Shown here: in pieces, positions 1-64,000 of the stretch
Layout: each line of letters starts with the position of its first letter
Position numbering within the stretch: position 1 is the stretch's first letter
From: Solirubrum puertoriconensis
GTDB lineage: Bacteria > Bacteroidota > Bacteroidia > Cytophagales > Hymenobacteraceae
Direction: 5' to 3'
NCBI RefSeq assembly: GCF_001483135.1
Contig: NZ_LNAL01000007.1
Location: 434,001 to 498,000 of the forward strand
Length of the DNA stretch: 64,000 nt
The notes under the pieces: generated by a model
Seen by the model: the letters and a program-made list of their open reading frames with translations, nothing else
Told to the model about the DNA's origin: nothing
The model's database searches: none
Translations under genes and position numbers: made by a program

Positions 1-468
1 CTGCCTGTAATTGCTGGCATGGCTGGTACGCGCCTAGAGCCGGGCAAGATTGTGGTCGTACCCGGCGGTTGTCATTGGATGATCAAAGGGAGCCTGCCAC
101 AGCAGCTATGGCTAGCTCCGGCAACCGAAAAAGCCCCCGCTCTCGATGAGCCTAGCATCGATTTGCTGCTGAGTTCCGCTGCGCGAGCTGCTGGCCGCCA
201 TACGCTTGGGGTAGTTCTTACTGGGCTCGGCAAAGATGGTACCGTAGGCGCCCAAGTGGTGCGCCAGCTGGGCGGTATCATTGTGGCTCAAGACGAGCAA
301 TCGTCGGCTGTATTTGGCATGCCTAAGTCAGTTATTCGGGCTGGTCATGCATCAGTGGTGCTAAGCCTGCCCGAAGTGCCTCGTTTCATCAATGCCCAAA
401 CGCAGCTGATGCGCCCTTGGCCATTGGTTTCCCGTTCAAATTCCGTTTCCCGATCCTACACACGATGA
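1..468 (+). CDS. cheB: Protein-glutamate methylesterase CheB, C-terminal part (truncated by window edge)
   Basis: The open frame runs in from base 1, so only the last 155 codons are visible. They match the CheB catalytic domain, which removes methyl groups from chemoreceptor glutamates. Visible motifs are PSIDLLLSSAA, the GLGKDG loop carrying the catalytic Asp, and AQDEQSSAVFGMPKSV. The N-terminal catalytic Ser and His, and any receiver domain, lie outside the window. The stop TGA overlaps the cheA ATG as ATGA at 465-468, which suggests translational coupling. The last 17 residues, after the conserved domain, are Ser/Arg-rich and may exist only because of this overlap. Identification is secure; whether the full protein carries a receiver domain is unknown. 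Confidence 0.88.
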   Translation: MPVIAGMAGTRLEPGKIVVVPGGCHWMIKGSLPQQLWLAPATEKAPALDEPSIDLLLSSAARAAGRHTLGVVLTGLGKDGTVGAQVVRQLGGIIVAQDEQSSAVFGMPKSVIRAGHASVVLSLPEVPRFINAQTQLMRPWPLVSRSNSVSRSYTR

Positions 469-2102
469 AATCGCGCGAGCAGGAATACCGGGAATTGTTT
501 ATGGCTGAAGCCTTAGAGGCTTACGACGCCATGAGCCAGCACATTTCTGTGCTGGAGAAGCGACCCGACGATGAGGCTGCGTTACATGAGCTGTTCCGTT
601 TGATGCACAACCTCAAGGCCAACGCCCGTGCCATTGGCTTTGCCGAAATTGGCGAGGTTGCTCACCGCATGGAAACGATCTTCGGAGAAATCCGGAGCAA
701 ACAACGCATTTTCGCGGGCTCACTGGTGCCCGTACTGTTTGCCGGCGTCGATGCCATCGGTGAAATGATCCGGGCCGTGGGGGCCAACCAAACCCTGCCC
801 AATAGCTCGGTGCTGCTGGAAAACCTCGACCGCGTGATGCGCGGCGAGGAGCCTTTGCTGGATTCGGCACAAGCGGCTCCGTCGGACGAGGATGCAAACC
901 GTAAGCTGGAGCTTTCGGACTTGGTTTACATCCCCATCAAGAAGCTCGACCACCTCCTCAACCTAGTAGGGGAGTTGATCATTGACCGCGACCGGGTTCT
1001 TACCCTCAGCCAAGAGATTGGCAACCTAGGTCTTTCGAACGTAGCCGCCCACCTGAGCCGCCTGGCCGACGACCTGCAGTATTCGGTGATGGATGCGCGG
1101 TTGGTAGGCGTGGGCACGCTGTTCAACAAGTTTCCGAGGGTGGTGCGTGATGTTGCCACGGCCGAGCAAAAGCAGGTTGAATTGACCATTAGCGGGCAGG
1201 ACATTCAGATTGACCGCAACATTCTGCAAATCATAACCGATGCCTTGCTGCACTTGGTGCGAAACGCCATTGGTCACGGCATCGAAACACCTGAGGAGCG
1301 CACCCGTGCGGGCAAATCGCCGCTGGGGCACTTGACCCTCTCGGCGCAAACCGAGCGCGACGACGTATTGATTCGCATCATCGACGATGGGCGCGGCATT
1401 GACGTGGAGCGCGTGCGGCGCAAAGCTGTTGCGCGCGGTCAGCTGCCAGCCGACGTTGCTGCCCGTTTAACCGATGCCGAGGTATACAGCCTCATGTTTG
1501 AGGCCGGATTCTCCACTGCCGAACAGGTAACGGAAATTTCGGGCCGGGGTGTAGGGCTTGATGTAGTGAAGCTGGCCATTGACTCCCTAGGTGGCCAGGT
1601 GCGTGTCGACTCGCAGATGGGGCAGGGTACCACTTTTACCCTCGTACTGCCTACTTCCATCGCGGTAAAAGGTGCGTTGCTATTCCAGCTTGAAGAGCAT
1701 TCGTACGCGCTGCCACTAATGCACACCGATTCGGTGGTGTCGTTGCGGCCCGAGCAGCTGCACGCCGTAGGCGGTATGTTGCTGGCCAAAGTGCAAGAAG
1801 AACACATTCCGGTAGTAAAGCTGGCCGAGCTGCTCGACGATTCCGATGAGCCCCTGCAGCCCGCCGACCGCGAAGCCCTGATGGGGCGCCAGGATATTAT
1901 CATCACCAGCTACAATGGTCGTAAGCTGGGCCTGATTGTCGACCAGTTTCTGCGCCAGCAGGACATTGTAATTAAACCCGTGAGCCAGCCGCTCGACATG
2001 ATTGACTTGTTTGGCGGCGTCACACTACTTGGCAGTGGGCAGGTGTGTTTGGTACTGGACGTACCAGCCCTGACGCGCCTTTTTATAGCCCGCCGCCCAT
2101 GA
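465..2102 (+). CDS. cheA: Chemotaxis histidine kinase CheA
   Basis: A 545-residue CheA. An N-terminal HPt domain carries the phospho-accepting His48 in MHNLKANA. A dimerisation helix follows (KLDHLLNLVGELIIDRDR), then the ATP-binding core with an N-box (LVRNAIGHGIE), G1 (DDGRGID) and G2 (GRGVGLDVV), then a CheW-like domain to the end. There is no obvious CheY-binding P2 domain, so it is shorter than the usual 650-700 residues. In the N-box the expected DHG reads GHG, one base away from Asp. I chose ATG 465 over 417 because homology begins just after it and it overlaps the cheB stop. A CheC-like gene follows 68 bases downstream. Confidence 0.95.
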   Translation: MKSREQEYRELFMAEALEAYDAMSQHISVLEKRPDDEAALHELFRLMHNLKANARAIGFAEIGEVAHRMETIFGEIRSKQRIFAGSLVPVLFAGVDAIGEMIRAVGANQTLPNSSVLLENLDRVMRGEEPLLDSAQAAPSDEDANRKLELSDLVYIPIKKLDHLLNLVGELIIDRDRVLTLSQEIGNLGLSNVAAHLSRLADDLQYSVMDARLVGVGTLFNKFPRVVRDVATAEQKQVELTISGQDIQIDRNILQIITDALLHLVRNAIGHGIETPEERTRAGKSPLGHLTLSAQTERDDVLIRIIDDGRGIDVERVRRKAVARGQLPADVAARLTDAEVYSLMFEAGFSTAEQVTEISGRGVGLDVVKLAIDSLGGQVRVDSQMGQGTTFTLVLPTSIAVKGALLFQLEEHSYALPLMHTDSVVSLRPEQLHAVGGMLLAKVQEEHIPVVKLAELLDDSDEPLQPADREALMGRQDIIITSYNGRKLGLIVDQFLRQQDIVIKPVSQPLDMIDLFGGVTLLGSGQVCLVLDVPALTRLFIARRP

Positions 2103-2170
2103 TACACGTACAGTCAAATTCGGGTCGCCGCCGAGTTGCCGCCGGCCTGCTACCTAACTGACCCACCCGT

Positions 2171-2806
2171 ATGGACCTGCACATGAACGATCTGGAACGG
2201 GACATTATCCGCGAAATCCTCAACATTGGATTGGCGCGGGCAGCCGACTCGTTTGCTGCCATTGCCCAAGAGAAAGTGTTGCTGGAGGTACCGAGCCTTG
2301 AGCTGGTACGACCGCGCGATATACTCAAGATGGTGAACAAGTACCAAGCACAGCACGTGGTTGTGCAGTCGGACATTAAAGGCGACTTTAATGGTACTAC
2401 ACTGATGTTCTTTTCGGGGCAGCACGTACAGCGCTTATCGCACGTGTGCTTACGACAAACGATTGAGGAAACCCTCAACCTGAATGAAATGCAGGAATCG
2501 TTGCTGCTCGAAATTAGCAACATCATTACGGGTGCGCTGGTAACGCAGCTCGCCAATATCCTAAAAGCCAAGATCTACGGAGCGCCACCCCGAGCTCCGA
2601 AAGGCGACTTGGCACATGCCCTTGATAACCTGCTGCTGACCCACCCGCAAATGCAGCCGCTGATCTTTTCGGTTATCACGCAGTTTTCGGATCAAAACAG
2701 CAACGTGGAGCTCCCGCTGATGCTGTTCTTCGACCGCCTGACTTTCGACAAAATTCTTTCCATCATTCGCACCTACGACCTGCCTGGCAACGGCCAACTC
2801 GCCTAG
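2171..2806 (+). CDS. CheC-like chemotaxis phosphatase
   Basis: A 211-residue protein with the two-fold CheC/CheX signature: EILNIGLARAAD near residues 14-25 and LLEISNIITGALVTQL near 112-127. In this family the paired Glu/Asn residues hydrolyse the phosphate on CheY, so this gene probably ends the signal produced by the neighbouring CheA. It is the last gene of the visible che operon; no cheD follows. A second in-frame ATG at 2183 could also be the start. The stop TAG lies inside a CCTAGG palindrome (2802-2807). CheC rather than FliY or CheX is judged from length and the two complete motifs; the assignment is to the family, not to one member. Confidence 0.8.
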   Translation: MDLHMNDLERDIIREILNIGLARAADSFAAIAQEKVLLEVPSLELVRPRDILKMVNKYQAQHVVVQSDIKGDFNGTTLMFFSGQHVQRLSHVCLRQTIEETLNLNEMQESLLLEISNIITGALVTQLANILKAKIYGAPPRAPKGDLAHALDNLLLTHPQMQPLIFSVITQFSDQNSNVELPLMLFFDRLTFDKILSIIRTYDLPGNGQLA

Positions 2807-2840
2807 GTTGCCGGGCAGGAGTGTTGCTTACCGCACCCTC

Positions 2841-3938
2841 ATGCACGATCCTATCACGCTTTCGTTGCAGCAGAAGCTGGCCAATTTCGACCCCAACGCC
2901 GTTGGTGATACCTCGGGTGGATTGTTTGGTCTGCCTTTCACGGTTGATGAGGCCCAGGTTGTTGTGGTGCCCGTGCCGTGGGAAGTAACCGTATCGTACC
3001 GCGCGGGTACCGCTCAGGGCCCCGCCGCTATTGCCGAAGCTTCGGCACAGGTTGACCTCTACGATCCGGACATTGCCGACGCTTGGAAATTGGGCTTGGC
3101 CATGGACGAAATCAACGCTGAGTGGGAAGCCGAAAGCAAGCAGTTGCGCGAGTCGGCCGAAGAGTACATCAATTGGCTTGAGGATGGCCAACCTCAAGCA
3201 AACGCTGCTTCGCACCAGACCATCCCGGCTAAGGTAACCGAACGCGGCAAGGCTCTGTTGGAATGGCTGAAAGTGAAAACCGGGCAATACCTCGATGCCG
3301 GCAAGGCAGTAGTTGTACTTGGCGGCGACCACAGCACGCCCCTAGGGTATATGCACGCGCTGGCGGAGCGCCACGAAGAGTTCGGTATTTTGCAGATTGA
3401 TGCTCACTGCGACCTGCGCGTAGCCTACGAAGGCTTCCAGTATTCGCACGCATCTATCATGTATAACGCCCTTCAGCTGCCCCAGGTGAAAAAGCTGGTG
3501 CAAGTAGGCATCCGCGACCTGTGCCAGCAAGAGGCCGACGTAATTGCACAGTCGGGCGGACGTGTGGTAATGTTCCACCACCGCTTCTTGCGCGATGAGA
3601 TGTACGGTAAGAAATCGTGGAAAAAGCAATGCAGCAAAATCATTGCTCAGCTGCCACAAAAGGTGTACCTCAGCTTTGATATCGACGGCCTCGATCCGAA
3701 GCTGTGCCCTGGCACCGGCACGCCGGTACCCGGCGGACTTGAGTTCGAGGAGGCCCTGTACCTAATTCGTGCCGTTGTGCGCTCGGGCCGCCAGATCATC
3801 GGCTGCGACCTGAATGAGGTTGCTCCCGGCGACACCGACTGGAACGGCAACGTAGGCGCACGCCTGCTCTACCAAATGATTAACTGGATGGCCGTTTCGC
3901 AGGGCCGCCTCACGGCGAACGGGATAACCACCGTGTAG
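2841..3938 (+). CDS. Agmatinase/arginase-family ureohydrolase
   Basis: A 365-residue ureohydrolase that should cleave a guanidino substrate with a binuclear Mn centre. The metal-binding signatures are present in order: GGDHS, DAHCDLR and SFDIDGLDP, with the characteristic PGTGTPVPGG just after. An insert rich in Glu/Gln around residues 95-135 separates the N-terminal strand from the first metal motif, longer than in E. coli SpeB. Substrate (agmatine, arginine, formiminoglutamate or other) cannot be settled from these motifs. I take ATG 2841; an upstream TTG at 2808 lies immediately after the cheC-like stop. It ends before a strong hairpin terminator at 3966-4001. Confidence 0.85.
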   Translation: MHDPITLSLQQKLANFDPNAVGDTSGGLFGLPFTVDEAQVVVVPVPWEVTVSYRAGTAQGPAAIAEASAQVDLYDPDIADAWKLGLAMDEINAEWEAESKQLRESAEEYINWLEDGQPQANAASHQTIPAKVTERGKALLEWLKVKTGQYLDAGKAVVVLGGDHSTPLGYMHALAERHEEFGILQIDAHCDLRVAYEGFQYSHASIMYNALQLPQVKKLVQVGIRDLCQQEADVIAQSGGRVVMFHHRFLRDEMYGKKSWKKQCSKIIAQLPQKVYLSFDIDGLDPKLCPGTGTPVPGGLEFEEALYLIRAVVRSGRQIIGCDLNEVAPGDTDWNGNVGARLLYQMINWMAVSQGRLTANGITTV

Positions 3939-3965
3939 CAGCAAAATATCTGCTTTTTCGTATAG

Positions 3966-4001
3966 TTGCCCATCAGCTCAGCATTGCGAGCTGATGGGCA
4001 A
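3966..4001 (+). terminator. Rho-independent terminator after the ureohydrolase gene
   Basis: A 14-base perfect stem (TTGCCCATCAGCTC paired with its complement) closes an 8-base loop and is followed by TTTCTTTT. It lies 28 bases after the ureohydrolase stop and ends 29 bases before the next start. Confidence 0.85.
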
Positions 4002-4030
4002 TTTCTTTTCCACCAAAACAGCTGCTCAAT

Positions 4031-4366
4031 ATGGGCTTCATCCTGAAATTCATTCTCAGTGCCATCATCGCCTACGTGCTTACCAAGGTGCTGCCGGGGG
4101 CTCACCTAGGTAGCATCGTCGATGCGCTTTTGCTGGTGGTGGTATTGGGACTCCTCAACGCTATTGTTAAGCCAATCCTTAAATTCATCGGCTTTCCCAT
4201 CACTATCCTTACGCTAGGTCTGTTTTTGTTGGTAATTAATGCCATCATTCTGCTATTGGCCGACTGGATACTGCCGGGTTTCAAAGTAGATGGCTTCATT
4301 TCTGCTCTCATCTTCAGCTTCGTGCTGACAATAGTTACGGCCATCGTCGATATGATTGTGGATTAG
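4031..4366 (+). CDS. Small four-helix membrane protein, phage-holin 4 superfamily (PF04020-like)
   Basis: A 111-residue, almost wholly hydrophobic protein with about four predicted membrane segments (roughly residues 3-22, 30-50, 55-78 and 85-110). The central NAIVKPILKFIGFPITILT pattern is typical of the PF04020 family, named after a mycobacteriophage holin but widespread on bacterial chromosomes and of unknown role. Nothing nearby looks like phage, so a lysis function should not be assumed. It stands alone between two terminators and is therefore probably transcribed on its own. Confidence 0.75.
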   Translation: MGFILKFILSAIIAYVLTKVLPGAHLGSIVDALLLVVVLGLLNAIVKPILKFIGFPITILTLGLFLLVINAIILLLADWILPGFKVDGFISALIFSFVLTIVTAIVDMIVD

Positions 4367-4390
4367 AACCGAGGCGTTTCTAGTATGCAA

Positions 4391-4422
4391 AAAGCCGCTC
4401 CTGTGTGCACAGGAGCGGCTTT
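4391..4422. terminator. Bidirectional terminator between convergent genes
   Basis: A 15-base perfect inverted repeat (AAAGCCGCTCCTGTG and its complement) with a 2-base centre. It is followed by TTTCTTTT on the plus strand and preceded by AAAAA, giving a T-run on the minus strand. It serves the holin-family gene (plus) and the DUF4349 gene (minus). Confidence 0.88.
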
Positions 4423-4440
4423 CTTTTAGAAGACAAGCAA

Positions 4441-5325
4441 TTAGGCCGATAATGGGCGCCTGCGCCACCGTTTAAACAGCCAGACTCCAACGGTAGCCAG
4501 CAACAGCATCGGCCACAGGTACACTAAGCCAATCAGCACACTTGTAATGAGCTGCCAGCCACCGTAAAACGCCTCGGTCATGCGGCTGCCAAACGACAGC
4601 ACAGGAGCCTCAGGTGTGGGCAAAGTAAGGGGTTGGTACAGCTTCAGGTAAATGGTAGAGTAAGCTACTTCGTCGTTAAGCGTCTTCAGTCTGCTTTCGG
4701 TAGCCTCAATGTCTTCGCGAGCCTCACCGAGCTTGGCCTCAATTTCCAACACTTCGCTGATCTTCTTGGCTTGGCTAAGCAGCCCTACGTAACGCTGCTC
4801 CAATGCGCGCTTGGTTCGCAACCTGGCCGACACATCCGCGTGCTGCGAAGTCACGTCTTCGGCTTCAATGGCTTTGTTTTCCACTGTGCCCAGCTTTGCT
4901 AAACCATTCAGCAGGACCGTAAACTGCTGCGGCCGTACCCGAATGGTCATTTCTTGCCGCCAGATGTCTTCTTCGCGGGTTTGGGTGGCGCTGCTTACCC
5001 AGCTACCGCTTCGGCGCACAATGCTATCTACCTGCGTAGCCGCTTTGCCTAGATCGTCCACATTAATGTCGACGTTGGCCTTGTATACCAGCAACCGCGC
5101 AGTTCGGGATTGAAGTGGTTGCGCCACGCTGCTAACCGTAGCTCCATCTGCCAATGCAATTCCGGGCTTGGGCGGAGCCGAGGGTGGCGGCGGAGGGGCA
5201 GGAAGGGGCTCTTCCCTAACTACCGCATCCGTGCTGGCTTGAGTAGATGATTGTGGCTCTTGGCTGTTGCAGCTTGCGAAGAGCAAGGCAAGGCCTACAG
5301 CACTAAACCTGAGCAAATTGTGCAT
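4441..5325 (-). CDS. DUF4349 lipoprotein
   Basis: A 294-residue envelope protein. The N-terminus is a lipoprotein signal with lipobox LFASC (Cys19), followed by a Ser/Thr/Pro-rich linker with a run of prolines near residues 44-53. The central 170 residues match DUF4349, including VYKANVDINVDDL, a coiled-coil stretch (about residues 170-215) and EVAYSTIYLKLYQP. One membrane helix lies near residues 255-283, followed by an Arg-rich cytoplasmic tail. An inner-membrane protein with a lipidated N-terminus on the outer face is the simplest topology. The family's function is not established. Confidence 0.82.
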   Translation of the reverse strand: MHNLLRFSAVGLALLFASCNSQEPQSSTQASTDAVVREEPLPAPPPPPSAPPKPGIALADGATVSSVAQPLQSRTARLLVYKANVDINVDDLGKAATQVDSIVRRSGSWVSSATQTREEDIWRQEMTIRVRPQQFTVLLNGLAKLGTVENKAIEAEDVTSQHADVSARLRTKRALEQRYVGLLSQAKKISEVLEIEAKLGEAREDIEATESRLKTLNDEVAYSTIYLKLYQPLTLPTPEAPVLSFGSRMTEAFYGGWQLITSVLIGLVYLWPMLLLATVGVWLFKRWRRRPLSA

Positions 5326-5419
5326 AGATGTACAGTGGATGAATAAGCTTAACGACTTGACGCCGAATTGTCGTTTGTCATTTATGCGTGGCCATACCGA
5401 ATGTAACCCTGCAAAAAGA

Positions 5420-5456
5420 CAACCGGCCGCTTCTGCAAAGCAGAAGCGGCCGGTTG
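5420..5456 (-). terminator. Terminator after murA
   Basis: A 16-base perfect stem (CAACCGGCCGCTTCTG and its complement) with loop CAAAG. Read on the minus strand it is followed by a run of five T. It lies 27 bases beyond the murA stop. Confidence 0.88.
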
Positions 5457-5482
5457 AAGGTGTGTACCGTACCTAGTGCCTA

Positions 5483-6790
5483 TTATACGCGTTTGATCTG
5501 CGCACCTAGGGCTTGCAGGCGACCATCAATGTTCTGATAGCCGCGGTCGATTTGCTCCACGTTCAGAATGGTGCTTTTGCCCTCGGCCGAAAGGGCGGCA
5601 ATCAGCAGCGCGACGCCAGCACGAATGTCGGGCGACGTCATGGTGATGCCGCGCAGGGCGTGGCGTTTATCTAAACCAATTACGATGGCACGGTGCGGGT
5701 CGCAAAGGGTGATTTGCGCGCCCATGTCGATGAGCTTATCCACGAAGAACAGGCGCGACTCAAACATCTTCTGGTGAATGAGCACGGTGCCTTTGGCTTG
5801 GGTAGCTACCACCAACGCAATGCTCAGCAGATCGGGCGTAAAGCCCGGCCAAGTGTGGTCGGAGATGGTTAGGATAGAGCCGTCGAGGTAGGTGGCAATT
5901 TCGTAGCGGTCTTGGGCCGGTACGAAAATGTCATCGCCGCGGTATTCCAGCTTTATGCCCAGCTTGCGGAAGGTATCTGGGATAAGGCCGAGCTCCGGAA
6001 TCTGGCAGTTTTTGATGGTGATTTCCGAACCCGTCATGGCGGCCAGACCAATGAACGAGCCAATCTCAATCATGTCGGGCAGCATGCGGTGTTCGGTACC
6101 ACCTAGGCGCTCCACGCCTTCAATGGTAAGCAGGTTGGAGCCGATGCCTTGGATTCTGGCGCCCATGCGCACCAGCATCTTGCAGAGTTGTTGCAGGTAA
6201 GGCTCGCAGGCCGCGTTGTAAATGGTGGTGGTGCCTTCGGCTAGCACTGCGCCCATTACAATGTTGGCCGTGCCCGTTACCGAAGCTTCATCAAGCAGCA
6301 TGTGGGCGCCGTGTAGCTTGCCCGCGCTCGATATTTTGTAGAAGTCGGTGCCTTCTACCTTTAGCTCGCCGCCAAGTTTTTGCAGGCCTACAAAGTGGGT
6401 GTCGAGCGGACGACGGCCAATTTTGTCGCCGCCGGGCTTGGGCAGCTGGCACTTGCCAAACCGTGCCAGCATCGGGCCCAAAATCATTACCGAACCGCGC
6501 AGCTCGCGCGCCTGCTTTATAAAAGCCGGCGTGTCGAGGTAGTCAAGGTTCACAGCGTCGGCCTGAAAGCGGTAGGTCTCAGCACCAAGGCGCTCCACCT
6601 TCACGCCCATGTCAGCCAGCAGCTCAATGAGCTTGTTGACGTCGCGGATGTCGGGGATGTTCGAAATGGTTACCGGCTCGGCAGTCAGGAGCACGGCACA
6701 AATAATTTGTAGAGCCTCGTTTTTGGCTCCTTGCGGCACAATTTCGCCGCGTAGCGGTTGCCCGCCGATTACTTCAAATGCTGCAGACAT
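5483..6790 (-). CDS. murA: UDP-N-acetylglucosamine 1-carboxyvinyltransferase MurA
   Basis: A 435-residue full-length MurA that transfers enolpyruvate from PEP to UDP-GlcNAc, the first committed step of peptidoglycan synthesis in the cytoplasm. Landmarks are QGAKNEALQ near the N-terminus, RGSVMILGPMLARFG, and PGGDKIGRRPLD. The last contains Asp122 where E. coli has the fosfomycin-reactive Cys115, so natural fosfomycin resistance is expected. The gene starts 5 bases after the DUF4290 stop, and the two are almost certainly co-transcribed. A strong terminator follows. Confidence 0.97.
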   Translation of the reverse strand: MSAAFEVIGGQPLRGEIVPQGAKNEALQIICAVLLTAEPVTISNIPDIRDVNKLIELLADMGVKVERLGAETYRFQADAVNLDYLDTPAFIKQARELRGSVMILGPMLARFGKCQLPKPGGDKIGRRPLDTHFVGLQKLGGELKVEGTDFYKISSAGKLHGAHMLLDEASVTGTANIVMGAVLAEGTTTIYNAACEPYLQQLCKMLVRMGARIQGIGSNLLTIEGVERLGGTEHRMLPDMIEIGSFIGLAAMTGSEITIKNCQIPELGLIPDTFRKLGIKLEYRGDDIFVPAQDRYEIATYLDGSILTISDHTWPGFTPDLLSIALVVATQAKGTVLIHQKMFESRLFFVDKLIDMGAQITLCDPHRAIVIGLDKRHALRGITMTSPDIRAGVALLIAALSAEGKSTILNVEQIDRGYQNIDGRLQALGAQIKRV

Positions 6791-6795
6791 GTACT

Positions 6796-7512
6796 CTATT
6801 GCGGCGGTTGTTGCTGGTCGCGTCCTCCTTTTTTGCCCCGACGCTTATCGCGCCGGTCGTTTTTGCCTCCTCCACGGCGCTGGTCACGGTCGCCACGTTC
6901 AGCACGCGGTTGTTGTACCAAAAAGGTACCGCTGCGCCCACCACCAGCGGCACCGGCAATGGTATCGAGGCCGCCTAGGGTTTCCAGCTGATTGATATCA
7001 AGCACCAACTTGCCGCCCGAAAGGTCTTTCAGGTGCTTCAGAATGGTTACATCCTTCGGCACGTCCTTGCTGTGCATGCGGTACAGGAACTTCATCACGC
7101 GTCCAACCGAAAGGGCCGCCTGCTCGCGCTCGGTTGCATCCTCAATTTCGGTGGCCTTGGCAATGAGTTCCTCTACGTTCTTACCATAAGGCCGCAGCTT
7201 GGGTGCCTTGTTGGGGTAGGCGAGGGGCTTTGGCTTCTGGTTAAACTGGTCGAGGCCAGTCAGCTCGAAAGGAGCGTCCACGTCCAGCTGGTTGCCGGTC
7301 ATGGCATAAAGGTGGTTCCAGAGCTTGTGCTGGTAGTCCTGCTGCTCGCGCACGCCCGGGTTCAGGCGGAACATCAGCTGCACCACTTGGTGGGCGCGCT
7401 TCGTGCGCTCGGCGCGGTCTTCCAGCGTGAGCAGCGTTTGGGCCAATTGGTATGTGTTATGGCCGTATTCGCGCACCAGCAGCTGGAGCTGCGGAGGGAG
7501 GGTTTCAGTCAT
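6796..7512 (-). CDS. DUF4290 domain protein
   Basis: A 238-residue protein of the Bacteroidota family DUF4290, recognised by the N-terminal pattern (LLVREYGHNTYQLAQTLL) and its typical place directly upstream of murA. Function is unknown; the constant linkage suggests a link to cell-wall synthesis, which is inference only. The last 40 residues are a basic Arg/Gly/Lys/Gln-rich tail that could bind nucleic acid or be disordered. ATG 7512 is preferred over the upstream frame start at 7599 because family homology begins at MTETLPPQLQ. A TATATTTAG element near 7607-7615 on the minus strand could be its -7 promoter box. Confidence 0.85.
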   Translation of the reverse strand: MTETLPPQLQLLVREYGHNTYQLAQTLLTLEDRAERTKRAHQVVQLMFRLNPGVREQQDYQHKLWNHLYAMTGNQLDVDAPFELTGLDQFNQKPKPLAYPNKAPKLRPYGKNVEELIAKATEIEDATEREQAALSVGRVMKFLYRMHSKDVPKDVTILKHLKDLSGGKLVLDINQLETLGGLDTIAGAAGGGRSGTFLVQQPRAERGDRDQRRGGGKNDRRDKRRGKKGGRDQQQPPQ

Positions 7513-7699
7513 GGGAAGGTAAAGAAAGACATCGGCGGCACCAGGGGCTCTGCTGAGCAGAAGGACCAACCGAGAGGCCAAGCACAGCAGCTCGGCCATT
7601 TGGAGTGCTAAATATACGGCACTTGCGCGGGTTCAGGTGAAATGTAATGCAGATGACCGCGTACTTGTACCTTACCCCGCCATGATGCAGTGTATTGGT

Positions 7700-8068
7700 T
7701 TAACCAAGCAAACCACCTCCTGAAAATAGCAGCCCAACAATTGATAAATAGCCTAGAGCTAACATGACAAACGCCATAGCTACAAAAAGCAAATTAGCCA
7801 TTATTGAATCGGGTTGAGGCTGAGCACCAACATCATTTCTGATAATTTGCACTCCTAGATATAAGCTTATGATAGTTAATGCGAAGCTGGTAAGCGTGAA
7901 GTAGCGTTGTGCTTCCGAATACCGCATGTAGGTGGCAAAGTCCAGCGGTTTATAGGCTGGGTGCGTAGGAGATACTCCGTAAAGCATGTAAAGCATATTA
8001 TTGCGTAACAGCACTCCGGAAGCGCACAAGAAAAAAGCCAAAAGACGAAGTTTGGTACTTGTTTTCAC
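7700..8068 (-). CDS. Hypothetical small membrane protein
   Basis: A 122-residue protein with three probable membrane helices (about residues 7-24, 55-76 and 88-116) and a Gly-rich end (FSGGGLLG). The start is GTG at 8068. I do not recognise a family. Its base composition is visibly more AT-rich than its neighbours, which could mean weak selection or recent acquisition. It sits between the DUF4290 and pcrA genes with about 90-190 bases of spacer on each side, so it is probably transcribed alone. Confidence 0.55.
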   Translation of the reverse strand: MKTSTKLRLLAFFLCASGVLLRNNMLYMLYGVSPTHPAYKPLDFATYMRYSEAQRYFTLTSFALTIISLYLGVQIIRNDVGAQPQPDSIMANLLFVAMAFVMLALGYLSIVGLLFSGGGLLG

Positions 8069-8087
8069 GCCATCAATAAAGCAAATC

Positions 8088-8135
8088 CGCGCATCCCAGA
8101 TGATACCCTCAGTTGATAGCCATCTGAAATGCGCG
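8088..8135 (-). terminator. Possible imperfect terminator hairpin after pcrA
   Basis: A 15-base stem with two mismatches (CGCGCATCCCAGATG against CATCTGAAATGCGCG) and an 18-base loop, 21 bases beyond the pcrA stop. Only a weak T-rich stretch (GATTTGCTTTATT) follows on the minus strand, so terminator function is uncertain. Confidence 0.35.
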
Positions 8136-8156
8136 AATCAAAATCTCGGACTCAGC

Positions 8157-10403
8157 TTACAAAATCCGTAGCTTGGCGAAGCTCAGCAGCAAGGTTTTCT
8201 CGCCCACGCCGCCTTCAAACTGAATAGTCGCCTTCGTTTGGCCCGCCTGGGTTTCTACTTTGGTTACAGTGCCGAAGCCAAACTTCGGGTGTTCTACTTT
8301 ATTGCCAGCAGCTAGGTTGCTCGTATCCGAAGGCTTAAAGTCGGCCGAGGGCACGTAGGGCTTAACCGGAGCGGCAGCAGGCTTAATCTTCTGAGCGCCC
8401 ACCAAATTTGAGCGGCGCTCTAGCACTGGGGCAAAGGGACTTTCCTCGGTACCGTACTTGAAGTCGACGTACGTGGGGTCGATTTCGTCGATGAAGCGGC
8501 TTTTCTCGCAGCTGCGCAGGTTGCCCCACTGGTAGCGAGAGGTAGCGTAGCTCAGTGTCAGTTTCTTCTCGGCCCGTGTGATAGCCACGTAAAACAAGCG
8601 GCGCTCTTCCTCTAGGTCGGCCCGCGAGGTAATCATCATTTGGGAGGGGAAGAGGTTTTCCTCCATGCCGACGATGTACACGTTGCGGAATTCCAGGCCC
8701 TTGGCCGAGTGAATGGTCATTAGCGTTACCGATTCGCCGTCGTCCTTGGCGTCCTTCAGGTCGGTGTCGGTTACCAAAGCAATGTCCTGTAGGAACGACG
8801 CCAACGACTTGTCTTCGCGCTCTGGATCATCAACGTACTCCTTGATACCATTCAGCAGTTCCTGAATGTTCTCGTAGCGCGACAAGCCCTCGATGCTCTT
8901 ATCGGCATACAAGTCTTCAATCATGCCCGAGTTCTTGGCAATGAACTTGGCGGCCTCAAAGGCGTCGTCCTTGGCGGCTACTACGGCGTAGCTCTTGATC
9001 TGCTCGGCAAAGCCCACCACGGGGTTCGACACGCGCGCCGGCAAGAACTTTTCGGCGTTGGCCACCACGTCCCACAAGGTTTCGTTGGCCTCATCAGCCG
9101 CGTTGATCAGCTTGCTGATGGTGGTGTCGCCGATGCCGCGCTTGGGGTAGTTGATGACGCGACGCAGCGCCTGCTCGTCGTTGGGGTTGACGGTGAGGCG
9201 CAGGTAGGCTACTAGGTCCTTAATCTCCTTGCGCTGATAGAAGCTCAGGCCGCCCACAATCTTGTACTTGATGTTGAGCTTGCGCAGGGCTTCTTCCATG
9301 GCGCGGCTCTGGGCGTTGGTGCGGTACAGGATGGCAAAGTCTTCGTAGGACAGATGGTGGTTCATCTTGTCCTCGTAGATGCCGTTGGCCACCAGCTTGC
9401 CTTCTTCGTTGTCCGAAGCTGCCCGAATCACCTCAATGCGCGGGCCTTCCTCGTTGTCGGAGAAAACGCTTTTGCGCAGCTGGGCCTGGTTGTTCTTGAT
9501 AACCGAGTTGGCCGCCTTCACGATGTTCTTGGTGGAGCGGTAATTCTGCTCCAGCTTGAAGATGGCTAGCTCGGGATAGTCCTTCTCGAAGTTGAGAATA
9601 TTCTGGATATCAGCGCCGCGGAAGGCGTAAATGCTCTGTGCATCGTCGCCCACCACGCAAATGTTGCGGTTTTTGGCCGAGAGCTTCCGCGTAATGAGGT
9701 ACTGCGAGTAGTTGGTATCCTGATACTCGTCCACCATCACGTAGTGGAAGATGTTCTGGTACTTGTTCAGGGCATCGGGGTGGTCCTTGAACAGCACGTT
9801 GGTTTGGTACAGCAGGTCGTCGAAGTCCATGGCGCCGGCCTTGAAGCAACGCTGCTGGTACTGCTGGTAAATCACCCCAATCTTCGGGCGCATGGCGGCC
9901 TCGTCGTCCTGCCGGATAACAGGGTCGTTGAGGTACTGCTGCACCGAGATGAGCTTGTTCTTGGCTGCCGAAATCCGACCTAGGACGGTGCTCGGCTTGT
10001 AGAGCTTGTCGTCGAGGTCCAGCTCTTTTACAATCTGCGAAACCAGAGTTTTGGTGTCCTGCGTGTCGTAGATGGTAAAGTGGCGCGGGTAGCCCAGCTT
10101 ATCGGCTTCCGAACGCAGAATACGCGCAAAGATGCTGTGGAAGGTGCCCATCCAGAGGTTCTTCGCCTCGGGGCCAACTACCTTCTCAATACGGGCCCGC
10201 ATTTCACGGGCGGCCTTATTGGTAAACGTAAGGGCCAGGATGTTGAACGGATCTACGCCCTTTTCCAGCAAGTGAGCAATGCGGTAGGTGAGTACCCGCG
10301 TTTTGCCCGAACCCGCACCCGCAATAATCATCGCCGGGCCTTCGGTGTGCAACACCGCGCCGCGCTGCGACTCGTTCAGTAAGTTCAGATAATCCAGTGC
10401 CAT
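8157..10403 (-). CDS. pcrA: ATP-dependent DNA helicase PcrA/UvrD
   Basis: A 748-residue superfamily 1A helicase that unwinds DNA 3'-5' in excision repair and replication-fork processing. Motifs appear in order: the Q-motif region LNESQRGAV, Walker A GAGSGKT (residues 29-35), DEYQDTN (Walker B), QNYRS, TIHSAKGLEF and VAITRAEKKL. The C-terminal 60 residues (VEHPKFGFGTVTKV) form the short Tudor-like module typical of PcrA, which in other bacteria contacts RNA polymerase. The protein lacks the nuclease domain of AddA/RecB. A -7 box on the minus strand at 10438-10445 lies about 35 bases upstream of the start. Confidence 0.95.
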   Translation of the reverse strand: MALDYLNLLNESQRGAVLHTEGPAMIIAGAGSGKTRVLTYRIAHLLEKGVDPFNILALTFTNKAAREMRARIEKVVGPEAKNLWMGTFHSIFARILRSEADKLGYPRHFTIYDTQDTKTLVSQIVKELDLDDKLYKPSTVLGRISAAKNKLISVQQYLNDPVIRQDDEAAMRPKIGVIYQQYQQRCFKAGAMDFDDLLYQTNVLFKDHPDALNKYQNIFHYVMVDEYQDTNYSQYLITRKLSAKNRNICVVGDDAQSIYAFRGADIQNILNFEKDYPELAIFKLEQNYRSTKNIVKAANSVIKNNQAQLRKSVFSDNEEGPRIEVIRAASDNEEGKLVANGIYEDKMNHHLSYEDFAILYRTNAQSRAMEEALRKLNIKYKIVGGLSFYQRKEIKDLVAYLRLTVNPNDEQALRRVINYPKRGIGDTTISKLINAADEANETLWDVVANAEKFLPARVSNPVVGFAEQIKSYAVVAAKDDAFEAAKFIAKNSGMIEDLYADKSIEGLSRYENIQELLNGIKEYVDDPEREDKSLASFLQDIALVTDTDLKDAKDDGESVTLMTIHSAKGLEFRNVYIVGMEENLFPSQMMITSRADLEEERRLFYVAITRAEKKLTLSYATSRYQWGNLRSCEKSRFIDEIDPTYVDFKYGTEESPFAPVLERRSNLVGAQKIKPAAAPVKPYVPSADFKPSDTSNLAAGNKVEHPKFGFGTVTKVETQAGQTKATIQFEGGVGEKTLLLSFAKLRIL

Positions 10404-10437
10404 TCTCTTTCTTGTAGCCCGATTACAGGCTAAACAA

Positions 10438-10445
10438 CAAAGGTA
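10438..10445 (-). promoter_or_regulatory. -7 promoter element for pcrA
   Basis: TACCTTTG on the minus strand fits the Bacteroidota -7 consensus TAnnTTTG and lies 35 bases before the pcrA start. I saw no clear -33 element. Confidence 0.55.
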
Positions 10446-10565
10446 AGGCTAAAGCTCCGCCGCTCGAAAGAGAATAGCAGCATTGCTCCCCGGCAAAGAA
10501 AGTTGAATAACGATCTAGGCGAACTTCAGCCTCTGCGCAGGTGTTCCACACCGAATCCTCAGCTG

Positions 10566-10574
10566 TATCTTTGC
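10566..10574 (+). promoter_or_regulatory. -7 promoter element for the DUF3109 gene
   Basis: TATCTTTGC is a perfect match to the Bacteroidota -7 consensus TAnnTTTG(C). It lies 24 bases before ATG 10598, which rules out the longer frame start at 10541 because that would lie upstream of the transcript. Confidence 0.65.
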
Positions 10575-10597
10575 GGTTCGCTTTTGCGCCTGATTCC

Positions 10598-11170
10598 ATG
10601 ATTGTCATCCAGAATACCATCGTTTCCGACGATGTCCGCGACCAGTTTTTCGTTTGCAACCTTGAGCGCTGCAAGGGTGCTTGCTGCGTTGAAGGCGACC
10701 TAGGGGCTCCGCTCGAAGAGGAAGAACTTAAGATTCTGGAGCAGGAATACGACAAGATTAAGCCATTCCTTACCCTAGGTGGCCGCCATGCTATCGAGGA
10801 GCAAGGGCTGTACATCAAGGATTGGGAAGGCGACTACAGCACCACCACCATCGATAACCGCGAATGCGCCTACGCCCTCTACGACGAGCGCGGTATTCTG
10901 AAATGCGGCATCGAGCAGGCTTACTTAGCCGGCGCCACCACGTTCAAAAAACCTATCAGCTGCCACTTGTACCCCATCCGCATCAGCAAGTACGATGAGT
11001 TCGACGCGCTGAATTACGACCGATGGGAAATCTGCAACCCGGCGTGTGCCTTCGGAGCGCAGCTAGGCGTACCAGTTTACAAGTTTCTGAAGGAGCCGCT
11101 GATTCGGAAATATGGAGAGCAGTGGTACTCCGAGCTGGTTCAGGAGATTGAAGCTCCAAAAGCAAGCTAA
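10598..11170 (+). CDS. DUF3109 family Cys-cluster protein
   Basis: A 190-residue cytoplasmic protein of DUF3109, a relative of the YkgJ-type zinc/iron-binding domain. Eight cysteines include [11 protein letters not shown] near the N-terminus, ECAY and KCGIEQ in the middle, SCHLYPIR, and CNPAC near the C-terminus, consistent with a metal or Fe-S site. No catalytic role is established for the family. ATG 10598 is chosen because a perfect -7 promoter box sits just upstream. It is divergent from pcrA and convergent with accC, separated from the latter by an exceptionally long hairpin. Confidence 0.85.
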
Positions 11171-11176
11171 CTGAAA

Positions 11177-11244
11177 GCCACACCGGCCAACGAAAACGGC
11201 CCGTTCTGTTCGCAGAACGGGCCGTTTTCGTTGGCCGGTGTGGC
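11177..11244. terminator. Very long perfect hairpin between convergent genes
   Basis: A 32-base perfect stem (starting GCCACACCGGCC, ending GGTGTGGC) with a TTCG tetraloop. It occupies nearly all of the gap between the DUF3109 stop (11170) and the accC stop (11251). No T-run follows on either strand, so it may stop polymerase by stem strength alone or be an RNase III target on both transcripts. Confidence 0.75.
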
Positions 11245-11250
11245 CACTGA

Positions 11251-12594
11251 TTACAGCGTCGAGAAGTCAAACGACTCCAGGAACTTCGTGGTGAAGTTGC
11301 CGGCCTTGAAGTCCTCGTTGTCCATCAGCTTCAGGTGGAAGGGGATGGTCGTTTTGATGCCCTCAACCACGAACTCCGACAGCGCACGCTTCATCTTCAC
11401 CACGCACTCCTCGCGGGTTTGCGCAACGGTGATGAGCTTGGCAATCATCGAGTCGTAGTTCGGCGGAATCTGGTACCCAGCATACACGTGGGTGTCTACG
11501 CGTACGCCGTGGCCGCCCGGGATGTGCAGCACTGTGATTTTGCCAGGCGACGGACGGAAGTCCTTTGTCGGGTCCTCGGCGTTGATGCGGCACTCCATGG
11601 CGTGCAGCTTGGGCATATAGTTTTTGCCCGAAATCGGGATGCCAGCCGCAACTTTGATTTGCTCCTTAATGAGGTCGAAGTTGATTACTTCCTCCGTCAC
11701 GGGGTGCTCCACCTGAATACGGGTGTTCATCTCCATGAAGTAGAAGTCGCGGTTTTTGTCGACCAGGAACTCGATGGTGCCTACGCCTTCGTAGCCAATG
11801 GAAGCAGCACCCGCAATGGCCGCTTTGCCCATCTTCTCACGCAGCTCGTCCGTCATAAAGGGCGAGGGAGCTTCCTCCACCAGCTTTTGGTGACGACGCT
11901 GAATCGAGCAGTCGCGCTCCGACAAGTGGCAGACCGTGCCAAACTGGTCGCCGGCTACCTGAATTTCGATGTGGCGGGGTTCCTCTACAAACTTCTCCAG
12001 GTACACACCGTCGTTGCCGAAGGCCGCTTTGGCTTCGGTACGAGCGTCGTTCCAAGCTTTTTCGAACTCGTCTTCGCTCTTGATGATGCGCATGCCGCGG
12101 CCGCCACCACCGGCCGTCGCCTTCAGGATAACAGGGTACTTAATTTCTAGCGCAACGCGCTTGCCTTGCTCCAGCGAATCAAGCAGACCATCAGAACCCG
12201 GAATGGTGGGCACGCCGGCTTTCTTCATTGTGTCCTTGGCCGACGCTTTGTCGCCCATGGCGTTGATCATCTCGGGCGAAGCACCGATGAACTTGATGCC
12301 ATTTTCGCGGCAAATGCGCGAGAACTCCGCGTTTTCCGACAAAAAGCCGTAGCCCGGGTGAATGGCGTCGGCGTTCGTGATTTCGGCGGCCGCAATCAGG
12401 TTCGGAATGTTCAGGTAGCTGTCGCGCGAGGGGGCTGGGCCAATGCACACGGCCTCATCGGCGAAGCGTACGTGCAGGCTTTCCTTATCGGCGGTGGAGT
12501 AAACGGCCACCGTTTTGATGCCCATTTCGCGGCAGGTGCGGATTACGCGAAGCGCAATTTCGCCGCGGTTGGCGATGAGTATTTTCTTGAACAC
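11251..12594 (-). CDS. accC: Acetyl-CoA carboxylase biotin carboxylase subunit AccC
   Basis: A 447-residue biotin carboxylase that uses ATP and bicarbonate to carboxylate the biotin on AccB, the first half-reaction of malonyl-CoA formation. It opens with [19 protein letters not shown]. The ATP-grasp Gly-rich loop is [13 protein letters not shown], and the active-site segment [13 protein letters not shown] is intact. The start is GTG at 12594. It is the last gene of the DUF177-rpmF-plsX-fabH-efp-accB-accC block; a 104-base spacer with repeats separates it from accB. The carboxyltransferase genes are not in the window. Confidence 0.97.
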
Positions 12595-12620
12595 AGCTCT
12601 GGGTGTAGATAGGAGAGATG

Positions 12621-12694
12621 AGAGCTTAGAACTTAGATGCGGCAGGCGTATCAGCTTACCTTTTCTAAATTCTAAGCTCTCAATTCTAAGCTCT
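12621..12694. repeat. Inverted and direct 11-base repeats between accB and accC
   Basis: AGAGCTTAGAA at 12621-12631 is the complement of TTCTAAGCTCT, which occurs twice in tandem at 12670-12680 and 12684-12694. The spacer is AT-rich compared with its surroundings. Either copy can pair with the upstream arm, giving two mutually exclusive hairpins in the accB-accC message. It could be regulatory or the remnant of a small repetitive element. Confidence 0.7.
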
Positions 12695-12698
12695 GAAA

Positions 12699-13256
12699 TT
12701 ACATCGGCTCGATGAGGAACAGCGGCTGGTCGTACTCAACGGGCGAAGAGTTGTCGACCATTACTTTCACGATGCGGCCGCGCTGCTCAGCTTCAATCTC
12801 GTTGAAGAGCTTCATGGCTTCGATGATGCAAATCACCTGTCCCTGCTCAACCACGTCGCCCACGCCTACGAAGGGCGGGTTTTCGGGGCTGCTCGAGCGG
12901 TAGAACGTACCAATCATCGGGGCCTTTAGCGCTACCGTGTTGCTAGCAGCCGGAGCCTCGGCTGGCGCAGCGGCCGACGTGGCAGCTTGCGGAGCCGGAG
13001 CGGCGGCCGGAGTGGCTTGCGGAGCCGGTGCAGCTACGGGAGCCGGAGCGTGCTGAGCCGGGGCGGCAGCGCCTACGCTCAGTACTTTGGTGTTGGGCTC
13101 GCGCTGTACCGAGATTTTAAACTCTTCGGTCTCGATGTTGACTTTGTTCAGACCCGACTTCGCGATGAAGTCGATCAGCTCTTGCAGTTCTTTGGCTTTC
13201 ATGGCAGCGGGGGAGGGCTTTTGCGGCACCTTGTCCTTATTTGACTCTTTCGACAT
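12699..13256 (-). CDS. accB: Biotin carboxyl carrier protein AccB
   Basis: A 185-residue biotin carrier of acetyl-CoA carboxylase. An N-terminal helical region ([17 protein letters not shown]) is followed by an Ala/Pro-rich mobile linker (about residues 62-105) and the C-terminal biotinyl domain. The domain contains [11 protein letters not shown], in which Lys149 is the expected biotinylation site. ATG 13256 overlaps the end of efp by 20 bases. A later ATG at residue 19 (MKAKELQEL) is an alternative start that would avoid the overlap; the Lys-rich first 18 residues are less conserved in this family. Members of this block supply malonyl-CoA to FabH. Confidence 0.95.
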
Positions 13257-13800
13257 AAGTGTAGTCGCGGGTGTCGACGCGGATTTTCTGGTCTTGATCG
13301 ATGAACAACGGCACCTGAATGCGGGCACCCGTTTCCACGATGGCCGGCTTAAGGGTGTTGGTAGCAGTGTCGCCGCGCAGGCCCGGCTCGGTGTAGGTTA
13401 CCACCAACTCAACGAAAGCGGGCAGTTCGGCCGTTAGGGGCTGTTCGGTTTCGGCGTGGAACAGGATGGTTACTTCCTGGCCTTCCTTCATCAAATCGGC
13501 AAACGGCACCATGGCTTCGGGCAGCGTTACCTGCTCGAAGGAGCTGTTGTCCATGAAGTTGTAGCCGTAGTCGTCTTTGTAAAGGAATTGGTGGGGGCGC
13601 TGCTCTACCCGGGCAGTTTCAACTTTAACACCTGCGTTGAAGGTGTTGTCGATAACCTTACCGGTTTTGATGTTGCGCATTTTGGTACGCACAAAAGCAG
13701 GGCCTTTGCCCGGCTTCACGTGCTGGAATTCCGTGATGACGTGCAGGTCTCCGTTGTAGTTTAGAACGAGACCGTTGCGAAAATCCGCGGTGGTTGCCAT
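13237..13800 (-). CDS. efp: Translation elongation factor P
   Basis: A 187-residue EF-P that relieves ribosome stalling at polyproline stretches. The N-terminal KOW-like domain has the loop HVKPGKGPAF, in which Lys32 is the position modified in other bacteria; two OB-fold domains follow, ending with [13 protein letters not shown]. The loop carries Lys rather than Arg, so EarP-type rhamnosylation is not expected; which modification applies here is not evident. The stop overlaps the start of accB by 20 bases, implying coupled translation of efp and accB. A weak -7-like TATACTTGC lies at 13958-13966 on the minus strand. Confidence 0.96.
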   Translation of the reverse strand: MATTADFRNGLVLNYNGDLHVITEFQHVKPGKGPAFVRTKMRNIKTGKVIDNTFNAGVKVETARVEQRPHQFLYKDDYGYNFMDNSSFEQVTLPEAMVPFADLMKEGQEVTILFHAETEQPLTAELPAFVELVVTYTEPGLRGDTATNTLKPAIVETGARIQVPLFIDQDQKIRVDTRDYTYVERVK

Positions 13801-13994
13801 TGCTGGGGAAAGAAATGTGGGAAATCGAGGTGTTGTGTGCTGAACCCGGATGGAAACTCCGGGTTTTGGTACGACTGCTTAACTGGCAGTTACTAGGTGT
13901 TTTGGATGGAAACAGAACGTGCCGACCCGTTGAGTGGCGGGGCGGCACGTCGGGGGTGCAAGTATAGGAGTTTTCCGCGTCAGGCCGCCCTAAG

Positions 13995-15008
13995 TTAGGC
14001 GTTCTGGGGGTCGGGCTTGGGGTCGTAGGCCCACTTGAGGTACAAGGAACCCCAGGTGAAGCCACCACCAAACGCGGCCAGAATCAGGTTGTTGCCTTTG
14101 CGCAGCTGGCTTTCATAATCGGCCAGACACAGCGGAATAGTAGCGTTGGTGGTGTTGCCGTATTTGTGAATGTTCAGCATCACCTTGTCGGCCCCAATAC
14201 CTACGCGCTGGGCCGTAGCATCAATGATGCGCTTGTTGGCTTGGTGAGGCACCAGCCAATCGATGCTCTCGGGGGTAAGATTGTTGCGCTCGGCTACCTG
14301 AGCGGCTACGTCGGCCATGCCTTTTACGGCAAACTTGTACACCGTGGCGCCTTCCTGATACACAAAATGCTCGCGGTTGGCTACGGTTTCGGCAGAAGGC
14401 GGACGGCGCGACCCGCCGGCTTTCTGGTGCAAGAATTGCTCTCCCGAGCCGTCGGAGTGTAACTCCTGATCGAGCAGACCTAGGCCGTCGGTGCTGGGCT
14501 CGAGCAGCACGGCACCAGCTCCATCACCGAAGATGATGCACGTAGCGCGGTCGGAGTAGTCGATGATGCTCGACATTTTATCGGCACCCACTATAATGAC
14601 TTTTTGGTAGGTGCCAGCCTTAATAAACGAAGCGCCTGTGGCCAATGCGTAGAGAAAGCCCGAGCAAGCCGCCTGCATATCAAAGCTAAACGCTTTGGTG
14701 AGGCCTACAGCCGCTGAAATGATATTGGCCGTGGCCGGAAACACCAAGTCGGGCGTGGTGGTGGCGCAAATCAGGAGGTCGACATCCTCGGGGCGGGTGC
14801 CCGTTTTTTGCAGCAACTGCTCAACGGCTTTGATGCCCATCACCGAGGTGCCTTGGTTTTCACCTTTCAGGATGCGGCGTTCTTTGATGCCCGTACGGCT
14901 TTGGATCCACTCGTCGTTGGTTTCTACCAGGGTTTCGAGCTCCTGGTTCGTCAAGACGTAATCGGGTACGTAGGCGCCTACGCCGGTGATGGCAGCGGTC
15001 AGCTTCAT
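13995..15008 (-). CDS. fabH: Beta-ketoacyl-ACP synthase III FabH
   Basis: A 337-residue KAS III that condenses acetyl-CoA (or another acyl-CoA primer) with malonyl-ACP to start fatty-acid synthesis. The catalytic triad is visible: Cys115 in AACSGF, His255 in VPHQANKR and Asn285 in YGNTTN. The N-terminal [13 protein letters not shown] and [14 protein letters not shown] are typical. It follows plsX on the same strand, but a terminator-like hairpin lies in the 109-base gap, so the two may be only partly co-transcribed. Primer preference (straight or branched) cannot be read from the sequence. Confidence 0.97.
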
Positions 15009-15066
15009 TGCAAAGGATTAAAAAAGCGGCGGAGAGAAATTGGCAAGTAAAACGGCCGCCAAGGTA

Positions 15067-15096
15067 GCAAAAAGTCCGGCCGAGAGGGCCGGACTT
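15067..15096 (-). terminator. Terminator or attenuator between plsX and fabH
   Basis: A 10-base stem (AAGTCCGGCC with its complement) and a 5-base loop, followed on the minus strand by a run of five T. It lies inside an otherwise co-directional block, so it may set the ratio of plsX to fabH expression. Confidence 0.7.
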
Positions 15097-15117
15097 GCGT
15101 GCGAATTTACTTCCGCC

Positions 15118-16059
15118 TTACGATTTAAATGTGCTCTTGATTTGCTCGGCAATGCCCGAATGAGCCATTTGGTAGCCTTGCAGGAGCATGTTGCTAATAG
15201 CCAGCGGGGTGCTTACGCCGTGGCCAATAATAGCATTGTCGTTGATTCCCAGGATGGGCGAACCACCAACCGACTCGTAGTTAAATTTGTCGAAGAATGG
15301 GTCGTGCATGTTGCGAGCGGCCAGCAAGTCGTAGATTGACTCCGCCATTTTCAGCACCACATTGCCCGTGAAACCGTCGCACACAATTACATCGGCCTTG
15401 TCGTTGAACAGGTCGCGGCCCTCGATGTTGCCGATGAAGTGAATGTGCGGGTTTACTTTGAGCAGCTGATGAGCCTGCTGCGTCAGCGTTGTGCCTTTGC
15501 CTTCTTCCTCGCCTAGGTTCATGAGGCCCACAGTTGGCTTCTCAATGCCCAACACGTACTGCGCGTAGAGCGACCCAAGCTCGCCGAATTGCTCCAGCAT
15601 TTCGGGTTTGCATTCGGCGTTGGCACCTACGTCGAGCATAATGCCAAAGCCACCGTGCTCCTTCGGAACGAAGTTGGCAATAGCGGGGCGAAGTACGCCG
15701 GGCACAGGCTTTACGCTGAACATTGCACCCACAAGCATGGCGCCTGTGTTACCAGCTGAGCAGAAGGCTTCGACTTCGCCGGCGTGCAGCATGCGGTAAC
15801 CTACTGCAATGCTCGAGTCCTGCTTTTGTTGGTAGGCTTTGGCCGGGTGCTCACCCATCTGAATGATCTGGGTGGCGTTTACCAGCTCCAGCGAGGCAGC
15901 GGCATCGCCGTAAGCCTCTAGCAGGGGGCGTACGGCCTCTTCCTGGCCAATGAGCACGATTTGGGCCTTGCCAGCTAGCTTTTCAGCGGCAAGCACGGCA
16001 CCGTCCACGGCAGCTTGAGGGGCGAAGTCGCCCCCCATTGCGTCGAGGGCTATTTTCAT
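15118..16059 (-). CDS. plsX: Phosphate acyltransferase PlsX
   Basis: A 313-residue PlsX that makes acyl-phosphate from acyl-ACP for phospholipid synthesis by PlsY. It opens with [14 protein letters not shown], the hallmark of the family, and contains [24 protein letters not shown] and the C-terminal [14 protein letters not shown]. It sits in the conserved order rpmF-plsX-fabH, linking ribosome and lipid synthesis genes. A 12-base hairpin at 16098-16124 separates it from rpmF. Confidence 0.97.
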
Positions 16060-16097
16060 GAAAGCAGAATGAAGAACAGTCGGCGGTTATAACTGAA

Positions 16098-16124
16098 ACC
16101 GGCGGCCGAGTGTCGGCCGCCGGT
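16098..16124 (-). terminator. Hairpin between rpmF and plsX
   Basis: A 12-base perfect stem ACCGGCGGCCGA/TCGGCCGCCGGT with a 3-base loop. No T-run follows on the minus strand, so it is more likely a message-processing or partial attenuation site than a full terminator. Confidence 0.5.
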
Positions 16125-16142
16125 CAGAAAGGAGAGGCTAGG

Positions 16143-16364
16143 TTATTCCTCGTCGGTTGAAGCGGCGGCCGAAGCTACGGGAGCGTAGTTCTTAACAGCA
16201 ATTTTACCGTTGAGGTACAGGTCACCGTCCACTACGTAAGCGCGGTGGCGCAGGTGCAGTTCGCCAGTGGTTTGGCAAACAGAAACTGCTTTAGCGTCGA
16301 GTTTGTAGTGGGTGCGACGCTTGTCGCGGCGAACGGCGGAGACGCGTCGTTTGGGGTGTGCCAT
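16143..16364 (-). CDS. rpmF: 50S ribosomal protein L32
   Basis: A 73-residue bL32. The N-terminus MAHPKRRVSAVRRDKRRTHY and the ELHLRHRAYVVDGDLYLNGK segment are diagnostic. Only one Cys (in VCQTTG) is present, so it is the zinc-free form. The acidic, Ala/Ser-rich last dozen residues extend beyond the usual end. It lies between the DUF177 gene and plsX, the arrangement found in many bacteria. Confidence 0.96.
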   Translation of the reverse strand: MAHPKRRVSAVRRDKRRTHYKLDAKAVSVCQTTGELHLRHRAYVVDGDLYLNGKIAVKNYAPVASAAASTDEE

Positions 16365-16412
16365 GAGTGAAAGTGGGTATTAAAACAAAAGAAAAGTGTC
16401 AGCGAAGAAAGG

Positions 16413-16946
16413 CTAGTTGAGGTTGCGCAAAGCGTTCCAGCGTGGGTCGCTGGCATCCTCATCGTCATCGTCGTCGGAAGCTGCACCGGTGGAGTAGATG
16501 AGCTTCGCGTCGGCGTCGGGGTTTTCATCGGGCTCGTCTTGGAAGCGCGGGTGCAGCTTCTTCATCGGAATGGCCAAGCCGATGTAATCGAAAAAGTGCT
16601 GAGCCAGCGGTAGCGTCTGCGTATCGGGCGTGATTTGCAGCACATCGTCGTCGAGCTCGGCTTCGTGGTCTCCGAAGCGCACTAGCAATTGGTGCGTCAC
16701 GTCGATGGGTTGGTCGAACTCGTCGAGGCTCCGGTCGCAAATAAGCTTCACGGTACCTTCGATGTGAATGCCGAGCACGATGCGTTGCGCGGTTTTATCG
16801 AGCACTACATCGGCACGCAGCTTACCGTCCGGAATCAGCGTCTGATCGAATTGCTCGAAAAAGTCCGTGCCTAGGTCGAAAACGTACTCATGCGTTTTCT
16901 CGCTTAGCGCGGCTATTTGCAAATCGTATTGCGTATCCTTTTTCAC
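16413..16946 (-). CDS. DUF177/YceD family protein
   Basis: A YceD-type protein of about 177 residues, the usual upstream partner of rpmF; relatives are linked to 23S rRNA maturation in plants and bacteria. The middle shows LICDRSLDEFDQPI, where the family often has Cys pairs, and the C-terminus is a run of Asp/Glu ending DPRWNALRNL. The frame extends upstream to a TTG at 16970, but that TTG is part of a perfect -7 box, so it would lie outside the message. GTG 16946, giving MKKDTQYDLQI, is the more likely start. This is probably the first gene of the long lipid block. Confidence 0.85.
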   Translation of the reverse strand: MKKDTQYDLQIAALSEKTHEYVFDLGTDFFEQFDQTLIPDGKLRADVVLDKTAQRIVLGIHIEGTVKLICDRSLDEFDQPIDVTHQLLVRFGDHEAELDDDVLQITPDTQTLPLAQHFFDYIGLAIPMKKLHPRFQDEPDENPDADAKLIYSTGAASDDDDDEDASDPRWNALRNLN

Positions 16947-16966
16947 GGGAGGCTTTTTAGCAGGCG

Positions 16967-16975
16967 GCAAAAATA
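16967..16975 (-). promoter_or_regulatory. -7 promoter element for the DUF177-rpmF-lipid block
   Basis: TATTTTTGC on the minus strand matches TAnnTTTG(C). It overlaps the upstream TTG candidate start at 16970 and lies 20 bases before GTG 16946, which supports the latter as the real start. Confidence 0.6.
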
Positions 16976-17023
16976 GATATTATTTGCCGCACAGGGAATG
17001 AAACAGTGGCTTTTAGGCTGAAA

Positions 17024-17392
17024 TCAGGCCTTCTTGAGAATGAATTCGGGGCTGATTCCAAGGCGTTCGTAGAGCTTCTTGGCGAGGTCGAGCGTCACAC
17101 GGCGTTTACCGCTGAGAATTTGCGACAAGCGCCCGGCAGGCACTTCCAAGAGCTCGGCCAGTTCCTTTTGCTTAAGCCGCATCTGCTGCCGCTTCAGCTC
17201 GATCATATCGGCCAAGGTGGCAGGCAGCGTAGGAATGGGCATTAGGCCTAACTGGTCTTCGTACGCGTCGATGGCGACTACTAACTCCCGAAATTCAGCC
17301 TCTAATTTCTCGTTGCCTTCAAAACCGGCCGCTACCAAAGCGTCGAGGCGACGAAGGGCAGCTTTGTATTCCGAAGGATTGTTGAGCGTCAT
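17024..17392 (-). CDS. XRE-type HTH regulator, HigA-like antitoxin without a toxin
   Basis: A 122-residue protein. The C-terminal half is a helix-turn-helix (LKQKELAELLEVPAGRLSQI, then GKRRVTLDLAKKLYERLGI); the N-terminal half resembles HigA antitoxins (YEDQLGLMPIPTLPATLADMIELK). Such antitoxins normally follow a HigB RNase gene, but the 130 bases upstream contain no HigB-like frame. Upstream lies a perfect palindrome (17474-17498) that looks like an autoregulatory operator. ATG 17392 is preferred to the frame start at 17455, because homology begins at MTLNNPSEY and the CACCTTTGC box at 17452-17460 would be the -7 element. Confidence 0.75.
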   Translation of the reverse strand: MTLNNPSEYKAALRRLDALVAAGFEGNEKLEAEFRELVVAIDAYEDQLGLMPIPTLPATLADMIELKRQQMRLKQKELAELLEVPAGRLSQILSGKRRVTLDLAKKLYERLGISPEFILKKA

Positions 17393-17451
17393 GTGAGGGG
17401 AGAATCGGGAGAAAGAAGCAATACCACCTAGGGCACTCAGTCTTTCCGAGT

Positions 17452-17460
17452 GCAAAGGTG
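17452..17460 (-). promoter_or_regulatory. Possible -7 element for the HTH gene
   Basis: CACCTTTGC on the minus strand differs from TAnnTTTGC at the first base. It lies just downstream of the palindrome at 17474-17498, so a repressor bound there would cover the -33 region. Confidence 0.4.
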
Positions 17461-17473
17461 ATGAGAAAATTGC

Positions 17474-17498
17474 AAATCGAAAAATTAAGTTTCGATTT
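17474..17498. promoter_or_regulatory. Operator-like palindrome upstream of the HTH gene
   Basis: AAATCGAAA and its exact complement TTTCGATTT are separated by 7 bases in an AT-rich patch that contrasts with the surrounding GC-rich DNA. Position and symmetry fit a dimeric HTH autorepressor site. Confidence 0.6.
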
Positions 17499-17524
17499 TG
17501 GAAATTTTATTTCGTCGCGAGTAA

Positions 17525-17568
17525 AACAAACACGCCCCGCATCCATCTAGATGCGGGGCGTGTTTGTT
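17525..17568 (-). terminator. Terminator after pdxA
   Basis: A 19-base perfect stem (AACAAACACGCCCCGCATC and complement) with loop CATCTA. It lies 24 bases past the pdxA stop and ends in T-rich sequence on the minus strand (GTTTGTTTTAC). Confidence 0.85.
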
Positions 17569-17591
17569 AGTGAAAAGCCTCGTTGCGCGTG

Positions 17592-18611
17592 CTAGCCAGC
17601 GAGAGGTTGCTTGTCGGCAACGTGGTTACGAATCAGGTCGCAGGCTAGGTAAAGTGCTTCGCGGAAGGAAGTAGGATCGGCCGTAAACTTGCCCGCAAGG
17701 CCATAAGCAGTGCCGTGGTCGGGTGAGGTGCGTACCACCGGCAGGCCGGCGGTAAAGTTTACGCCGCGCTCGAAGGCAATCGTCTTGAACGGAATGAGAC
17801 CCTGATCGTGGTAGAGCGCCAGGGTGGCATCGAACTGCTGGTACTGGCGGGTACCAAAGAAGCCGTCGGCGGGGTAGGGGCCGTATACCAGGTGCCCTTC
17901 GTTGAGAAACTGCTGAATCACGGGCTGCACCAGATCTTGCTCTTCGCTGCCGAGCAAGCCATTCTCGCCAGCGTGCGGGTTGAGGCCCAGTACGGCTACC
18001 CTGGGTTTCTGAATGCCGAAGTCTTGGCGTAGCGAGTGCAGCAACATGCGCAGCTTGCCAATGAGCACTTCGGAGGTGAGGCGCGTAGGCACGTCCTTCA
18101 AGGGAATGTGCCCGGTAGCGGTGGCCACCCGTAGGTTATCAGCCACCAGAAACATCAGGCTGTCGTTGTTGGTGCTGAAGTGGTGCGCTAGAAACTCGGT
18201 GTGGCCCGGAAAGTAGAAGCCTTCGCCCTGGGTATTGTCTTTGCTTATTGGGGCAGTCACCAACCCATCGATCAGGCCAGCTTTCAGGTCGTTGGCGGCG
18301 GCAATCAGCGACAGGCGCGCGGCCCGGCCCGACGCTTCGGATGGTTGACCGGGGGTAAGCACGAAATCTTCATCCCAGCACGTAACGGCGTTTACTTTAC
18401 CGGCCACAATGTCGGCCGCCTCGCGCACTTGCCGAAAGGCCAGTGGAGCGTGGGTTTTATCGTTCGGAAAGTCGTCGAAAAGGGTGGAGGCGGTGCCGTA
18501 CACCACTGGGGTGCAAAAGCGCAAAATGCGCGCGTCCTGAAGCGTGCGGTAAATGATTTCCGGTCCGATGCCGGCTAGGTCGCCGGTGCTTATGCCAATG
18601 CGGGGGAGCAT
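17592..18611 (-). CDS. pdxA: 4-hydroxythreonine-4-phosphate dehydrogenase PdxA
   Basis: A 339-residue PdxA, the NAD-dependent metal enzyme of DXP-dependent pyridoxal phosphate synthesis. It opens RIGISTGDLAGIGPEII. The metal and substrate residues are visible in PGHTEFLAHH, LNPHAGENGLLG and LYHDQGLIPFK. The end of the message is set by the 19-base hairpin downstream. No other pyridoxal genes are in the window. Confidence 0.95.
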   Translation of the reverse strand: MLPRIGISTGDLAGIGPEIIYRTLQDARILRFCTPVVYGTASTLFDDFPNDKTHAPLAFRQVREAADIVAGKVNAVTCWDEDFVLTPGQPSEASGRAARLSLIAAANDLKAGLIDGLVTAPISKDNTQGEGFYFPGHTEFLAHHFSTNNDSLMFLVADNLRVATATGHIPLKDVPTRLTSEVLIGKLRMLLHSLRQDFGIQKPRVAVLGLNPHAGENGLLGSEEQDLVQPVIQQFLNEGHLVYGPYPADGFFGTRQYQQFDATLALYHDQGLIPFKTIAFERGVNFTAGLPVVRTSPDHGTAYGLAGKFTADPTSFREALYLACDLIRNHVADKQPLAG

Positions 18612-18696
18612 TATCAGGGAGTGATGCGAGGTGTGGAACCGACACCGTTGCCGATGCCGGGCTTGATGCCGATCAGTTAAGTTAGGGCCCTAGGTG

Positions 18697-18728
18697 TTGC
18701 TAGGCGACAAGGATGTGTTACCTAGCAA
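18697..18728. terminator. Weak hairpin between pepA and pdxA
   Basis: TTGCTAGG and CCTAGCAA form an 8-base stem with a 16-base loop just beyond the pepA stop. It has no clear T-run, and the arms contain the CTAGG motif that is common across the window, so the pairing may be incidental. Confidence 0.3.
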
Positions 18729-18752
18729 GCAACGCATCCGATTGAAAGTAAT

Positions 18753-20201
18753 TTACAAGCGGCTGGTTAGGAAAGAGTACAACAGCCGTACGGCCGTGCC
18801 CGTGCCATTTTTGCCGCGGTACGAGTCGGGTGCGGTGAGGAAGGCCGGGCCGGCAATGTCGAGGTGAATCCAGGGGTAGCCTTCGGTGAAGCGCTCCAAG
18901 AACTTGCCCGCCGAAATAGCGCCGGCTTCGGCTTTGCCTAGGTTGTTGATGTCGGCAATGTCGCTCTTGATGTGTTCGGCATACTCGTCCCACAGCGGGA
19001 ACTCCACGATGCGCTCGTGCGTGCGGCGGCCGGCGGCGGCCAGCTCGCGCATCACGTCTTCATCGGCAGTGCCCATGGCCACAATGCCTTCTTTGCCGAT
19101 GGCCCGGGCGGCGGACCCGGTAAGGGTAGCCGCGTCGATGACGAGTTGGGGTTCGTATTTCTTGGCGAAGTGCAGCGCATCGGCCAAAATCAGGCGGCCT
19201 TCGGCATCGGTGTTGAGTACTTCTACCGTGAGGCCGCTGTGCATCGTGAGCACGTCGCCGGGTGCATAGGCGGGGCCGCCGGGGCGGTTATCGGTAGCGG
19301 GTACGAGGGCAATTACGTGCAGCGGTACCTGGTTTTTGGCCAAGGCATACATCACGCCCGTCATGGCGGCGGCGCCGGCCATGTCGCACTTCATCATGTC
19401 CATCGAAGCGGGCGTGGGCTTCAGGCTTAGGCCACCCGTATCGAACACCACGCCTTTGCCCACCAGCACGAAAGGCTTCTCGTTGCGGGCACCCTCGGGC
19501 TTCCACTCCATAATGGTGAAAGTGGGCGGCTCGGGGCTGCCTTGGTTTACGGCCAGTAGGCCACCCATGCGTAGTGCTTCAATGCGGGCTTGGTCGAGAA
19601 TTTCGGTGTGGTAGCCGGCGTCTTCGCCAGCGGCCGCCATTTGCTCAGCGAACATGGTTGCCGTGAGCTTATTCTGCGGCATGTTCACCAGGTCGCGGGC
19701 GAGCGTGACACCCAGGAGCAGGTTCTCCAGCTCGCGCACCTTGGTTTCCTCCTCGTTCACCAGCGCCACCCGGAACAGCTCAGGCGCCTTCTTCGATTTC
19801 TCATCGGTTTTGTAGCCCTCGAACTGGTACGCCGTGAGGTACAAGCCCTCGGCCAACGACAAGGCGGCTTGCTTATCGGCCGTGAGGTTAAGGATGTGCA
19901 GCTCCTTTACCCGAGCGGCCTTTAGCTTGGCGTGCAGTTGGTTGCCACTGCGGCGCAGTTGCTCGGCGCTCAGGTCGGCCGTTTTCTTATCGGCCGCCAC
20001 TACCACGTACACCCGGTGGGTATACAGGTTCACCGCAAACAGCTTTTCATCGGCAGCGAGCTGCGCGTTGGCGTAGGTAAGGGCGGCTTCGGGTAGCTCG
20101 GGTGCTTCGCTCGGCAGTGTTTTGGTACCAGCGGGCAAAATCAGAACAACGTCGGCGGGGCCTTGGGGCAGCGCAGCAGCGGTGGCGAGGTGTAGTGGCA
20201 T
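18753..20201 (-). CDS. pepA: Leucyl aminopeptidase, M17 family
   Basis: A 482-residue M17 metallopeptidase that removes N-terminal residues using two metal ions. The signature NTDAEGRL is intact, preceded by VGKGVVFDTGGLSLKP and MMKCDMAGAAAM, and followed by ATLTGSA. The N-terminal 150 residues are the usual non-catalytic domain. ATG 20201 (MPLHLATAAALPQG) is preferred over the frame start at 20228. In some bacteria PepA also binds DNA, but nothing here shows that. It is divergent from rsmA across a 132-base gap. Confidence 0.93.
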   Translation of the reverse strand: MPLHLATAAALPQGPADVVLILPAGTKTLPSEAPELPEAALTYANAQLAADEKLFAVNLYTHRVYVVVAADKKTADLSAEQLRRSGNQLHAKLKAARVKELHILNLTADKQAALSLAEGLYLTAYQFEGYKTDEKSKKAPELFRVALVNEEETKVRELENLLLGVTLARDLVNMPQNKLTATMFAEQMAAAGEDAGYHTEILDQARIEALRMGGLLAVNQGSPEPPTFTIMEWKPEGARNEKPFVLVGKGVVFDTGGLSLKPTPASMDMMKCDMAGAAAMTGVMYALAKNQVPLHVIALVPATDNRPGGPAYAPGDVLTMHSGLTVEVLNTDAEGRLILADALHFAKKYEPQLVIDAATLTGSAARAIGKEGIVAMGTADEDVMRELAAAGRRTHERIVEFPLWDEYAEHIKSDIADINNLGKAEAGAISAGKFLERFTEGYPWIHLDIAGPAFLTAPDSYRGKNGTGTAVRLLYSFLTSRL

Positions 20202-20288
20202 AGGGGGAAATCTAGCTTTGGCGCGCAAGTTATCGGGTTATGCGTTACCGGCCGCGCACGGAGTTCGGCCGCCCCCGCGGGGCTTTCG

Positions 20289-20297
20289 TACTTTTGC
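20289..20297 (+). promoter_or_regulatory. -7 promoter element for rsmA
   Basis: TACTTTTGC matches TAnnTTTG(C) and lies 37 bases before ATG 20334, in the divergent gap with pepA. Confidence 0.55.
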
Positions 20298-20333
20298 CGG
20301 CCAATCCTATACGCGAAGCTTGCCTTCGTGCCC

Positions 20334-21131
20334 ATGCCTGTGGAACGCGTCACCCCGAAAAAGCACCTAGGCCAGCACTTTCTGGCCGATCTGAACATCT
20401 CCCGCCGCATTGCCGAATCGTTGCAGCTGCCCGATGGCGTGCGCCACGTGCTGGAAGTGGGCCCTGGTATGGGCGTGCTGACGCAGTTTTTGCTGGAGCG
20501 CACGGTCGATTATGAAACCACAGTAATCGAAATTGACCGCGAATCGGTGGCGTACCTGCAGCAGCACTTTTCGGCGCTGGAGGGGCGCATCCTGTCGGCC
20601 GACTTTCTGCGCCAGGACCTAGGCAAGCTGTTCGAGAATAAGCCGGTGGCCGTTATCGGCAATTTCCCCTACAACATCAGCTCCCAAATTTATTTTAAGG
20701 TGCTGGAGCACCGCCAGCAAGTGCGCGAGTGCGTGGGCATGATTCAGAAAGAAGTAGCCGAGCGTATTGCCGCCAAGCCCGGCTCCAAAACGTACGGTAT
20801 CCTGAGCGTGCTGGTGCAGGCGTTCTACGACACCGAGTACCTGTTCACGGTGGGCCCGCACGTGTTTGTGCCGCCGCCCAAAGTGCAAAGCGCCGTGCTG
20901 CGCCTCACGCGCAACCAAGTGCAGCAGCTGGAGTGCGACGAGAAACTGTTTTTTCAGGTAGTGAAGCAAGCGTTCAACACCCGCCGCAAAACCCTGCGCA
21001 ACTGCCTTAAGCCGATGGGTATGCCGCCTGAAGCCATGACGGATGCCATCTTTGATAAACGCGCCGAGCAGCTAAGCGTGCAGGACTTTGTCGGCCTTAC
21101 GCAGCGCGTAATGGCAGTGCGTAGCACCTAG
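20334..21131 (+). CDS. rsmA: 16S rRNA dimethyladenosine transferase RsmA/KsgA
   Basis: A 265-residue enzyme that dimethylates two adjacent adenosines near the 3' end of 16S rRNA during 30S maturation. HLGQHFL, the SAM-binding EVGPGMGVLTQFLLE and motif IV GNFPYNISS are all present, as is the family C-terminal pattern FNTRRKTLRNCL. ATG 20334 and an upstream in-frame GTG at 20328 are both possible. The stop TAG is embedded in a CCTAGG palindrome at 21127-21132. It is followed after 56 bases by a dehydrogenase gene that has its own promoter-like box. Confidence 0.95.
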   Translation: MPVERVTPKKHLGQHFLADLNISRRIAESLQLPDGVRHVLEVGPGMGVLTQFLLERTVDYETTVIEIDRESVAYLQQHFSALEGRILSADFLRQDLGKLFENKPVAVIGNFPYNISSQIYFKVLEHRQQVRECVGMIQKEVAERIAAKPGSKTYGILSVLVQAFYDTEYLFTVGPHVFVPPPKVQSAVLRLTRNQVQQLECDEKLFFQVVKQAFNTRRKTLRNCLKPMGMPPEAMTDAIFDKRAEQLSVQDFVGLTQRVMAVRST

Positions 21132-21151
21132 GGCTATGGCCCGCCCAAGCG

Positions 21152-21159
21152 TACTTTCG
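21152..21159 (+). promoter_or_regulatory. Possible -7 element for the dehydrogenase gene
   Basis: TACTTTCG is a one-base variant of TAnnTTTG and lies 28 bases before GTG 21188. The same TTCG variant recurs at 63426 in front of another gene. Confidence 0.4.
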
Positions 21160-21187
21160 TCCGTAGTTCCACCAAGCCGAGTTTGCC

Positions 21188-22132
21188 GTGATACGTTGCC
21201 TAGTAATTGATGAAATGCACTCTTCCCTCAAAAGCTTGTTGCGCGAGATAGGAGTACAGATCGATTACGAACCCGATTTGTTGCCTGCCGAAGTGCCCGC
21301 TGCTTTGGCCGAAAAGCCTTACGAAGGGCTGATTGTGCGCTCCAAGGTGCGCGTTACGGCCGATTTGCTGCGCCACGGCAAACACCTGCGCTTCGTAGCC
21401 CGTGCCGGGGCCGGCGTCGATAACATTGATATTGCGGCAATGGAAGCCGCCGGCTTGGCCTTGCTGAATGCGCCCGAAGGCAACGAGCAAGCCGTAGGGG
21501 AGTTTGCGGTGGGCTTGCTGATCGGCTTGCTGCGTAAAGTAGCCTCGGCCGATGTGGAAGTGCGCCGCGGCGAGTGGCACCGCGAGGCCAACCGCGGCTA
21601 CGAATTGCAGGCCCGCACGGTGGGCATTGTTGGCTGCGGGCACATGGGGCGCAGCTTTGCGCGCTGCCTGCGCGGTTTCGGCTGCGAGGTGCTGGGCTAC
21701 GACAACGACCCCGCCGTGCAGCCCACCGATTACCTGCCGTTGGTGCCGCTCGAGGAGCTGCAGCAACGTTGCGACGTGCTGAGCGTGCACATCCCGTACT
21801 CAGCGGCTAATCACAACTTTATCAACGAAGCGTTGCTGCGCGGTTTTCAGCGGCCCTTGTGGCTGCTGAACACGGCCCGCGGCGAAGTGCTCGACCACGC
21901 CGCCCTGGTGCTACTGCTGCGCGAAGGCAAGCTGCGCGGGGCCGCCCTCGATGTGCTCGACAACGAACGACTAGGTGCGCTCAAGCCCGAGCAGCAAGCC
22001 CGCTTCGAGTACCTGCGCAAGGCCAACAACGTGGTGCTCACGCCGCACGTTGGCGGCTGGACGCACGAGTCGTATCAGCGCATCAACCAAGTGCTGGTGC
22101 GCAAAATCGAAGCTTTTCTGAGCAACGCGTAG
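21188..22132 (+). CDS. D-isomer 2-hydroxyacid dehydrogenase (SerA-like)
   Basis: A 314-residue NAD-dependent dehydrogenase of the phosphoglycerate dehydrogenase group. The catalytic pattern is RSKVRVTADLL and ARAGAGVDNID for substrate binding, GIVGCGHMGRSFARCL for NAD binding, NTARGEVLDHAAL with the active Arg, and the late HVGGWTHES with the acid/base His. It lacks the C-terminal ACT regulatory domain of SerA. Substrate could be 3-phosphoglycerate or another 2-keto acid; no serC or serB is adjacent. The start is GTG at 21188. Confidence 0.85.
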   Translation: MIRCLVIDEMHSSLKSLLREIGVQIDYEPDLLPAEVPAALAEKPYEGLIVRSKVRVTADLLRHGKHLRFVARAGAGVDNIDIAAMEAAGLALLNAPEGNEQAVGEFAVGLLIGLLRKVASADVEVRRGEWHREANRGYELQARTVGIVGCGHMGRSFARCLRGFGCEVLGYDNDPAVQPTDYLPLVPLEELQQRCDVLSVHIPYSAANHNFINEALLRGFQRPLWLLNTARGEVLDHAALVLLLREGKLRGAALDVLDNERLGALKPEQQARFEYLRKANNVVLTPHVGGWTHESYQRINQVLVRKIEAFLSNA

Positions 22133-22225
22133 TTGGTTTGGGCCAAGCGGCCATGCGCTACCTGGGGCACGCCGCCGCCGAGCCAGGTTTGCGCGGGTCT
22201 CTTGCGCACAGTGGTTGCCATTTCG

Positions 22226-22234
22226 TATATTTGC
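22226..22234 (+). promoter_or_regulatory. -7 promoter element for greA
   Basis: TATATTTGC matches TAnnTTTG(C). It would start transcription near 22240, immediately before the hairpin at 22248, so the leader RNA contains a complete terminator upstream of the greA start. Confidence 0.55.
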
Positions 22235-22247
22235 TGATGCCTGTTCG

Positions 22248-22288
22248 GGAGAACGGCCGGCACCGCCGGCCGTTCTCCTTGTTTTTTT
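22248..22288 (+). terminator. Terminator/attenuator in the greA leader
   Basis: A 13-base perfect stem (GGAGAACGGCCGG with its complement) and a 5-base loop, followed by TTGTTTTTTT. It sits 25 bases before the greA ATG and downstream of the TATATTTGC box. It may terminate readthrough from the dehydrogenase gene, attenuate greA, or both. Confidence 0.85.
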
Positions 22289-22313
22289 ACCTGTTTGCCC
22301 ACCACTCATTGTC

Positions 22314-22784
22314 ATGGCTGTCAACTATTATACCCCCGAAGGCTTGCAAAGGCTGAAGGATGAACTGCAGGATCTGAAAATCCGCGGCCGGGCCGAGGCA
22401 GCCCGCCAGCTGGCGGAAGCACGCGACAAAGGTGACCTGAGCGAAAACGCGGAGTACGACGCGGCCAAAGAAGCCCAAGGCCACCTCGAGCTGAAGATTT
22501 CGAAGCTGGAAGAGGTTATCGGCAACGCCCGCATCCTCGACGAAACCAACCTCGACACCAGCAAGGTGCTCATCATGAGCAAAGTGAAGCTGAAAAACCT
22601 CAAGAACAACGCCGTGCTCGACTACGTGCTGGTGGCGGAGGAAGAGGCTAACCTGGCCGCTGGTAAAATCTCGGTGAAGTCGCCGATCGGCAAAGGCCTG
22701 CTAGGCAAGTCGGCCGGCGATGTGGCCGAAATTACCGTACCCGCTGGCAAGCTGCACTTCGAGATTCTGGAGGTTTCGCGCTAA
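22314..22784 (+). CDS. greA: Transcription elongation factor GreA
   Basis: A 156-residue GreA that rescues backtracked RNA polymerase by stimulating transcript cleavage. The N-terminal coiled coil (about residues 5-75) contains the tip DLSENAEYDAAKE with the acidic residues that reach the active site; the C-terminal FKBP-like domain ends PAGKLHFEILEVSR. ATG 22314 gives MAVNYYTPEGLQRL, the family start. The leader carries a strong intrinsic terminator, comparable in logic to the E. coli greA leader, and another terminator follows at 22842. Confidence 0.96.
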   Translation: MAVNYYTPEGLQRLKDELQDLKIRGRAEAARQLAEARDKGDLSENAEYDAAKEAQGHLELKISKLEEVIGNARILDETNLDTSKVLIMSKVKLKNLKNNAVLDYVLVAEEEANLAAGKISVKSPIGKGLLGKSAGDVAEITVPAGKLHFEILEVSR

Positions 22785-22841
22785 GCACCTCAGCTGGATT
22801 GCCCTAGGTGATGCAGCCCTTACATAATGGCATTTGCAAGG

Positions 22842-22876
22842 CGCGGCTGGTCCTGATAGACCGGCCGCGTTTTTTT
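22842..22876 (+). terminator. Terminator after greA
   Basis: An 11-base stem with one G-T pair (CGCGGCTGGTC against GACCGGCCGCG), a 6-base loop and a seven-T tract, 57 bases after the greA stop. Confidence 0.85.
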
Positions 22877-22983
22877 GTGCCCTGTTCCGCGGTAGTGCCG
22901 GGCCTAACGCCGGAAACTTCCTAGCTTCACCGCGCCGAGTTTATCGGTACGTGTTACCTGTCACCCGTTACACTACGCCCGAA

Positions 22984-23862
22984 ATGCCGTCTATTTTCTC
23001 CCGCATTGTTGCCGGCGAGTTGCCCGCCTACAAAGTAGCCGAGGACGAACACCACCTGGCTTTTCTCGACATCACACCCCTGGTTGAAGGCCACACGTTG
23101 GTAATTCCCAAGCGCGAAGTCGACTACATCTTCGATTTGCCGGCCGATGAGCTGGCGGCCCTGCACCAGTTTGCGCAGCGCGTGGCCAAAGGGATGAAGG
23201 AAGTTGTGCCCTGCCGCCGCGTTGGCGTGGCGGTAATCGGCCTGGAGGTGCCGCACGCCCACATCCACCTGATTCCGATGAACCGGGTGTCGGACATGAA
23301 CTTTGCCAACGAGAAAATCAAAGTGCGCGAAGAGCGCATGAAGGAGTTGGCCACGGCTATTTCGGCCAAGGTGGCCGAGGTGGGCGGCGGCCAAGCCCTA
23401 GGTGCGCAGCCAGCTTCGGCCGCTACGGGCCAAGCCCCGCAAGCGGCCCAAGCCGATGGCGCATCCGATGCGGTAGTGCAGCAGTTGCATGCCCTTACCG
23501 AGGGGCTCTACTTCATGAGCGAGTCGGAATCGGCGCTGACGCCCGTGAGCTACAACCTGCCCGCTGGCTTCGAGCTGAGCCCCGAGAGTGTGCTGCCGCT
23601 GCTGGGCCACTCGCCCGCTGGCGCCAAGGTAGAAACCCAGGAACTGACGTATTTCCTGCGCAACCACACCGCCGACCAAGGCGTGCTCGGCAACGTGGAG
23701 CTGGCCAACCGCTTCAAGGCCCTGCAGATGTTTATGATGCAGGAATTGGAGGATACCCAAGTGTACCGCGTAGGCAGCGGCCCACAAGTTGAGGCGTACG
23801 CCCTAGGTAAAACCTCGGAGGGTAAGCTGGCAGGCTTCAAAGCAACGCTCATCGAAACCTAA
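22984..23862 (+). CDS. HIT hydrolase fused to a NuiA-like nuclease-inhibitor domain
   Basis: A 292-residue two-domain protein. Residues 1-130 are a HIT nucleotide hydrolase/transferase (FSRIVAGELPAYKV at the start; the His triad H91, H93, H95 in HAHIHLIP). An Ala/Gln/Gly linker (133-161) leads to residues 162-292, which resemble NuiA, the cyanobacterial inhibitor of the nuclease NucA: LTEGLYFMSESES, TYFLRNHTA, and a C-terminal Thr. In the NucA-NuiA complex the inhibitor's last Thr binds the catalytic Mg, so Thr292 as the final residue is telling. ATG 22984 is the HIT start; upstream in-frame sequence is unconserved. A NucA-type nuclease lies 3 kb away. Confidence 0.85.
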   Translation: MPSIFSRIVAGELPAYKVAEDEHHLAFLDITPLVEGHTLVIPKREVDYIFDLPADELAALHQFAQRVAKGMKEVVPCRRVGVAVIGLEVPHAHIHLIPMNRVSDMNFANEKIKVREERMKELATAISAKVAEVGGGQALGAQPASAATGQAPQAAQADGASDAVVQQLHALTEGLYFMSESESALTPVSYNLPAGFELSPESVLPLLGHSPAGAKVETQELTYFLRNHTADQGVLGNVELANRFKALQMFMMQELEDTQVYRVGSGPQVEAYALGKTSEGKLAGFKATLIET

Positions 23863-23903
23863 GCCCCTCACGAAAGGAAAACTGCACCACCCTCGGGCGC
23901 TTC

Positions 23904-24773
23904 GTGCTGCCTTCGCCTGAACAACTGCCCCGGTTGAAACACCTGCTTGCTTCTGCGTTCCGTCAGCTATTTGCCATACCTTATTTCAAGGACAAATACT
24001 TCGGCCTGTATAAGCGCGTGTTCCGGCCGTGGCAGTTGTTTAATGGGGTGCACAAAACGGTACGTTACCGCCACGGCCTGTTGCTGCGCTTGCATTTGGC
24101 CGACTGGATACCACAACACCTTTACTTTTTAGGCGACTACGAGGAGCGCGGCATCCTGTTTCTGGAGCAGCACTTACGCCCCGGCCACGTAGTGCTTGAT
24201 GTGGGCGCCAACATGGGGTTGTACAGCCTCGTGGCCTCCAAGATGGTGGGCGGTACAGGGCAGGTGTATGCCTTTGAGCCGCTGCCGGCCAATGCCGATT
24301 TGCTCCGTGAGCACATAGCCATTAACCGGCTCAGCAACGTGCAGCTCGAGCAAAAAGCAGTGAGCAATGTGGCGGGGCTGATGCCGCTCTACACGCCGCC
24401 GCCCAACAACTCCGGCATGGCGTCGTTGCGGCGCTACTCCGATGAGCTGGGCGCACCCGTTCAGGTAGAGGTGGTTACGCTTGATGCGTATGCCGAAAGC
24501 TTACCGGCGGTGCACCTGATTAAGCTCGATATTGAAGGTGGTGAGTACCAAGCACTGCTGGGCATGCAACGCCTGTTGGCCCGGCACAAGCCCTTGCTGA
24601 TGCTCGAGCTGCAGCCTAACATCCTAGGTGCGGCATCACAAACCGAGTTCGACATCCGCCAGTTGCTTTCGGCCTTAGGCTACCGGCAGTATTTCGTTGA
24701 CAAACAAGGCCGACTAACGCACGATACTGCAGCCGGTGTGGGCTTCCACAATGTGGTGTTTGTGCCTGCCTAA
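23904..24773 (+). CDS. FkbM-family SAM-dependent methyltransferase
   Basis: A 289-residue methyltransferase. SAM-binding motif I is VLDVGANMGLYSLVASK, followed by VYAFEPLPANADLL and the FkbM pattern HLIKLDIEGGEYQALLGM with MLELQPN. Members methylate hydroxyl groups on sugars or small molecules; the acceptor here is unknown. The N-terminal 90 residues contain aromatic and basic residues with no recognised domain. The start is GTG at 23904, 41 bases after the HIT-NuiA gene, so the two could share a transcript. Confidence 0.82.
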   Translation: MLPSPEQLPRLKHLLASAFRQLFAIPYFKDKYFGLYKRVFRPWQLFNGVHKTVRYRHGLLLRLHLADWIPQHLYFLGDYEERGILFLEQHLRPGHVVLDVGANMGLYSLVASKMVGGTGQVYAFEPLPANADLLREHIAINRLSNVQLEQKAVSNVAGLMPLYTPPPNNSGMASLRRYSDELGAPVQVEVVTLDAYAESLPAVHLIKLDIEGGEYQALLGMQRLLARHKPLLMLELQPNILGAASQTEFDIRQLLSALGYRQYFVDKQGRLTHDTAAGVGFHNVVFVPA

Positions 24774-24827
24774 CCACTTCCACTCTATTTACACAGTTGA
24801 TATTCTTTTTAGCTAACGCCTTACAAT

Positions 24828-25679
24828 ATGCTTCGAAGCTTTGTGCCTTTGTTGGTGCTGTTGCTGTTCAGCCACTTGGCGTTTGCTATTAAGCCCCTCC
24901 GCAAGTACTACCAAACTCCCGATTCGGTGGGTATGGCCTACCAGCCAACCCGCATCAGCACCCCCGATAAGCTGCACCTGCAGGCGTGGGACTGCAGTCC
25001 CGATGCCAAGCTCGATAAGCGTACCACCATTGTGCTGGCCAACGGCGACGCCGGCAACATGGGTGGCTGGGTGCACATGGCCAAGGAGCTAACTACCCAG
25101 GGGTACCGGGTGCTGCTATTCGATTACCGCGGCTTCGGCCAAAGCGACGATTTCGCCATGGATCAAGAGCGATTGTACTACAATGAGTTTGCCGACGACC
25201 TAGGTACCGCGTTGGCTTACGCCCGGCGGCAGTACCCGCGCAACCGGACCGGGGTGCTGGCCTTCTCCATGGGTACCATCTTGGCTACCAAAGTAGCTGC
25301 GCGCGAAAAGCTCGATTTCTTAATTGGAGAGGGCTACGTAGCCGATCCAACTTTGCATGTGGAGATTATAAAGCAGCTGAAGAACAAGACGATTAGCTTG
25401 CCAGCCGACGCCGATCAGTACAAACAGCTGCTGCCGCGCATTAGCTGCCCCGTGCTGTTGGTGGCCGGCACTACCGATGCGTTTACCCCATTGGCTCACT
25501 CGGAGCAGGTGGTAAACGCGGCTACCGGCAAGCAAGTGCGCCGCTTGGTGAAGTTTGAAGGCGGCCATCTCCAAGGCTCGGCCAAGCTAAGCCAGCAGCG
25601 ATACGCCGATGCCTACGTGCAGATGATCAGTGATTTCATAACAGAAACAAGCTCCAGAGCCAAGCGGCGCAAAGCCTAA
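24828..25679 (+). CDS. Secreted alpha/beta hydrolase
   Basis: A 283-residue protein with a signal peptide (hydrophobic residues 5-20, cleavage likely after LAFA). The alpha/beta hydrolase fold is shown by VLANGDAGNMGGWV (oxyanion region), DYRGFGQSDDF, the nucleophile in AFSMGT, the acid in GTTDAFTP and the His in FEGGHLQG. Substrate is not predictable. The C-terminus is basic (RAKRRKA). It follows the FkbM gene after 54 bases. Confidence 0.8.
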   Translation: MLRSFVPLLVLLLFSHLAFAIKPLRKYYQTPDSVGMAYQPTRISTPDKLHLQAWDCSPDAKLDKRTTIVLANGDAGNMGGWVHMAKELTTQGYRVLLFDYRGFGQSDDFAMDQERLYYNEFADDLGTALAYARRQYPRNRTGVLAFSMGTILATKVAAREKLDFLIGEGYVADPTLHVEIIKQLKNKTISLPADADQYKQLLPRISCPVLLVAGTTDAFTPLAHSEQVVNAATGKQVRRLVKFEGGHLQGSAKLSQQRYADAYVQMISDFITETSSRAKRRKA

Positions 25680-25776
25680 GCCCGCTTCTGCGTATGCTAT
25701 CGGAAGCTAACCAAAGCCTAGGTGGGCTTATTGCATGTGCGCGTGCAGCAACCCATGGCTACCCCGGCGTTTACCG

Positions 25777-26397
25777 ATGAGCAACGTGCCCAACAACCCC
25801 AATGAGCTTGACCTGCAGGTGCCGCATGGACTGTTGGGCATGCCGCGGCATTTGCGCATCAGCGGCAATACGCTCAGCTACACCGGGGCAAAATGGTTTA
25901 GCGGTATGGCGTACGAGTGGTTGCTGAGCGAGGTGGCGGGGGTGCGCTACAGCCACCAGTTGCTGGTGTTCTACCGGTTTAGGTTTGGCAACAGCTATAC
26001 CATTGAGCTGCGGCACCAAACGGGCGAGTTGCTACGCATCCGGATGTACTCGTTTGATGCCGACGAGGACGACGAAGACTGGAACCGGTACGAGCAGATA
26101 CTCGCTGCGCTGGAAGCGCCCGTGTTCGAGCGGCTCGAAGAGCAGGCCATGCGCAGCATCGAGGCCGGCGAAACGGTGTTGCTGGCCGGCGTGGCCGTAA
26201 ACCACCTAGGGCTTAGCTGGGCCGTGGATCAACAGCTAACCTGGACCGATTGCGACCTGCTGCAAACGCCGCAGTCCTTTACGCTCAACTCGCGCCATAA
26301 CAGCCGGCTGTTTACCACCATCAGCTACCAGCGCGAGTGGAATGCGGGGGTACTTTTGTCGGTAATTCAGACGATGTTGAAAAATCAAGCTGCCTGA
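25777..26397 (+). CDS. Hypothetical protein
   Basis: A 206-residue protein I do not recognise. It has no signal peptide or membrane helix, is rich in aromatic residues, and has an acidic patch DADEDDEDW near residue 90. The pattern of short hydrophobic strands (LRISGNTLSYTG, YTIELRHQTGELLRIRMYS) suggests a mainly beta structure, perhaps PH-like; this is inference. ATG 25777 (MSNVPNNPNELDLQ) is chosen over the upstream start at 25735, whose extra residues (CACSNPWLPRRLP) look untranslated. A CCTAGG copy lies in the gap before it. Confidence 0.6.
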   Translation: MSNVPNNPNELDLQVPHGLLGMPRHLRISGNTLSYTGAKWFSGMAYEWLLSEVAGVRYSHQLLVFYRFRFGNSYTIELRHQTGELLRIRMYSFDADEDDEDWNRYEQILAALEAPVFERLEEQAMRSIEAGETVLLAGVAVNHLGLSWAVDQQLTWTDCDLLQTPQSFTLNSRHNSRLFTTISYQREWNAGVLLSVIQTMLKNQAA

Positions 26398-26484
26398 TAC
26401 TCTTGAGCTTAAATAATTTTTATAATATAGCACTTTCATTAGCGTTCGGTTGTAATCATTAAGCACACTGTTCTTCTCCGTTTT

Positions 26485-26880
26485 ATGTTCAAAGTATTAC
26501 TTGTGCTGTTGAGCCTAGGTGCCATTAGCACTACCGGCCTTGCGCAGTCCACCAGTGGCTCGGTGCCCACGGCTACGGCTGCTGCCAACCCCAGCCCGGC
26601 TGATGTGGAGGCGTACATCAAGGCACAAACGGTGAAGGGCGGTGAACTCGACTTTAGCCAAATGTTGGCCACCCGCAAGCAAAGCATGTTCTTGCACCAG
26701 GGGGCCATGTACAATAAGCAGGAGTACGCCTTGGTGCTGTGGGGCATGCGCGCCAAAGCCTTAGGTGTACCCACCGCCGATAAAGCCTGTGCGCTGTTTG
26801 CCGCGGCCAACAATCGGCCCATCAGCAACGCCGAAAAGCAAGCCCTGACGAGCGGTTTCGATAGCGGCACCCGCGAATAA
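26485..26880 (+). CDS. Hypothetical secreted protein
   Basis: A 131-residue protein with a signal peptide (MFKVLLVLLSLGAISTTG, cleavage likely after GLAQ) and a Ser/Thr/Ala-rich stretch, so the mature protein of about 110 residues is probably periplasmic or exported. No family is recognised. One Cys (KACALF) is present. The upstream 87 bases are AT-rich. It ends before a bidirectional terminator. Confidence 0.6.
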   Translation: MFKVLLVLLSLGAISTTGLAQSTSGSVPTATAAANPSPADVEAYIKAQTVKGGELDFSQMLATRKQSMFLHQGAMYNKQEYALVLWGMRAKALGVPTADKACALFAAANNRPISNAEKQALTSGFDSGTRE

Positions 26881-26895
26881 CTGCAGCTGCCAGCA

Positions 26896-26940
26896 CAAAC
26901 AAAAAGCCCGAAACAACTGGTGTTTCGGGCTTTTTGTTTG
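26896..26940. terminator. Bidirectional terminator between convergent genes
   Basis: A 19-base perfect stem (CAAACAAAAAGCCCGAAAC with its complement) and a 7-base loop; T-runs are present in the stem ends on both strands. It serves the secreted protein gene (plus) and the nuclease gene (minus). Confidence 0.88.
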
Positions 26941-26957
26941 CCGGATACCTAGGGCGG

Positions 26958-28439
26958 CTACCGGGTTGGGCCGCTGTCTACTTGCGCCTCTAGGCGGTCT
27001 TGCACCTCGGTGGGTAGTTTGCTGAGCAAATCGAGGCCGGTGGCGTTTTCGATGGCATCGACGCTCACGCGGTAGCGGCTCCAGTCGGGGTCGACGGAGT
27101 TGTCGTTGGGCGTGTCAATGGCCACAATGCGGATTTGGCCGCTGGCCATGCGCTGTAAGTCGTTGTCGCCCTCGGGCAGCACCACCAGCACTTTCCACAC
27201 GCGCTTGGGCACGGTTACGCGGCCTTGGTCGAGAGTGGTGGCGGGACCGTTGGTGCCGGTGCCGCCTTTGCCGTAGCTGCCCATGAGCACGTACACCTCG
27301 TTGCCGGCTTTTACTAAGTCGCGCGAGTATTCCTCCAGGCTGTTCCAAGTGCGCTGGTTATTCATCGGCGCCTGCGGAATCATGTTCGTCATCAGGAAGG
27401 TAGCCGAGTTGTCGTCGAGGTCGTAGCTGCGGTCGGCTGAGGGGCAGTTGTGGCCGCGGTCGAAGCCCGAGCCGGAGTAGGAGCGGGGCGTAACCTGGTA
27501 CCAGCCGCGGGGCAGGGCCGGGTCGGGGCGGAAATCATCCTGGCGCGGAGCCGAGCCCATCCAGGCTTTGCTCAGGTGCCACATTACCCAGTTCGGAATG
27601 CCCCGGTCGCGCGAGTAGCTCAGCACAAACTGCGGCTTCTGCATCAGGTAGTTATTGGGCGAAGCCGTGGGGTTGGCGGTGGCACCGCTGGGGTTGCCGA
27701 GGGTCAGCGGATCGTCGCGGCGGGTGGTGCCGGTGATGCCTGAGCGGTTTGGGGCCGGCGTAGCAGCCGGCGTGCGGCTCGGTTGGGCCGGGCTGCTGGG
27801 CGTGGTGGCCACGCTGGGTGCGCTGCCGCCGCGGTAAGGCTCCACGGTAAAGTCGTCGATGTTCAGGCGGTCGTCACCACCGTCTACTTTCCGAATTTCG
27901 AGGCGCAGCGGGCCGGGGCGGTTTACCGCCACATCGGTGGTGATGCCGGCGCCTTCAACTTTCACCTCGGTGCCGGCGGGTTGCCAGGAGCGGCCGCGGT
28001 CGGTGCTGAGCCACAGCTGCCAGCGCACCGAGCCATCGCGCCCGTAGCTGGCATTGAACACGCGCACCCGGCCTGCGCCGCTGCCTAGGTCAAAACGCAT
28101 TTGGGCGCGGCCTTTGCCGCGGAGGCGCAGGGCTTTGTCGCCGCGTTTGTGGTCTTGCTCGGAGGTGCCAATCAGGGCATCATCGAGCAGCCAAGTACCC
28201 GAGGGCAGCTGCTCTTGCCCCGAGGCATACGAGCCTTTGCTGCCGACCTCAAAGTTTTCAGTGAGGGCGCGGGTTGTGCTCTGCACCGGTGAGGCGCCGG
28301 TTTCGGTGCCGACATCAGCATTGGAATTAGCTTGCACAACGGCCGTGTTCGAGGCCGAGTCATCGGACTTTTGCAAGCACGCGGCCAAAGCTCCGGTGAG
28401 CAACAAGCCGGAAAGGAGAGGGGAAGCGGAAAGACGCAT
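26958..28439 (-). CDS. NucA-type DNA/RNA non-specific endonuclease lipoprotein
   Basis: A 493-residue exported nuclease. A lipoprotein signal with lipobox LAAC (Cys21) is followed by a beta-rich module of about 150 residues (FEVGSKGSYASG to FTVEPYRG) that resembles a carbohydrate-binding or jelly-roll domain, then a Ser/Thr/Pro linker, then the nuclease. The catalytic motif DRGHNCPSADR has its His at 330, and the Mg-binding helix is NMIPQAPMNNQRTW followed by LEEYSRDL. It should degrade DNA and RNA at the cell surface or periplasm. ATG 28439 is the start that gives a proper signal peptide. The inhibitor-like domain at 23467-23859 could protect the cytoplasm. Confidence 0.9.
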   Translation of the reverse strand: MRLSASPLLSGLLLTGALAACLQKSDDSASNTAVVQANSNADVGTETGASPVQSTTRALTENFEVGSKGSYASGQEQLPSGTWLLDDALIGTSEQDHKRGDKALRLRGKGRAQMRFDLGSGAGRVRVFNASYGRDGSVRWQLWLSTDRGRSWQPAGTEVKVEGAGITTDVAVNRPGPLRLEIRKVDGGDDRLNIDDFTVEPYRGGSAPSVATTPSSPAQPSRTPAATPAPNRSGITGTTRRDDPLTLGNPSGATANPTASPNNYLMQKPQFVLSYSRDRGIPNWVMWHLSKAWMGSAPRQDDFRPDPALPRGWYQVTPRSYSGSGFDRGHNCPSADRSYDLDDNSATFLMTNMIPQAPMNNQRTWNSLEEYSRDLVKAGNEVYVLMGSYGKGGTGTNGPATTLDQGRVTVPKRVWKVLVVLPEGDNDLQRMASGQIRIVAIDTPNDNSVDPDWSRYRVSVDAIENATGLDLLSKLPTEVQDRLEAQVDSGPTR

Positions 28440-28564
28440 GAGCGAAGGTATCAAGGGAAAACAACCCGGCAACCAGCCCAAGGTAGGGTTTGTGGCAGCC
28501 CAACCATAATACGCTAGGGCTGCGGCTACCGATTGCCTAATTTGCGGCTTGGAGCAACGGGGTT

Positions 28565-31500
28565 ATGGCAGTTTTATTTACAAGTCCGGTTCGTACAGCG
28601 CGGGTAGCTGTGGCGCATTTGTTCGCCACCGGCGCCTACCGCCCCGATACCAAACACGGCTTGTTGCACCTAGGGGTACTGCCGCTTGAGCCCGGCGCCA
28701 AGGTGCAGCAGTGGCTGCTGAACCCCGAGCGCGACTACTCCGCCGCCGTAAGTACCGCCAGCGGGGTAGCCAACGCCCGCGCCAAAGAAGCGCCTACCTG
28801 GCCCGAAGTGGCCGAAGAGGCGCAAGCCGCCCTGGGTGCTTTCGATGCCTTACTGATTATGGACCGCGCCGGGCAGCCCTCGCCCGAACGGCTATGGCTG
28901 GAGCAGCACGTGCTGGCCGGCATGACCAAGCCGCCCATGTGCGTGGGGCTCGATGAGCTGCTGGCGTTCTTCCTGCCCAACGAAGTGCTCGACGATGCCG
29001 ATGAGCTGCTCGAGAAACTGGTGGTGCAGGATAAAGCCGTCAGCGAAAAGCTCGGCTATGCCAAGCGCAACGACGATGGCGCCGTGCCCCAGCTGCCCTT
29101 TCTGCTGCACGCCATGCGCCGGGCCGTGCGCCGCGTGCTCGAGAGCTTGCTGCAGCCCCAGGGCCAAAACGGGCAACAGTGGCTGCCTGGCTACACCTTA
29201 CTCGATGCGGTAATCAGCCTGGCGCCGCGCCGCCCCGAGTTGCGCGCCTTCCGGTTGCTGAAGGCCCTGGCCCAGCAACCCGATTGCTGCGACGATACCG
29301 CCCGCCGCGCCAACCCCAATGCGCCCAACCGCTTACCGCTGCCGCCTCCGCAACCCGCCTGGCCGCAGCTCGAGCAAATGGCGCTGCTCCTCAACAACTA
29401 CCTGGCCCGTTGGCGCGACAAAGCCGACGACAGCGCCGCGCCCGAGTTGGGCCTAGGTGATGTATCGGAGCAGCAGGTAGAGGAGGCATTTGAGCAGCTG
29501 GCCAAGCGCATGAGCAGCGGCAAAAGCACCTTTCAGCCGCGCCCGCAGCAGCTGGAGTACGCCCGTTTTATAGCGCGTGCGGTGGGCAGCCACGGCGCTT
29601 ACACTATCGAGGCCGGCACGGGTACGGGCAAAACGTTTGGCTACCTGGTGCCGTCGTTGGAGTACCTGCGCCACGCGCCCGAGGCCTTGGTGGTGGTGGC
29701 TACCTCCACCAAAAACCTGCAGGAGCAAATGCGCCAAGGCGAACTGCCGGCCCTGCTGCGCGAGGCCGATGGCCGCCGTACCGCCCGGTACAAAGCCATT
29801 CGGACGGCTACGCTCAAGGGCAAAAACTGCTACTTGTGCGTGGAGGCGCTCGGCCGCGCGTTCGACGACTGCCTGGGCCGCGGCGCCGAGTGGCCGGCGG
29901 CGTTGGCGTGGTTTTACCTGGCCCTGCGCCTGCGCGATACCGAAGGCGAAATCGAAGGCATTGCCCGCCCACTGAGCGCCCACCCGCAGCTCGGCCCGGC
30001 GTTGCGCCAGCTGCTGCGGCGCGTTACCGCCGACCGCGCCTGCCGCCACGGCGCCTTGCCCGGCCGCAAAGCCTGCGTGTACCCGGCCCACCGCCTGCGG
30101 GCCGAGCAGGCCAACTTGCTGATCGTCAACCACCACAAGCTGGCTTTGCTGCCGCCGAAAGTGGTGGAGCGGGCCACGGTGTGTATTATTGATGAGGCTG
30201 ATCGCTTTCCGGATAACTTCCGCTCGGCGCTGGCCCGCAGCCTCGATGCCCGCGAGCTGCACGACGAGCTATTGGAGCCGTTGCTGCACGGCCAGCCTAT
30301 GGCCAACCGCAATGCCCGCCAAACTGCTGAAGAATCCGAGGCCCCAGCCAAAGCCCTGCGCCGCTCCGAGCCCTTCCTGAACCAGTTGCGCGAGCGGCTG
30401 CGCGACGAGGAAGAAGCCCTGTGGCGGCAAGTGCCCGTGGCCGATCAGCCCGGCCCCGACGATGCCAGCCGCGCCGCTTACGAGGCCATCGAAGAAGCCC
30501 GCCTGGAAGAGCTGGGTGCTAAAGTGGCGCTGCTCGAGCAAGTAGCCGAGCTGATGCGCGAAACTCCTGCTGCTCTCGACGCCCGCCAAACCGCCGATGC
30601 TGCCTGGATGCGCTACGCCATTGAGGCCGCGCCCTACCGCCGCCGCCAAGCCGTGCGCACCGCGCTGCACGCCCTCACCGAGGCCGCCGTGCCGCTGCAC
30701 GAATCATTAGCGGCCCTAGGTGCCGTGAGCAGCCAGTTCCAGAGCAAGGGTGGGCGGGCGGCTGCATTGCCATTCCCGCTCGGCGAGACGCACTGGCACG
30801 ACAACGTGCGCGTGGAGCAGCCCGGCCGCGCGCCGTTGGCGCGCCCCTTTCACCGGGAGCTGGTGGCCGCGCTGCCCCCGCTGAGTGCCCCGCTCAAAAC
30901 CTCGGCCAAGCACCTAGGGCAAGTGCGCCGGCACCTGGCAGTGGCCCTGAACATCAACCTAACCGAAGACGAAGACGGCGCGCCCATCAGCGATGACGAA
31001 GACAGCGGCGCCAGAAACTACGACGAACGCCTGTGCCGCCGCACCGAGCGTTTTGCCGAAATAGCCGAGGGCCAGGCCGATGTGCTGGAGCGGTTGCTCG
31101 AGGAGTTTCCGTGCCGCGAGTTTGTGCCCGTGGTAGTGCGCGAGGCCGAGGCCAACGGCCTAGGTTGGCAGCTGGTGCGGCAGCCCTACGCGCTGTGGCC
31201 CTACCTAGGCGCCACACCCGACCCCGAAACCGGCGAGCCGCTGCAACAAGCCCCCGACGAAACTTCCGAAGAGTACACCAAGCGCCTGCTGGCCGCCCGC
31301 GCCGCCTTGCGCCGCATGAGCGGGGAGCCGGCCACGACGCTGTTCGATCAGTTTCGGACGGTGGTGTTTACCTCGGCCACGCTTTACGTCGACAACCACC
31401 TGGGCTACTTCCGGCAGCTGCTCGATATGCGCGTACCCTTCGCGGCCGAGCAGCGCATTTTGCCCATTTTCGACTACGACAACCCCAAAGCCGAGCCGGT

Positions 31501-32230
31501 ACTGGGCGGCGTGCCTACGTACCTGCCCATGTTCAGGGCCAGCGCGCCGCCACAGGAGCGCCGCGCCTGGTGCGAGGCGCAATTGCGCACTTTGTTGCCG
31601 CTGCTGATTACCCTGGAAGGCCGCACGCTGGTGCTGTTTACCTCAAACGAGGAAATGCGCTACGCCGCCGATTGGCTGGAGCCCCGCCTGGCCGAGCACG
31701 ACATTGAGCTGCTGATGCAAAACGGCGCCAGCCAGTGGGAAATCCGCCGTTTCCGGCGCGTGGAGCAAACCGTGCTCCTGGGTGTCGACCGCATGTGGAC
31801 GGGCGTGGACTTTGCTGGGCCTACGTTGTCGCAAGTGGTGGTGTGGCGGCTGCCGTTTCCGTCGTTGGGCGAGCCGCTTATCAGCCACCGCAAACGCTAC
31901 GAAGCCGACGAAACTTTCTGGGGGCAGTTTTACCGGCCCGCCGCGCGGCTCAAGCTGCGCCAAGGGTTTGGCCGCCTGGTGCGCCGCCAGCGCGACCGGG
32001 GCGCGTTTATCATCCTCGACCGCCGCGTGGCCGCGGCTTTTTATGCTGATGTGCTATCGGAATTTGAGCTGAAGGACTTCCAACACTTCAGCTCGCCCGA
32101 ACGGCTGCTCGAGCAAACCACCGGCCCCTTGCTGCACCTCCTCCGGCTGGGCGAAGATTTCAAGCGGCGCGAGCTAAGCGTGGAGCAGTTGCTGGAGCTG
32201 AGCCGCGGCTGGTACCCCGAGCTGGCGTAG
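28565..32230 (+). CDS. Large DinG/XPD-family helicase with degenerate exonuclease-like N-terminus
   Basis: A 1221-residue superfamily 2 helicase. Walker A is AGTGTGKT (about residue 351), the Walker B box is DEAD (about 541), then TSATLYVDN, VDRMWTGVDFAGP, and the motif VI segment RQGFGRLVRR (about 1130). Four Cys (about 422, 425, 493, 503) are placed like the XPD/DinG 4Fe-4S cluster. Residues 1-200 resemble a DnaQ-type exonuclease in layout (LGVLPLEPG, WLLNPERDYS, APTWPEVAEEA) but lack the DxE metal ligands. A helicase for DNA repair is likely. It is far larger than E. coli DinG (about 720). Confidence 0.85.
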   Translation: MAVLFTSPVRTARVAVAHLFATGAYRPDTKHGLLHLGVLPLEPGAKVQQWLLNPERDYSAAVSTASGVANARAKEAPTWPEVAEEAQAALGAFDALLIMDRAGQPSPERLWLEQHVLAGMTKPPMCVGLDELLAFFLPNEVLDDADELLEKLVVQDKAVSEKLGYAKRNDDGAVPQLPFLLHAMRRAVRRVLESLLQPQGQNGQQWLPGYTLLDAVISLAPRRPELRAFRLLKALAQQPDCCDDTARRANPNAPNRLPLPPPQPAWPQLEQMALLLNNYLARWRDKADDSAAPELGLGDVSEQQVEEAFEQLAKRMSSGKSTFQPRPQQLEYARFIARAVGSHGAYTIEAGTGTGKTFGYLVPSLEYLRHAPEALVVVATSTKNLQEQMRQGELPALLREADGRRTARYKAIRTATLKGKNCYLCVEALGRAFDDCLGRGAEWPAALAWFYLALRLRDTEGEIEGIARPLSAHPQLGPALRQLLRRVTADRACRHGALPGRKACVYPAHRLRAEQANLLIVNHHKLALLPPKVVERATVCIIDEADRFPDNFRSALARSLDARELHDELLEPLLHGQPMANRNARQTAEESEAPAKALRRSEPFLNQLRERLRDEEEALWRQVPVADQPGPDDASRAAYEAIEEARLEELGAKVALLEQVAELMRETPAALDARQTADAAWMRYAIEAAPYRRRQAVRTALHALTEAAVPLHESLAALGAVSSQFQSKGGRAAALPFPLGETHWHDNVRVEQPGRAPLARPFHRELVAALPPLSAPLKTSAKHLGQVRRHLAVALNINLTEDEDGAPISDDEDSGARNYDERLCRRTERFAEIAEGQADVLERLLEEFPCREFVPVVVREAEANGLGWQLVRQPYALWPYLGATPDPETGEPLQQAPDETSEEYTKRLLAARAALRRMSGEPATTLFDQFRTVVFTSATLYVDNHLGYFRQLLDMRVPFAAEQRILPIFDYDNPKAEPVLGGVPTYLPMFRASAPPQERRAWCEAQLRTLLPLLITLEGRTLVLFTSNEEMRYAADWLEPRLAEHDIELLMQNGASQWEIRRFRRVEQTVLLGVDRMWTGVDFAGPTLSQVVVWRLPFPSLGEPLISHRKRYEADETFWGQFYRPAARLKLRQGFGRLVRRQRDRGAFIILDRRVAAAFYADVLSEFELKDFQHFSSPERLLEQTTGPLLHLLRLGEDFKRRELSVEQLLELSRGWYPELA

Positions 32231-32353
32231 GAGTGAGGCAACGCAACGGAATCGGTAAAACCGACGTCGTTGCTGCCATTGCCGAGCTTGCTGCTCGAAA
32301 TCTACCTAGGGGCCACTACCTTGCTGCCTGCAATTCTACTCCCCCCACCGCAC

Positions 32354-34126
32354 ATGACCCCTCGTTACTCCTTGGCGCTGCTGAGCCTTGCCACGGCCGG
32401 CACGCTCGCCATGGCCAGCTGCCAAAGCAGCTCCGACAAACCCAACGGCGAAGCCAGCACCGCCGATGTGGGCTTCGACCGCTACAAGCAGCGCTTTGTC
32501 GATTCGCTGTGGTACTACAATCCCGGCTGGGCCTCGTCGGTTGGCTACCACAAGTACGACTCGTTGCTGGTGATACCCAACGCCGGCCGCCGGCAGCAAG
32601 AAGCCCAAGCTTATAATCGTTGGCAGAAGGAGCTGCGGGAGTTTGAGTTCGGGAAGCTGTCGGTGAACAACCAAACCGACTACCAACTGATGATGAACCT
32701 GCTGCAGTCGTCGCGTTGGTACGCCGATACGCTGCGCAACTGGGAGTGGAACCCGGCGCAGTACAACCTCAGCGAACCGGTAGCCGAAATCCTGAACGGC
32801 CGCTACCAGCCCCTCGACCGCCGTTTGCGCAGCGTATCGCTGAAAATCAGCCGCGCCGCCGAGTTTTACGAAGCAGCCAAGAGCAACCTGAAGAATCCAA
32901 CCAAGGAGCACCTCGAGTTGGCCATTTTGCAGAACCGCGGCGGGCTGGAGGTATTCGGCAAGGCGCTGCAAGATTCCATTAACCGCTCGGGCCTGAGCGA
33001 GCAGGAGAAAACGCAGCTGCGCACCCGCGTGAACACCACGCGCATGGCCATCGAGAGCTACGTCAGCTTCTTGAACAAGGATGTACGCCCGCAGGCCACG
33101 CGCAGCTTCCGCATCGGCAAGCCTTTGTTTGACCGTAAGTTCTACTACGATATTCAGTCGAGCTCCACGGCCGACCAAGTCTACCAGAAAGCCCAAGCCC
33201 ACAAAAAGGAGCTGCTGCGCGACATGGGCGTGCGGGCTACCCGCCTGTGGCCGAAGTACTTCGCGGGCAAGCCCATGCCCGCCGATACGCTCACGCGCAT
33301 TCGGGAGGTAATCGGCAAGCTGTCGTCGGTGCACACCACGCAACAGGGCTTTGTAGATGCCGTGAAGCAGCAGATTCCGCAGCTCGTGAAGTTTGTGGAC
33401 GAGCACAAGCTGCTGACGCAGGACCCCAGCAAGCCGCTGGTGGTGCGCGAAACGCCCTTGTACATGCGCGGCAGCGGTGCCGGTGCATCAGTTTCGGCTC
33501 CTGGGCCCTACGACAAAGGTGCCGACACCTACTACAACGTGGAGCCGATTGTGGACTGGAAACCCGAGCAGGCCGAAAGCTACCTGCGCGAGTACAACCA
33601 ATACACGCTGCAAATCCTGAACATCCACGAGGCCATTCCGGGCCACTACACGCAGCTGGTATACGCCAACCAGTCGCCCAGCATCATCAAAGCGGTGCTC
33701 GGCAACGGCGCCATGATTGAGGGGTGGGCCGTGTACTCGGAGCGCATGATGCTGGAAAGCGGCTACGGCAACAACTCCGACGAAATCTGGCTGATGTGGG
33801 ACAAATGGAACATGCGCGTAACGCTCAACACCATTCTCGACCACTTGGTACACGTGGGCAACATTTCGGAGCAAGACGCCGTGCAGATGCTCGTGCGCGA
33901 CGGATTTCAGGAGCAAGCCGAAGCCACCAACAAGTGGCGCCGCGCCACGCTTAGCCAGGTGCAGCTCAGCTCGTATTTCACGGGCTACACCGAGATTTAC
34001 GACCTGCGCGAAGAGCTCAAGCAGAAGCAAGGCAAAGACTTCGACCTGAAAGCCTTCAACGAGCAGTTCCTGAGCTACGGCAGCGCGCCGGTGAAGTACA
34101 TCCGCGAGATGATGCTGAAAAAGTAA
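32354..34126 (+). CDS. DUF885 family lipoprotein, putative metallopeptidase
   Basis: A 590-residue DUF885 protein. The N-terminus is a lipoprotein signal (MTPRYSLALLSLATAGTLAM, lipobox MASC). Near the C-terminus HEAIPGHYTQL provides a HExxxGH zinc motif (His425, Glu426, His431), followed by IEGWAVYSERM, which is typical of the family and resembles gluzincin peptidases. Peptidase or carboxypeptidase activity is inferred from the motif. ATG 32354 is chosen because it creates the signal peptide; the frame opens at 32270. A terminator follows at 34148. Confidence 0.88.
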   Translation: MTPRYSLALLSLATAGTLAMASCQSSSDKPNGEASTADVGFDRYKQRFVDSLWYYNPGWASSVGYHKYDSLLVIPNAGRRQQEAQAYNRWQKELREFEFGKLSVNNQTDYQLMMNLLQSSRWYADTLRNWEWNPAQYNLSEPVAEILNGRYQPLDRRLRSVSLKISRAAEFYEAAKSNLKNPTKEHLELAILQNRGGLEVFGKALQDSINRSGLSEQEKTQLRTRVNTTRMAIESYVSFLNKDVRPQATRSFRIGKPLFDRKFYYDIQSSSTADQVYQKAQAHKKELLRDMGVRATRLWPKYFAGKPMPADTLTRIREVIGKLSSVHTTQQGFVDAVKQQIPQLVKFVDEHKLLTQDPSKPLVVRETPLYMRGSGAGASVSAPGPYDKGADTYYNVEPIVDWKPEQAESYLREYNQYTLQILNIHEAIPGHYTQLVYANQSPSIIKAVLGNGAMIEGWAVYSERMMLESGYGNNSDEIWLMWDKWNMRVTLNTILDHLVHVGNISEQDAVQMLVRDGFQEQAEATNKWRRATLSQVQLSSYFTGYTEIYDLREELKQKQGKDFDLKAFNEQFLSYGSAPVKYIREMMLKK

Positions 34127-34147
34127 GCCGCCCTAGGTGCGGAATTG

Positions 34148-34189
34148 GCCCGGCGTCGGTAGCAGTAGCCACCGGCGCCGGGCTTTTTT
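34148..34189 (+). terminator. Terminator after the DUF885 gene
   Basis: A 13-base stem with one G-T pair (GCCCGGCGTCGGT against ACCGGCGCCGGGC), a 10-base loop and a six-T tract. The gap to the next gene (34127-34335) also contains three CCTAGG palindromes at 34132, 34195 and 34322. Confidence 0.82.
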
Positions 34190-34335
34190 GCTGCCCTAGG
34201 TGGCAAATGCGCATCAGCAGGAGGGGGCAGCCCGCTTTTGGTTGAGTGCACTTTGATTAGCCGAATAGTCCGGCGCGTGCGTATAGGATTGTCTATTGCA
34301 TGCGCCGCGACCAACCAACCACCTAGGGCTACACC

Positions 34336-34680
34336 ATGAATGTATTCGATACTGACGACACCGGGCTGCGCACCCTTATTCACGATCATCTGAAGGTTTT
34401 TGCCAAGTTTACCTCCTCGAGCGACTGCGAAGTATGCGAGTTGTTGTCGCCGCACTTCGAGCGGTTTGCCAACGACTCGGCTTACAAGGGTATCTACTTC
34501 CTGCGGCTCGACTCCGACCAGAATCCCGTGGCGCGGAAACTAATGAACGAACGCGTGGCGCCTTTTTTCGTGTCGTACTGCCAAGGCCGCATGATAGAGT
34601 GCGACACCCGGATCAGCGACGAAGAAGTGCAGCAACAGCTCGATCGGTTGCGGGCCTACATGCCGATACCAGGCGTGTAA
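34336..34680 (+). CDS. Thioredoxin-like protein
   Basis: A 114-residue single-domain thioredoxin-fold protein. The redox motif is CEVC at residues 31-34, after the strand KVFAKFTSSS, and the cis-Pro segment is ERVAPFFVSY. It lacks a signal peptide, so it is probably cytoplasmic. The two residues between the cysteines (Glu-Val) differ from thioredoxin (Gly-Pro), so its redox potential and partner are uncertain. It stands alone between two plus-strand genes. Confidence 0.75.
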   Translation: MNVFDTDDTGLRTLIHDHLKVFAKFTSSSDCEVCELLSPHFERFANDSAYKGIYFLRLDSDQNPVARKLMNERVAPFFVSYCQGRMIECDTRISDEEVQQQLDRLRAYMPIPGV

Positions 34681-34737
34681 CCCCCTTCGGATAGCCTTGG
34701 CAACACAGTAGCCCAACTTTCGGCTAGCTTCGCGGCC

Positions 34738-35520
34738 GTGTTCTTCGTCCTTTCCAAGCTTCTCGATTTTGTTTTAGAGCCCGCCTTGTGGCTCGTGGGG
34801 CTGCCAGTTGCTGCGCTGGTGGCGCGTTCGGCCAAGTGGCGCTACCGGTTATTGCTGGCCGCAGTTGTCCTTGGCGTCGTGTTAACCAACCCTGGCCTGA
34901 GCAACGAGTTGCTGCGGCAGTGGGAGTTGCCGCCCATGCGCCTTTCGCAGCTGCAGCCGCAACCCTACGATGCGGCCGTGCTGCTCACCGGCATTACCGA
35001 CTCGCGGCGTGGCCCCGCCGACCGCGTGTACCTAGACCGCGGCGCCGACCGATTCACGAATGCACTTTGGCTGTACCGCGCCGGTCGCGCCAAGCGCATC
35101 ATCATCAGCGGTGGCTCGGGCAGCCTGCAGCCCAAGCCCGGTGTGCGCACCGAAGCGCAAGACCTAACCGTGCTGCTTCGCCTAGCGGGCGTACCTACCC
35201 AGCACATTTGGCTGGAAACGCAAAGCCGCAACACGCGCGAAAACGCCCAGAATACCAAAGCCTTGTTGCAACAGCGCTTGCCTAGTACCAAACCGCGCCT
35301 GCTGCTGGTTACATCAGCTTTCCACCAGCGCCGCGCCGTGGGGTGCTTCAACAAAGCCGGGCTGCAGGTAACGCCATTTCCGGCGGGTTACCTCACGGTG
35401 CAGCGGCAAACCACGCCTGCTTATTGGTTGCTGCCCAGCTCCGAGGCCTTACAGCAATGGAGCGTTTTGCTCCACGAAGTTGCAGGGTACATTGTGTATC
35501 GGCTATTGGGCTATGCCTGA
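34738..35520 (+). CDS. YdcF/ElyC-family DUF218 membrane protein
   Basis: A 260-residue protein with two N-terminal membrane helices (about 8-28 and 36-52) and a DUF218 domain: DAAVLLTGITDSRRG, RAKRIIISGGSG, ETQSRNTRENAQNTK and VTSAFHQRRAVGCF. Relatives such as ElyC and SanA act in envelope integrity or polysaccharide and peptidoglycan assembly. The start is GTG at 34738; a TAGCTTCG promoter-like box ends six bases before it, so the message could be nearly leaderless. It ends before a strong bidirectional hairpin. Confidence 0.82.
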   Translation: MFFVLSKLLDFVLEPALWLVGLPVAALVARSAKWRYRLLLAAVVLGVVLTNPGLSNELLRQWELPPMRLSQLQPQPYDAAVLLTGITDSRRGPADRVYLDRGADRFTNALWLYRAGRAKRIIISGGSGSLQPKPGVRTEAQDLTVLLRLAGVPTQHIWLETQSRNTRENAQNTKALLQQRLPSTKPRLLLVTSAFHQRRAVGCFNKAGLQVTPFPAGYLTVQRQTTPAYWLLPSSEALQQWSVLLHEVAGYIVYRLLGYA

Positions 35521-35548
35521 TGTGATGTAGCTAGGCGTAGCAATGCCA

Positions 35549-35601
35549 AGCCCCGCCGGAGTTATAGCCAATGTTGCAGTGGCTATAACTCCGGCGGGGC
35601 T
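35549..35601. terminator. Long bidirectional terminator between convergent genes
   Basis: A 22-base perfect stem (AGCCCCGCCGGAGTTATAGCCA with the complementary arm) and a 9-base loop between the YdcF-like gene and the aldehyde dehydrogenase gene. It lacks strong T-runs, like the 11177-11244 hairpin. Confidence 0.75.
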
Positions 35602-35625
35602 AGTTTCAGCGGGCAGCTTATAAGC

Positions 35626-37026
35626 CTACTCCGCCAGGTTCTTTGGTGCTTCGGGCTTTTCGCCGGCTACCCAAATGCTCTTCTGGTTCACAAACTCTTT
35701 AATGCCCAGGTGCGAAAGCTCGCGGCCATAGCCCGACTTCTTCACACCGCCAAATGGCATTTCGGGCGACGACTTCACCAAGGCATTCACGAACACGGCG
35801 CCGGCCTCAAGCTCGCGGGCTACGCGTTGGCCGCGCTCCTCGTCGCGCGTCCACACGGCGGCACCTAGGCCGAAGCGCGAATCGTTGGCAAGGCGAATGG
35901 CCTGCTGCTCGTCGCGGGCTACCAGGATGCTGGCCACCGGGCCGAAGGTTTCTTCGTCGTAGGCGGGCATGCCGGGCTTTACGTTGGTGAGCATAACTGG
36001 CGCAAAACGGGCCGAGCCGGCTTTCGGTTGGCCGCCCTGCAACACCACTTTCGCTCCAGCAGCTACCGATTTCTGCACCTGCTGGGCTAGGTCGTCGGCG
36101 AGGTCGGGGCGGGCGAGGGGGCCGTATTGGGTTTGCTCCTCAAGCGGGTCGCCGGCCTGAAACGCCTTCAGGTGCTCCCGCATGCGGTCGATGAACTCGG
36201 CCGACACGGATTTTTCTACCACAAAGCGCTTGGCCGCAATGCAGCTCTGGCCCGCGTTGATCATGCGCGCTTGCGCGGCCGTTTTGGCAGCTAGCTCCAG
36301 GTCGGCGTCGGCCAGTACCACAAAGGCATCGGAGCCGCCCAGTTCCAGTACCGTTTTCTTGATGTAGCGGCCGGCCGCGGCGGCCACTTGGCTGCCTGCC
36401 CCTTCGCTGCCCGTAAGCGTAACGGCCCGCACGCGGTCGTCGGCAATCAGCGGCTCCACGGCTTTCGACTCGAGCAACAGCGTCCGGAAGCCCCCTTGCG
36501 GCAAGCCGGCATCCTGAAAGATCTTCTCCAGCGCCAGGGCGCATTGCGGCACGTTGGAGGCGTGTTTCAGCAGGCCCACGTTACCGGCCATCAGGGCCGG
36601 AGCGGCAAAGCGCACCACCTGCCACAGCGGGAAGTTCCAGGGCATTACGGCCAGTACGGCACCTAGGGGCTGGTGCGCAATGTAGCTACGGCGGGCTTCG
36701 GTTTGCACCGGCTCGTCGCGCAGCATTTGCTCGGCGTGCTCGGCGTAAAAGTCGCAGGTAAGGGCGCACTTCTGCGCTTCGGCGCGGCCATCGATTACGG
36801 GCTTACCCATTTCGAGGGCCATGATGCGGGCCAGCTCGTCCTGCCGCTCGCGCAGCAGCTCGGCGGCGCGGTGCAGCACCTGGGCCCGTTCCTGAAATGT
36901 GGTGCGGCGCCACTCCTGAAAGGTTTTATCGGCTTGGGCCAGCATGCGCTCTACTTGGGCGGCGCTGTGCGGCTTAAAGCGCCGCAACACTTTACCAGTA
37001 TATGGGTTGTACGACTCGATGGGCAT
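35626..37026 (-). CDS. NAD(P)-dependent succinate-semialdehyde dehydrogenase family protein
   Basis: A 466-residue aldehyde dehydrogenase. The catalytic Cys262 lies in GQSCIAAKR, the general-base Glu in [11 protein letters not shown], and the NAD-binding Rossmann residues in PWNFPLWQV. The sequence is closest in feel to the GabD/Sad group that oxidises succinate semialdehyde, but neighbours give no supporting GABA genes, so the substrate is provisional. ATG 37026 ([14 protein letters not shown]) is the family start; the frame extends to 37083. It is divergent from the sigma-factor gene. Confidence 0.87.
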
Positions 37027-37151
37027 AAAACGAACGTTTGAGGGCCGAACCGGGGCAAAGTAAGCACGCAGCCCGGCAAGCAATGTTCCGTATAACTGCT
37101 GCCGACTACCTAGGGTTGGCCGCGGGCATGCCGCAGTGTCCGTTTTGTCAT

Positions 37152-37159
37152 TACTTTTG
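37152..37159 (+). promoter_or_regulatory. -7 promoter element for the ECF sigma operon
   Basis: TACTTTTG matches TAnnTTTG and lies 54 bases before GTG 37214. Confidence 0.5.
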
Positions 37160-37213
37160 ACCGCCGTGCTACGCGCTTAAACTTGCGTTGCCCAGGGCAT
37201 TCCACACCACACC

Positions 37214-37768
37214 GTGACCAATTTGCTACCCGAGCCGCCTTCCGTCGCCGAAGAACAGCTTATCGCCCGGCTTAAAGCCCAGGATGAATCGGCCATGGCG
37301 GAGTTCTACGACAAGTACTCGTCGGCCCTTTACGGCGTAATCCTGCGCATCGTGCGGCGCGAGGAAGAAGCCGAAGACGTGCTGCAGGAGAGTATGGTGA
37401 AAATCTGGCATTCCTTTCACAGCTACGACGCCTCCAAGGGGCGACTTTTTACGTGGGTGATGAACGTTTGCCGAAATCTTGCCATCGACAAAATCCGCTC
37501 GCGACAGTACCGCGTAGGTACTCGCACTCAGCCACTCGACGATAGCCCCGCTGAACGCCAGCCAGCCGTAGCCACCTTCCGCCCCGAGCACATCGGGCTG
37601 CAAGAGCTTACGCACCAGCTCACGCCCGATCAGCGCCAAGTTGTCGATAAGCTGTATTTCGAAGGCTATACCCAAAGCGAGGTAGCCGAAGAGTTGAATT
37701 TGCCGCTAGGAACCGTGAAAACCCGCGCCCGCGCCGCCCTTAAAGTCCTTTCCAAACTGATTCGGTAA
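37214..37768 (+). CDS. ECF sigma-70 family RNA polymerase sigma factor
   Basis: A 184-residue ECF sigma factor. Region 2 is LYGVILRIVRREEEAEDVLQESMVKIW through RLFTWVMNVCRNLAIDKIRS, and region 4 is LTPDQRQVVDKLYFEGYTQSEVAEEL with the DNA-reading helix LPLGTVKTRARAALK. The start is GTG at 37214. An anti-sigma gene follows after only 9 bases, so the pair should be an operon releasing the sigma factor on an envelope signal. The closest type is SigK-like, paired with RskA-like anti-sigma factors. Its regulon is unknown. Confidence 0.92.
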   Translation: MTNLLPEPPSVAEEQLIARLKAQDESAMAEFYDKYSSALYGVILRIVRREEEAEDVLQESMVKIWHSFHSYDASKGRLFTWVMNVCRNLAIDKIRSRQYRVGTRTQPLDDSPAERQPAVATFRPEHIGLQELTHQLTPDQRQVVDKLYFEGYTQSEVAEELNLPLGTVKTRARAALKVLSKLIR

Positions 37769-37777
37769 GCCAAAGCA

Positions 37778-38692
37778 GTGAACATCGAGGAGTACATCGA
37801 ATCAGGACAGCTGGAGCTGTATGTGCTGCAGCAGCTTACCCCGGCCGAAGCCGCCGAGGTGGAGCAGCTTGCCGCCCAACACCCGGCTATTCGTGCCGAG
37901 CTTAGCCGCATCGAGCTAACGCTTGGCGCCTACGCCGAAGCCCACGCCGTAACGCCACCTACTGGCATGCGCGAGCGGGTGCTAGGTGGTTGGCAGCAAG
38001 CCATTAGGCAGCAGGCCGAGCCTGGCGCCGCGGTGCCGCCGACTGCCCCTGCCCAACCCACCATGACGGTTTCGTCGGCGCCGCAAGAGCCTGCTTACCG
38101 CCCCGCATCCGCTACGGCCGAGCCCGTAGTGCGCACCATGCCCGCCGCCGAAAGCGGCCGTGGCTACCGCTGGTTAGCCGCCGCAGCCGCCGTGCTGCTG
38201 CTGCTAAGCATTGGCACCAACTGGCTGTTTTACAACCGTTGGCAGGAGGCGCAGTCGCAGTTGGTAATTGCCCAAAGCGAGCAGGCGCGCTATGCCGCTG
38301 CTACGCAGGCGGTGGAGAAGCGCTTGGCTACCCGCACCAACGAGCTGGCCATGATGCGCGACGAATCGTACCGCACCGTGGTGATGACCGGTACGCAAAT
38401 CGCGCCCGGAGCCCGGGCCCGCGTGCACTTCAACCCCGCTACCAAGGCCGTATATGTTGATGTAAACAACCTGCCGCCCGCCCCCGAAGGCAAGCAATAC
38501 CAACTGTGGGCCCTCGATAAGGGCAAGCCCGTGGATGCCGGTATGCTGGCCCAGCACACCGCCGCCGGCGACAGCCTGCAACGCATGAAAGACATTGTCA
38601 GCGCTCAGGCCTTTGCCGTAACACTGGAGCCTGCCGGTGGCCGCCCCGAGCCTACGCTCGCTGCCCTTACCGTAATGGGACAGATGCAATAA
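37778..38692 (+). CDS. Membrane anti-sigma factor (RskA-like)
   Basis: A 304-residue single-pass membrane protein. The N-terminal cytoplasmic part (residues 1-60: EEYIESGQLELYVLQQLTPAEAAEVEQLAAQHP) matches the sigma-binding domain of RskA-type anti-sigma factors. A Pro/Ala-rich linker leads to a membrane helix (about 132-149) and a periplasmic domain with a coiled coil and the RskA pattern KQYQLWALDKGKPVDAG and FAVTLEPAGGRPEPT. It holds the upstream sigma factor inactive until cleaved or triggered. The start is GTG at 37778. Confidence 0.88.
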   Translation: MNIEEYIESGQLELYVLQQLTPAEAAEVEQLAAQHPAIRAELSRIELTLGAYAEAHAVTPPTGMRERVLGGWQQAIRQQAEPGAAVPPTAPAQPTMTVSSAPQEPAYRPASATAEPVVRTMPAAESGRGYRWLAAAAAVLLLLSIGTNWLFYNRWQEAQSQLVIAQSEQARYAAATQAVEKRLATRTNELAMMRDESYRTVVMTGTQIAPGARARVHFNPATKAVYVDVNNLPPAPEGKQYQLWALDKGKPVDAGMLAQHTAAGDSLQRMKDIVSAQAFAVTLEPAGGRPEPTLAALTVMGQMQ

Positions 38693-38719
38693 CTAAACCG
38701 TTGAGGTTGCGTACTTTCC

Positions 38720-38750
38720 AGCCCCTGGCTCAAGCAGCCAGGGGCTTTTT
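38720..38750 (+). terminator. Terminator after the sigma/anti-sigma operon
   Basis: An 11-base perfect stem AGCCCCTGGCT with its complement, a 5-base loop, and a T-run (CTTTTTG) downstream. It separates the operon from the H-NOX remnant. Confidence 0.85.
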
Positions 38751-38754
38751 GCTT

Positions 38755-39054
38755 ATGCACGGCTCCATTTTCGCCCTCCTGAGGCGGTTTGTACAAACTC
38801 AGTACGACCACAGCATGTGGGTGCGCGTGCTCGAAGCCTCGGGGCTACCGGGGCCGACTTTGACCACAAAGAGGTGTACCCCGACCAACACATTAATGTG
38901 GTGTGGAGTACGTGTCGGAGCGCCGCATGGGGCCTTTGTGGGTATTGTGCGGGGCTTGGCGGCGTACTCCGACGAGGCCGAGCGCATCGATATTAAACCC
39001 ACTACCCGCGACGACGGGCAGCACGTGCACATTCGGGTGCGCCGGTTACCGTAG
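38755..39054 (+). pseudogene. Degraded H-NOX (heme NO-binding) gene remnant
   Basis: A 99-codon open frame whose ends resemble the H-NOX family but whose middle does not. The start reads MHGSIFALLRRFVQTQYDHS (family: short helix, then FVxxxY). Shifting frame near 38840 gives GADFDHKEVYPDQH. Shifting again near 38890 gives VEYVSERRMG, which holds the family's heme-propionate YxSxR motif (YVSER). Back in the first frame comes FVGIVRGLAAYSDEAERI to the end. About 75-80 internal codons, including the heme-ligand His region, are missing. The intact family is about 180 residues, so this looks like a decayed NO sensor with a deletion and several small indels. It might still be translated as a 99-residue peptide. 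Confidence 0.6.
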
Positions 39055-39128
39055 TTTGCCCATTGCGACTAACTTGCCCGCCGCGGCTCCGGCCAAACTC
39101 TTAGTAGCATCCTTTGTTTTCTGCAGAT

Positions 39129-39464
39129 ATGGAAAAGACCTACTACAACCCCGCCGACCTTGCCAAGTTTGGCAACATCACCGAGTGGCAATCCGAAATG
39201 GGCCGCAAATTCTTCGACTACTACGGCGAAGTATTTAAGGAGGGAGCCCTCACCGAGCGCGAAAAGTCGCTCATCGCCTTGGCCGTAGCGCACGCCGTGC
39301 AGTGCCCGTATTGCATCGATGCCTACACCACCGACTCGCTCCAAAAAGGCGCCGACGAGGCCCAGATGATGGAAGCCGTGCACGTGGCAGCTGCCATTAA
39401 GGGCGGTGCCGCCTTGGTGCACGGCGTGCAAATGATGAACAAAGCCAAAGAGCTAACCATGTAG
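39129..39464 (+). CDS. Arsenosugar-locus peroxidase-like protein (carboxymuconolactone decarboxylase fold)
   Basis: A 111-residue AhpD/CMD-fold protein. The redox pair is CPYCIDAYT, with EREKSLIALAVAHAVQ before it and AAAIKGGAALVHG after. This type sits beside the ArsS radical-SAM gene in many bacteria and is named arsenosugar biosynthesis-associated peroxidase-like. Its exact role is not established. ATG 39129 is chosen over 39114 because the family starts at MEKTYYNP. It lies 106 bases before arsS. Confidence 0.82.
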   Translation: MEKTYYNPADLAKFGNITEWQSEMGRKFFDYYGEVFKEGALTEREKSLIALAVAHAVQCPYCIDAYTTDSLQKGADEAQMMEAVHVAAAIKGGAALVHGVQMMNKAKELTM

Positions 39465-39570
39465 TTGGCCCCCGGTATGCTATGCCGCGACCAGGAACTG
39501 AGTGCAATGACTTGTTGTACTTAACTAACTATCAAATAGCATACTTGTCTAGCTCTATTTCGCGCAGCTC

Positions 39571-40623
39571 ATGAAGTCCTTACACGCCCAGCACCACCCG
39601 CTCGCCGATACGAGCTACCAGCTTACCGTACTCAACTCGGCGCAGCAGGTGGGGAAGGCGTGGCCTGCTTTTGCCAGCAAGCTGCGCGAAACCGGTCTGT
39701 TGCCGCTGCGGCCAACGGGCATCAGCACTTTGCAGCTAAACGTGGGCAAAATGTGCAACCAAACCTGCAAGCACTGCCACGTGGATGCCGGCCCCGACCG
39801 CACCGAAATTATGACGCGCGAAACCATGGAGCTGTGCCTTGCAGCCCTGCGCCAAGCGCCCGACATGCAAGTGGTGGATATTACCGGCGGCGCCCCCGAA
39901 ATGAACCCCGACTTCAGGTGGTTGGTGGAGCAGGTAGCGGCCCTAGGTAGGCAGCTGATTGTGCGCTGCAACCTCACAATTGTGGTGGCCAACAAAAAGT
40001 ACCACGACTTGCCCGCCTTTTACCGTCAGCACGGCGTGCGGGTGGTGTCGTCGTTACCGCACTTTTCGGCGGCCCGCACCGATGCCCAGCGCGGCGAAGG
40101 TGTTTTCGAGCGCAGCATTCGGGCTCTGAAAATGCTGAACGCCGAGGGGTACGGGCAGGAGGAAAGCGGCTTGGTGCTCGACTTGGTGTATAACCCATCG
40201 GGTGCGTTTATGCCTGGTAGTCAGATGGCTTTGGAGCGCGACTTCAAGCAGCGCTTACGGCGCGAGCACGGCATCGAGTTCAACCATCTGCTAACCATAA
40301 CCAACCTGCCGGTCAGCCGTTTTCTGGATTACCTCATGGAAAGCGGCAACTACGCGGCCTACATGGACAAGCTGGTGCAGAGTTACAACCCCGTGGCCGC
40401 CGCCAACGTGATGTGCCGCAGCACGCTCTCCGTAGGGTGGGACGGATACCTGTACGATTGCGACTTCAACCAAATGCTGGAGCTGCCCGTTGAGGCCGCT
40501 GCCCCGCAGCACATCCGCGACTTCGACCTAGGGCAGCTCAATGCCCGTAGCATTGTGCTCAACCAGCACTGCTACGGCTGCACAGCGGGGGCGGGCTCGA
40601 GCTGCGGCGGGGCAACAGCGTAA
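39571..40623 (+). CDS. arsS: Arsenosugar biosynthesis radical SAM protein ArsS
   Basis: A 350-residue radical-SAM enzyme. The 4Fe-4S cluster cysteines are C62, C66 and C69 in MCNQTCKHCHV, and a Cys-rich C-terminal domain has CRSTLSVGWDG, LYDCDFNQML and the terminal CYGCTAGAGSSCGG. In some relatives the last motif holds selenocysteine; here it is Cys. ArsS acts in making the deoxyadenosyl arsenic compounds that lead to arsenosugars. The neighbours (peroxidase-like, rhodanese, TIGR04282 glycosyltransferase) are the usual ones. The arsenite methyltransferase ArsM is not in the window. Confidence 0.92.
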   Translation: MKSLHAQHHPLADTSYQLTVLNSAQQVGKAWPAFASKLRETGLLPLRPTGISTLQLNVGKMCNQTCKHCHVDAGPDRTEIMTRETMELCLAALRQAPDMQVVDITGGAPEMNPDFRWLVEQVAALGRQLIVRCNLTIVVANKKYHDLPAFYRQHGVRVVSSLPHFSAARTDAQRGEGVFERSIRALKMLNAEGYGQEESGLVLDLVYNPSGAFMPGSQMALERDFKQRLRREHGIEFNHLLTITNLPVSRFLDYLMESGNYAAYMDKLVQSYNPVAAANVMCRSTLSVGWDGYLYDCDFNQMLELPVEAAAPQHIRDFDLGQLNARSIVLNQHCYGCTAGAGSSCGGATA

Positions 40624-40647
40624 GTGTTCAGCCAAACAAATAACCCT

Positions 40648-41169
40648 TTGAAAAAGCTGATGTGGTCGGCACTGCTGGCATTGGTGGGGTGTGGGTCGTC
40701 GAACTCACCCACCTCGGAAGTGGCGCCTGCCTATGCCACCTTGCTCAAAACCATGTACAAGGGTACGGTGCCGCTCGTTACGGGTGAGGAACTTGTGGCG
40801 CTGCAGCACGTGCAACCCAAGGTCGTGTTGCTCGATGCGCGCAGCCCGGCCGAGTACAACGTAAGCCACTTGCCCGGCGCGCGGTTTGTCGATTACGACA
40901 GCTTCCGGCCCGAAACGTTGGCCGACGTACCTAGGGAACAGCCGGTAGTGGTGTATTGCTCGGTGGGGGTGCGCAGCGAGCGAGTTGGCGAACAGCTGAA
41001 AGCCCAGGGGTATACCAATGTACGCAACCTCTACGGCGGCATCTTTCAGTGGGTAAACGAGGCCCGGCCGGTGGTTAATACCCAAGGGCAGATTACCGAA
41101 CGTGTGCACCCGTATTCAGCTCTGTGGGGCGCCTGGCTTACGCGGGGCGAAAAAACCTACCAGCCCTGA
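40648..41169 (+). CDS. Rhodanese-like lipoprotein
   Basis: A 173-residue protein. From TTG 40648 it begins with a classic lipoprotein signal (Lys-Lys-Leu, hydrophobic core, lipobox LVGC with Cys15). The rhodanese domain shows LLDARSPAEYNVSHLPGA and the active site CSVGVRS (Cys104). It should be anchored in the periplasm and handle sulfane sulfur, or another thiol chemistry. A GTG at 40624, directly after the arsS stop, would give eight extra residues. The stop TGA shares its last base with the next ATG (TGATG at 41167-41171), so translation is coupled to the glycosyltransferase gene. Confidence 0.85.
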   Translation: MKKLMWSALLALVGCGSSNSPTSEVAPAYATLLKTMYKGTVPLVTGEELVALQHVQPKVVLLDARSPAEYNVSHLPGARFVDYDSFRPETLADVPREQPVVVYCSVGVRSERVGEQLKAQGYTNVRNLYGGIFQWVNEARPVVNTQGQITERVHPYSALWGAWLTRGEKTYQP

Positions 41170-41795
41170 TGGCGCCGCCCGCCGACCACCTGCTGGTGTT
41201 TGCCCGCTACCCCGAGCTGGGCAAAGTAAAAACCCGCCTTGCCGCCGGCCTGGGCGAGCCAGCCGCCCTTGCGGCTTACGAGCAGCTTCTCGTGCACACC
41301 CAAACCGCGGCCGCGCCCTTGGTGTGCAACCGCACGCTGTGGCTCGCTGCCGCGCCGCCCACCCACGCTGCGCCTTTGTGGCCGGGTTGGCCCCAACGGC
41401 TGCAGCCGCCCAACCCCGACCTAGGGCAGCGCATGCTGCATGCCTTTGAGCAGGCGTTTGCCGCGGGTGCCGCGCGGGTAGTTATCATCGGTACCGATTG
41501 CCCCGCGCTTAGCACCAGCCATTTGCAGCAAGCCTTTACCGAGCTGCAAACCCACGAGGTAGTGCTTGGCCCGGCGCACGATGGCGGTTATTACCTATTG
41601 GGCATGCGCAAACTGTACCCCGAGCTGTTCAGTGGCATTACGTGGAGCACCGATACCGTGCTTCGCGACACCTTGCGTATAGCCCACAACGGGCAACTGC
41701 AAGTAGCTCAGCTGCCAACCCTGCGCGACGTAGATACCGCCGCCGATTGGCAAGCCTGGCAACGCGCAAAGCACCTGGGCGTGCCGTACTTTTAG
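41169..41795 (+). CDS. TIGR04282-type arsenosugar biosynthesis glycosyltransferase
   Basis: A 208-residue DUF2064/TIGR04282 protein with a nucleotide-sugar transferase fold. Features are the N-terminal LLVFARYPELGKVKTRLA, the DxD-like IIGTDCPALS, the catalytic-site LGPAHDGGYYLLG, and the late LRDVDTAADW. Members are found next to ArsS and are thought to transfer a sugar in arsenosugar synthesis. Start codon and overlap with the rhodanese gene fit an operon arsS-rhodanese-glycosyltransferase. Confidence 0.85.
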   Translation: MAPPADHLLVFARYPELGKVKTRLAAGLGEPAALAAYEQLLVHTQTAAAPLVCNRTLWLAAAPPTHAAPLWPGWPQRLQPPNPDLGQRMLHAFEQAFAAGAARVVIIGTDCPALSTSHLQQAFTELQTHEVVLGPAHDGGYYLLGMRKLYPELFSGITWSTDTVLRDTLRIAHNGQLQVAQLPTLRDVDTAADWQAWQRAKHLGVPYF

Positions 41796-41816
41796 GCGAC
41801 TTTCTAGGTGTTGTTC

Positions 41817-42707
41817 ATGCGTAAGCCGCGTACCGTATTGTTTAGCTGCATGTTGGCAGCACTACCTGTGCTGTTGGGTGCTTGCTCCGCCGATGCGCCC
41901 CAAGAGCAAAAGCCGCAGGCGCCGGCTTCGAGCCTCGGCAACCTGCACAAGCATTTCAACCTGAACTGGGCCCAACACAAGCTCTGGGACGATGGCCTGG
42001 CTGAAGTAGCTACCTACTCCGCCGAACGGGTTGTATACAAAAAGCCAAGGCAGTACGAGCTGACGCTCATCACGGTTAAGGAAGATTTTAACGCCGAGTT
42101 CAACGTAAAAACCGACGACTACCAGCGCCCCGACTTGTTTGCCGTGATGAAGGTGAATCAGTTCGCCCGCATCCCAACGGATAACTATCCTTACCACTAC
42201 CTCACCTCGGTGTTTTTCCGGCGCGAGCAGCCCTTGCAGGTGCACAAGCTCACCTCGTCGTCGCAGGAGTGGTGCGGCAATACCTTCAAGGCCCTCACCG
42301 ACCTAGGCACGGCCTATCAGCTCAGCTACAACTCCTACTGGGATGGGCAGGGTACCGGGCAGCGCGAACTACAGCGCGACATACTACTTGAAGATGCCCT
42401 GCCGTACACGTTGCGGGCCTTGCGCTTTAACGATGAGCCGCTGTTCGAAGCCAACGTGCTAGAGTCGCAGCAAAGCAACAAGTCCGGCGAGCCGATGCTT
42501 TACCGTGCCGAGTTCAGGGTAGCACGCGCCCCGCTCAACGAGGCGCCCCGGCCGGCTTGGCGAGTAACGATGCGGCTGGAGCGCGGCAAGGAAAATGTGT
42601 ACTGGTTTGATCAGCAGTACCCCCACTTGTTGGTTCGACAAGCCAATTGGGATGGCCGCTCGATGCGCCTGAAAGACGTGCGCCGCTACGCTTATTGGCA
42701 GCACTGA
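41817..42707 (+). CDS. Conserved lipoprotein of unknown function
   Basis: A 296-residue lipoprotein (signal MRKPRTVLFSCMLAALPV, lipobox LGAC) with a mature region rich in aromatic residues (FNLNWAQHKLWDDG, YNSYWDGQGTGQREL, YWFDQQYPHLLVRQANWDG). Similar lipoproteins in this group of bacteria have sometimes been called Maf-related, which I do not find supported. Function unknown. The start is ATG 41817; the frame extends nine bases upstream. The last 16 bases overlap the convergent glycosyltransferase gene, with no terminator between. Confidence 0.7.
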   Translation: MRKPRTVLFSCMLAALPVLLGACSADAPQEQKPQAPASSLGNLHKHFNLNWAQHKLWDDGLAEVATYSAERVVYKKPRQYELTLITVKEDFNAEFNVKTDDYQRPDLFAVMKVNQFARIPTDNYPYHYLTSVFFRREQPLQVHKLTSSSQEWCGNTFKALTDLGTAYQLSYNSYWDGQGTGQRELQRDILLEDALPYTLRALRFNDEPLFEANVLESQQSNKSGEPMLYRAEFRVARAPLNEAPRPAWRVTMRLERGKENVYWFDQQYPHLLVRQANWDGRSMRLKDVRRYAYWQH

Positions 42708-44047
42708 TGCGCTAGGTGATTGGTTGTACCACACCGGCGGCTGCGGTGCCAATCAAGCCAGGCGAAAAGCAGCACCACCGCGTACTCCAATGCTACCAGC
42801 CCTAGGTGCTCGTGGTAAGCAGCCGTGCGGTAAGTGGCGTACGACAATACCGCTGCACCGGCCCAGGCAGCAGGGTAGCGCCACGTAGTAAAGCAGCTTA
42901 GCGCAACCAGCGGAGCCAGATACCAAGGGTGCACAGTGGTTGCAAAGGCATAATACAGCGTCAAGACTAGCAAGAATGTTTTGGGCAGGGTGGCAAGCCT
43001 AGGCGTTGTTTCGGTGGCGGCAATAGCTAAAATGCCCAGAAATGCGGCTGCGGCCAGCCAAGTACCAAGTAGGGCAATCTGGTTGTAGCCTGATAGCCAG
43101 TACCCAATGGTTCGCAGCAAATAATACACGCTGGCGTTGAACTCGAAAGAGTGAAAGTACAGATCGAGGCTGCGGCTGATATTGCTAACCAATACTGCCG
43201 AAGCGAAAGGAGCAAAGCTTAAGCCCAGCACTAAGGCTACCACGCTGCCAAAGCCAAATGCGTGCGCCCAACCCAGGCGCTTTATCAGCAACGGCAACAG
43301 CAACAGCGGGGTAAGTTTGGTAGCCGCAGCTAGGCCCAAGGCGGCTGCAGCCAAGCCCCAGCGGCCTTTTACGAGCAGCCACAAAACCAGCAGCACGCCA
43401 GTGATTACCAATGCCTCGAAGTGCAGGTTGCCCGCCAACTCGGTTATTACCAGCGGATGCAGCAAATACACGATGCAGTTGCTGGTGGGTATTTGCCAAC
43501 GCCGGAGCAGCAAGCACAGCAGCACGGCCGTTGCCGCCTCGGCCAGTAGTAATACCATGCGCATAGCTACTACTTGCCCGAACTCGGAGCTCGGAAAAAG
43601 CCACACGGCCGCACCAAATACCGCTTGGCTAATTGGTGGATACACCGAGTAGTAGCGCGGCGAATTCAGCTTGCCGTACAGTTCCCGGGTAATGCCGGGC
43701 GGGTTAGCTAACATGCCACCACCAGCGCGGTACTCGTGGGGGCGGTGCTGGTAAGGGTTTTCGCCGGCAACGAGCAAAGCGCCATCCCAGCGAAACCGGT
43801 GGTAATCGTCGGAAAGGTTGGGCAAAACCGGGAGCCACAGCAAGCGCAGCAGCACTGCCAAAAGCAAGCCCGCGCGCAGCGGCAGGCGCCCGTGCAGCAG
43901 GCCTGCGTAAGCAACGGTAGCGGCACCAAACAACAGCAGCAGCTGGGCGGTATGCTGCCGCGGTGTAGCGTAGGCCAAAGCACCTAGGGCCAAGCACAGC
44001 ACAATCACCGCCCCGCTTTGTAACCATGTGCGCAATGGCAGCCTCAT
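42692..44047 (-). CDS. Multi-pass membrane glycosyltransferase (GT87/DUF2029-like)
   Basis: A 451-residue membrane protein with about 11 helices. After the second helices come LPNLSDDYHRFRWDGALL and GENPY, in which the acidic DD pair near residue 80 resembles the catalytic loop of polyprenyl-phosphate mannosyltransferases. WYLAPLVAL near the end is also typical. It should move a sugar from a lipid carrier outside the inner membrane; donor and acceptor are unknown. The start ATG 44047 overlaps the stop of the GT2 gene upstream (ATGA), so the two are translationally coupled. Its end overlaps the convergent lipoprotein gene. Confidence 0.78.
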   Translation of the reverse strand: MRLPLRTWLQSGAVIVLCLALGALAYATPRQHTAQLLLLFGAATVAYAGLLHGRLPLRAGLLLAVLLRLLWLPVLPNLSDDYHRFRWDGALLVAGENPYQHRPHEYRAGGGMLANPPGITRELYGKLNSPRYYSVYPPISQAVFGAAVWLFPSSEFGQVVAMRMVLLLAEAATAVLLCLLLRRWQIPTSNCIVYLLHPLVITELAGNLHFEALVITGVLLVLWLLVKGRWGLAAAALGLAAATKLTPLLLLPLLIKRLGWAHAFGFGSVVALVLGLSFAPFASAVLVSNISRSLDLYFHSFEFNASVYYLLRTIGYWLSGYNQIALLGTWLAAAAFLGILAIAATETTPRLATLPKTFLLVLTLYYAFATTVHPWYLAPLVALSCFTTWRYPAAWAGAAVLSYATYRTAAYHEHLGLVALEYAVVLLFAWLDWHRSRRCGTTNHLAHQCCQ

Positions 44048-45525
44048 GAGCGGCAGGTGTGCAACACGCTGTAGTACACCACGGCTCCGTAGCCTACCAG
44101 CAGCATCAGGTGAAACGGCATCAGGCCAAAAATTTCGTAATGAATACCTAAAGCCAAACCAGCGCCGAAGTACACTGCAAGCAAACCCTCGAGTACTAGC
44201 GGTTCGGCTGCAGAGTTTCGAACGAGGTAGCGCTGCCGGGCCATGTTGTTGCGATGAACCAAGCCAAGCTTGGGGGTGCGCACAAAAGGGGTACGGCGGC
44301 CGCCCCAACCCGCTAACACGGCCCAAGCATTGTGCCACGACAACCCCATTGACACGGTGAGGAATAGCAGAAACTTCGGCCCAAAGAGCAGGTCAGTGCC
44401 GCGCCCTCCGTTGTGCCGCCACGCTACATAGTAAAAGCCGGCCAACGGCAGCAAGCTCAGCACCGAAAAACCAGCTACCCAAAATGGCCACTGTAGCGCA
44501 GGGTTGCGGGCGCGCACCCACAGCAGGGGTACGCTCAGTAATGCCATCAGCAACACCGCCACAAATACCGAGCTATTGAGCAAGTGCACCGTAGCGTGCA
44601 GCTTGGTGCCAATGCTTAAACCAGGGTGCTGCCATACTCGGGCTAGGTGCTTGCGGGCGTTTTCGGCGGCGCCCTTGTTCCAGCGGTATTGCTGCGAGCG
44701 TAGGGCGGGCATTTCGGCGGGTAGCTCGGCAGGGGCTACTACCGTGGGCAAGTACCGGAACTGCCAGCCACGCAATTGGGCGCGGTAGCTTAGGTCTAGG
44801 TCTTCGGTGAGGGTATCGGCTTGCCAGCCGCCTGCATCGGCAATGCAACTGCGGCGCCAAATGCCGCCAGTGCCGTTGAAGTTGATGAAGTGGTGGCCCG
44901 CTAAGCGGCCCGTTTGCTCCACCAGAAAATGGGCGTTCAGGCCAAAGGCTTGCAGCTCAGTAAGCAGGGAGTATTCCTCGTTGAGGTGGCCCCAGCGCGT
45001 TTGCACCATGCCAACCTGGGCATCGGTAAAATAGGGAACGGTGCGGAGCAGAAAGTCAGCCGGGGGCACAAAATCGGCATCGAAAATGGCAACCAGCTCG
45101 CCGGTGGCGGTTTGCAGGCCGTGGGCCAAGGCCCCCGCTTTGTAACCGCTGCGGGTAGCGCGGCGCACATGCTCGATGCACATACCTTGGCTTAAGTAGG
45201 AAGCCACGCGCGCCGCAGCCAGGGCTACGCTTTCGTCGGTTGAGTCGTCGAGCACCTGAATTTGCAGCCGTGCGGGAGGGTACTGCAGCGCCGCAGCCGC
45301 GTCGATTATGCGCTCTACCACGTTGATTTCGTTATAGATGGGCAGCTGCACCGTTACCCTAGGCCACTCATCGGGGCTGGTGGGCAGGGCGGGGGCCGCA
45401 GGTTCGGGCTGGCGCAAGGCATGCCGCGCCAGGAGCGTGAGGGCAAGTTGGGCAAGGCTGAACCCAAACACCAGCAGCAGGCATAGCCCGTATAGCGCCA
45501 GTACGGCAACTTCCAGCCCGTTCAT
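44044..45525 (-). CDS. Processive-type glycosyltransferase family 2 (cellulose-synthase-like)
   Basis: A 493-residue GT2. An N-terminal membrane helix (about 5-27) leads to the catalytic domain: VQLPIYNEINVVERII, the DDS and DAD motifs in LDDSTDE and IFDADFVPP, TEDLDLSYRAQLRGW with the catalytic Asp, and the QQYRW motif. Four more helices follow. Such enzymes build beta-linked glycans or glycolipids at the inner membrane. It is the middle gene of a three-gene minus-strand set (GT2, GT2, GT87-like). Confidence 0.88.
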   Translation of the reverse strand: MNGLEVAVLALYGLCLLLVFGFSLAQLALTLLARHALRQPEPAAPALPTSPDEWPRVTVQLPIYNEINVVERIIDAAAALQYPPARLQIQVLDDSTDESVALAAARVASYLSQGMCIEHVRRATRSGYKAGALAHGLQTATGELVAIFDADFVPPADFLLRTVPYFTDAQVGMVQTRWGHLNEEYSLLTELQAFGLNAHFLVEQTGRLAGHHFINFNGTGGIWRRSCIADAGGWQADTLTEDLDLSYRAQLRGWQFRYLPTVVAPAELPAEMPALRSQQYRWNKGAAENARKHLARVWQHPGLSIGTKLHATVHLLNSSVFVAVLLMALLSVPLLWVRARNPALQWPFWVAGFSVLSLLPLAGFYYVAWRHNGGRGTDLLFGPKFLLFLTVSMGLSWHNAWAVLAGWGGRRTPFVRTPKLGLVHRNNMARQRYLVRNSAAEPLVLEGLLAVYFGAGLALGIHYEIFGLMPFHLMLLVGYGAVVYYSVLHTCRS

Positions 45526-45546
45526 AAGCGCGAATGGCGGCAAACC

Positions 45547-46269
45547 CTAGCTGCGCGCATAGCGGAAAATCGTCCAGAGGATTTTGTAGCCGGCCCCAAG
45601 CGTACCCTTCACCGTACCCGAAACCTTCGAAACGCCAATGCGCCGGCGGTAGCGCACGGGCACCTCGGTGCTGCGCAGGCCGTGGCGGGCCGCTTTCAGC
45701 TGCATTTCAACCGTCCAGCCGTAGGTTTTGTCTTGCATCTGCAGGCGGTGCAAAGCGTCGGCCCGGATGGCCCGAAACGGACCTAGGTCGGTGAAGTGCG
45801 CCCCGTAGAGGCGGCGGAGCAGGGTAGTGGCCAGCCAGTTGCCGAAAATCTGCTGCGGCAGCATGGCGCCTTTTTCGCGCTGGCCCAGTGCACGCGAGCC
45901 AATTACCATATCGGCGGCGCCGCTCAAAATGGGCTGTACCAGCGCGGGCAGCTCTTCGGGGTAGTCGGAGTAGTCGCCATCCAAAAACACGATAATGCCG
46001 GGCTGCTCGTGCGCGTGCCGGGCGTAACAATGGGCCATGCCGCGCAGGCAGGCCCAGCCGTAGCCGGGGCGGTTTTCGCGCAGCACGGTGGCGCCGCCGG
46101 CTTGCGCCGCGGCGGCGGTATCGTCGGTCGAGGCGTTGTCAACCACAATTACCTCGCGCACCCAACCTGCAGGTATTTCGGCCAGCACGCGGCCAATGCT
46201 GCGGGCTTCGTTGTGGGCCGGAATAATAACGTCGACGAGGGGGAGCGAAGCAGGAGGAGGAAAGGACAT
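45547..46269 (-). CDS. Dolichyl-phosphate-type glycosyltransferase family 2
   Basis: A 240-residue GT2 similar to DPM1/polyprenyl-phosphate sugar synthases. Motifs are VDVIIPAHNEARSIG, VVDNASTDDT, the DxD-like FLDGDYSDYP, VIGSRALGQRE and PVRYRRRIGVSKVSGT. It has no membrane helices. The likely product is a polyprenyl-phosphate sugar that the membrane transferases next to it could use. ATG 46269 is the start; the upstream 144 bases of frame are not conserved-looking. It is 21 bases from the next GT2 start. Confidence 0.87.
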   Translation of the reverse strand: MSFPPPASLPLVDVIIPAHNEARSIGRVLAEIPAGWVREVIVVDNASTDDTAAAAQAGGATVLRENRPGYGWACLRGMAHCYARHAHEQPGIIVFLDGDYSDYPEELPALVQPILSGAADMVIGSRALGQREKGAMLPQQIFGNWLATTLLRRLYGAHFTDLGPFRAIRADALHRLQMQDKTYGWTVEMQLKAARHGLRSTEVPVRYRRRIGVSKVSGTVKGTLGAGYKILWTIFRYARS

Positions 46270-46327
46270 GCGGGCGCGGAACTGAGCGCAAAAATGGCGA
46301 TTAGCGCCGAAGCTAGCCCTAGGTGCC

Positions 46328-46759
46328 CTAAACGCTGCGCGAGCTGCGGCGCTGCAACACCCGCTTATGCCAGCGGCCGGAGCGGTTGCTGGTGTGCATG
46401 GCTGCTTCCTCATCCATCACCAGAAACAGGCAGTAGCCGAATACGGCGGCCGTAACGGCGCTCAGCAGCCAGCCCCAGCCGGCCGTAAAAGCCATATACA
46501 CATCGTAGCCGGTAACCAAAGCCGGTACCGCCGCTGCCAGCAAGGCCACTCGCCGCGTAGGGCGCGGGTGCTCAAACAACAGCGTGAACAAGAACGCCGC
46601 GAGCAACACCGTTTGGTGAATGGCCTCGCCCATCCAAGGAGGGAGCAGCGTGTTCAGGCCAATAAAGCGCGACAACGCGCGGAGCACGTAGCCAATGGCG
46701 CCGGCCTCCAATGCGGCAAGTAGCAGCGGTAGGTAAGGACGCAGTACAAGTCGGGCCAT
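46328..46759 (-). CDS. Hypothetical membrane protein
   Basis: A 143-residue protein with about four membrane helices (near residues 8-28, 44-62, 68-86 and 92-113) and a basic C-terminal tail (SNRSGRWHKRVLQRRSSRS). No family is recognised. It is the first gene of the minus-strand sugar-transfer set, 58 bases ahead of the polyprenyl-type GT2 gene, so a supporting role at the membrane is plausible but unproven. ATG 46759 is preferred; an upstream GTG at 46765 adds two residues. Confidence 0.55.
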   Translation of the reverse strand: MARLVLRPYLPLLLAALEAGAIGYVLRALSRFIGLNTLLPPWMGEAIHQTVLLAAFLFTLLFEHPRPTRRVALLAAAVPALVTGYDVYMAFTAGWGWLLSAVTAAVFGYCLFLVMDEEAAMHTSNRSGRWHKRVLQRRSSRSV

Positions 46760-46938
46760 AGGCACAGCTTTGGGCTGAAAATAACGACAATCGGCAGGGC
46801 ACTATGCAAAACCTACCGCGCGGCCGGTAGGTTTGAACGCTGCTGCACTTACGCAATTGTTCAGCCCAACGGATGCTTCGGCGGGGCAGTTGTGGGCTAA
46901 GCAGCGTACCTTGTTGCCCTAATTTACTGATTTTGCCC

Positions 46939-47400
46939 ATGTTGCAAGTTGGCGATGCTGCTCCCGATTTTACCCTGAAAACCACTGCTGGCGAGGCGTT
47001 TACCTTAAGCGCCCAGCGCGGCCGCGCCGTGGTATTGTACTTCTACCCCAAAGATGATACGCCTGGTTGCACCGCGCAGGCCTGCTCGTTTCGCGACCAG
47101 TACCAGGACTTTCAGGACCTAGGGGCCGAAGTGGTAGGTGTTAGTTCCGACTCCGAAGCTTCGCACCAGAAGTTCACCCAAAAACACCGCTTGCCTTTCC
47201 CGCTGCTCGCCGATGCCGGTGGGCGCGTACGTAAGCTCTACGAGGTGCCGCGCGCCATGCTGGGTCTGTTGCCCGGCCGCGTAACGTTTGTAATCGACGC
47301 CGAAGGCAAGGTTCGTTACATCTTCAATTCGATGAGCCGCGCCACCGACCACGTGGCCGAAGCCAAACGCGTGTTGCAAGAGCTGCAACCCTTAGGCTAA
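46939..47400 (+). CDS. bcp: Thioredoxin-dependent thiol peroxidase Bcp
   Basis: A 153-residue peroxiredoxin of the Bcp/PrxQ group that reduces hydroperoxides with electrons from thioredoxin. The peroxidatic Cys44 lies in DDTPGCTAQAC and the resolving Cys49 follows within the same helix, the atypical 2-Cys arrangement. The N-terminus VGDAAPDFTLKT and KHRLPFPLLAD are standard. ATG 46939 is chosen over the frame start at 46873. It is divergent from the membrane gene at 46759. Confidence 0.94.
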   Translation: MLQVGDAAPDFTLKTTAGEAFTLSAQRGRAVVLYFYPKDDTPGCTAQACSFRDQYQDFQDLGAEVVGVSSDSEASHQKFTQKHRLPFPLLADAGGRVRKLYEVPRAMLGLLPGRVTFVIDAEGKVRYIFNSMSRATDHVAEAKRVLQELQPLG

Positions 47401-47483
47401 TCAAACATCAACACGGGGTTCTCAACTTTGCGCTGAACTACACTGTCAAGCCTGCGTGTTGTAGTGAATCTTAATTCTTCCCG

Positions 47484-48221
47484 ATGGCTTACGTTCAACC
47501 TACCTCACTGATACCTGATAATGAGCTCGACCGTTTGCGGACGCTGTATCATTATCAGATATTGAATACTACGCCCGAGAGGATTTTTGACGACTACGTA
47601 GCCTTAACTGCTCAGCTTTTCAACCTTCCGATTTCGCTGATTTCGTTGGTTGATAACGACGAAGTGTACTTCAAGGCCAACAGCGGCATGGACGGATTGC
47701 CGGCCACGCTGCCCCGCACCGACAGCCTGTGCTCGGCGGCCGTGCTCGAAGAAAACCCCGTCGTTTTCCCCAACCTCAGCCAGGAAAGCTGCAACCTCGT
47801 GAACCCGGCCGTGGCCGAATCGGCGGGCTTGCAGTGCTACGCCGGAGCGCCCCTGCGCATGCCCAACGGGCACAACATTGGTACGCTGTGCGTAATCGGG
47901 CGCGCAGCACGGCCGTTTACACTAGGCGAGGAAGACTTGCTGATGCGCTTAGCTAATCTGGTAAGCCTTTCCATTGAAGTGCGCGCGGCCTTTTTGCTGC
48001 ACGAGCAAACCGAGAAGTGGCATGATGCGCAAACGCAATTGCAAAACCACTTGCTCGAGGCCTCTACGCTGGCCCGTTACTTGGCCGCCCGCACCAACGG
48101 AGCCGCTTACTTCAGCGAAGACGTGCAGCAAACCGTGGTGCGCCGCCTCGACGACATCGAGCTGGTACTGCGCCGGCACCTGGGCGCTGCGCAACACCAT
48201 GCAAGCAACGTGCAGCTGTAG
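47484..48221 (+). CDS. GAF domain protein
   Basis: A 245-residue protein. Residues 20-165 form a GAF small-molecule or light-sensing domain of the kind found in histidine kinases (LNTTPERIFDDYVALTAQLF, ISLISLVDNDEVYFKANSG, GAPLRMPNGHNIGTLCVIG). The C-terminal 75 residues are helical and could dimerise. There is no kinase, cyclase or HTH output domain, so it probably acts with a partner. Cys residues (SLCSAA, ESCNL, LQCYAG) lie at positions where redox or chromophore sensing could occur. Ligand unknown. Confidence 0.8.
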   Translation: MAYVQPTSLIPDNELDRLRTLYHYQILNTTPERIFDDYVALTAQLFNLPISLISLVDNDEVYFKANSGMDGLPATLPRTDSLCSAAVLEENPVVFPNLSQESCNLVNPAVAESAGLQCYAGAPLRMPNGHNIGTLCVIGRAARPFTLGEEDLLMRLANLVSLSIEVRAAFLLHEQTEKWHDAQTQLQNHLLEASTLARYLAARTNGAAYFSEDVQQTVVRRLDDIELVLRRHLGAAQHHASNVQL

Positions 48222-48376
48222 CCTTATGCAAAGCACCTAGCAGAACGTAGCGGTATATTCGACATTTTTGTCGCCTCAATTGTGTCGAGCCCCGGTGTGC
48301 CTGTTTCGAACCAGGCCACTGAGGCGGCTTGTCCGGTTGGGGTACCACCAACACTACTACTGCTGGCCCTTTCACT

Positions 48377-48934
48377 ATGGGAGCTTTATTGGTTGATTTA
48401 CTGCAGCGCGCCCAGCGCAACCGCCGGATGGTATCGGTGCAAACCGGTGGCGGAACGTTTCTGGGGTACGTACTCAGCTATAATCCCGAACTACTAATGA
48501 TGCGCACCGTTACGCGGCAAGGCATGCTCACAAGCGTGCGCAGCATCAATCTGGGAGAAGTGTCGCAGGTGCACTTCGACGATAAGTACGTGCGCCTCAT
48601 CGAGTTTAAAGAGCACAACCCCGATGCTGTGTTTGGCTTAGCCGCCGCCCCCGATGGCTTGGAGCATCAGTACCTAACCGTACCCGCGCTACTGCAAAGG
48701 GCCATGGAGGTGCGGCAGTTGGTGCAGCTCATTACCTCCTCCGATAACGACCCCTACGGCTACATCGTGCGCCTCACCGACGATGAGCTGCTGTTGGAGG
48801 CCTACACCACCTACGGCGACGCCGACGGCCACTCCGTGCTGCAAGTTGACGACGTGCGCAACGTGGTGTGGAGCGACGAAGACACCCGTACCATCGAGCT
48901 GCTGCTAAAGCAACGCGCTGCGGCAAGCCAGTAA
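48377..48934 (+). CDS. Hypothetical protein with an internal duplication (Sm-like beta repeats?)
   Basis: A 185-residue soluble protein of unknown family. Two halves look alike. Residues 18-76 (RMVSVQTGGGTFLGYVLSYN, then LGEVSQVHFDDKYVRLIEF) and residues 116-178 (QLVQLITSSDNDPYGYIVRL, then VDDVRNVVWSDEDTRTIELL) share the order of strand, turn, Gly-Tyr, strand, VxxV and acidic turn. Each half has the length and pattern of an Sm-like five-strand barrel, which is inference. ATG 48377 is chosen because the earlier frame start adds a Thr/Gly-rich stretch with no pattern. A TATATTCG box lies at 48254. Confidence 0.6.
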   Translation: MGALLVDLLQRAQRNRRMVSVQTGGGTFLGYVLSYNPELLMMRTVTRQGMLTSVRSINLGEVSQVHFDDKYVRLIEFKEHNPDAVFGLAAAPDGLEHQYLTVPALLQRAMEVRQLVQLITSSDNDPYGYIVRLTDDELLLEAYTTYGDADGHSVLQVDDVRNVVWSDEDTRTIELLLKQRAAASQ

Positions 48935-49047
48935 GCTTCGTTGCGCCAGGTGTCAGCCAAGCTGGTTCGGGCCTTGGGTAGGTCGGCCATTGGGGCTGCC
49001 GGGCCGTAATGAGAGGGCAGGGGTTTAAAAGCCCCGCCCAACTCTCC

Positions 49048-50055
49048 ATGAAGTACCTGCTCATATTGATGGCATGCTGGTTGGCCGTTGCGGCAAAGCC
49101 AGCGCTTGGCCAACCTGCGGCCACCATACCCAACGCACTCAATGCTACCCTCGAGGGTTACGAGTACCCGTACCCGGTTAAGTACCTGCCGTTGCGGCTT
49201 GAGGAGCAAGCGGTGCGTATGGCGTACATGGATGTGTCTCCTACCGGCAAAGCCAACGGGCGCACCGTGGTGCTGCTGCACGGCAAAAACTTCTTTGGGG
49301 CGTATTGGCGCGCTACCGTAGAGGCACTCAGCAAAGCCGGCTTCAGGGTGGTAGTGCCCGATCAGGTCGGTTTTGGCAAATCCGACAAGCCCAACATTCA
49401 CTATTCCTTTCATCAGCTGGCCCGCAATACCAAGCGCCTGCTCGATACCCTAGGTGTTCAGCGGGCCGCGGTGGTGGGCCACAGCATGGGCGGCATGCTG
49501 GCCACACGCTTTGCTCTGGAGTATCCAAGCACCACCGAACGGCTGGTGCTCGAAAACCCCATTGGCCTCGAAGATTACCGCCGCGGGGTGCCCTTTCAGA
49601 GCGTAGATCAGGCCACGGCTACGGAGCTAAAAGCCACCGAAGAAAGCATCCGGAAGTACCATGCCACGTACTACCCGGCTGGCTACCCCAAGGCCCATGA
49701 CCAATGGTTGTTGCCGCTGGCTGCCCAAACGCGCCACCCCGATTTTCCGCAGGTAGCCCTCGCAAGCGCCCTCACCTACGACATGATCTTTCAGCAGCCC
49801 GTTGCCTACGAGTTCGACCGCATACAGGTGCCCACGTTGCTGATCATCGGTCAGCAAGACCGCACCGTGGTTGGCAAAGGGCTGGTGAAAGACCCCAAGG
49901 TGCTGGTAACCCTAGGGCAGTACCCTGCATTAGGCAAACGCACTGCCGCCCAAATCAAAGGCAGCAAGTTGGTTGAGCTGCAGAAAGTTGGGCACATCCC
50001 TCACCTCGAGGCTCCGCAGCAGTTTCATGCAGCATTACTCGGGTTTTTGAAGTAG
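49048..50055 (+). CDS. Secreted alpha/beta hydrolase
   Basis: A 335-residue protein with a signal peptide (MKYLLILMACWLAVAAKPALG). The alpha/beta hydrolase core is clear: VVLLHGKNFFGAYW with the HG oxyanion motif, DQVGFGKSDKP, the nucleophile in GHSMGGMLATR, and the C-terminal acid and His in IIGQQDRTV and KVGHIPHLEAP. Related enzymes include haloalkane dehalogenase-like and epoxide-hydrolase-like proteins, but substrate cannot be assigned. A second, different hydrolase of the same fold lies at 24828. Confidence 0.82.
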   Translation: MKYLLILMACWLAVAAKPALGQPAATIPNALNATLEGYEYPYPVKYLPLRLEEQAVRMAYMDVSPTGKANGRTVVLLHGKNFFGAYWRATVEALSKAGFRVVVPDQVGFGKSDKPNIHYSFHQLARNTKRLLDTLGVQRAAVVGHSMGGMLATRFALEYPSTTERLVLENPIGLEDYRRGVPFQSVDQATATELKATEESIRKYHATYYPAGYPKAHDQWLLPLAAQTRHPDFPQVALASALTYDMIFQQPVAYEFDRIQVPTLLIIGQQDRTVVGKGLVKDPKVLVTLGQYPALGKRTAAQIKGSKLVELQKVGHIPHLEAPQQFHAALLGFLK

Positions 50056-50107
50056 CAAAATTTGCTCGTGGTGCTGATCAATTGCTTCGGGCTAACTCGC
50101 CACCACC

Positions 50108-50620
50108 CTAGGTTAACCAATAAAAGCCCATTTGCCCCCGGTTAGGCATATCGTGAATGCGTAAGGGCGGAGCTGTTGGGCAAACATTAGCGCCCATGTA
50201 TTCACGAATACACGTCTGTAGGGTAACTAGATGCTGGAATTCTGCCCTATTAAAAGCGTAGTCCCAGTAGGCATAGTATTGCAGCATAGTCACTAGTTCT
50301 GCATCGGCCGTACCGGTTTGCAACAAGGCGTCGAGCTGAGTAAGTACTAGCAATTCAGCCTCTGCGTCTAGCAAACCGATGCCTGTGAAGCATGACGGTT
50401 CAGCTAAGCTGTACCATTGAATAAATAAGGCTCGCTTCAGGGCTTCCTGATCGGTTTGGGCTGATGAGAGTTGCGCGTAAGCCTGATGGATAGCGCGGTA
50501 GTGGTCGAAAATGCCTCGTTGCTCAAGCTGAGCACCCATATCTTCCATGCGGCCGGTTAGGCAGTACACAAGCGTTAGCAGGTGCCTTTCGAGCAACGTC
50601 AGGTCGTCAAGGGTTAGCAT
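50108..50620 (-). CDS. Hypothetical protein
   Basis: A 170-residue, mainly helical cytoplasmic protein with no recognised family; several Cys (YCLTG, SCFTG, QTCIREY, NVCPT) are noted. It begins one base after the 4Fe-4S gene stop, so it is co-transcribed with the redox module and may depend on it. Base composition is a little more AT-rich than the neighbours. Its stop TAG is embedded in a CCTAGG palindrome (50107-50112). Confidence 0.6.
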   Translation of the reverse strand: MLTLDDLTLLERHLLTLVYCLTGRMEDMGAQLEQRGIFDHYRAIHQAYAQLSSAQTDQEALKRALFIQWYSLAEPSCFTGIGLLDAEAELLVLTQLDALLQTGTADAELVTMLQYYAYWDYAFNRAEFQHLVTLQTCIREYMGANVCPTAPPLRIHDMPNRGQMGFYWLT

Positions 50621-50621
50621 G

Positions 50622-51977
50622 TCACGAAAGAATTCGCAGGCTCTCGGCTTGGATTAGTTGCGATGCTTGGTAACGGCCTTGGCGCGGTCCGTTCTCCAAG
50701 TTCAGCACGCCGCGGGGGCAAGCCGTGGCGCACATGCCGCAACCCACGCAAGCCGCCCGGATAATTGGCTCGCCGCGTTGGGCGTATTGCTTCACGTCGA
50801 TGCCCATTTCGCACACGTTGGAGCAGTTGCCGCACGAAACGCACTGACCGCCGTTGGTGGTAATGCGGAAGCGCGAAAAATGCTTTTGCAGCAGCCCTAG
50901 GTAGGCGGCCATGGGGCAACCATAACGGCACCACACGCGGTTGCCCAAAATAGGGTAAAAGCCTACCCCCACCACTCCCGAGAACACCGAGCCGATAACG
51001 AAGCCATAAGTGCGCGAAAACTCATCGGAGAGCCGGCCCAGCAACGTCCCGCCTAGGTAGGTGTTCAGCCAAAGCAAGGCAGTCGTTACCACCACAAACC
51101 CCAGCACGGTATACACAATGCTCACCTCGTAGCGCCAGGCCCCACGGCGTTTGTCGCTGAGGTGGCGGTATGCGTCGCCGGCGGTTTCGGCAAGGCCGCC
51201 ACAGCCGCACACCCACGAGCAGTACCAGCGCTTCCCGAAAAAGTAAGTGAGTACCGGAGTGGCCACTAGCGCCATTGCGGCGCCCCAAAACACCATGAAT
51301 ACACCTAGGGCCTGGCCATCGCGCACGAGGTACTCCACAGTGCCCGGAAACAAGTAGTCGTACTTTAGGGGCCAGAAGTAGCTGAAATAAAACTCCGGTT
51401 TTTGCAGGGCCAGCAGCAAGCCTGGCAGCAGCCAGGCAAAGCCCAGCTGAAAGAACACTACCGACAGCGTACGCACCCGGTGGTAGGGCGAGTGGCGGTA
51501 CTTCAAGTAGGCCCGCGCCCCCATCAGCAGTACTGCTAGGGTGTAGAAAGTGCCGTACAGAAACCACTGATCGGCGGGCTTGCGGCGCAACGTTTGGCTG
51601 AGCCCATCGAGCGGGCGAATCAGGTTTTCGAGGTACTGCGGCCACCAGTAAAGCACAATGTAAAAACCCGTGAGGGCAACAGCGGTAAGCCAGGCCACCA
51701 CACCGCGCGACGTGCTGCCGCGCTGCCACAAGTAGTTGTGGCGCACGCCTGCCGGGCCGCGGCCAAACTTAAGCCAGCTCCAACCTAGGGTGCCGGCACT
51801 CAGCAGCAGCAGCCCAAGCCAGAAAGCAGTGTCGCGCAGCAAGGTTGGGGCCACGGCAGCTACCGACAACCCCACCAAACCCAACGAAACAACGCTCAGC
51901 CACAGGCGCTCGGCCAGCGAGGTATCGGGCACGGGCGTAGCCAACGGTTGGGCAGATGTGGTGGCCAGATGAAGCAT
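50622..51977 (-). CDS. NapH/CcoG-like membrane 4Fe-4S protein
   Basis: A 451-residue membrane protein with about seven helices. The NapH-type motifs are RWYCSWVCGCGG and VWCRYGCPMAAY; two ferredoxin-type clusters close the protein (CVSCGNCSNVCEMG and CVGCGMCATACPRG). Proteins of this type carry electrons across or along the inner membrane, for example to nitrate reductase or in cytochrome oxidase assembly. ATG 51977 is preferred over an upstream TTG at 52001. It is followed by a gene with 1-base spacing and preceded by a small membrane protein gene and an FAD oxidoreductase gene. Confidence 0.87.
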   Translation of the reverse strand: MLHLATTSAQPLATPVPDTSLAERLWLSVVSLGLVGLSVAAVAPTLLRDTAFWLGLLLLSAGTLGWSWLKFGRGPAGVRHNYLWQRGSTSRGVVAWLTAVALTGFYIVLYWWPQYLENLIRPLDGLSQTLRRKPADQWFLYGTFYTLAVLLMGARAYLKYRHSPYHRVRTLSVVFFQLGFAWLLPGLLLALQKPEFYFSYFWPLKYDYLFPGTVEYLVRDGQALGVFMVFWGAAMALVATPVLTYFFGKRWYCSWVCGCGGLAETAGDAYRHLSDKRRGAWRYEVSIVYTVLGFVVVTTALLWLNTYLGGTLLGRLSDEFSRTYGFVIGSVFSGVVGVGFYPILGNRVWCRYGCPMAAYLGLLQKHFSRFRITTNGGQCVSCGNCSNVCEMGIDVKQYAQRGEPIIRAACVGCGMCATACPRGVLNLENGPRQGRYQASQLIQAESLRILS

Positions 51978-52145
51978 GTGATGTGGTAAAAAGCCGAGCA
52001 AGCGGTGTACGAACCAGCAACCAGGCCGGATTGCTAGCTGCCATCAGCCTGATGGGCAATGGCACCAGCTGCCGCTCGAGCAACCGATGATTAGCACCTA
52101 GGAACAGCAACCTGCAGCCTAACCTACCCAGCGGCGCCGTAAGGA

Positions 52146-52379
52146 TTAGTGATGGTGATGGTCGTCGGGCTTGCCGTAGAGGTTGCTGAGCGAACCAAGC
52201 ACGAAAAGCACCGCCCAGCACACGTAGAGCCAATAAAAACCTTGGGGGCGAGGCTGGTCGATCAGCATCAGAATTAGTTGGGCCGCTACACTCATCACTG
52301 CCCCCGTGAAGGCGATGTACTGCCACGCGTTGAACGCGGCTGGGTGATACAGCTTGCGGTAATCGGGTTTGTCGCTCAT
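52146..52379 (-). CDS. Small membrane protein with His-rich end
   Basis: A 77-residue protein with two membrane helices (about 19-38 and 45-64) and a C-terminus KPDDHHHH that could bind a metal. The frame extends upstream, but ATG 52379 (MSDKPDYRKLYHP) gives a normal soluble start. It starts 7 bases after the FAD oxidoreductase stop, so it is in the same message. A subunit or assembly factor of the redox module is plausible; no family is recognised. Confidence 0.65.
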   Translation of the reverse strand: MSDKPDYRKLYHPAAFNAWQYIAFTGAVMSVAAQLILMLIDQPRPQGFYWLYVCWAVLFVLGSLSNLYGKPDDHHHH

Positions 52380-52386
52380 GAATGGG

Positions 52387-53730
52387 TTATACGGAAAGCA
52401 GGCGGGCAAGCAGGCCTTTGCGGCGTCGCAGGCGCAGTGGCGGTTGCTCGGGGTGCCGGGCGTTGTAAGCCGCAACGATGGCAGCTTCGTGTTCGGGATA
52501 AAATTCGGGGTCGAAGTTAGCTTGCCCTAGGTGCTCGAGCACGTACCGCACCGAAACACCTTGGCGCAACCAGGCGTCGCACGTCTCGTGGCGCAAGCGC
52601 AGCCCCATGCTGCTGATGCCAAGTAAAGTTTGGGTAGCATCGAGGCGGTAGTGCAGCCGCAAGGCGCAAGGAGCCGTAGCGTGCTGCCACCAAAAGCTGA
52701 CTTCGCCGGGCACGGGTTGGGGCGGTACCCGGCCGTAAACCTGGTATTCCAAGGCAAAGAACTTCGCCGAGTTAAACCACGGTCCGCGGCGATAAGGCGT
52801 AGGCTGGCCACAGATGGTGTGGGCTACGGTTTCGCCCTGCATGCGGCCCGTGTACCACAACGGCTCAATGGCTGCTTCGCCGGCGGGTGGGTTGCGGCGC
52901 TGCGCGCAGTCGCCGGCGGCGTACACGTTGGCGGCCGATGTTTGCAGCAGCTCATCTACCAAAATGCCTCGCTCCGTGGCCAAACCGGCACCTAGGGCCA
53001 GCTCGATTTTGGGCTGCACCCCAGTGGCAATGCCAACCCACTGGCAAGGCAGCTCGGCCCCCGTGCTGGTGCGTACGGCCCGCACCTGTTCGGCCTCGTC
53101 GCCCAGCACCTCTGCCAGCTCAGTGTTATAAAGTACCTCAACACCATGGCGTTGCAATTGCTTGTGCACCATGGCGGCCTCCTCGGCGGGCAGCACCGAG
53201 CCCCAGTAGTGGGCGTCGCGCACGAGCATGGTTACGGCAATGCCACGGCTACGCAGCATTTCGGCCAGCTCAATGCCAATCAGCCCGCCGCCTACTACCA
53301 CCGCTTGCCGCACCTTGGCGGTGGTGCGGGTCATGAGCTCTACATCCGGCAATGATACCAAGCCTTGCACGCCGCTCAAGTGCTGGCCGGGCCAGTTGTA
53401 GTACTGGGTGCCCGAGCCGGTAGCCAGCAGCAGCGAATTGTAGCGGAGCGGTGGGTGCCGCAATAAGTGCACCTGTTGGGCCAGTACATCAACGTGCGTA
53501 GCGCGGTCCTGCACAAGCTCCAGGCGGTTTTCAGCCCAATACCAATCTTCGTAAGGCTTGATGTCGATGGTGCGCAGGTGGCCCATGTAAAGGTACATCA
53601 GGGCCGGGCGCGAAATGTGGTGGGCGGTTTCGGCCGAAACAAGGGTGATGCGTGCATCAGGGCGCAGGCGCCGCACGGTTTGGGCGCAAGTAACGCCCGC
53701 AATGCCGTTGCCGATGATGACAAGGTGCAT
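52387..53730 (-). CDS. FAD-dependent NAD(P)/disulfide-type oxidoreductase
   Basis: A 447-residue flavoprotein of the ferredoxin reductase/nitrite-reductase-like group. FAD binding is shown by IIGNGIAGVTCAQTVRR at the start and AAGDCAQRR near residue 280; NAD(P) binding by VVGGGLIGIELAEML. The C-terminal 100 residues form the dimerisation-type tail. It should pass electrons between NAD(P)H and the adjacent 4Fe-4S membrane protein; direction is unknown. ATG 53730 gives MHLVIIGNGIAGV; the frame opens at 53832. This is the first gene of a four-gene block. Confidence 0.86.
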   Translation of the reverse strand: MHLVIIGNGIAGVTCAQTVRRLRPDARITLVSAETAHHISRPALMYLYMGHLRTIDIKPYEDWYWAENRLELVQDRATHVDVLAQQVHLLRHPPLRYNSLLLATGSGTQYYNWPGQHLSGVQGLVSLPDVELMTRTTAKVRQAVVVGGGLIGIELAEMLRSRGIAVTMLVRDAHYWGSVLPAEEAAMVHKQLQRHGVEVLYNTELAEVLGDEAEQVRAVRTSTGAELPCQWVGIATGVQPKIELALGAGLATERGILVDELLQTSAANVYAAGDCAQRRNPPAGEAAIEPLWYTGRMQGETVAHTICGQPTPYRRGPWFNSAKFFALEYQVYGRVPPQPVPGEVSFWWQHATAPCALRLHYRLDATQTLLGISSMGLRLRHETCDAWLRQGVSVRYVLEHLGQANFDPEFYPEHEAAIVAAYNARHPEQPPLRLRRRKGLLARLLSV

Positions 53731-53951
53731 AAACGAAGGGGAGAAGTTCGAGCCGGAAAGTGTTGCCGGGCTTCGGCATGAACAGAAGCCGCAAGGCCCG
53801 GCTTTGGTTTGGCAAGGCAGTGCCGCAAACATACTCCGCTGCTGCCGTTAGCGAAGACGTGCAGCGGGTTTTGGCCGGGCTGCCAGCCTTGGCAAGCCAA
53901 CGCGAATGCCGCCAGCGCGTAGAAGCTACCAGAACCTAACCGCTAAACCAT

Positions 53952-54371
53952 ATGCCTAATCCATTGAATTTTAACGTCGAGGGCACCGAAGGCGACGAAA
54001 ACGAGCGCATCAAGCGCCAAAAAGACCAACCCAAGCGCGACGAGCAGCAAGAGCAGGAGCGCGACTTTGAGCAGGTTGTCAACAACAACACCGACGTTGA
54101 TAAAGACCCCACGGCTTACCGCAACGCCGGCGCCCACGGCTACAGCCAGCGCACCGGCCAAATGGACCAGCTCGAAAACTTGCACATCGGCGGCAGCGAT
54201 ACCACTCCCTACGGCGGCAACGACCACGAAACCGACCCCGGCAAGCAGCAAGGGCCGGGCCACGAGGTGGAGGGCAGCTACGAGCTCGACTACGAAGCCA
54301 ACCTGCGCACCCGCGAGCAAAAGTTTGGCGACAAAGAGCCCAGCGGCCCCAGCAACCCCGCACAGGATTAA
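53952..54371 (+). CDS. Hydrophilic, probably disordered hypothetical protein
   Basis: A 139-residue protein almost free of hydrophobic segments, rich in Asp, Glu, Gln, Asn and Gly, with no Cys. Patterns such as DEQQEQERDFEQ, PTAYRNAGAHG and ETDPGKQQGPGHEVEGS suggest an intrinsically disordered, hydrophilin-like protein that could aid desiccation tolerance. That is inference from composition. No family is recognised. It has its own terminator downstream. Confidence 0.6.
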   Translation: MPNPLNFNVEGTEGDENERIKRQKDQPKRDEQQEQERDFEQVVNNNTDVDKDPTAYRNAGAHGYSQRTGQMDQLENLHIGGSDTTPYGGNDHETDPGKQQGPGHEVEGSYELDYEANLRTREQKFGDKEPSGPSNPAQD

Positions 54372-54394
54372 CCGCTCAGAACGTGTTAAATAGC

Positions 54395-54429
54395 AAGCCC
54401 CGGTGCCCTTGTGGCAGCGGGGCTTTTTT
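54395..54429 (+). terminator. Terminator after the hydrophilic protein gene
   Basis: An 8-base stem AAGCCCCG/CGGGGCTT with a 15-base loop, followed by a T-run, 23 bases after the stop. Confidence 0.78.
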
Positions 54430-54584
54430 GTGGCCGAAATTCTTGTAGGAGTATTGCGGTATAATAGTATTTGCGCAATAAATTTAGGACGAGGACATGC
54501 TGGCCAAACCACAGTGCTGCTCGTATCTCATTGGTTTCTGCATTCTATTTCCCATCCTTCTTACCACCTACAGCTCAACTGCCT

Positions 54585-55289
54585 ATGAAAGTTGATTACG
54601 AACCTACTAATACCGACGAGCAGAGCGAAATCGACGAGGAATCCTCGTTGGATTCGGGCAACCGCAAGCTTGGTATCATTGCTGGTGCAGTAGTGCTGCT
54701 GATTGGCGCCGCCATTGCCTTTGTGCCAGCCGAAAACCGCGAGCGGATTGCCAATGGCCAAATGCCCTCGTTTGAGCTAATGGGTGCCAGCGTGGTGGGC
54801 ACGCGCGAGGCCGATGCGCCTACCGAGACCCCAGCTGCAACAGAAGCTCCGGCTACCGACGCGGCCGAAGCCGTAACGCCCAAAACGCCACCGAAACCAA
54901 CCGCTAAGGGCAAACTAACTGCCGCGCCCGAAGCGAGCAGCTCGCAAGCGGTTGCGGAGGTTGCTACGGTTGCAGAGCCTGAGCCCGTTGCGGCGCCCGA
55001 ACCTGCCGCCCCGGTTGTGGAGGAAGCCCCCCGCACGATTACGCTGGCTGGCCGCGTGCTCGATGAAAACGGCCGCCCCTTGGCCGGTGCTACGGTGTTT
55101 GTAAAAGGTACCCGCAAGTTTGTAAGCACCGACCAAAACGGGAAATACGCCGTGGAGGTACCTGCTGGCGACAATACGCTGGTGTACGGCTACGGTGGCT
55201 ACGAAGACCAAGAGTTGCGCAGCCGCTCCGAGCAACCCATGAACGTTACGCTGATTCCGAGCGAAAACGCGGGCCGTCGTCGGCGCTAA
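54585..55289 (+). CDS. Membrane-anchored protein with a carboxypeptidase-regulatory-like domain
   Basis: A 234-residue protein. Residues 1-26 are acidic and cytoplasmic, a membrane helix covers about 27-46, an Ala/Pro/Glu/Thr-rich linker of about 100 residues follows, and the C-terminal 80 residues form a CarboxypepD_reg-like beta sandwich (LAGRVLDENGRPLAGATVFVKG, STDQNGKYAVEVP, VYGYGGYEDQELR). Such domains occur at the front of TonB-dependent receptors; here it stands alone on a stalk. ATG 54585 is preferred to the frame start at 54471. It ends RRRR. Confidence 0.75.
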   Translation: MKVDYEPTNTDEQSEIDEESSLDSGNRKLGIIAGAVVLLIGAAIAFVPAENRERIANGQMPSFELMGASVVGTREADAPTETPAATEAPATDAAEAVTPKTPPKPTAKGKLTAAPEASSSQAVAEVATVAEPEPVAAPEPAAPVVEEAPRTITLAGRVLDENGRPLAGATVFVKGTRKFVSTDQNGKYAVEVPAGDNTLVYGYGGYEDQELRSRSEQPMNVTLIPSENAGRRRR

Positions 55290-55438
55290 GGTTTTAACAG
55301 CCTCCTAGGTACACGCCGCCCGCGCAACGCCAGTTTTGGCCGCGTGTGGGTGGCGTTCGGCTTCATAGGGTACGGCTGGCTGCCATCATCTGCCCGAGGC
55401 CTTGCTCACCTAGGGCAACAATCCCGCGAGGACCCATT

Positions 55439-55488
55439 AAAACGCCACGGCCGCTTACCCCAACTGGGGAAAGCGGCCGTGGCGTTTT
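55439..55488. terminator. Bidirectional terminator between convergent genes
   Basis: An 18-base perfect stem (AAAACGCCACGGCCGCTT with its complement) and a loop that itself can pair (CCCC/GGGG). T-runs are present at the outer ends on both strands. It serves the CarboxypepD_reg protein gene and the permease gene. Confidence 0.85.
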
Positions 55489-55506
55489 ATGCTTTGCTGC
55501 AGCTAC

Positions 55507-57030
55507 CTAGGCGTGAGTTTCCTTGGAGGTTTTCTCAGCGGTATTGTTGGCAAAGCGGTGCCCAAAGAAGAAATACACCGGTACACCTAGGGCCACCAAC
55601 AGCAGACCGCGGCGCGAAAACTCGGCGGTGGGCTCGGCAAACAACAGAATCAGACAGAACATGCTGGCCAGCAGCACATAAATAGCCGGCAGCACCGGGT
55701 AACCCCAAGCGCGGTAGGGGCGCGGCGCCTCGGGGCGCGTGCGGCGCAGCACGAAAATGCCCACGATGGTGATGACGTAGAACAGAATCACCGAGAACAT
55801 TACGTAGTTCAGCAACTGCCCGTACGAGCCGCTCAGGCACAATAGGCAGGCCCACAGACACTGTGCCCACAGCGCCCGTGCCGGTACGCCAGCCGAGTTC
55901 AGCCGGGCCAGTCCCGGGAAGAAAAGGCCATCCTTGGCCATGGCAAAGTAGGCGCGGGCCCCCGAGAGAATGATGCCATTGTTGGCGCCAAACGTGCTGA
56001 GCATAATCAGCACGGCCAACACTACCGCGCCCGACGGCCCAAGCACGTGCTCGGCTACGGCGGTGGCTACGCGGTCGTCGGTGGCGTACATAATGCCGCG
56101 GCCGGCAATGGTAGTAGCGTCGGGCGAGCCACCTAGGGGCAGCACCAGCAGGTACACCACGTTGGAGAGGATGTACAGCGCCGTTACGATAGCCGTGCCG
56201 ATGGCCATGCTGCGTACCAGCGTACGCTCGGGGTTTTTAATTTCTTCGCCGGCAAAACCGATGTTGTTCCAGGAATCAGACGAGAACAGAGAGCCCGTCA
56301 TGGCCATGCCAATGGCCACTACCAGCCCACCCGTCGTGAGCGACTTGGGCAACCAACTCTCGCCGGGGGGCGGGAAGCTTAGCGACTGCCACATGTTTGA
56401 GAAGTTGGCTTGCACGGCTTCGGCATTGAGCCCGAGGGTAAGGCCACCCAGGATAAGCAGCGCCAGCGCCACCAGCTTGGTGCTGCCCAGCACGTTTTGG
56501 ATGAGCTTGCCTGCGCGCACGCCACGGGCGTTGATGGCCGTAATGCCCACAATCAGCAGAATGGCGAGCAGCTGCACACTGCTGAACTCGAACGTGTACT
56601 CGCCGATGAAGGGCAGCGACATCGGCCCGGCGCTGAACAATACGTTCTTCACGCTAAACCACGGCACCAGCACCCCCGTGAACTTGGCAAACGCCACGGC
56701 TACCGCGGCAATTACCCCGGTTTGGATTACCAGAAACAGCGACCAGCCATACAAAAACGCGATGAGCTTGCTGTACGCCTCCTTCAGATACACATATTGC
56801 CCGCCTACTTTCGGGAACATGGAGGCCAGCTCGCCGTAGCTCACGGCCCCGGCCAACGTGATGACGCCTGTAAGCAGCCACACCACCAGCAGCCAGCCGC
56901 TCGAGCCTACCTGCCGGCCAATGTCGGCCGAGACGATAAAAATACCGGAGCCGATCATGCTGCCGGTTACAATCATAATGGCGTCAAACAGCCCGATGGC
57001 CCGTTGAAAGTGGCCTTGTTGTTCGCTCAT
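55507..57030 (-). CDS. APC-family amino acid permease
   Basis: A 507-residue transporter with about 12 membrane helices. The family signature GLFDAIMIVTGSMIGSGIF begins helix 1, and YGELASMFPKVGGQYVYL marks the helix 3 region; PEAPRPYRAWGYPVLP precedes the last helices. LAT-type exchangers and cationic or neutral amino-acid permeases share this build; the substrate is not predictable. ATG 57030 is preferred over 57081. It lies alone on the minus strand. Confidence 0.88.
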   Translation of the reverse strand: MSEQQGHFQRAIGLFDAIMIVTGSMIGSGIFIVSADIGRQVGSSGWLLVVWLLTGVITLAGAVSYGELASMFPKVGGQYVYLKEAYSKLIAFLYGWSLFLVIQTGVIAAVAVAFAKFTGVLVPWFSVKNVLFSAGPMSLPFIGEYTFEFSSVQLLAILLIVGITAINARGVRAGKLIQNVLGSTKLVALALLILGGLTLGLNAEAVQANFSNMWQSLSFPPPGESWLPKSLTTGGLVVAIGMAMTGSLFSSDSWNNIGFAGEEIKNPERTLVRSMAIGTAIVTALYILSNVVYLLVLPLGGSPDATTIAGRGIMYATDDRVATAVAEHVLGPSGAVVLAVLIMLSTFGANNGIILSGARAYFAMAKDGLFFPGLARLNSAGVPARALWAQCLWACLLCLSGSYGQLLNYVMFSVILFYVITIVGIFVLRRTRPEAPRPYRAWGYPVLPAIYVLLASMFCLILLFAEPTAEFSRRGLLLVALGVPVYFFFGHRFANNTAEKTSKETHA

Positions 57031-57125
57031 GCAAATGGAGGAAGGTAGAAATGGGGCAGGAATATAGAGGTTTGGGTACAAAACCTTGCGTTGCTTGCTC
57101 CTAGGTTACGCCCAGCGCCAATTAA

Positions 57126-58106
57126 CTATTTGGCAAGCGGAGCCTGAAAGCCGGCGCTGATGCGCTCGGCCGCTTCAGTATTGCCTAGGTCGGCGGCGCG
57201 CTGCCAATCGGCAGTAGCACCGGCAATGTTGCCGGTTTGCATGTGTAAGTCGCCGCGCTCGAGGTACAGCCAACCTTTGCTGGTTGCTTTAGCGGCCAGC
57301 TCGTCGTAGCGTTGCTGCGCTTGCGCCTGCTTGCCGCTCTTTTCGGCTACAAAGGCGCTAATCAGCTGCAGTTGCTCGTCGGCTGGCTTGAGCTTAAGCG
57401 CCTGTTCCGCATCCTGTTTCGCTTGGGTGGTGTTGTTGGCAATCAGCTGCAACAGGGCCCGGTTGGCATAGCCGTATGGGTCTTTGGGATGGCGCCGAAT
57501 TTGCTCGGCGCTGCTGAACTTGGCCTCGGTGTACCGGCCAGCAACCATCTGCACAATGCAGCGGTACGTCCAAACTTCATCCTCGTTGGGGCCAAATTCA
57601 ACGGCTTTGTTTAAGTCGAGCAATGCACCGGGCAGGTCGTTGGTGTACAGCCGGCACACCCCGCGGCATAGAAAGACAAGCGGCTGCCTCGGATGCGTGG
57701 TGGCAGCCTGGTTTAAATCGGTTAGGGCTTCGGGAAAGCGCCTCAACTGCATGTAAGCCGCCCCGCGCGAGGCCAGCAGCAGCCCGTCGTTTGGGGCGAA
57801 ACGCTCGGCCTTGTTGTAGTCGAGCAGGGCTGCCTCGTGTTCCTTGAAGAACATTCGGCACTCGGCTCGCAAATACAAATAGTTGGGGTTTAGGCTATCG
57901 GTTTGCAGCAACCGATTTAGCTCGGGCAGGGCCTCGGCGTATTCTTCCTTAATCAGCTTGCGTTGCAACGCTGGCTTGACCGCTGACAGAGGATTAGAAA
58001 AGCGTTGAGCGGCGGCGGGCAACGCAAGTCCTAGGCCGATCATCAGCACCAACAGCCTGCTTAGGGTAAAACGCAGCAAATAATTGGGCGTAACATTCCA
58101 ACGCAT
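57126..58106 (-). CDS. Secreted TPR protein
   Basis: A 326-residue protein with a signal peptide (hydrophobic residues 12-33, cleavage after PAAA) and about six tetratricopeptide repeats: EYAEALPELNRLLQTDSLNPNY and HEAALLDYNKAERFAPNDG, then RFPEALTDLNQA, DLPGALLDLNKA, TTQAKQDAEQAL and AGATADWQRA. TPR arrays are protein-binding scaffolds. No partner is evident. It shares a divergent promoter region with the large propeller gene. ATG 58106 is preferred to TTG 58112. Confidence 0.85.
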   Translation of the reverse strand: MRWNVTPNYLLRFTLSRLLVLMIGLGLALPAAAQRFSNPLSAVKPALQRKLIKEEYAEALPELNRLLQTDSLNPNYLYLRAECRMFFKEHEAALLDYNKAERFAPNDGLLLASRGAAYMQLRRFPEALTDLNQAATTHPRQPLVFLCRGVCRLYTNDLPGALLDLNKAVEFGPNEDEVWTYRCIVQMVAGRYTEAKFSSAEQIRRHPKDPYGYANRALLQLIANNTTQAKQDAEQALKLKPADEQLQLISAFVAEKSGKQAQAQQRYDELAAKATSKGWLYLERGDLHMQTGNIAGATADWQRAADLGNTEAAERISAGFQAPLAK

Positions 58107-58140
58107 AGTCAACGGGTAGGGGAGGCGGTAGTGTATTCCT

Positions 58141-58149
58141 GCAAAGGTA
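58141..58149 (-). promoter_or_regulatory. -7 promoter element for the TPR gene
   Basis: TACCTTTGC on the minus strand matches TAnnTTTG(C) and lies 35 bases before ATG 58106. Confidence 0.6.
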
Positions 58150-58211
58150 TGCCGCAGGCGTAGCGGCTACATGGGCTACGCTCAACTTTCGGCTACCGTG
58201 CCCCGAATACC

Positions 58212-58220
58212 TACCTTTGC
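58212..58220 (+). promoter_or_regulatory. -7 promoter element for the propeller-protein gene
   Basis: TACCTTTGC, the same nine bases as on the opposite strand at 58141-58149, lies 26 bases before ATG 58246. The two boxes form a symmetrical divergent promoter pair. Confidence 0.6.
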
Positions 58221-58245
58221 CGCCGTTGTTCCTGATTGTTACTGC

Positions 58246-60981
58246 ATGTCGCAACGCCTACTGGTATTGTTTTCGGGATTATTGCTGCTGTCGGCGTTGG
58301 CATCGTACGTGTACTACCGCCGCGCCGTAGCCAGTACTCCCGTCGACTTGTGGGCGCTTGTACCCGAGGATGCCGTGCTGGTAACCGCCACGCACGACCA
58401 CCGCACACTGGTGCGCCACCTCAAGGAAACGCAGCTCTGGGACAACCTGGCCACGCTCAGCTACTTTCAGCAGGTAGAGGAGCACGTTGCCTTGCTCGAT
58501 AGCCTCGGCGGCACACGCAATTCGGTGCTCGGCTTTCTGGGCTCCAAAACGGTGCTTACTTCAGTGCACGTAACGGGGCCACGGAGTTTCGATTTGCTGT
58601 TTGTGGTGCCCGTGCGCAGCGTGCGGGAGCACCGGCAGGTGCGCACCCTAGTGGAGGGCCTAGGTCGCGATGCGCGGTTTCAGGTAAGCCAACGCAATTA
58701 CGAGGGTGCCCAACTCACGCAAATTCGGCAGCGCAGCACCGGCGAGGGTATCACCTATTTTAACTACCGCAACACCTTGGTGATGAGTGCCAATGGTGCT
58801 TTGGTTGAGGCCGTGGTACGCCGCACCGAGCAGGCGGAGCAACCCACGGTGGCCGCCGAGTTTGGCGACACCGACTACCTGAAAATCAAAGGAGTGGATG
58901 CGACGCTGCTCGTAAACTACCGGCAGCTGCCACCGTTTTTGGAAGTGTTTTTCCGGCCCGAGCTACGCTCCGAGTTTGAGGCCGTAGCCAGCCTCTGCGA
59001 CAAAGGCATGCTGCAGATGAAGCTGACGAGCAACCGCGTGTTGTTCAACGGTTTCTCCAACCCCGAGCGGGCGGCAGGCTCCTTGCACCAGCAGCTCCGT
59101 ACCCAGCCAGCGGGGCGTTTGCGCATGGCCGATGTGCTAAGCAACCGCACGGCCGTGTTGCTGCACATGGCCGCCACGCCGCAAGCCTTGCGCACCGCAA
59201 GGGCGCGTGCCAACGCCGATACGTTGGCTGCTGCGCTGGTAGATAGCACCACCGCTACCCTCGACGCGGAAGCCGCCCTATTCTACCTGGCTACACCCTC
59301 GGCCCGCGTTACGCCCGGCCGGTTGGTGCTGGTGCGCAGCCGCAACGCTGCCCGCACCGCCCAGTGGCTGGGCTTGCTACGGCGGCGCACTGGCACTAGC
59401 CCCAGCTTTGAGCGGGTAGGGCAGTACCAGCTGCACCAAGCGCCCATGCCGCAATTAGCGCAGCGGCTCCTAGGGCCGATGATCGGGGCTGGCGCACCTG
59501 GTGCTGGTACGGGTGCTACTGCGATGGTGGGCGACTACCTGGTGCTGTCGGAAGATGCGGCTGCGCTGCGCACGTACTTGGCCGACGTAGCCGCCGACCA
59601 GGTCTGGAGCCGCTCGCCTTCGCAAGTGGCTTTGCTGCAGGAAAATACCCCGCTGGCCCGCCTTAGCTTGCTGCTTGATACGCGCAACACCTGGAACCTG
59701 CTGCTGCGGGCCCTGGTGGAGGAGCGCCGCGCTGGCCTACTCCGCAACGAAACCCTGTTCAAGCGCTTCCCGCAAGTGGCGCTGCAGTTTGCCCCTGCCG
59801 ATAACGGGCAGTACTACACGCAGTTGGTGCTGCGCCACCCGCCCGTAGGCCCGGCTATAGCCTCGCCGCAATCAAAGGATGGCAGCACCAGTAGCCTGAG
59901 CTTCGAGGCCGGCCTTACCGACCTAGGGCCGGTGCTGGTACCAACCACGGGCACCCGCTCGCCGGCTACCGTGGTGCAAGACCGCAACGGCGCCCTGCAC
60001 TATATCACCCCCGATAACACGGTTGCCTGGTCCGACTCGCTTGGCGCCCCACTGGTGACCCCGCCGGGTTTGCTGCCAAGCGCGTTTGGCCCGCGCCCAG
60101 GGCTGCTGTTTGCTACGCCCAACCGTTTGCACCTGCTCGACGAGCGAGGTCAATCGGCGGCGCTTTTCCCCTTCAACCTACCCGATACCGTGCAGTTGGC
60201 CGGGCTTAGCAGTTTGCCCGCCGCCGAAGGGCAACCCACATACCTGCTGGCCGCCGACCGCTACGCCAACTTATTTCTCTTTAATACCCGCGGCAATGCC
60301 CCTGCGGCTTGGCAGCCCAAGCGGCTCGATTTTGCCCTGGCAGCCGCCCCGCAATTGCTACGGGTAGGGGGGCGCGTGGTGGTGGTAGCTCCGCTCGAAA
60401 ACGGCTATATTTTCGCCTACGACCTCGAAGGCAATACCTTGCCCGGCTTCCCGATCAGCCTGGGGGCACGCCTGCACACGGCTGGCTTTGTGGAAAGCGG
60501 CCCCACCTTGCGGCGCACGCGCATTACGCTTGTCAACCAACACGGCGAGCTAATCAGCTTCAATCTTAGCGGCGAGATTACCCAGCGCCGCCGCCTTACT
60601 ACCTGGAGCCGCACCAGTACCTTCCAAGTAATACCCGATCAGGATAAAACGCGCTTTGTGGTGCTGCGCGATGATGGCATGGGCCGCGTAACAGTGTTCG
60701 ACGCCAACGGCCAGCGCCTGGTAGAGAAGCGCTTTGTTACCTCAGCCCCAAAGAGCTGCCAGGTCTTTAGTTTCGAGGAAGGCCGACGCGTTCTGGTGCT
60801 TTCCGAAAGCGGCCCTGGCAAGGCTTATATTTATGACACCCAGTACAAACTGGTAGGCGGGCAGCCCTTCGATAGCAATGCCGCCAATGTGGGCCTCACG
60901 TACGATGCCAGCGTTGGTATTTACCAGCTCTACCGCATAGTGGGCAACGAGCTGCGCCGCACCGCCCTACGCATGAACTGA
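58246..60981 (+). CDS. Large envelope protein, DUF3352-like domain plus beta-propeller
   Basis: A 911-residue protein with an N-terminal membrane helix (about 5-23), probably anchoring a periplasmic body. The first 560 residues resemble DUF3352-type proteins of unknown function (LVPEDAVLVTATHD, FLGSKTVLTSVHV, DYLVLSEDAAALRTYLADV). The last 330 contain propeller-type repeats (DRNGALHYITPDNTVAWSD, LHLLDERGQSAALFPF, YIFAYDLEGNTLPGFPISLG, VTVFDANGQRLVEKRF). ATG 58246 is preferred since the -7 box at 58212 excludes the upstream start at 58171. No function is known. Confidence 0.75.
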   Translation: MSQRLLVLFSGLLLLSALASYVYYRRAVASTPVDLWALVPEDAVLVTATHDHRTLVRHLKETQLWDNLATLSYFQQVEEHVALLDSLGGTRNSVLGFLGSKTVLTSVHVTGPRSFDLLFVVPVRSVREHRQVRTLVEGLGRDARFQVSQRNYEGAQLTQIRQRSTGEGITYFNYRNTLVMSANGALVEAVVRRTEQAEQPTVAAEFGDTDYLKIKGVDATLLVNYRQLPPFLEVFFRPELRSEFEAVASLCDKGMLQMKLTSNRVLFNGFSNPERAAGSLHQQLRTQPAGRLRMADVLSNRTAVLLHMAATPQALRTARARANADTLAAALVDSTTATLDAEAALFYLATPSARVTPGRLVLVRSRNAARTAQWLGLLRRRTGTSPSFERVGQYQLHQAPMPQLAQRLLGPMIGAGAPGAGTGATAMVGDYLVLSEDAAALRTYLADVAADQVWSRSPSQVALLQENTPLARLSLLLDTRNTWNLLLRALVEERRAGLLRNETLFKRFPQVALQFAPADNGQYYTQLVLRHPPVGPAIASPQSKDGSTSSLSFEAGLTDLGPVLVPTTGTRSPATVVQDRNGALHYITPDNTVAWSDSLGAPLVTPPGLLPSAFGPRPGLLFATPNRLHLLDERGQSAALFPFNLPDTVQLAGLSSLPAAEGQPTYLLAADRYANLFLFNTRGNAPAAWQPKRLDFALAAAPQLLRVGGRVVVVAPLENGYIFAYDLEGNTLPGFPISLGARLHTAGFVESGPTLRRTRITLVNQHGELISFNLSGEITQRRRLTTWSRTSTFQVIPDQDKTRFVVLRDDGMGRVTVFDANGQRLVEKRFVTSAPKSCQVFSFEEGRRVLVLSESGPGKAYIYDTQYKLVGGQPFDSNAANVGLTYDASVGIYQLYRIVGNELRRTALRMN

Positions 60982-60997
60982 CCTAAAAGCATAGCAC

Positions 60998-62032
60998 ATG
61001 CGCCGGGGGCTGGTTGTAGGTAAGTTTGCACCTTTTCATCGCGGGCACCAGTACCTGCTGGAGGCCGCCGCCGCGCACTGCGACGAGCTACACGTGTGGG
61101 TGTACTCCAACCCCGACCCGAAAAGCATGCCCGCCCCGGTGCGTGCCCGTTGGATAGAGCTCATTTACGCCCAACCCCAGGGCCCAGCCATCGGCCGTAC
61201 GCCGCTCCGGGTTCGTAGCTTCTTGCCGGAGCTCGATAACCTGCCGCCTAACTCAGCCCCCGATTACGCGCACCGCGAGTTTGTGCGCCAACAGCTGTTA
61301 GACTCAGGCATTTCCATTGACGTGGTATTCACCAGCGAAGCCTACGGCCCGGGCTTTGCCGAGCACCTAGGCGCCGAGCACGTGCTGGTTGATGCCAAGC
61401 GCCTGCGGGTGCCCATCTCGGGCACCCAGGTGCGGGCCGATGTGTACGGGCTGGCTAACTGGCTGCACCCGGTGGTGCAAGCGCACTTTACCTCGCCCGA
61501 GTACGTGCAGCGCGCGGTACTGCTCGGGGCCGAAAGCACCGGCAAATCAACGCTTGCAGCAGCCCTAGGTCGGCAGTATGGTACCAGCTGGGTGCCCGAG
61601 TACGGCCGCACTTTGTGGGAAGCACAACAGGGCCAATTGGCCTACCCCGATTTGCTGCGCATTGCGCATAGGCACCGCGAGCTGGAGGACGAGGCCCTAG
61701 CGAAGGCCCGCCACTGGCTGTTCGTCGACACCAACGCCGTTACCACGCTCTTCTATTCGTACGCCTACTACGGCCGCGCCGAAACCGAGCTGCACGCCTT
61801 GGCTCAGGAGTGCCGTACGCGTTACCAGCACACCTTTGTGTGCGCGCCCGATTTCCCGTTCGAGCAGGATGGTACCCGCGCTCCGGCCGCTGCCCAGGGC
61901 TTTCATCAGGCTGCCGTACTTATGCAGTTGGGCATGCTGAATATTCCTTACACTTTGCTTACGGGAAGCTTGGAGGAGCGCCTAAGGCAGGTATCGGCGG
62001 TGCTTGAAGTTGATCAGGATTCTAAATTATAG
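60998..62032 (+). CDS. nadR: NadR-type NMN adenylyltransferase/ribosylnicotinamide kinase
   Basis: A 344-residue bifunctional NAD-salvage protein. Residues 1-165 are a nucleotidyltransferase: GKFAPFHRGHQYLL with the HxGH motif (H14-H17) and ISGTQVRAD. Residues 170-344 are a P-loop kinase with GAESTGKST at 177-185 and the lid and base segments VPEYGRTLWE and FVDTNAVTT. It lacks the N-terminal HTH of the enterobacterial NadR, so it is an enzyme and not a repressor. It starts 16 bases after the propeller gene stop and may share its message. Eleven bases separate it from the convergent corA. Confidence 0.9.
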   Translation: MRRGLVVGKFAPFHRGHQYLLEAAAAHCDELHVWVYSNPDPKSMPAPVRARWIELIYAQPQGPAIGRTPLRVRSFLPELDNLPPNSAPDYAHREFVRQQLLDSGISIDVVFTSEAYGPGFAEHLGAEHVLVDAKRLRVPISGTQVRADVYGLANWLHPVVQAHFTSPEYVQRAVLLGAESTGKSTLAAALGRQYGTSWVPEYGRTLWEAQQGQLAYPDLLRIAHRHRELEDEALAKARHWLFVDTNAVTTLFYSYAYYGRAETELHALAQECRTRYQHTFVCAPDFPFEQDGTRAPAAAQGFHQAAVLMQLGMLNIPYTLLTGSLEERLRQVSAVLEVDQDSKL

Positions 62033-62043
62033 CTGCTTATTTG

Positions 62044-63279
62044 TCAGTTTGTTAGCCAACCTTTCTTATAGAAATAAACGAGCTGCCCCGTTACAATAAC
62101 CAGCAGCACGCCCAGCAAAACAGGGTAACCCAGGGGGTGGTACAGCTCGGGCATATTTAGTGGGTTGATGCCGCCTTGCGGGTTCTCGCGCTGGAAGTTC
62201 ATGCCGTACAAGCCCACCACAAAGCTCAGCGGAATAAAGATGCTGCTGATGATGGTGAGCACCTTCATTACCTCGTTCATGCGGTTGCTCTGGTCCGACA
62301 TGTACAGGTCGATCAGGCTCGATACCGATTCGCGGTAGCTTTCCGTGAGGTCGAGGGCTTGGATGGCGTGGTCGTAACAGTCGCGGAAAAAAACCTTCAT
62401 TTCTTCCGACACCACCTCATCGGGCATGCGCAGCAGTTCGGCAATCTTTTCGCGCTCGGGGTAAACCAGGCGGCGGAAGCGCACGATGTCCTTTTTAATC
62501 TGCAGAATGCGGGCAAGCAGGCGCTTGTTGGGGCGGCCGCGCAAAATCACGTTTTCTAGCTCCTCAATGTAGTCGCCAATGGCCGCCATGGTGGGGTAGT
62601 AGTGGTCGAGCACCACATCGGTGAGGGCGTAGGCGAGGTAGAGGGGTGGGCGTTGCTTGATTTGGCTGTAACCCGAGCGAATGCGCTGGCGCACAGTGTC
62701 GAGGCAGTCCTCGTAGTCGTCCTGAAACGAAAGCACGTAATTACTTCCCGTAAACAAGCTTAGCTGATCGTCGTCAATCTCGAGCTGGGAGGTAAACTCC
62801 GTCATGCGCGATACCAGGAACAGCTGCCCGTCATCGTTTAGCTCCACCTTGGCGCGTTGGTAGTCGCCTAGCACGTCTTCCATCTGCAGGGGGTGCAACC
62901 CAAAATCCTGCATGAAGCGCCGCATCAGCTCCACGTCGCCGTAGCCGCGTACATCAATCCAATGACGGCGTTCGGGCTGCCCCCGAAAGCGCTGCATCAG
63001 TTCGTCGTAGCTCGAGCATTCGCATTCGTCAAAGCCGTTGGCATCGTAGCTAAACAGAAACAGCTTGGGCGGCAGGGCATCGTCGGGGATGATGAGCGTG
63101 CCCGGACGCGCGCCAACGCCTTGGCTGTGTGCCTGCCGGGTGGCGTCGCGGTCCGAAACGCTGGTCGAGCGCATTTTGTCGTCGTCCTCATCGTCGTCGG
63201 CAACCGTTGGCGCAGCCGATGCAGCAGTAGGGGGAGTGGAAGTAGCAGGTTGCGGATTGCCCGCATTCAAATCAGACAT
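62044..63279 (-). CDS. corA: Magnesium/cobalt transporter CorA
   Basis: A 411-residue CorA-type channel. The long N-terminal cytoplasmic domain ends in two C-terminal membrane helices; the GMN signature is at residues 359-361 (VGLYGMNFQ), with LPLSFVVG-like residues before it and a Lys-rich cytoplasmic tail (YKKGWLTN). Residues 1-60 are a Thr/Ala/Asp-rich low-complexity stretch (including DDDEDDDK), longer than usual and possibly disordered. Ion preference (Mg, Co or Ni) cannot be told. It is minus strand, convergent with nadR without a terminator between. Confidence 0.93.
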   Translation of the reverse strand: MSDLNAGNPQPATSTPPTAASAAPTVADDDEDDDKMRSTSVSDRDATRQAHSQGVGARPGTLIIPDDALPPKLFLFSYDANGFDECECSSYDELMQRFRGQPERRHWIDVRGYGDVELMRRFMQDFGLHPLQMEDVLGDYQRAKVELNDDGQLFLVSRMTEFTSQLEIDDDQLSLFTGSNYVLSFQDDYEDCLDTVRQRIRSGYSQIKQRPPLYLAYALTDVVLDHYYPTMAAIGDYIEELENVILRGRPNKRLLARILQIKKDIVRFRRLVYPEREKIAELLRMPDEVVSEEMKVFFRDCYDHAIQALDLTESYRESVSSLIDLYMSDQSNRMNEVMKVLTIISSIFIPLSFVVGLYGMNFQRENPQGGINPLNMPELYHPLGYPVLLGVLLVIVTGQLVYFYKKGWLTN

Positions 63280-63425
63280 ACAAGCGGTAAGCTAAGGGCC
63301 CAGGGGCCATCCTTGGCGTAATGCTACGCAGCGGCGGCCATAAATGTGCTGCCCGATGCCGGCAAGTCTGACTTATCGACCTAGGGCCACAGGGGCTGGC
63401 AACCACTTACGGGCGTTTTTTACGT

Positions 63426-63434
63426 TACCTTCGC
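63426..63434 (+). promoter_or_regulatory. Possible -7 element for the edge gene
   Basis: TACCTTCGC is a TTCG variant of TAnnTTTG(C), 21 bases before GTG 63455. Confidence 0.4.
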
Positions 63435-63454
63435 AGCCTTACAGTTTTGCCCGC

Positions 63455-64000
63455 GTGACTCATTTGCCTTCTTCCGACGTGTCTGCCGCTGCCGTTGCTG
63501 GCGAAGTGTGCGCGTTGCAGAGCGGCCACGGGCGCTACCAACTCCGCTGGCAGCACGAGTTTACGCCTGCCTACCCGCTGGCCGAGGAGCTGTACTTGTA
63601 CCTGCAGCCCGACCAACTGGCCCACGCCAATGTGCCTGGCCAACGCCTACTGGTGCTGCTCGAAGATTTGCACCTAGGGCAAACTGTTGGCTGGTGGCCG
63701 GTGCTCATCGCCCCCAATGCCGAAGCGCGCAGCCCGTGGCAAGCACCGTTTGGAGGCCCGCAGCTGTTGCGCCCCGATGTGCCCGCCGGCGTGCTCGATG
63801 AGTGGCTTACGCAAGTGCACCTAGGGTTGGCCGCGCGGGGCGCCCAGCGGCTGGTGCAGCGCTTGGCTCCTTTTGCCTACGAGCCCCGCACCATGGGGCC
63901 GCTGGTAGCGGCCTTGCAACGTACCGGGCACACCATCAGCTTGGCCGAAATCGACAGCTACTTGCCATTGGAGCATGCCTATGATGCGCGCCTGCACCCC
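63455..64000 (+). CDS. Unidentified protein, 3' end beyond the window
   Basis: A GTG-started frame runs without a stop to the window edge, giving 182 codons. It reads THLPSSDVSAAAVAGEVCAL and then a Leu- and His-rich sequence (ELYLYLQPDQLAHANVPGQR, LLVLLEDLHLGQTVGWWPV, QVHLGLAARGAQRLVQRLAP, TMGPLVAALQRTGHTISLAE). Two of the CCTAGG copies encode Leu-Gly within it. The layout resembles a GNAT-type acetyltransferase, but I cannot name the family. Codon use and a promoter-like box upstream support a real gene. Confidence 0.65.
   Translation, partial: MTHLPSSDVSAAAVAGEVCALQSGHGRYQLRWQHEFTPAYPLAEELYLYLQPDQLAHANVPGQRLLVLLEDLHLGQTVGWWPVLIAPNAEARSPWQAPFGGPQLLRPDVPAGVLDEWLTQVHLGLAARGAQRLVQRLAPFAYEPRTMGPLVAALQRTGHTISLAEIDSYLPLEHAYDARLHP

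What the first reader, a model, noticed from the sequence alone, without database searches (positions are those of the whole stretch)
1025..63825. Highly iterated palindrome CCTAGG(T): a possible HIP1-like element in a Bacteroidota genome
I count about 81 CCTAGG sites in 64 kb, against roughly 20 expected from base composition near 60% GC. CTAG-containing words are usually under-represented in bacteria, which makes the excess more surprising. About 74 copies share a 7-base core CCTAGGT/ACCTAGG (about 8 expected). Copies are spread evenly over both coding strands and are about twice as dense as expected in intergenic DNA, so codon choice alone does not explain them. The pattern recalls HIP1 (GCGATCGC) in cyanobacteria. 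Possible meanings are a methylation or segregation mark, an uptake signal, a repair-linked site, or mutation bias.
Basis: partly seen in the sequence, partly recalled or inferred. Interest (0 to 1): 0.82.

Follow-up and report, generated by a model that had tools for sequence, protein, structure and literature searches.

The report
Species-specific repeated DNA word, ACCTAGGG
Some bacteria of the Hymenobacter family carry five to nine thousand copies of one short near-palindromic DNA word spread through their chromosomes, overriding normal codon choice, while sister species have almost none; no shared DNA-methylating enzyme was found to go with it, which makes the old puzzle of such words testable.

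Summary
The window's genome (G000) has 6212 CCTAGG (4.1x composition); the preferred word is ACCTAGG[GC]. It has no strand bias, is denser between genes, and is rare in sampled plasmid and prophage DNA. Three of 8 held genomes of the genus have it; the other five have 29-66 times fewer per Mb. In the family 9 of 200 exceed 5000 copies; of 311 outside it in the order, none exceeds 1349. Positive genomes share the core but differ in flanks. In G004, 128 of 130 best-flank C-CTN-GG sites read CTA, against 5 of 393 Leu codons in that context in negative relatives. Competing Leu codons other than TTA are depleted whatever mutation separates them: a force on the finished word. None of five Pfam methyltransferase families is common to all nine positive genomes. 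Best reading: a HIP-like self-DNA word kept by selection or molecular drive through an unidentified DNA-binding protein, possibly a DNA-uptake receptor.

The parts
1025..1030 (.). CCTAGG (A..T flanks)
1585..1592 (-). ACCTAGG[GC] octamer
2801..2808 (-). ACCTAGG[GC] octamer
3341..3346 (.). CCTAGG (C..G)
4105..4110 (.). CCTAGG (A..T)
5504..5511 (+). ACCTAGG[GC] octamer
6101..6108 (+). ACCTAGG[GC] octamer
6974..6979 (.). CCTAGG (G..G)
9979..9984 (.). CCTAGG (A..A)
10698..10705 (+). ACCTAGG[GC] octamer
10773..10780 (-). ACCTAGG[GC] octamer
14478..14485 (+). ACCTAGG[GC] octamer
15511..15518 (-). ACCTAGG[GC] octamer
16869..16876 (-). ACCTAGG[GC] octamer
17426..17433 (+). ACCTAGG[GC] octamer
18688..18695 (-). 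ACCTAGG[GC] octamer
18936..18943 (-). ACCTAGG[GC] octamer
20365..20372 (+). ACCTAGG[GC] octamer
20617..20624 (+). ACCTAGG[GC] octamer
21126..21133 (+). ACCTAGG[GC] octamer
22802..22809 (-). ACCTAGG[GC] octamer
23396..23403 (-). ACCTAGG[GC] octamer
23801..23808 (-). ACCTAGG[GC] octamer
24623..24628 (.). CCTAGG (T..T)
25199..25204 (.). CCTAGG (A..T)
25716..25723 (-). ACCTAGG[GC] octamer
26204..26211 (+). ACCTAGG[GC] octamer
26513..26520 (-). ACCTAGG[GC] octamer
26947..26954 (+). ACCTAGG[GC] octamer
28083..28090 (-). ACCTAGG[GC] octamer
28668..28675 (+). ACCTAGG[GC] octamer
29451..29458 (-). ACCTAGG[GC] octamer
30714..30721 (-). ACCTAGG[GC] octamer
30912..30919 (+). ACCTAGG[GC] octamer
31158..31165 (-). 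ACCTAGG[GC] octamer
31203..31210 (+). ACCTAGG[GC] octamer
32304..32311 (+). ACCTAGG[GC] octamer
34131..34138 (-). ACCTAGG[GC] octamer
34194..34201 (-). ACCTAGG[GC] octamer
34321..34328 (+). ACCTAGG[GC] octamer
35863..35870 (+). ACCTAGG[GC] octamer
36661..36668 (+). ACCTAGG[GC] octamer
37108..37115 (+). ACCTAGG[GC] octamer
39941..39948 (-). ACCTAGG[GC] octamer
40526..40533 (+). ACCTAGG[GC] octamer
40929..40936 (+). ACCTAGG[GC] octamer
41419..41426 (+). ACCTAGG[GC] octamer
42301..42308 (+). ACCTAGG[GC] octamer
42800..42807 (-). ACCTAGG[GC] octamer
42998..43003 (.). CCTAGG (G..C)
43982..43989 (+). ACCTAGG[GC] octamer
45358..45363 (.). CCTAGG (C..C)
45782..45787 (.). CCTAGG (A..T)
46317..46324 (-). 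ACCTAGG[GC] octamer
47117..47124 (+). ACCTAGG[GC] octamer
49448..49455 (-). ACCTAGG[GC] octamer
49911..49916 (.). CCTAGG (C..G)
50106..50113 (-). ACCTAGG[GC] octamer
50895..50902 (-). ACCTAGG[GC] octamer
51051..51058 (-). ACCTAGG[GC] octamer
51303..51310 (+). ACCTAGG[GC] octamer
51783..51790 (+). ACCTAGG[GC] octamer
52097..52102 (.). CCTAGG (A..A)
52525..52532 (-). ACCTAGG[GC] octamer
52990..52997 (+). ACCTAGG[GC] octamer
55304..55309 (.). CCTAGG (T..T)
55408..55415 (+). ACCTAGG[GC] octamer
55505..55512 (+). ACCTAGG[GC] octamer
55585..55592 (+). ACCTAGG[GC] octamer
56131..56138 (+). ACCTAGG[GC] octamer
57100..57105 (.). CCTAGG (T..T)
57183..57190 (-). ACCTAGG[GC] octamer
58030..58035 (.). CCTAGG (T..C)
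58658..58665 (-). ACCTAGG[GC] octamer
59469..59474 (.). CCTAGG (T..G)
59921..59928 (+). ACCTAGG[GC] octamer
61365..61372 (+). ACCTAGG[GC] octamer
61563..61570 (-). ACCTAGG[GC] octamer
63379..63386 (+). ACCTAGG[GC] octamer
63672..63679 (+). ACCTAGG[GC] octamer
63819..63826 (+). ACCTAGG[GC] octamer

Best explanation
A genome-wide, host-specific self-DNA word (a HIP-like element): about 6200 CCTAGG copies, preferred octamer ACCTAGG[GC], held near saturation at suitable synonymous sites and common between genes, by a force that acts on the finished sequence. SHOWN: genome-wide excess, presence in some close relatives and near absence from others, rarity in sampled plasmid and prophage DNA, a shared CCTAGG core with flank dialects, override of codon choice with depletion of the competing Leu codons (TTA excepted), no orientation skew, and no DNA-methyltransferase family (of five Pfam families) common to all nine positive genomes. 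INFERRED: the force is exerted through a sequence-specific DNA-binding protein whose flank preference drifts between species. The likeliest version is molecular drive by biased uptake and recombination of motif-bearing kin DNA, working like the DUS of Neisseriaceae and the USS of Pasteurellaceae; a selected intracellular binding site is the close rival. No uptake receptor or other binding protein has been found or searched for.
For: Counts. Patchiness: 3 of 8 held genomes of the genus, 9 of 200 of the family above 5000 copies, 0 of 311 order members outside the family above 1349. Rarity in mobile DNA: 3 octamers in 52.5 kb of plasmid-like contigs and 4 in a 20-kb stretch with a phage portal gene, against 1.09/kb in the other chromosome samples (plasmid homology). 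Dialects. Occupancy by flank: G004 A..G class 128/130, A..C 70/99, G..C 9/50. Force on the product: in G000 CTC, CTG, CTT and TTG all fall to 0.28-0.34 of their usual share, and Pro-Arg sites that need rare CCT AGG are filled 29 of 301 against 0.59 expected. Conservation: motif kept at 102/166 and 110/165 aligned sites in G007 and G004 against 0.36 and 0.34 for frame-matched 8-mers. Local density dependence, beyond a local mutation rate: 0, 0, 1 and 6 of 300 shuffles as low in G004, G184, G137, G180. No orientation bias and rarity in acquired DNA, as reported for uptake sequences (PMC1939737, PMC7811141, passages). Dialects around a fixed core are reported for DUS (PMC3630211, passages).
Against: No receptor, competence locus or DNA-binding protein was identified, and none was searched for in the genomes. 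Natural transformation of these bacteria was not tested; the 20 papers listed of 400 show no mention of Hymenobacter. DUS and USS are not palindromes (PMC1939737, passage), whereas this core is. Density dependence is not significant in G000 (35/300), the genome in question, nor in G007 (111/300) or G079 (36/300); the control among non-CTA codons is not flat in G137 (0.25 near, 0.52 far; n 20 and 21) and G184 (0.44, 0.67; n 32 and 24). In G007 CTG is depleted only to 0.65 and the central T is less conserved (0.759) than its control (0.836), so the word may be eroding there or turning over by transitions. TTA is not depleted in G000, G004, G007, G137 or G180. Rarity in plasmids fits recent acquisition under any model.
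Confidence: 0.4

Rival explanations
1. An intracellular site: the word is bound by a nucleoid, repair or replication-restart protein, and each copy is under weak selection (scaled strength about 5 to 7, inferred from log odds) for having one every few hundred bases.
For: High occupancy of suitable synonymous sites, turnover slower than matched controls, some exclusion of near neighbours in several genomes, gaps more even than random (CV 0.75-0.95), and similar density in 15 of 16 sampled chromosome stretches.
Against: Near-zero levels in relatives (0 of 75 sites kept in G002) mean that any such function is readily dispensable. No orientation or region preference that would point to a known system. 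No binding protein known.
Confidence: 0.33
2. A methylation-linked HIP as in cyanobacteria: an orphan methyltransferase recognises CCTAGG and methyl-directed mismatch repair ratchets the word up.
For: PMC4390886 (Discussion section read, parts 1 and 2 of 3) states that every HIP genome studied has a predicted MTase for some part of the word and proposes such a ratchet; density here (about 1290 CCTAGG/Mb) is in the same range. The same paper notes HIP1 genomes without the CGATCG MTase, so the link is not perfect there either.
Against: Of nine positive genomes, PF02086 matches none, PF00145 two, PF01555 four; PF07669 and PF02384 match eight of nine but not G000, and match all eight negative genomes searched too. 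G000's only match among the five families lies on a plasmid-like contig with 2 octamers in 12.5 kb.
Confidence: 0.12
3. Context-dependent mutation or biased mismatch repair (for example a reversed very-short-patch process) turns CCCAGG/CCTGGG into CCTAGG.
For: CCTGGG and CCCAGG are the commonest partners at aligned non-conserved sites (11 of 23 in G007; 13 of 42 aligned sites in G002). CTAG words other than CCTAGG are also raised in positive genomes.
Against: CTC, CTT and two-step TTG are depleted about as much as CTG in G000 and G004, and more than CTG in G007. Pro-Arg sites need transversions as well. Occupancy depends on neighbouring motifs in several genomes and on flanks that differ between species.
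Confidence: 0.12
4. Codon-pair or translational preference for Leu-Gly written CTA GGN.
For: Most genic octamers are in the Leu-Gly frame (300 of 323).
Against: Denser between genes than in them; both motif orientations about equally used in genes (158 and 142); effect concentrated in C_CTN_GG contexts with the right flanks (G..C 7/54 against A..G 62/69 in G000); Leu-Gly dipeptides hardly more frequent (0.89 per 100 codons in G000, 0.86 in negative relatives).
Confidence: 0.02

Closest known systems
HIP1 (GCGATCGC) and alternative HIPs of cyanobacteria (PMC4390886: passages; Discussion parts 1-2 of 3)
   Same: Short GC-rich palindrome at about 1000-2000 copies per Mb; rapid loss and replacement by other words in close relatives.
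   Different: Phylum Bacteroidota; core CCTAGG; asymmetric octamer in this clade; no methyltransferase family of five shared by the positive genomes, whereas that paper reports a predicted MTase for part of the word in every HIP genome.
DNA uptake sequences (DUS) of Neisseriaceae and their dialects (PMC3630211, passages)
   Same: Thousands of copies; fixed core with species dialects.
   Different: Core here is palindromic; no receptor (ComP) or competence system shown; presence is patchy among close relatives, whereas DUS dialects follow the phylogeny.
Uptake signal sequence (USS) of Pasteurellaceae (PMC1939737, PMC7811141: passages)
   Same: About one per kb, no orientation bias, over-represented in non-coding DNA, under-represented in newly acquired segments.
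   Different: USS is longer (a 31-bp full motif is used in PMC7811141) and non-palindromic; uptake bias is proven there and untested here.
AvrII-type restriction site CCTAGG (recalled, no call)
   Same: Same hexamer.
   Different: Restriction predicts avoidance, not excess (recalled), and no shared methyltransferase family was found.

Membership tests
HIP class (Elhai 2015) | Highly over-represented palindrome spread over the whole chromosome | tested here: met
   6212 CCTAGG, 4.1x composition; the octamer itself is not a perfect palindrome in this clade
HIP class (Elhai 2015) | Density about 1000-2000 per Mb | tested here: met
   about 1293 CCTAGG per Mb
[quoted passage not shown]
   No Pfam MTase family of five shared by nine positive genomes; G000 has only one match, on a plasmid-like contig. 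MTases outside these families, or a different one in each genome, are not excluded; specificity was not tested
DUS/USS uptake sequence | Preferential uptake of motif-bearing DNA by competent cells | not testable with these tools
   needs an uptake assay
DUS/USS uptake sequence | Cognate receptor and competence machinery | not tested
DUS/USS uptake sequence | Thousands of copies, no orientation bias, depleted in acquired DNA | tested here: met
   (acquired DNA: two plasmid-like contigs, one of them sampled in part, and one 20-kb stretch)
DUS/USS uptake sequence | Fixed core with species dialects | tested here: met
DUS/USS uptake sequence | Non-palindromic word | tested here: not met
   core CCTAGG is a palindrome; the ACCTAGGT and CCCTAGGG dialects are full palindromes
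Chi / KOPS-like oriented replication motif (features recalled) | Orientation skew along a replichore | tested here: not met
   161:188 over 314 kb of G004, 102:115 over 200 kb of G007, 2861:2962 genome-wide for ACCTAGG

The most novel reading that the evidence does not exclude
A DNA-level self-recognition word of Bacteroidota, independent of DNA methylation, that arises to near-saturation or disappears between close relatives and whose flanks drift as dialects; its reader would be an unknown sequence-specific protein, perhaps the first uptake-specificity system in this phylum.
Probability: 0.4. Interest if true: 0.9.

Novelty: new variant of a known kind. Interest (0 to 1): 0.78.

Why it matters
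HIP1's role is still called a mystery in the paper read here (PMC4390886). Here positive and negative species sit in one genus, differ 29-66-fold in CCTAGG per Mb and, across two genera, use different dialects, so gene gain and loss, uptake assays and binding assays can be lined up against the word. It also shows that such a word can exist without a methyltransferase family (of five tested) shared by its carriers, and can override codon choice at up to 128 of 130 best-flank sites.

Tried and rejected
Maximal-order Markov test: rejected as a null because sub-words are themselves motif. Relatives without the word were used as the null instead.

Methyltransferase correlation: no shared family. 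PF07669 and PF02384 are also in all eight negative genomes searched, and absent from G000.

A 1221-aa helicase of the window (28565-32230) was found in only 3 of 16 genomes searched, G000, G004 and G007, which are the three positive genomes of this genus; it was not found in any of the six positive Hymenobacter genomes searched, so it is not the general cause.

Single-gene UvrD tree: one row (G006) was wrongly read and has an absurd branch, so its count of five changes is not relied on. It placed G004 outside a group of G000, G007 and negative genomes; the 16,664-column tree of nine genomes from the window alignment makes the three positive genomes one side of a branch with full support. Gain and loss cannot be told apart from either.

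Sharing of sites between distant positive genomes (G184 8 of 12, G137 7 of 11, G079 11 of 28, G180 7 of 25, G058 2 of 6) was not used as evidence of common descent, since saturation makes convergence likely.

Intermediate genomes (G162, G163, G171, G172; 1209-2331 CCTAGG): samples of 20-80 kb show 0.30-0.40 CCTAGG/kb; in G162, G171 and G172 a weak GCCTAGGC preference. Too few sites to call growing or decaying.

Four Hymenobacter plasmid stretches in PLSDB carry 2-8 CCTAGG per 49 kb; the state of their hosts is unknown, so they are not counted as evidence.

Rows dropped before counts: the prophage-bearing stretch L006, contig C1 (all N) and the plasmid-like contigs were left out of the chromosome sets (plasmid-like contigs are shown apart); alignments under 100 bits or 150 bits were ignored; opportunities within 600 bases of a stretch end were left out; one search kept only opportunities with good flanks. 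Genes are from my own simple caller, not a standard one.

Literature: ten searches, listings seen; no listed title or abstract start reports this word in Bacteroidota. One listed paper that holds CCTAGG and one that holds CCCTAGGG were checked by passage: a reference title on lambda recombination and a table of 8-mers; the other four of the five papers were judged by title and abstract start. Many papers beyond the listed rows and most subscription journals were not seen.

Full report
OBSERVATION. The window is C7:434001-498000 of a 4.80-Mb genome, G000. Genome-wide there are 6212 CCTAGG and 2861 + 2962 ACCTAGG, 4.1 and 9.3 times composition. A maximal-order Markov null explains most of the count in the window (67.9 of 81), but only because its sub-words are motif; relatives without the word are a better null.

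THE WORD. In 504 kb of G000, G004 and G007 the core is flanked by A on one side and G or C on the other in 539 sites, against 18 sites of ACCTAGGT, 18 of GCCTAGGC and 8 of CCCTAGGG (both-strand counts halved for palindromes). So the preferred octamer here is ACCTAGG[GC]. It has no orientation bias: 161:188 and 102:115 over single 314- and 200-kb stretches, 2861:2962 genome-wide for ACCTAGG. In genes the two orientations are also about equal (158 and 142 in the Leu-Gly frame).

WHERE IT LIES. Of 16 sampled chromosome stretches of 20 kb or more, 15 have 1.15-1.70 CCTAGG per kb; one has 0.30 (L006), and it carries a phage portal gene. Plasmid-like contigs C4 and C5 have 0.05-0.16. C5 and C4 match parts of Hymenobacter plasmids; only 40 kb of C5's 259 kb was read. 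In 424 kb CCTAGG runs at 1.14/kb in genes and 2.08/kb between them, against 0.013 and 0.042 (4 and 2 copies) in negative relatives. Between genes it is densest between convergent genes in the three genomes of this genus, and in five genomes closer to upstream stops than to downstream starts in tandem pairs (control words also rise between convergent genes in G004 and G007).

WHO HAS IT. Of 8 held genomes of the genus 3 have it (G000, G004, G007: 5325-6212 CCTAGG); the other five have 123-249, 29-66 times fewer per Mb. Of 200 family genomes, drawn from a larger group, 9 exceed 5000, four lie at 1209-2331, and the rest do not exceed 888. In 311 genomes of the same order outside the family the maximum is 1349. 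One positive genome, G079, has a contig with the same length and matching coordinates as a Hymenobacter cavernae record, so I take g5 to be Hymenobacter; G000's own genus is unnamed here. The window alignment (16,664 first and second codon positions, nine genomes) makes G000, G004 and G007 one side of a branch with full support. Hence at least one switch in this genus, and probably more in Hymenobacter (a tree with one faulty row); gain or loss is undecided.

DIALECTS. The positive genomes sampled share the CCTAGG core, but the flanks differ: ACCTAGGS in this genus, ACCTAGGT in G079, G178 and G180, CCCTAGGG in G058, and a mixture in G137 and G184. Other CTAG words are raised as well, AGCTAGGT for instance in G079 and G180.

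HOW STRONG THE FORCE IS. At C_CTN_GG positions the choice of CTA depends on the flanks: in G004 128 of 130 for A..G, 70 of 99 for A..C, 9 of 50 for G..C (flank classes folded by strand); in G000 62 of 69, 80 of 106 and 7 of 54 (unfolded). Five negative relatives together use CTA in 5 of 393 Leu codons in C_GG context. Against Leu codons before non-Gly in the same genome the log odds ratio for the best flank is 4.7-7.1 in five genomes. Leu-Gly dipeptides are hardly commoner (0.89 per 100 codons in G000, 0.86 in negatives), so the force appears to stop at amino-acid change.

WHAT KIND OF FORCE. In G000 the competing codons CTC, CTG, CTT and TTG all fall to 0.28-0.34 of their share elsewhere; TTA does not (1.45, interval 0.87-2.10). 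G004 is similar (0.32-0.53; TTA 0.96). In G184 and G137 all four fall (0.07-0.40), though not by one factor. G007 departs: CTG 0.65, the others 0.18-0.29. The samples of G180 and G079 are small (48 and 54 codons; CTT in G180 0.79, interval 0-1.85). Pro-Arg sites, which need two rare codons, are filled 29 of 301 against 0.59 expected in G000. A single mutational route (C to T at CCCAGG) would deplete CTG alone; the pattern suits a force on the finished word. Sites close to another CCTAGG are filled less often: under 200 bp against further, 0.52/0.75 in G004, 0.63/0.89 in G184, 0.73/0.91 in G137, 0.54/0.97 in G180 (0, 0, 1 and 6 of 300 flank-stratified shuffles as low), but not clearly in G000 (0.69/0.78; 35 of 300), G079 (0.62/0.87; 36 of 300) or G007 (0.47/0.56; 111 of 300). 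With good flanks only, under 120 bp against 300 or more, Fisher p is 0.0006 (G184), 0.004 (G137), 0.02 (G004), 0.049 (G079), 0.056 (G180), 0.28 (G000) and 0.59 (G007). Near sites are still mostly filled in the larger samples. The control on non-CTA codons was not flat in G137 and G184, so this line of evidence is supportive, not decisive.

TURNOVER. Of G000 motifs aligned in G007 and G004, 102 of 166 and 110 of 165 are still motif, against 0.36 and 0.34 identity for frame-matched neighbouring 8-mers. In G002, G003, G005 and G006 none of 75, 33, 33 and 14 is kept, and 1 of 40 in G001. The central T is kept less than its control in G007 (0.759 against 0.836), so G007 may be losing the word.

METHYLATION. 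Five Pfam families were searched over all nine strong positives. PF00145: G007 and G079 only. PF01555: G000 (on plasmid-like contig C4), G007, G137, G058. PF02086: none. PF07669: eight, not G000, and under the cut-off in G004. PF02384: eight, not G000. No family is in all nine. PF07669 and PF02384 also match all eight negative genomes searched (two of them only under the cut-off for PF07669). The C4 MTase sits beside an open frame that may be its restriction partner (my reading, not searched). Cyanobacterial HIPs are reported to go with predicted methyltransferases in every genome studied (PMC4390886, Discussion parts 1-2 of 3); by that feature this is not shown to be a member, although it behaves like one.

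READING. A host-specific self-DNA word kept by selection or drive on the product. The uptake-sequence analogy fits copy number, lack of orientation, rarity in acquired DNA and dialects (PMC3630211, PMC1939737, PMC7811141, passages) but not the palindrome, and no receptor is known. Searches of the held library for the exact octamers, for Hymenobacter methylomes and for uptake sequences in Bacteroidetes gave nothing on this.

Noticed in passing
whole genomes, control columns: GGATCC is strongly depleted in G000 (136 in 4.8 Mb) and almost absent from some relatives (0 in G111; 1 each in G071, G093, G101, G109).
   Followed up: no
window 28565-32230: 1221-aa helicase-like protein (Helicase_C_2, DEAD) found only in G000, G004 and G007 of 16 genomes searched: the three motif-positive genomes of this genus.
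   Followed up: partly
G000 contig C4 (L012), 5493-7271: 12.5-kb plasmid-like contig with a PF01555 methyltransferase beside a 287-aa open frame on the other strand that may be its restriction enzyme.
   Followed up: partly
L006 (G000 C7:300001-320000): Stretch with a phage portal protein and low motif density, probably a prophage.
   Followed up: partly
window 26958-28481: DNA/RNA non-specific endonuclease (PF01223); a second one lies on contig C5 (L017:3192-4493).
   Followed up: no
L179 (Pontibacter flavimaris): AAGTATAA counted 37 times (both strands) in 22 kb, the highest top-8-mer count printed: maybe another repeated word.
   Followed up: no
13 chromosome samples: TGCGCA is about 1.6 to 2.2 times over expectation in all 13, positive and negative.
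   Followed up: no
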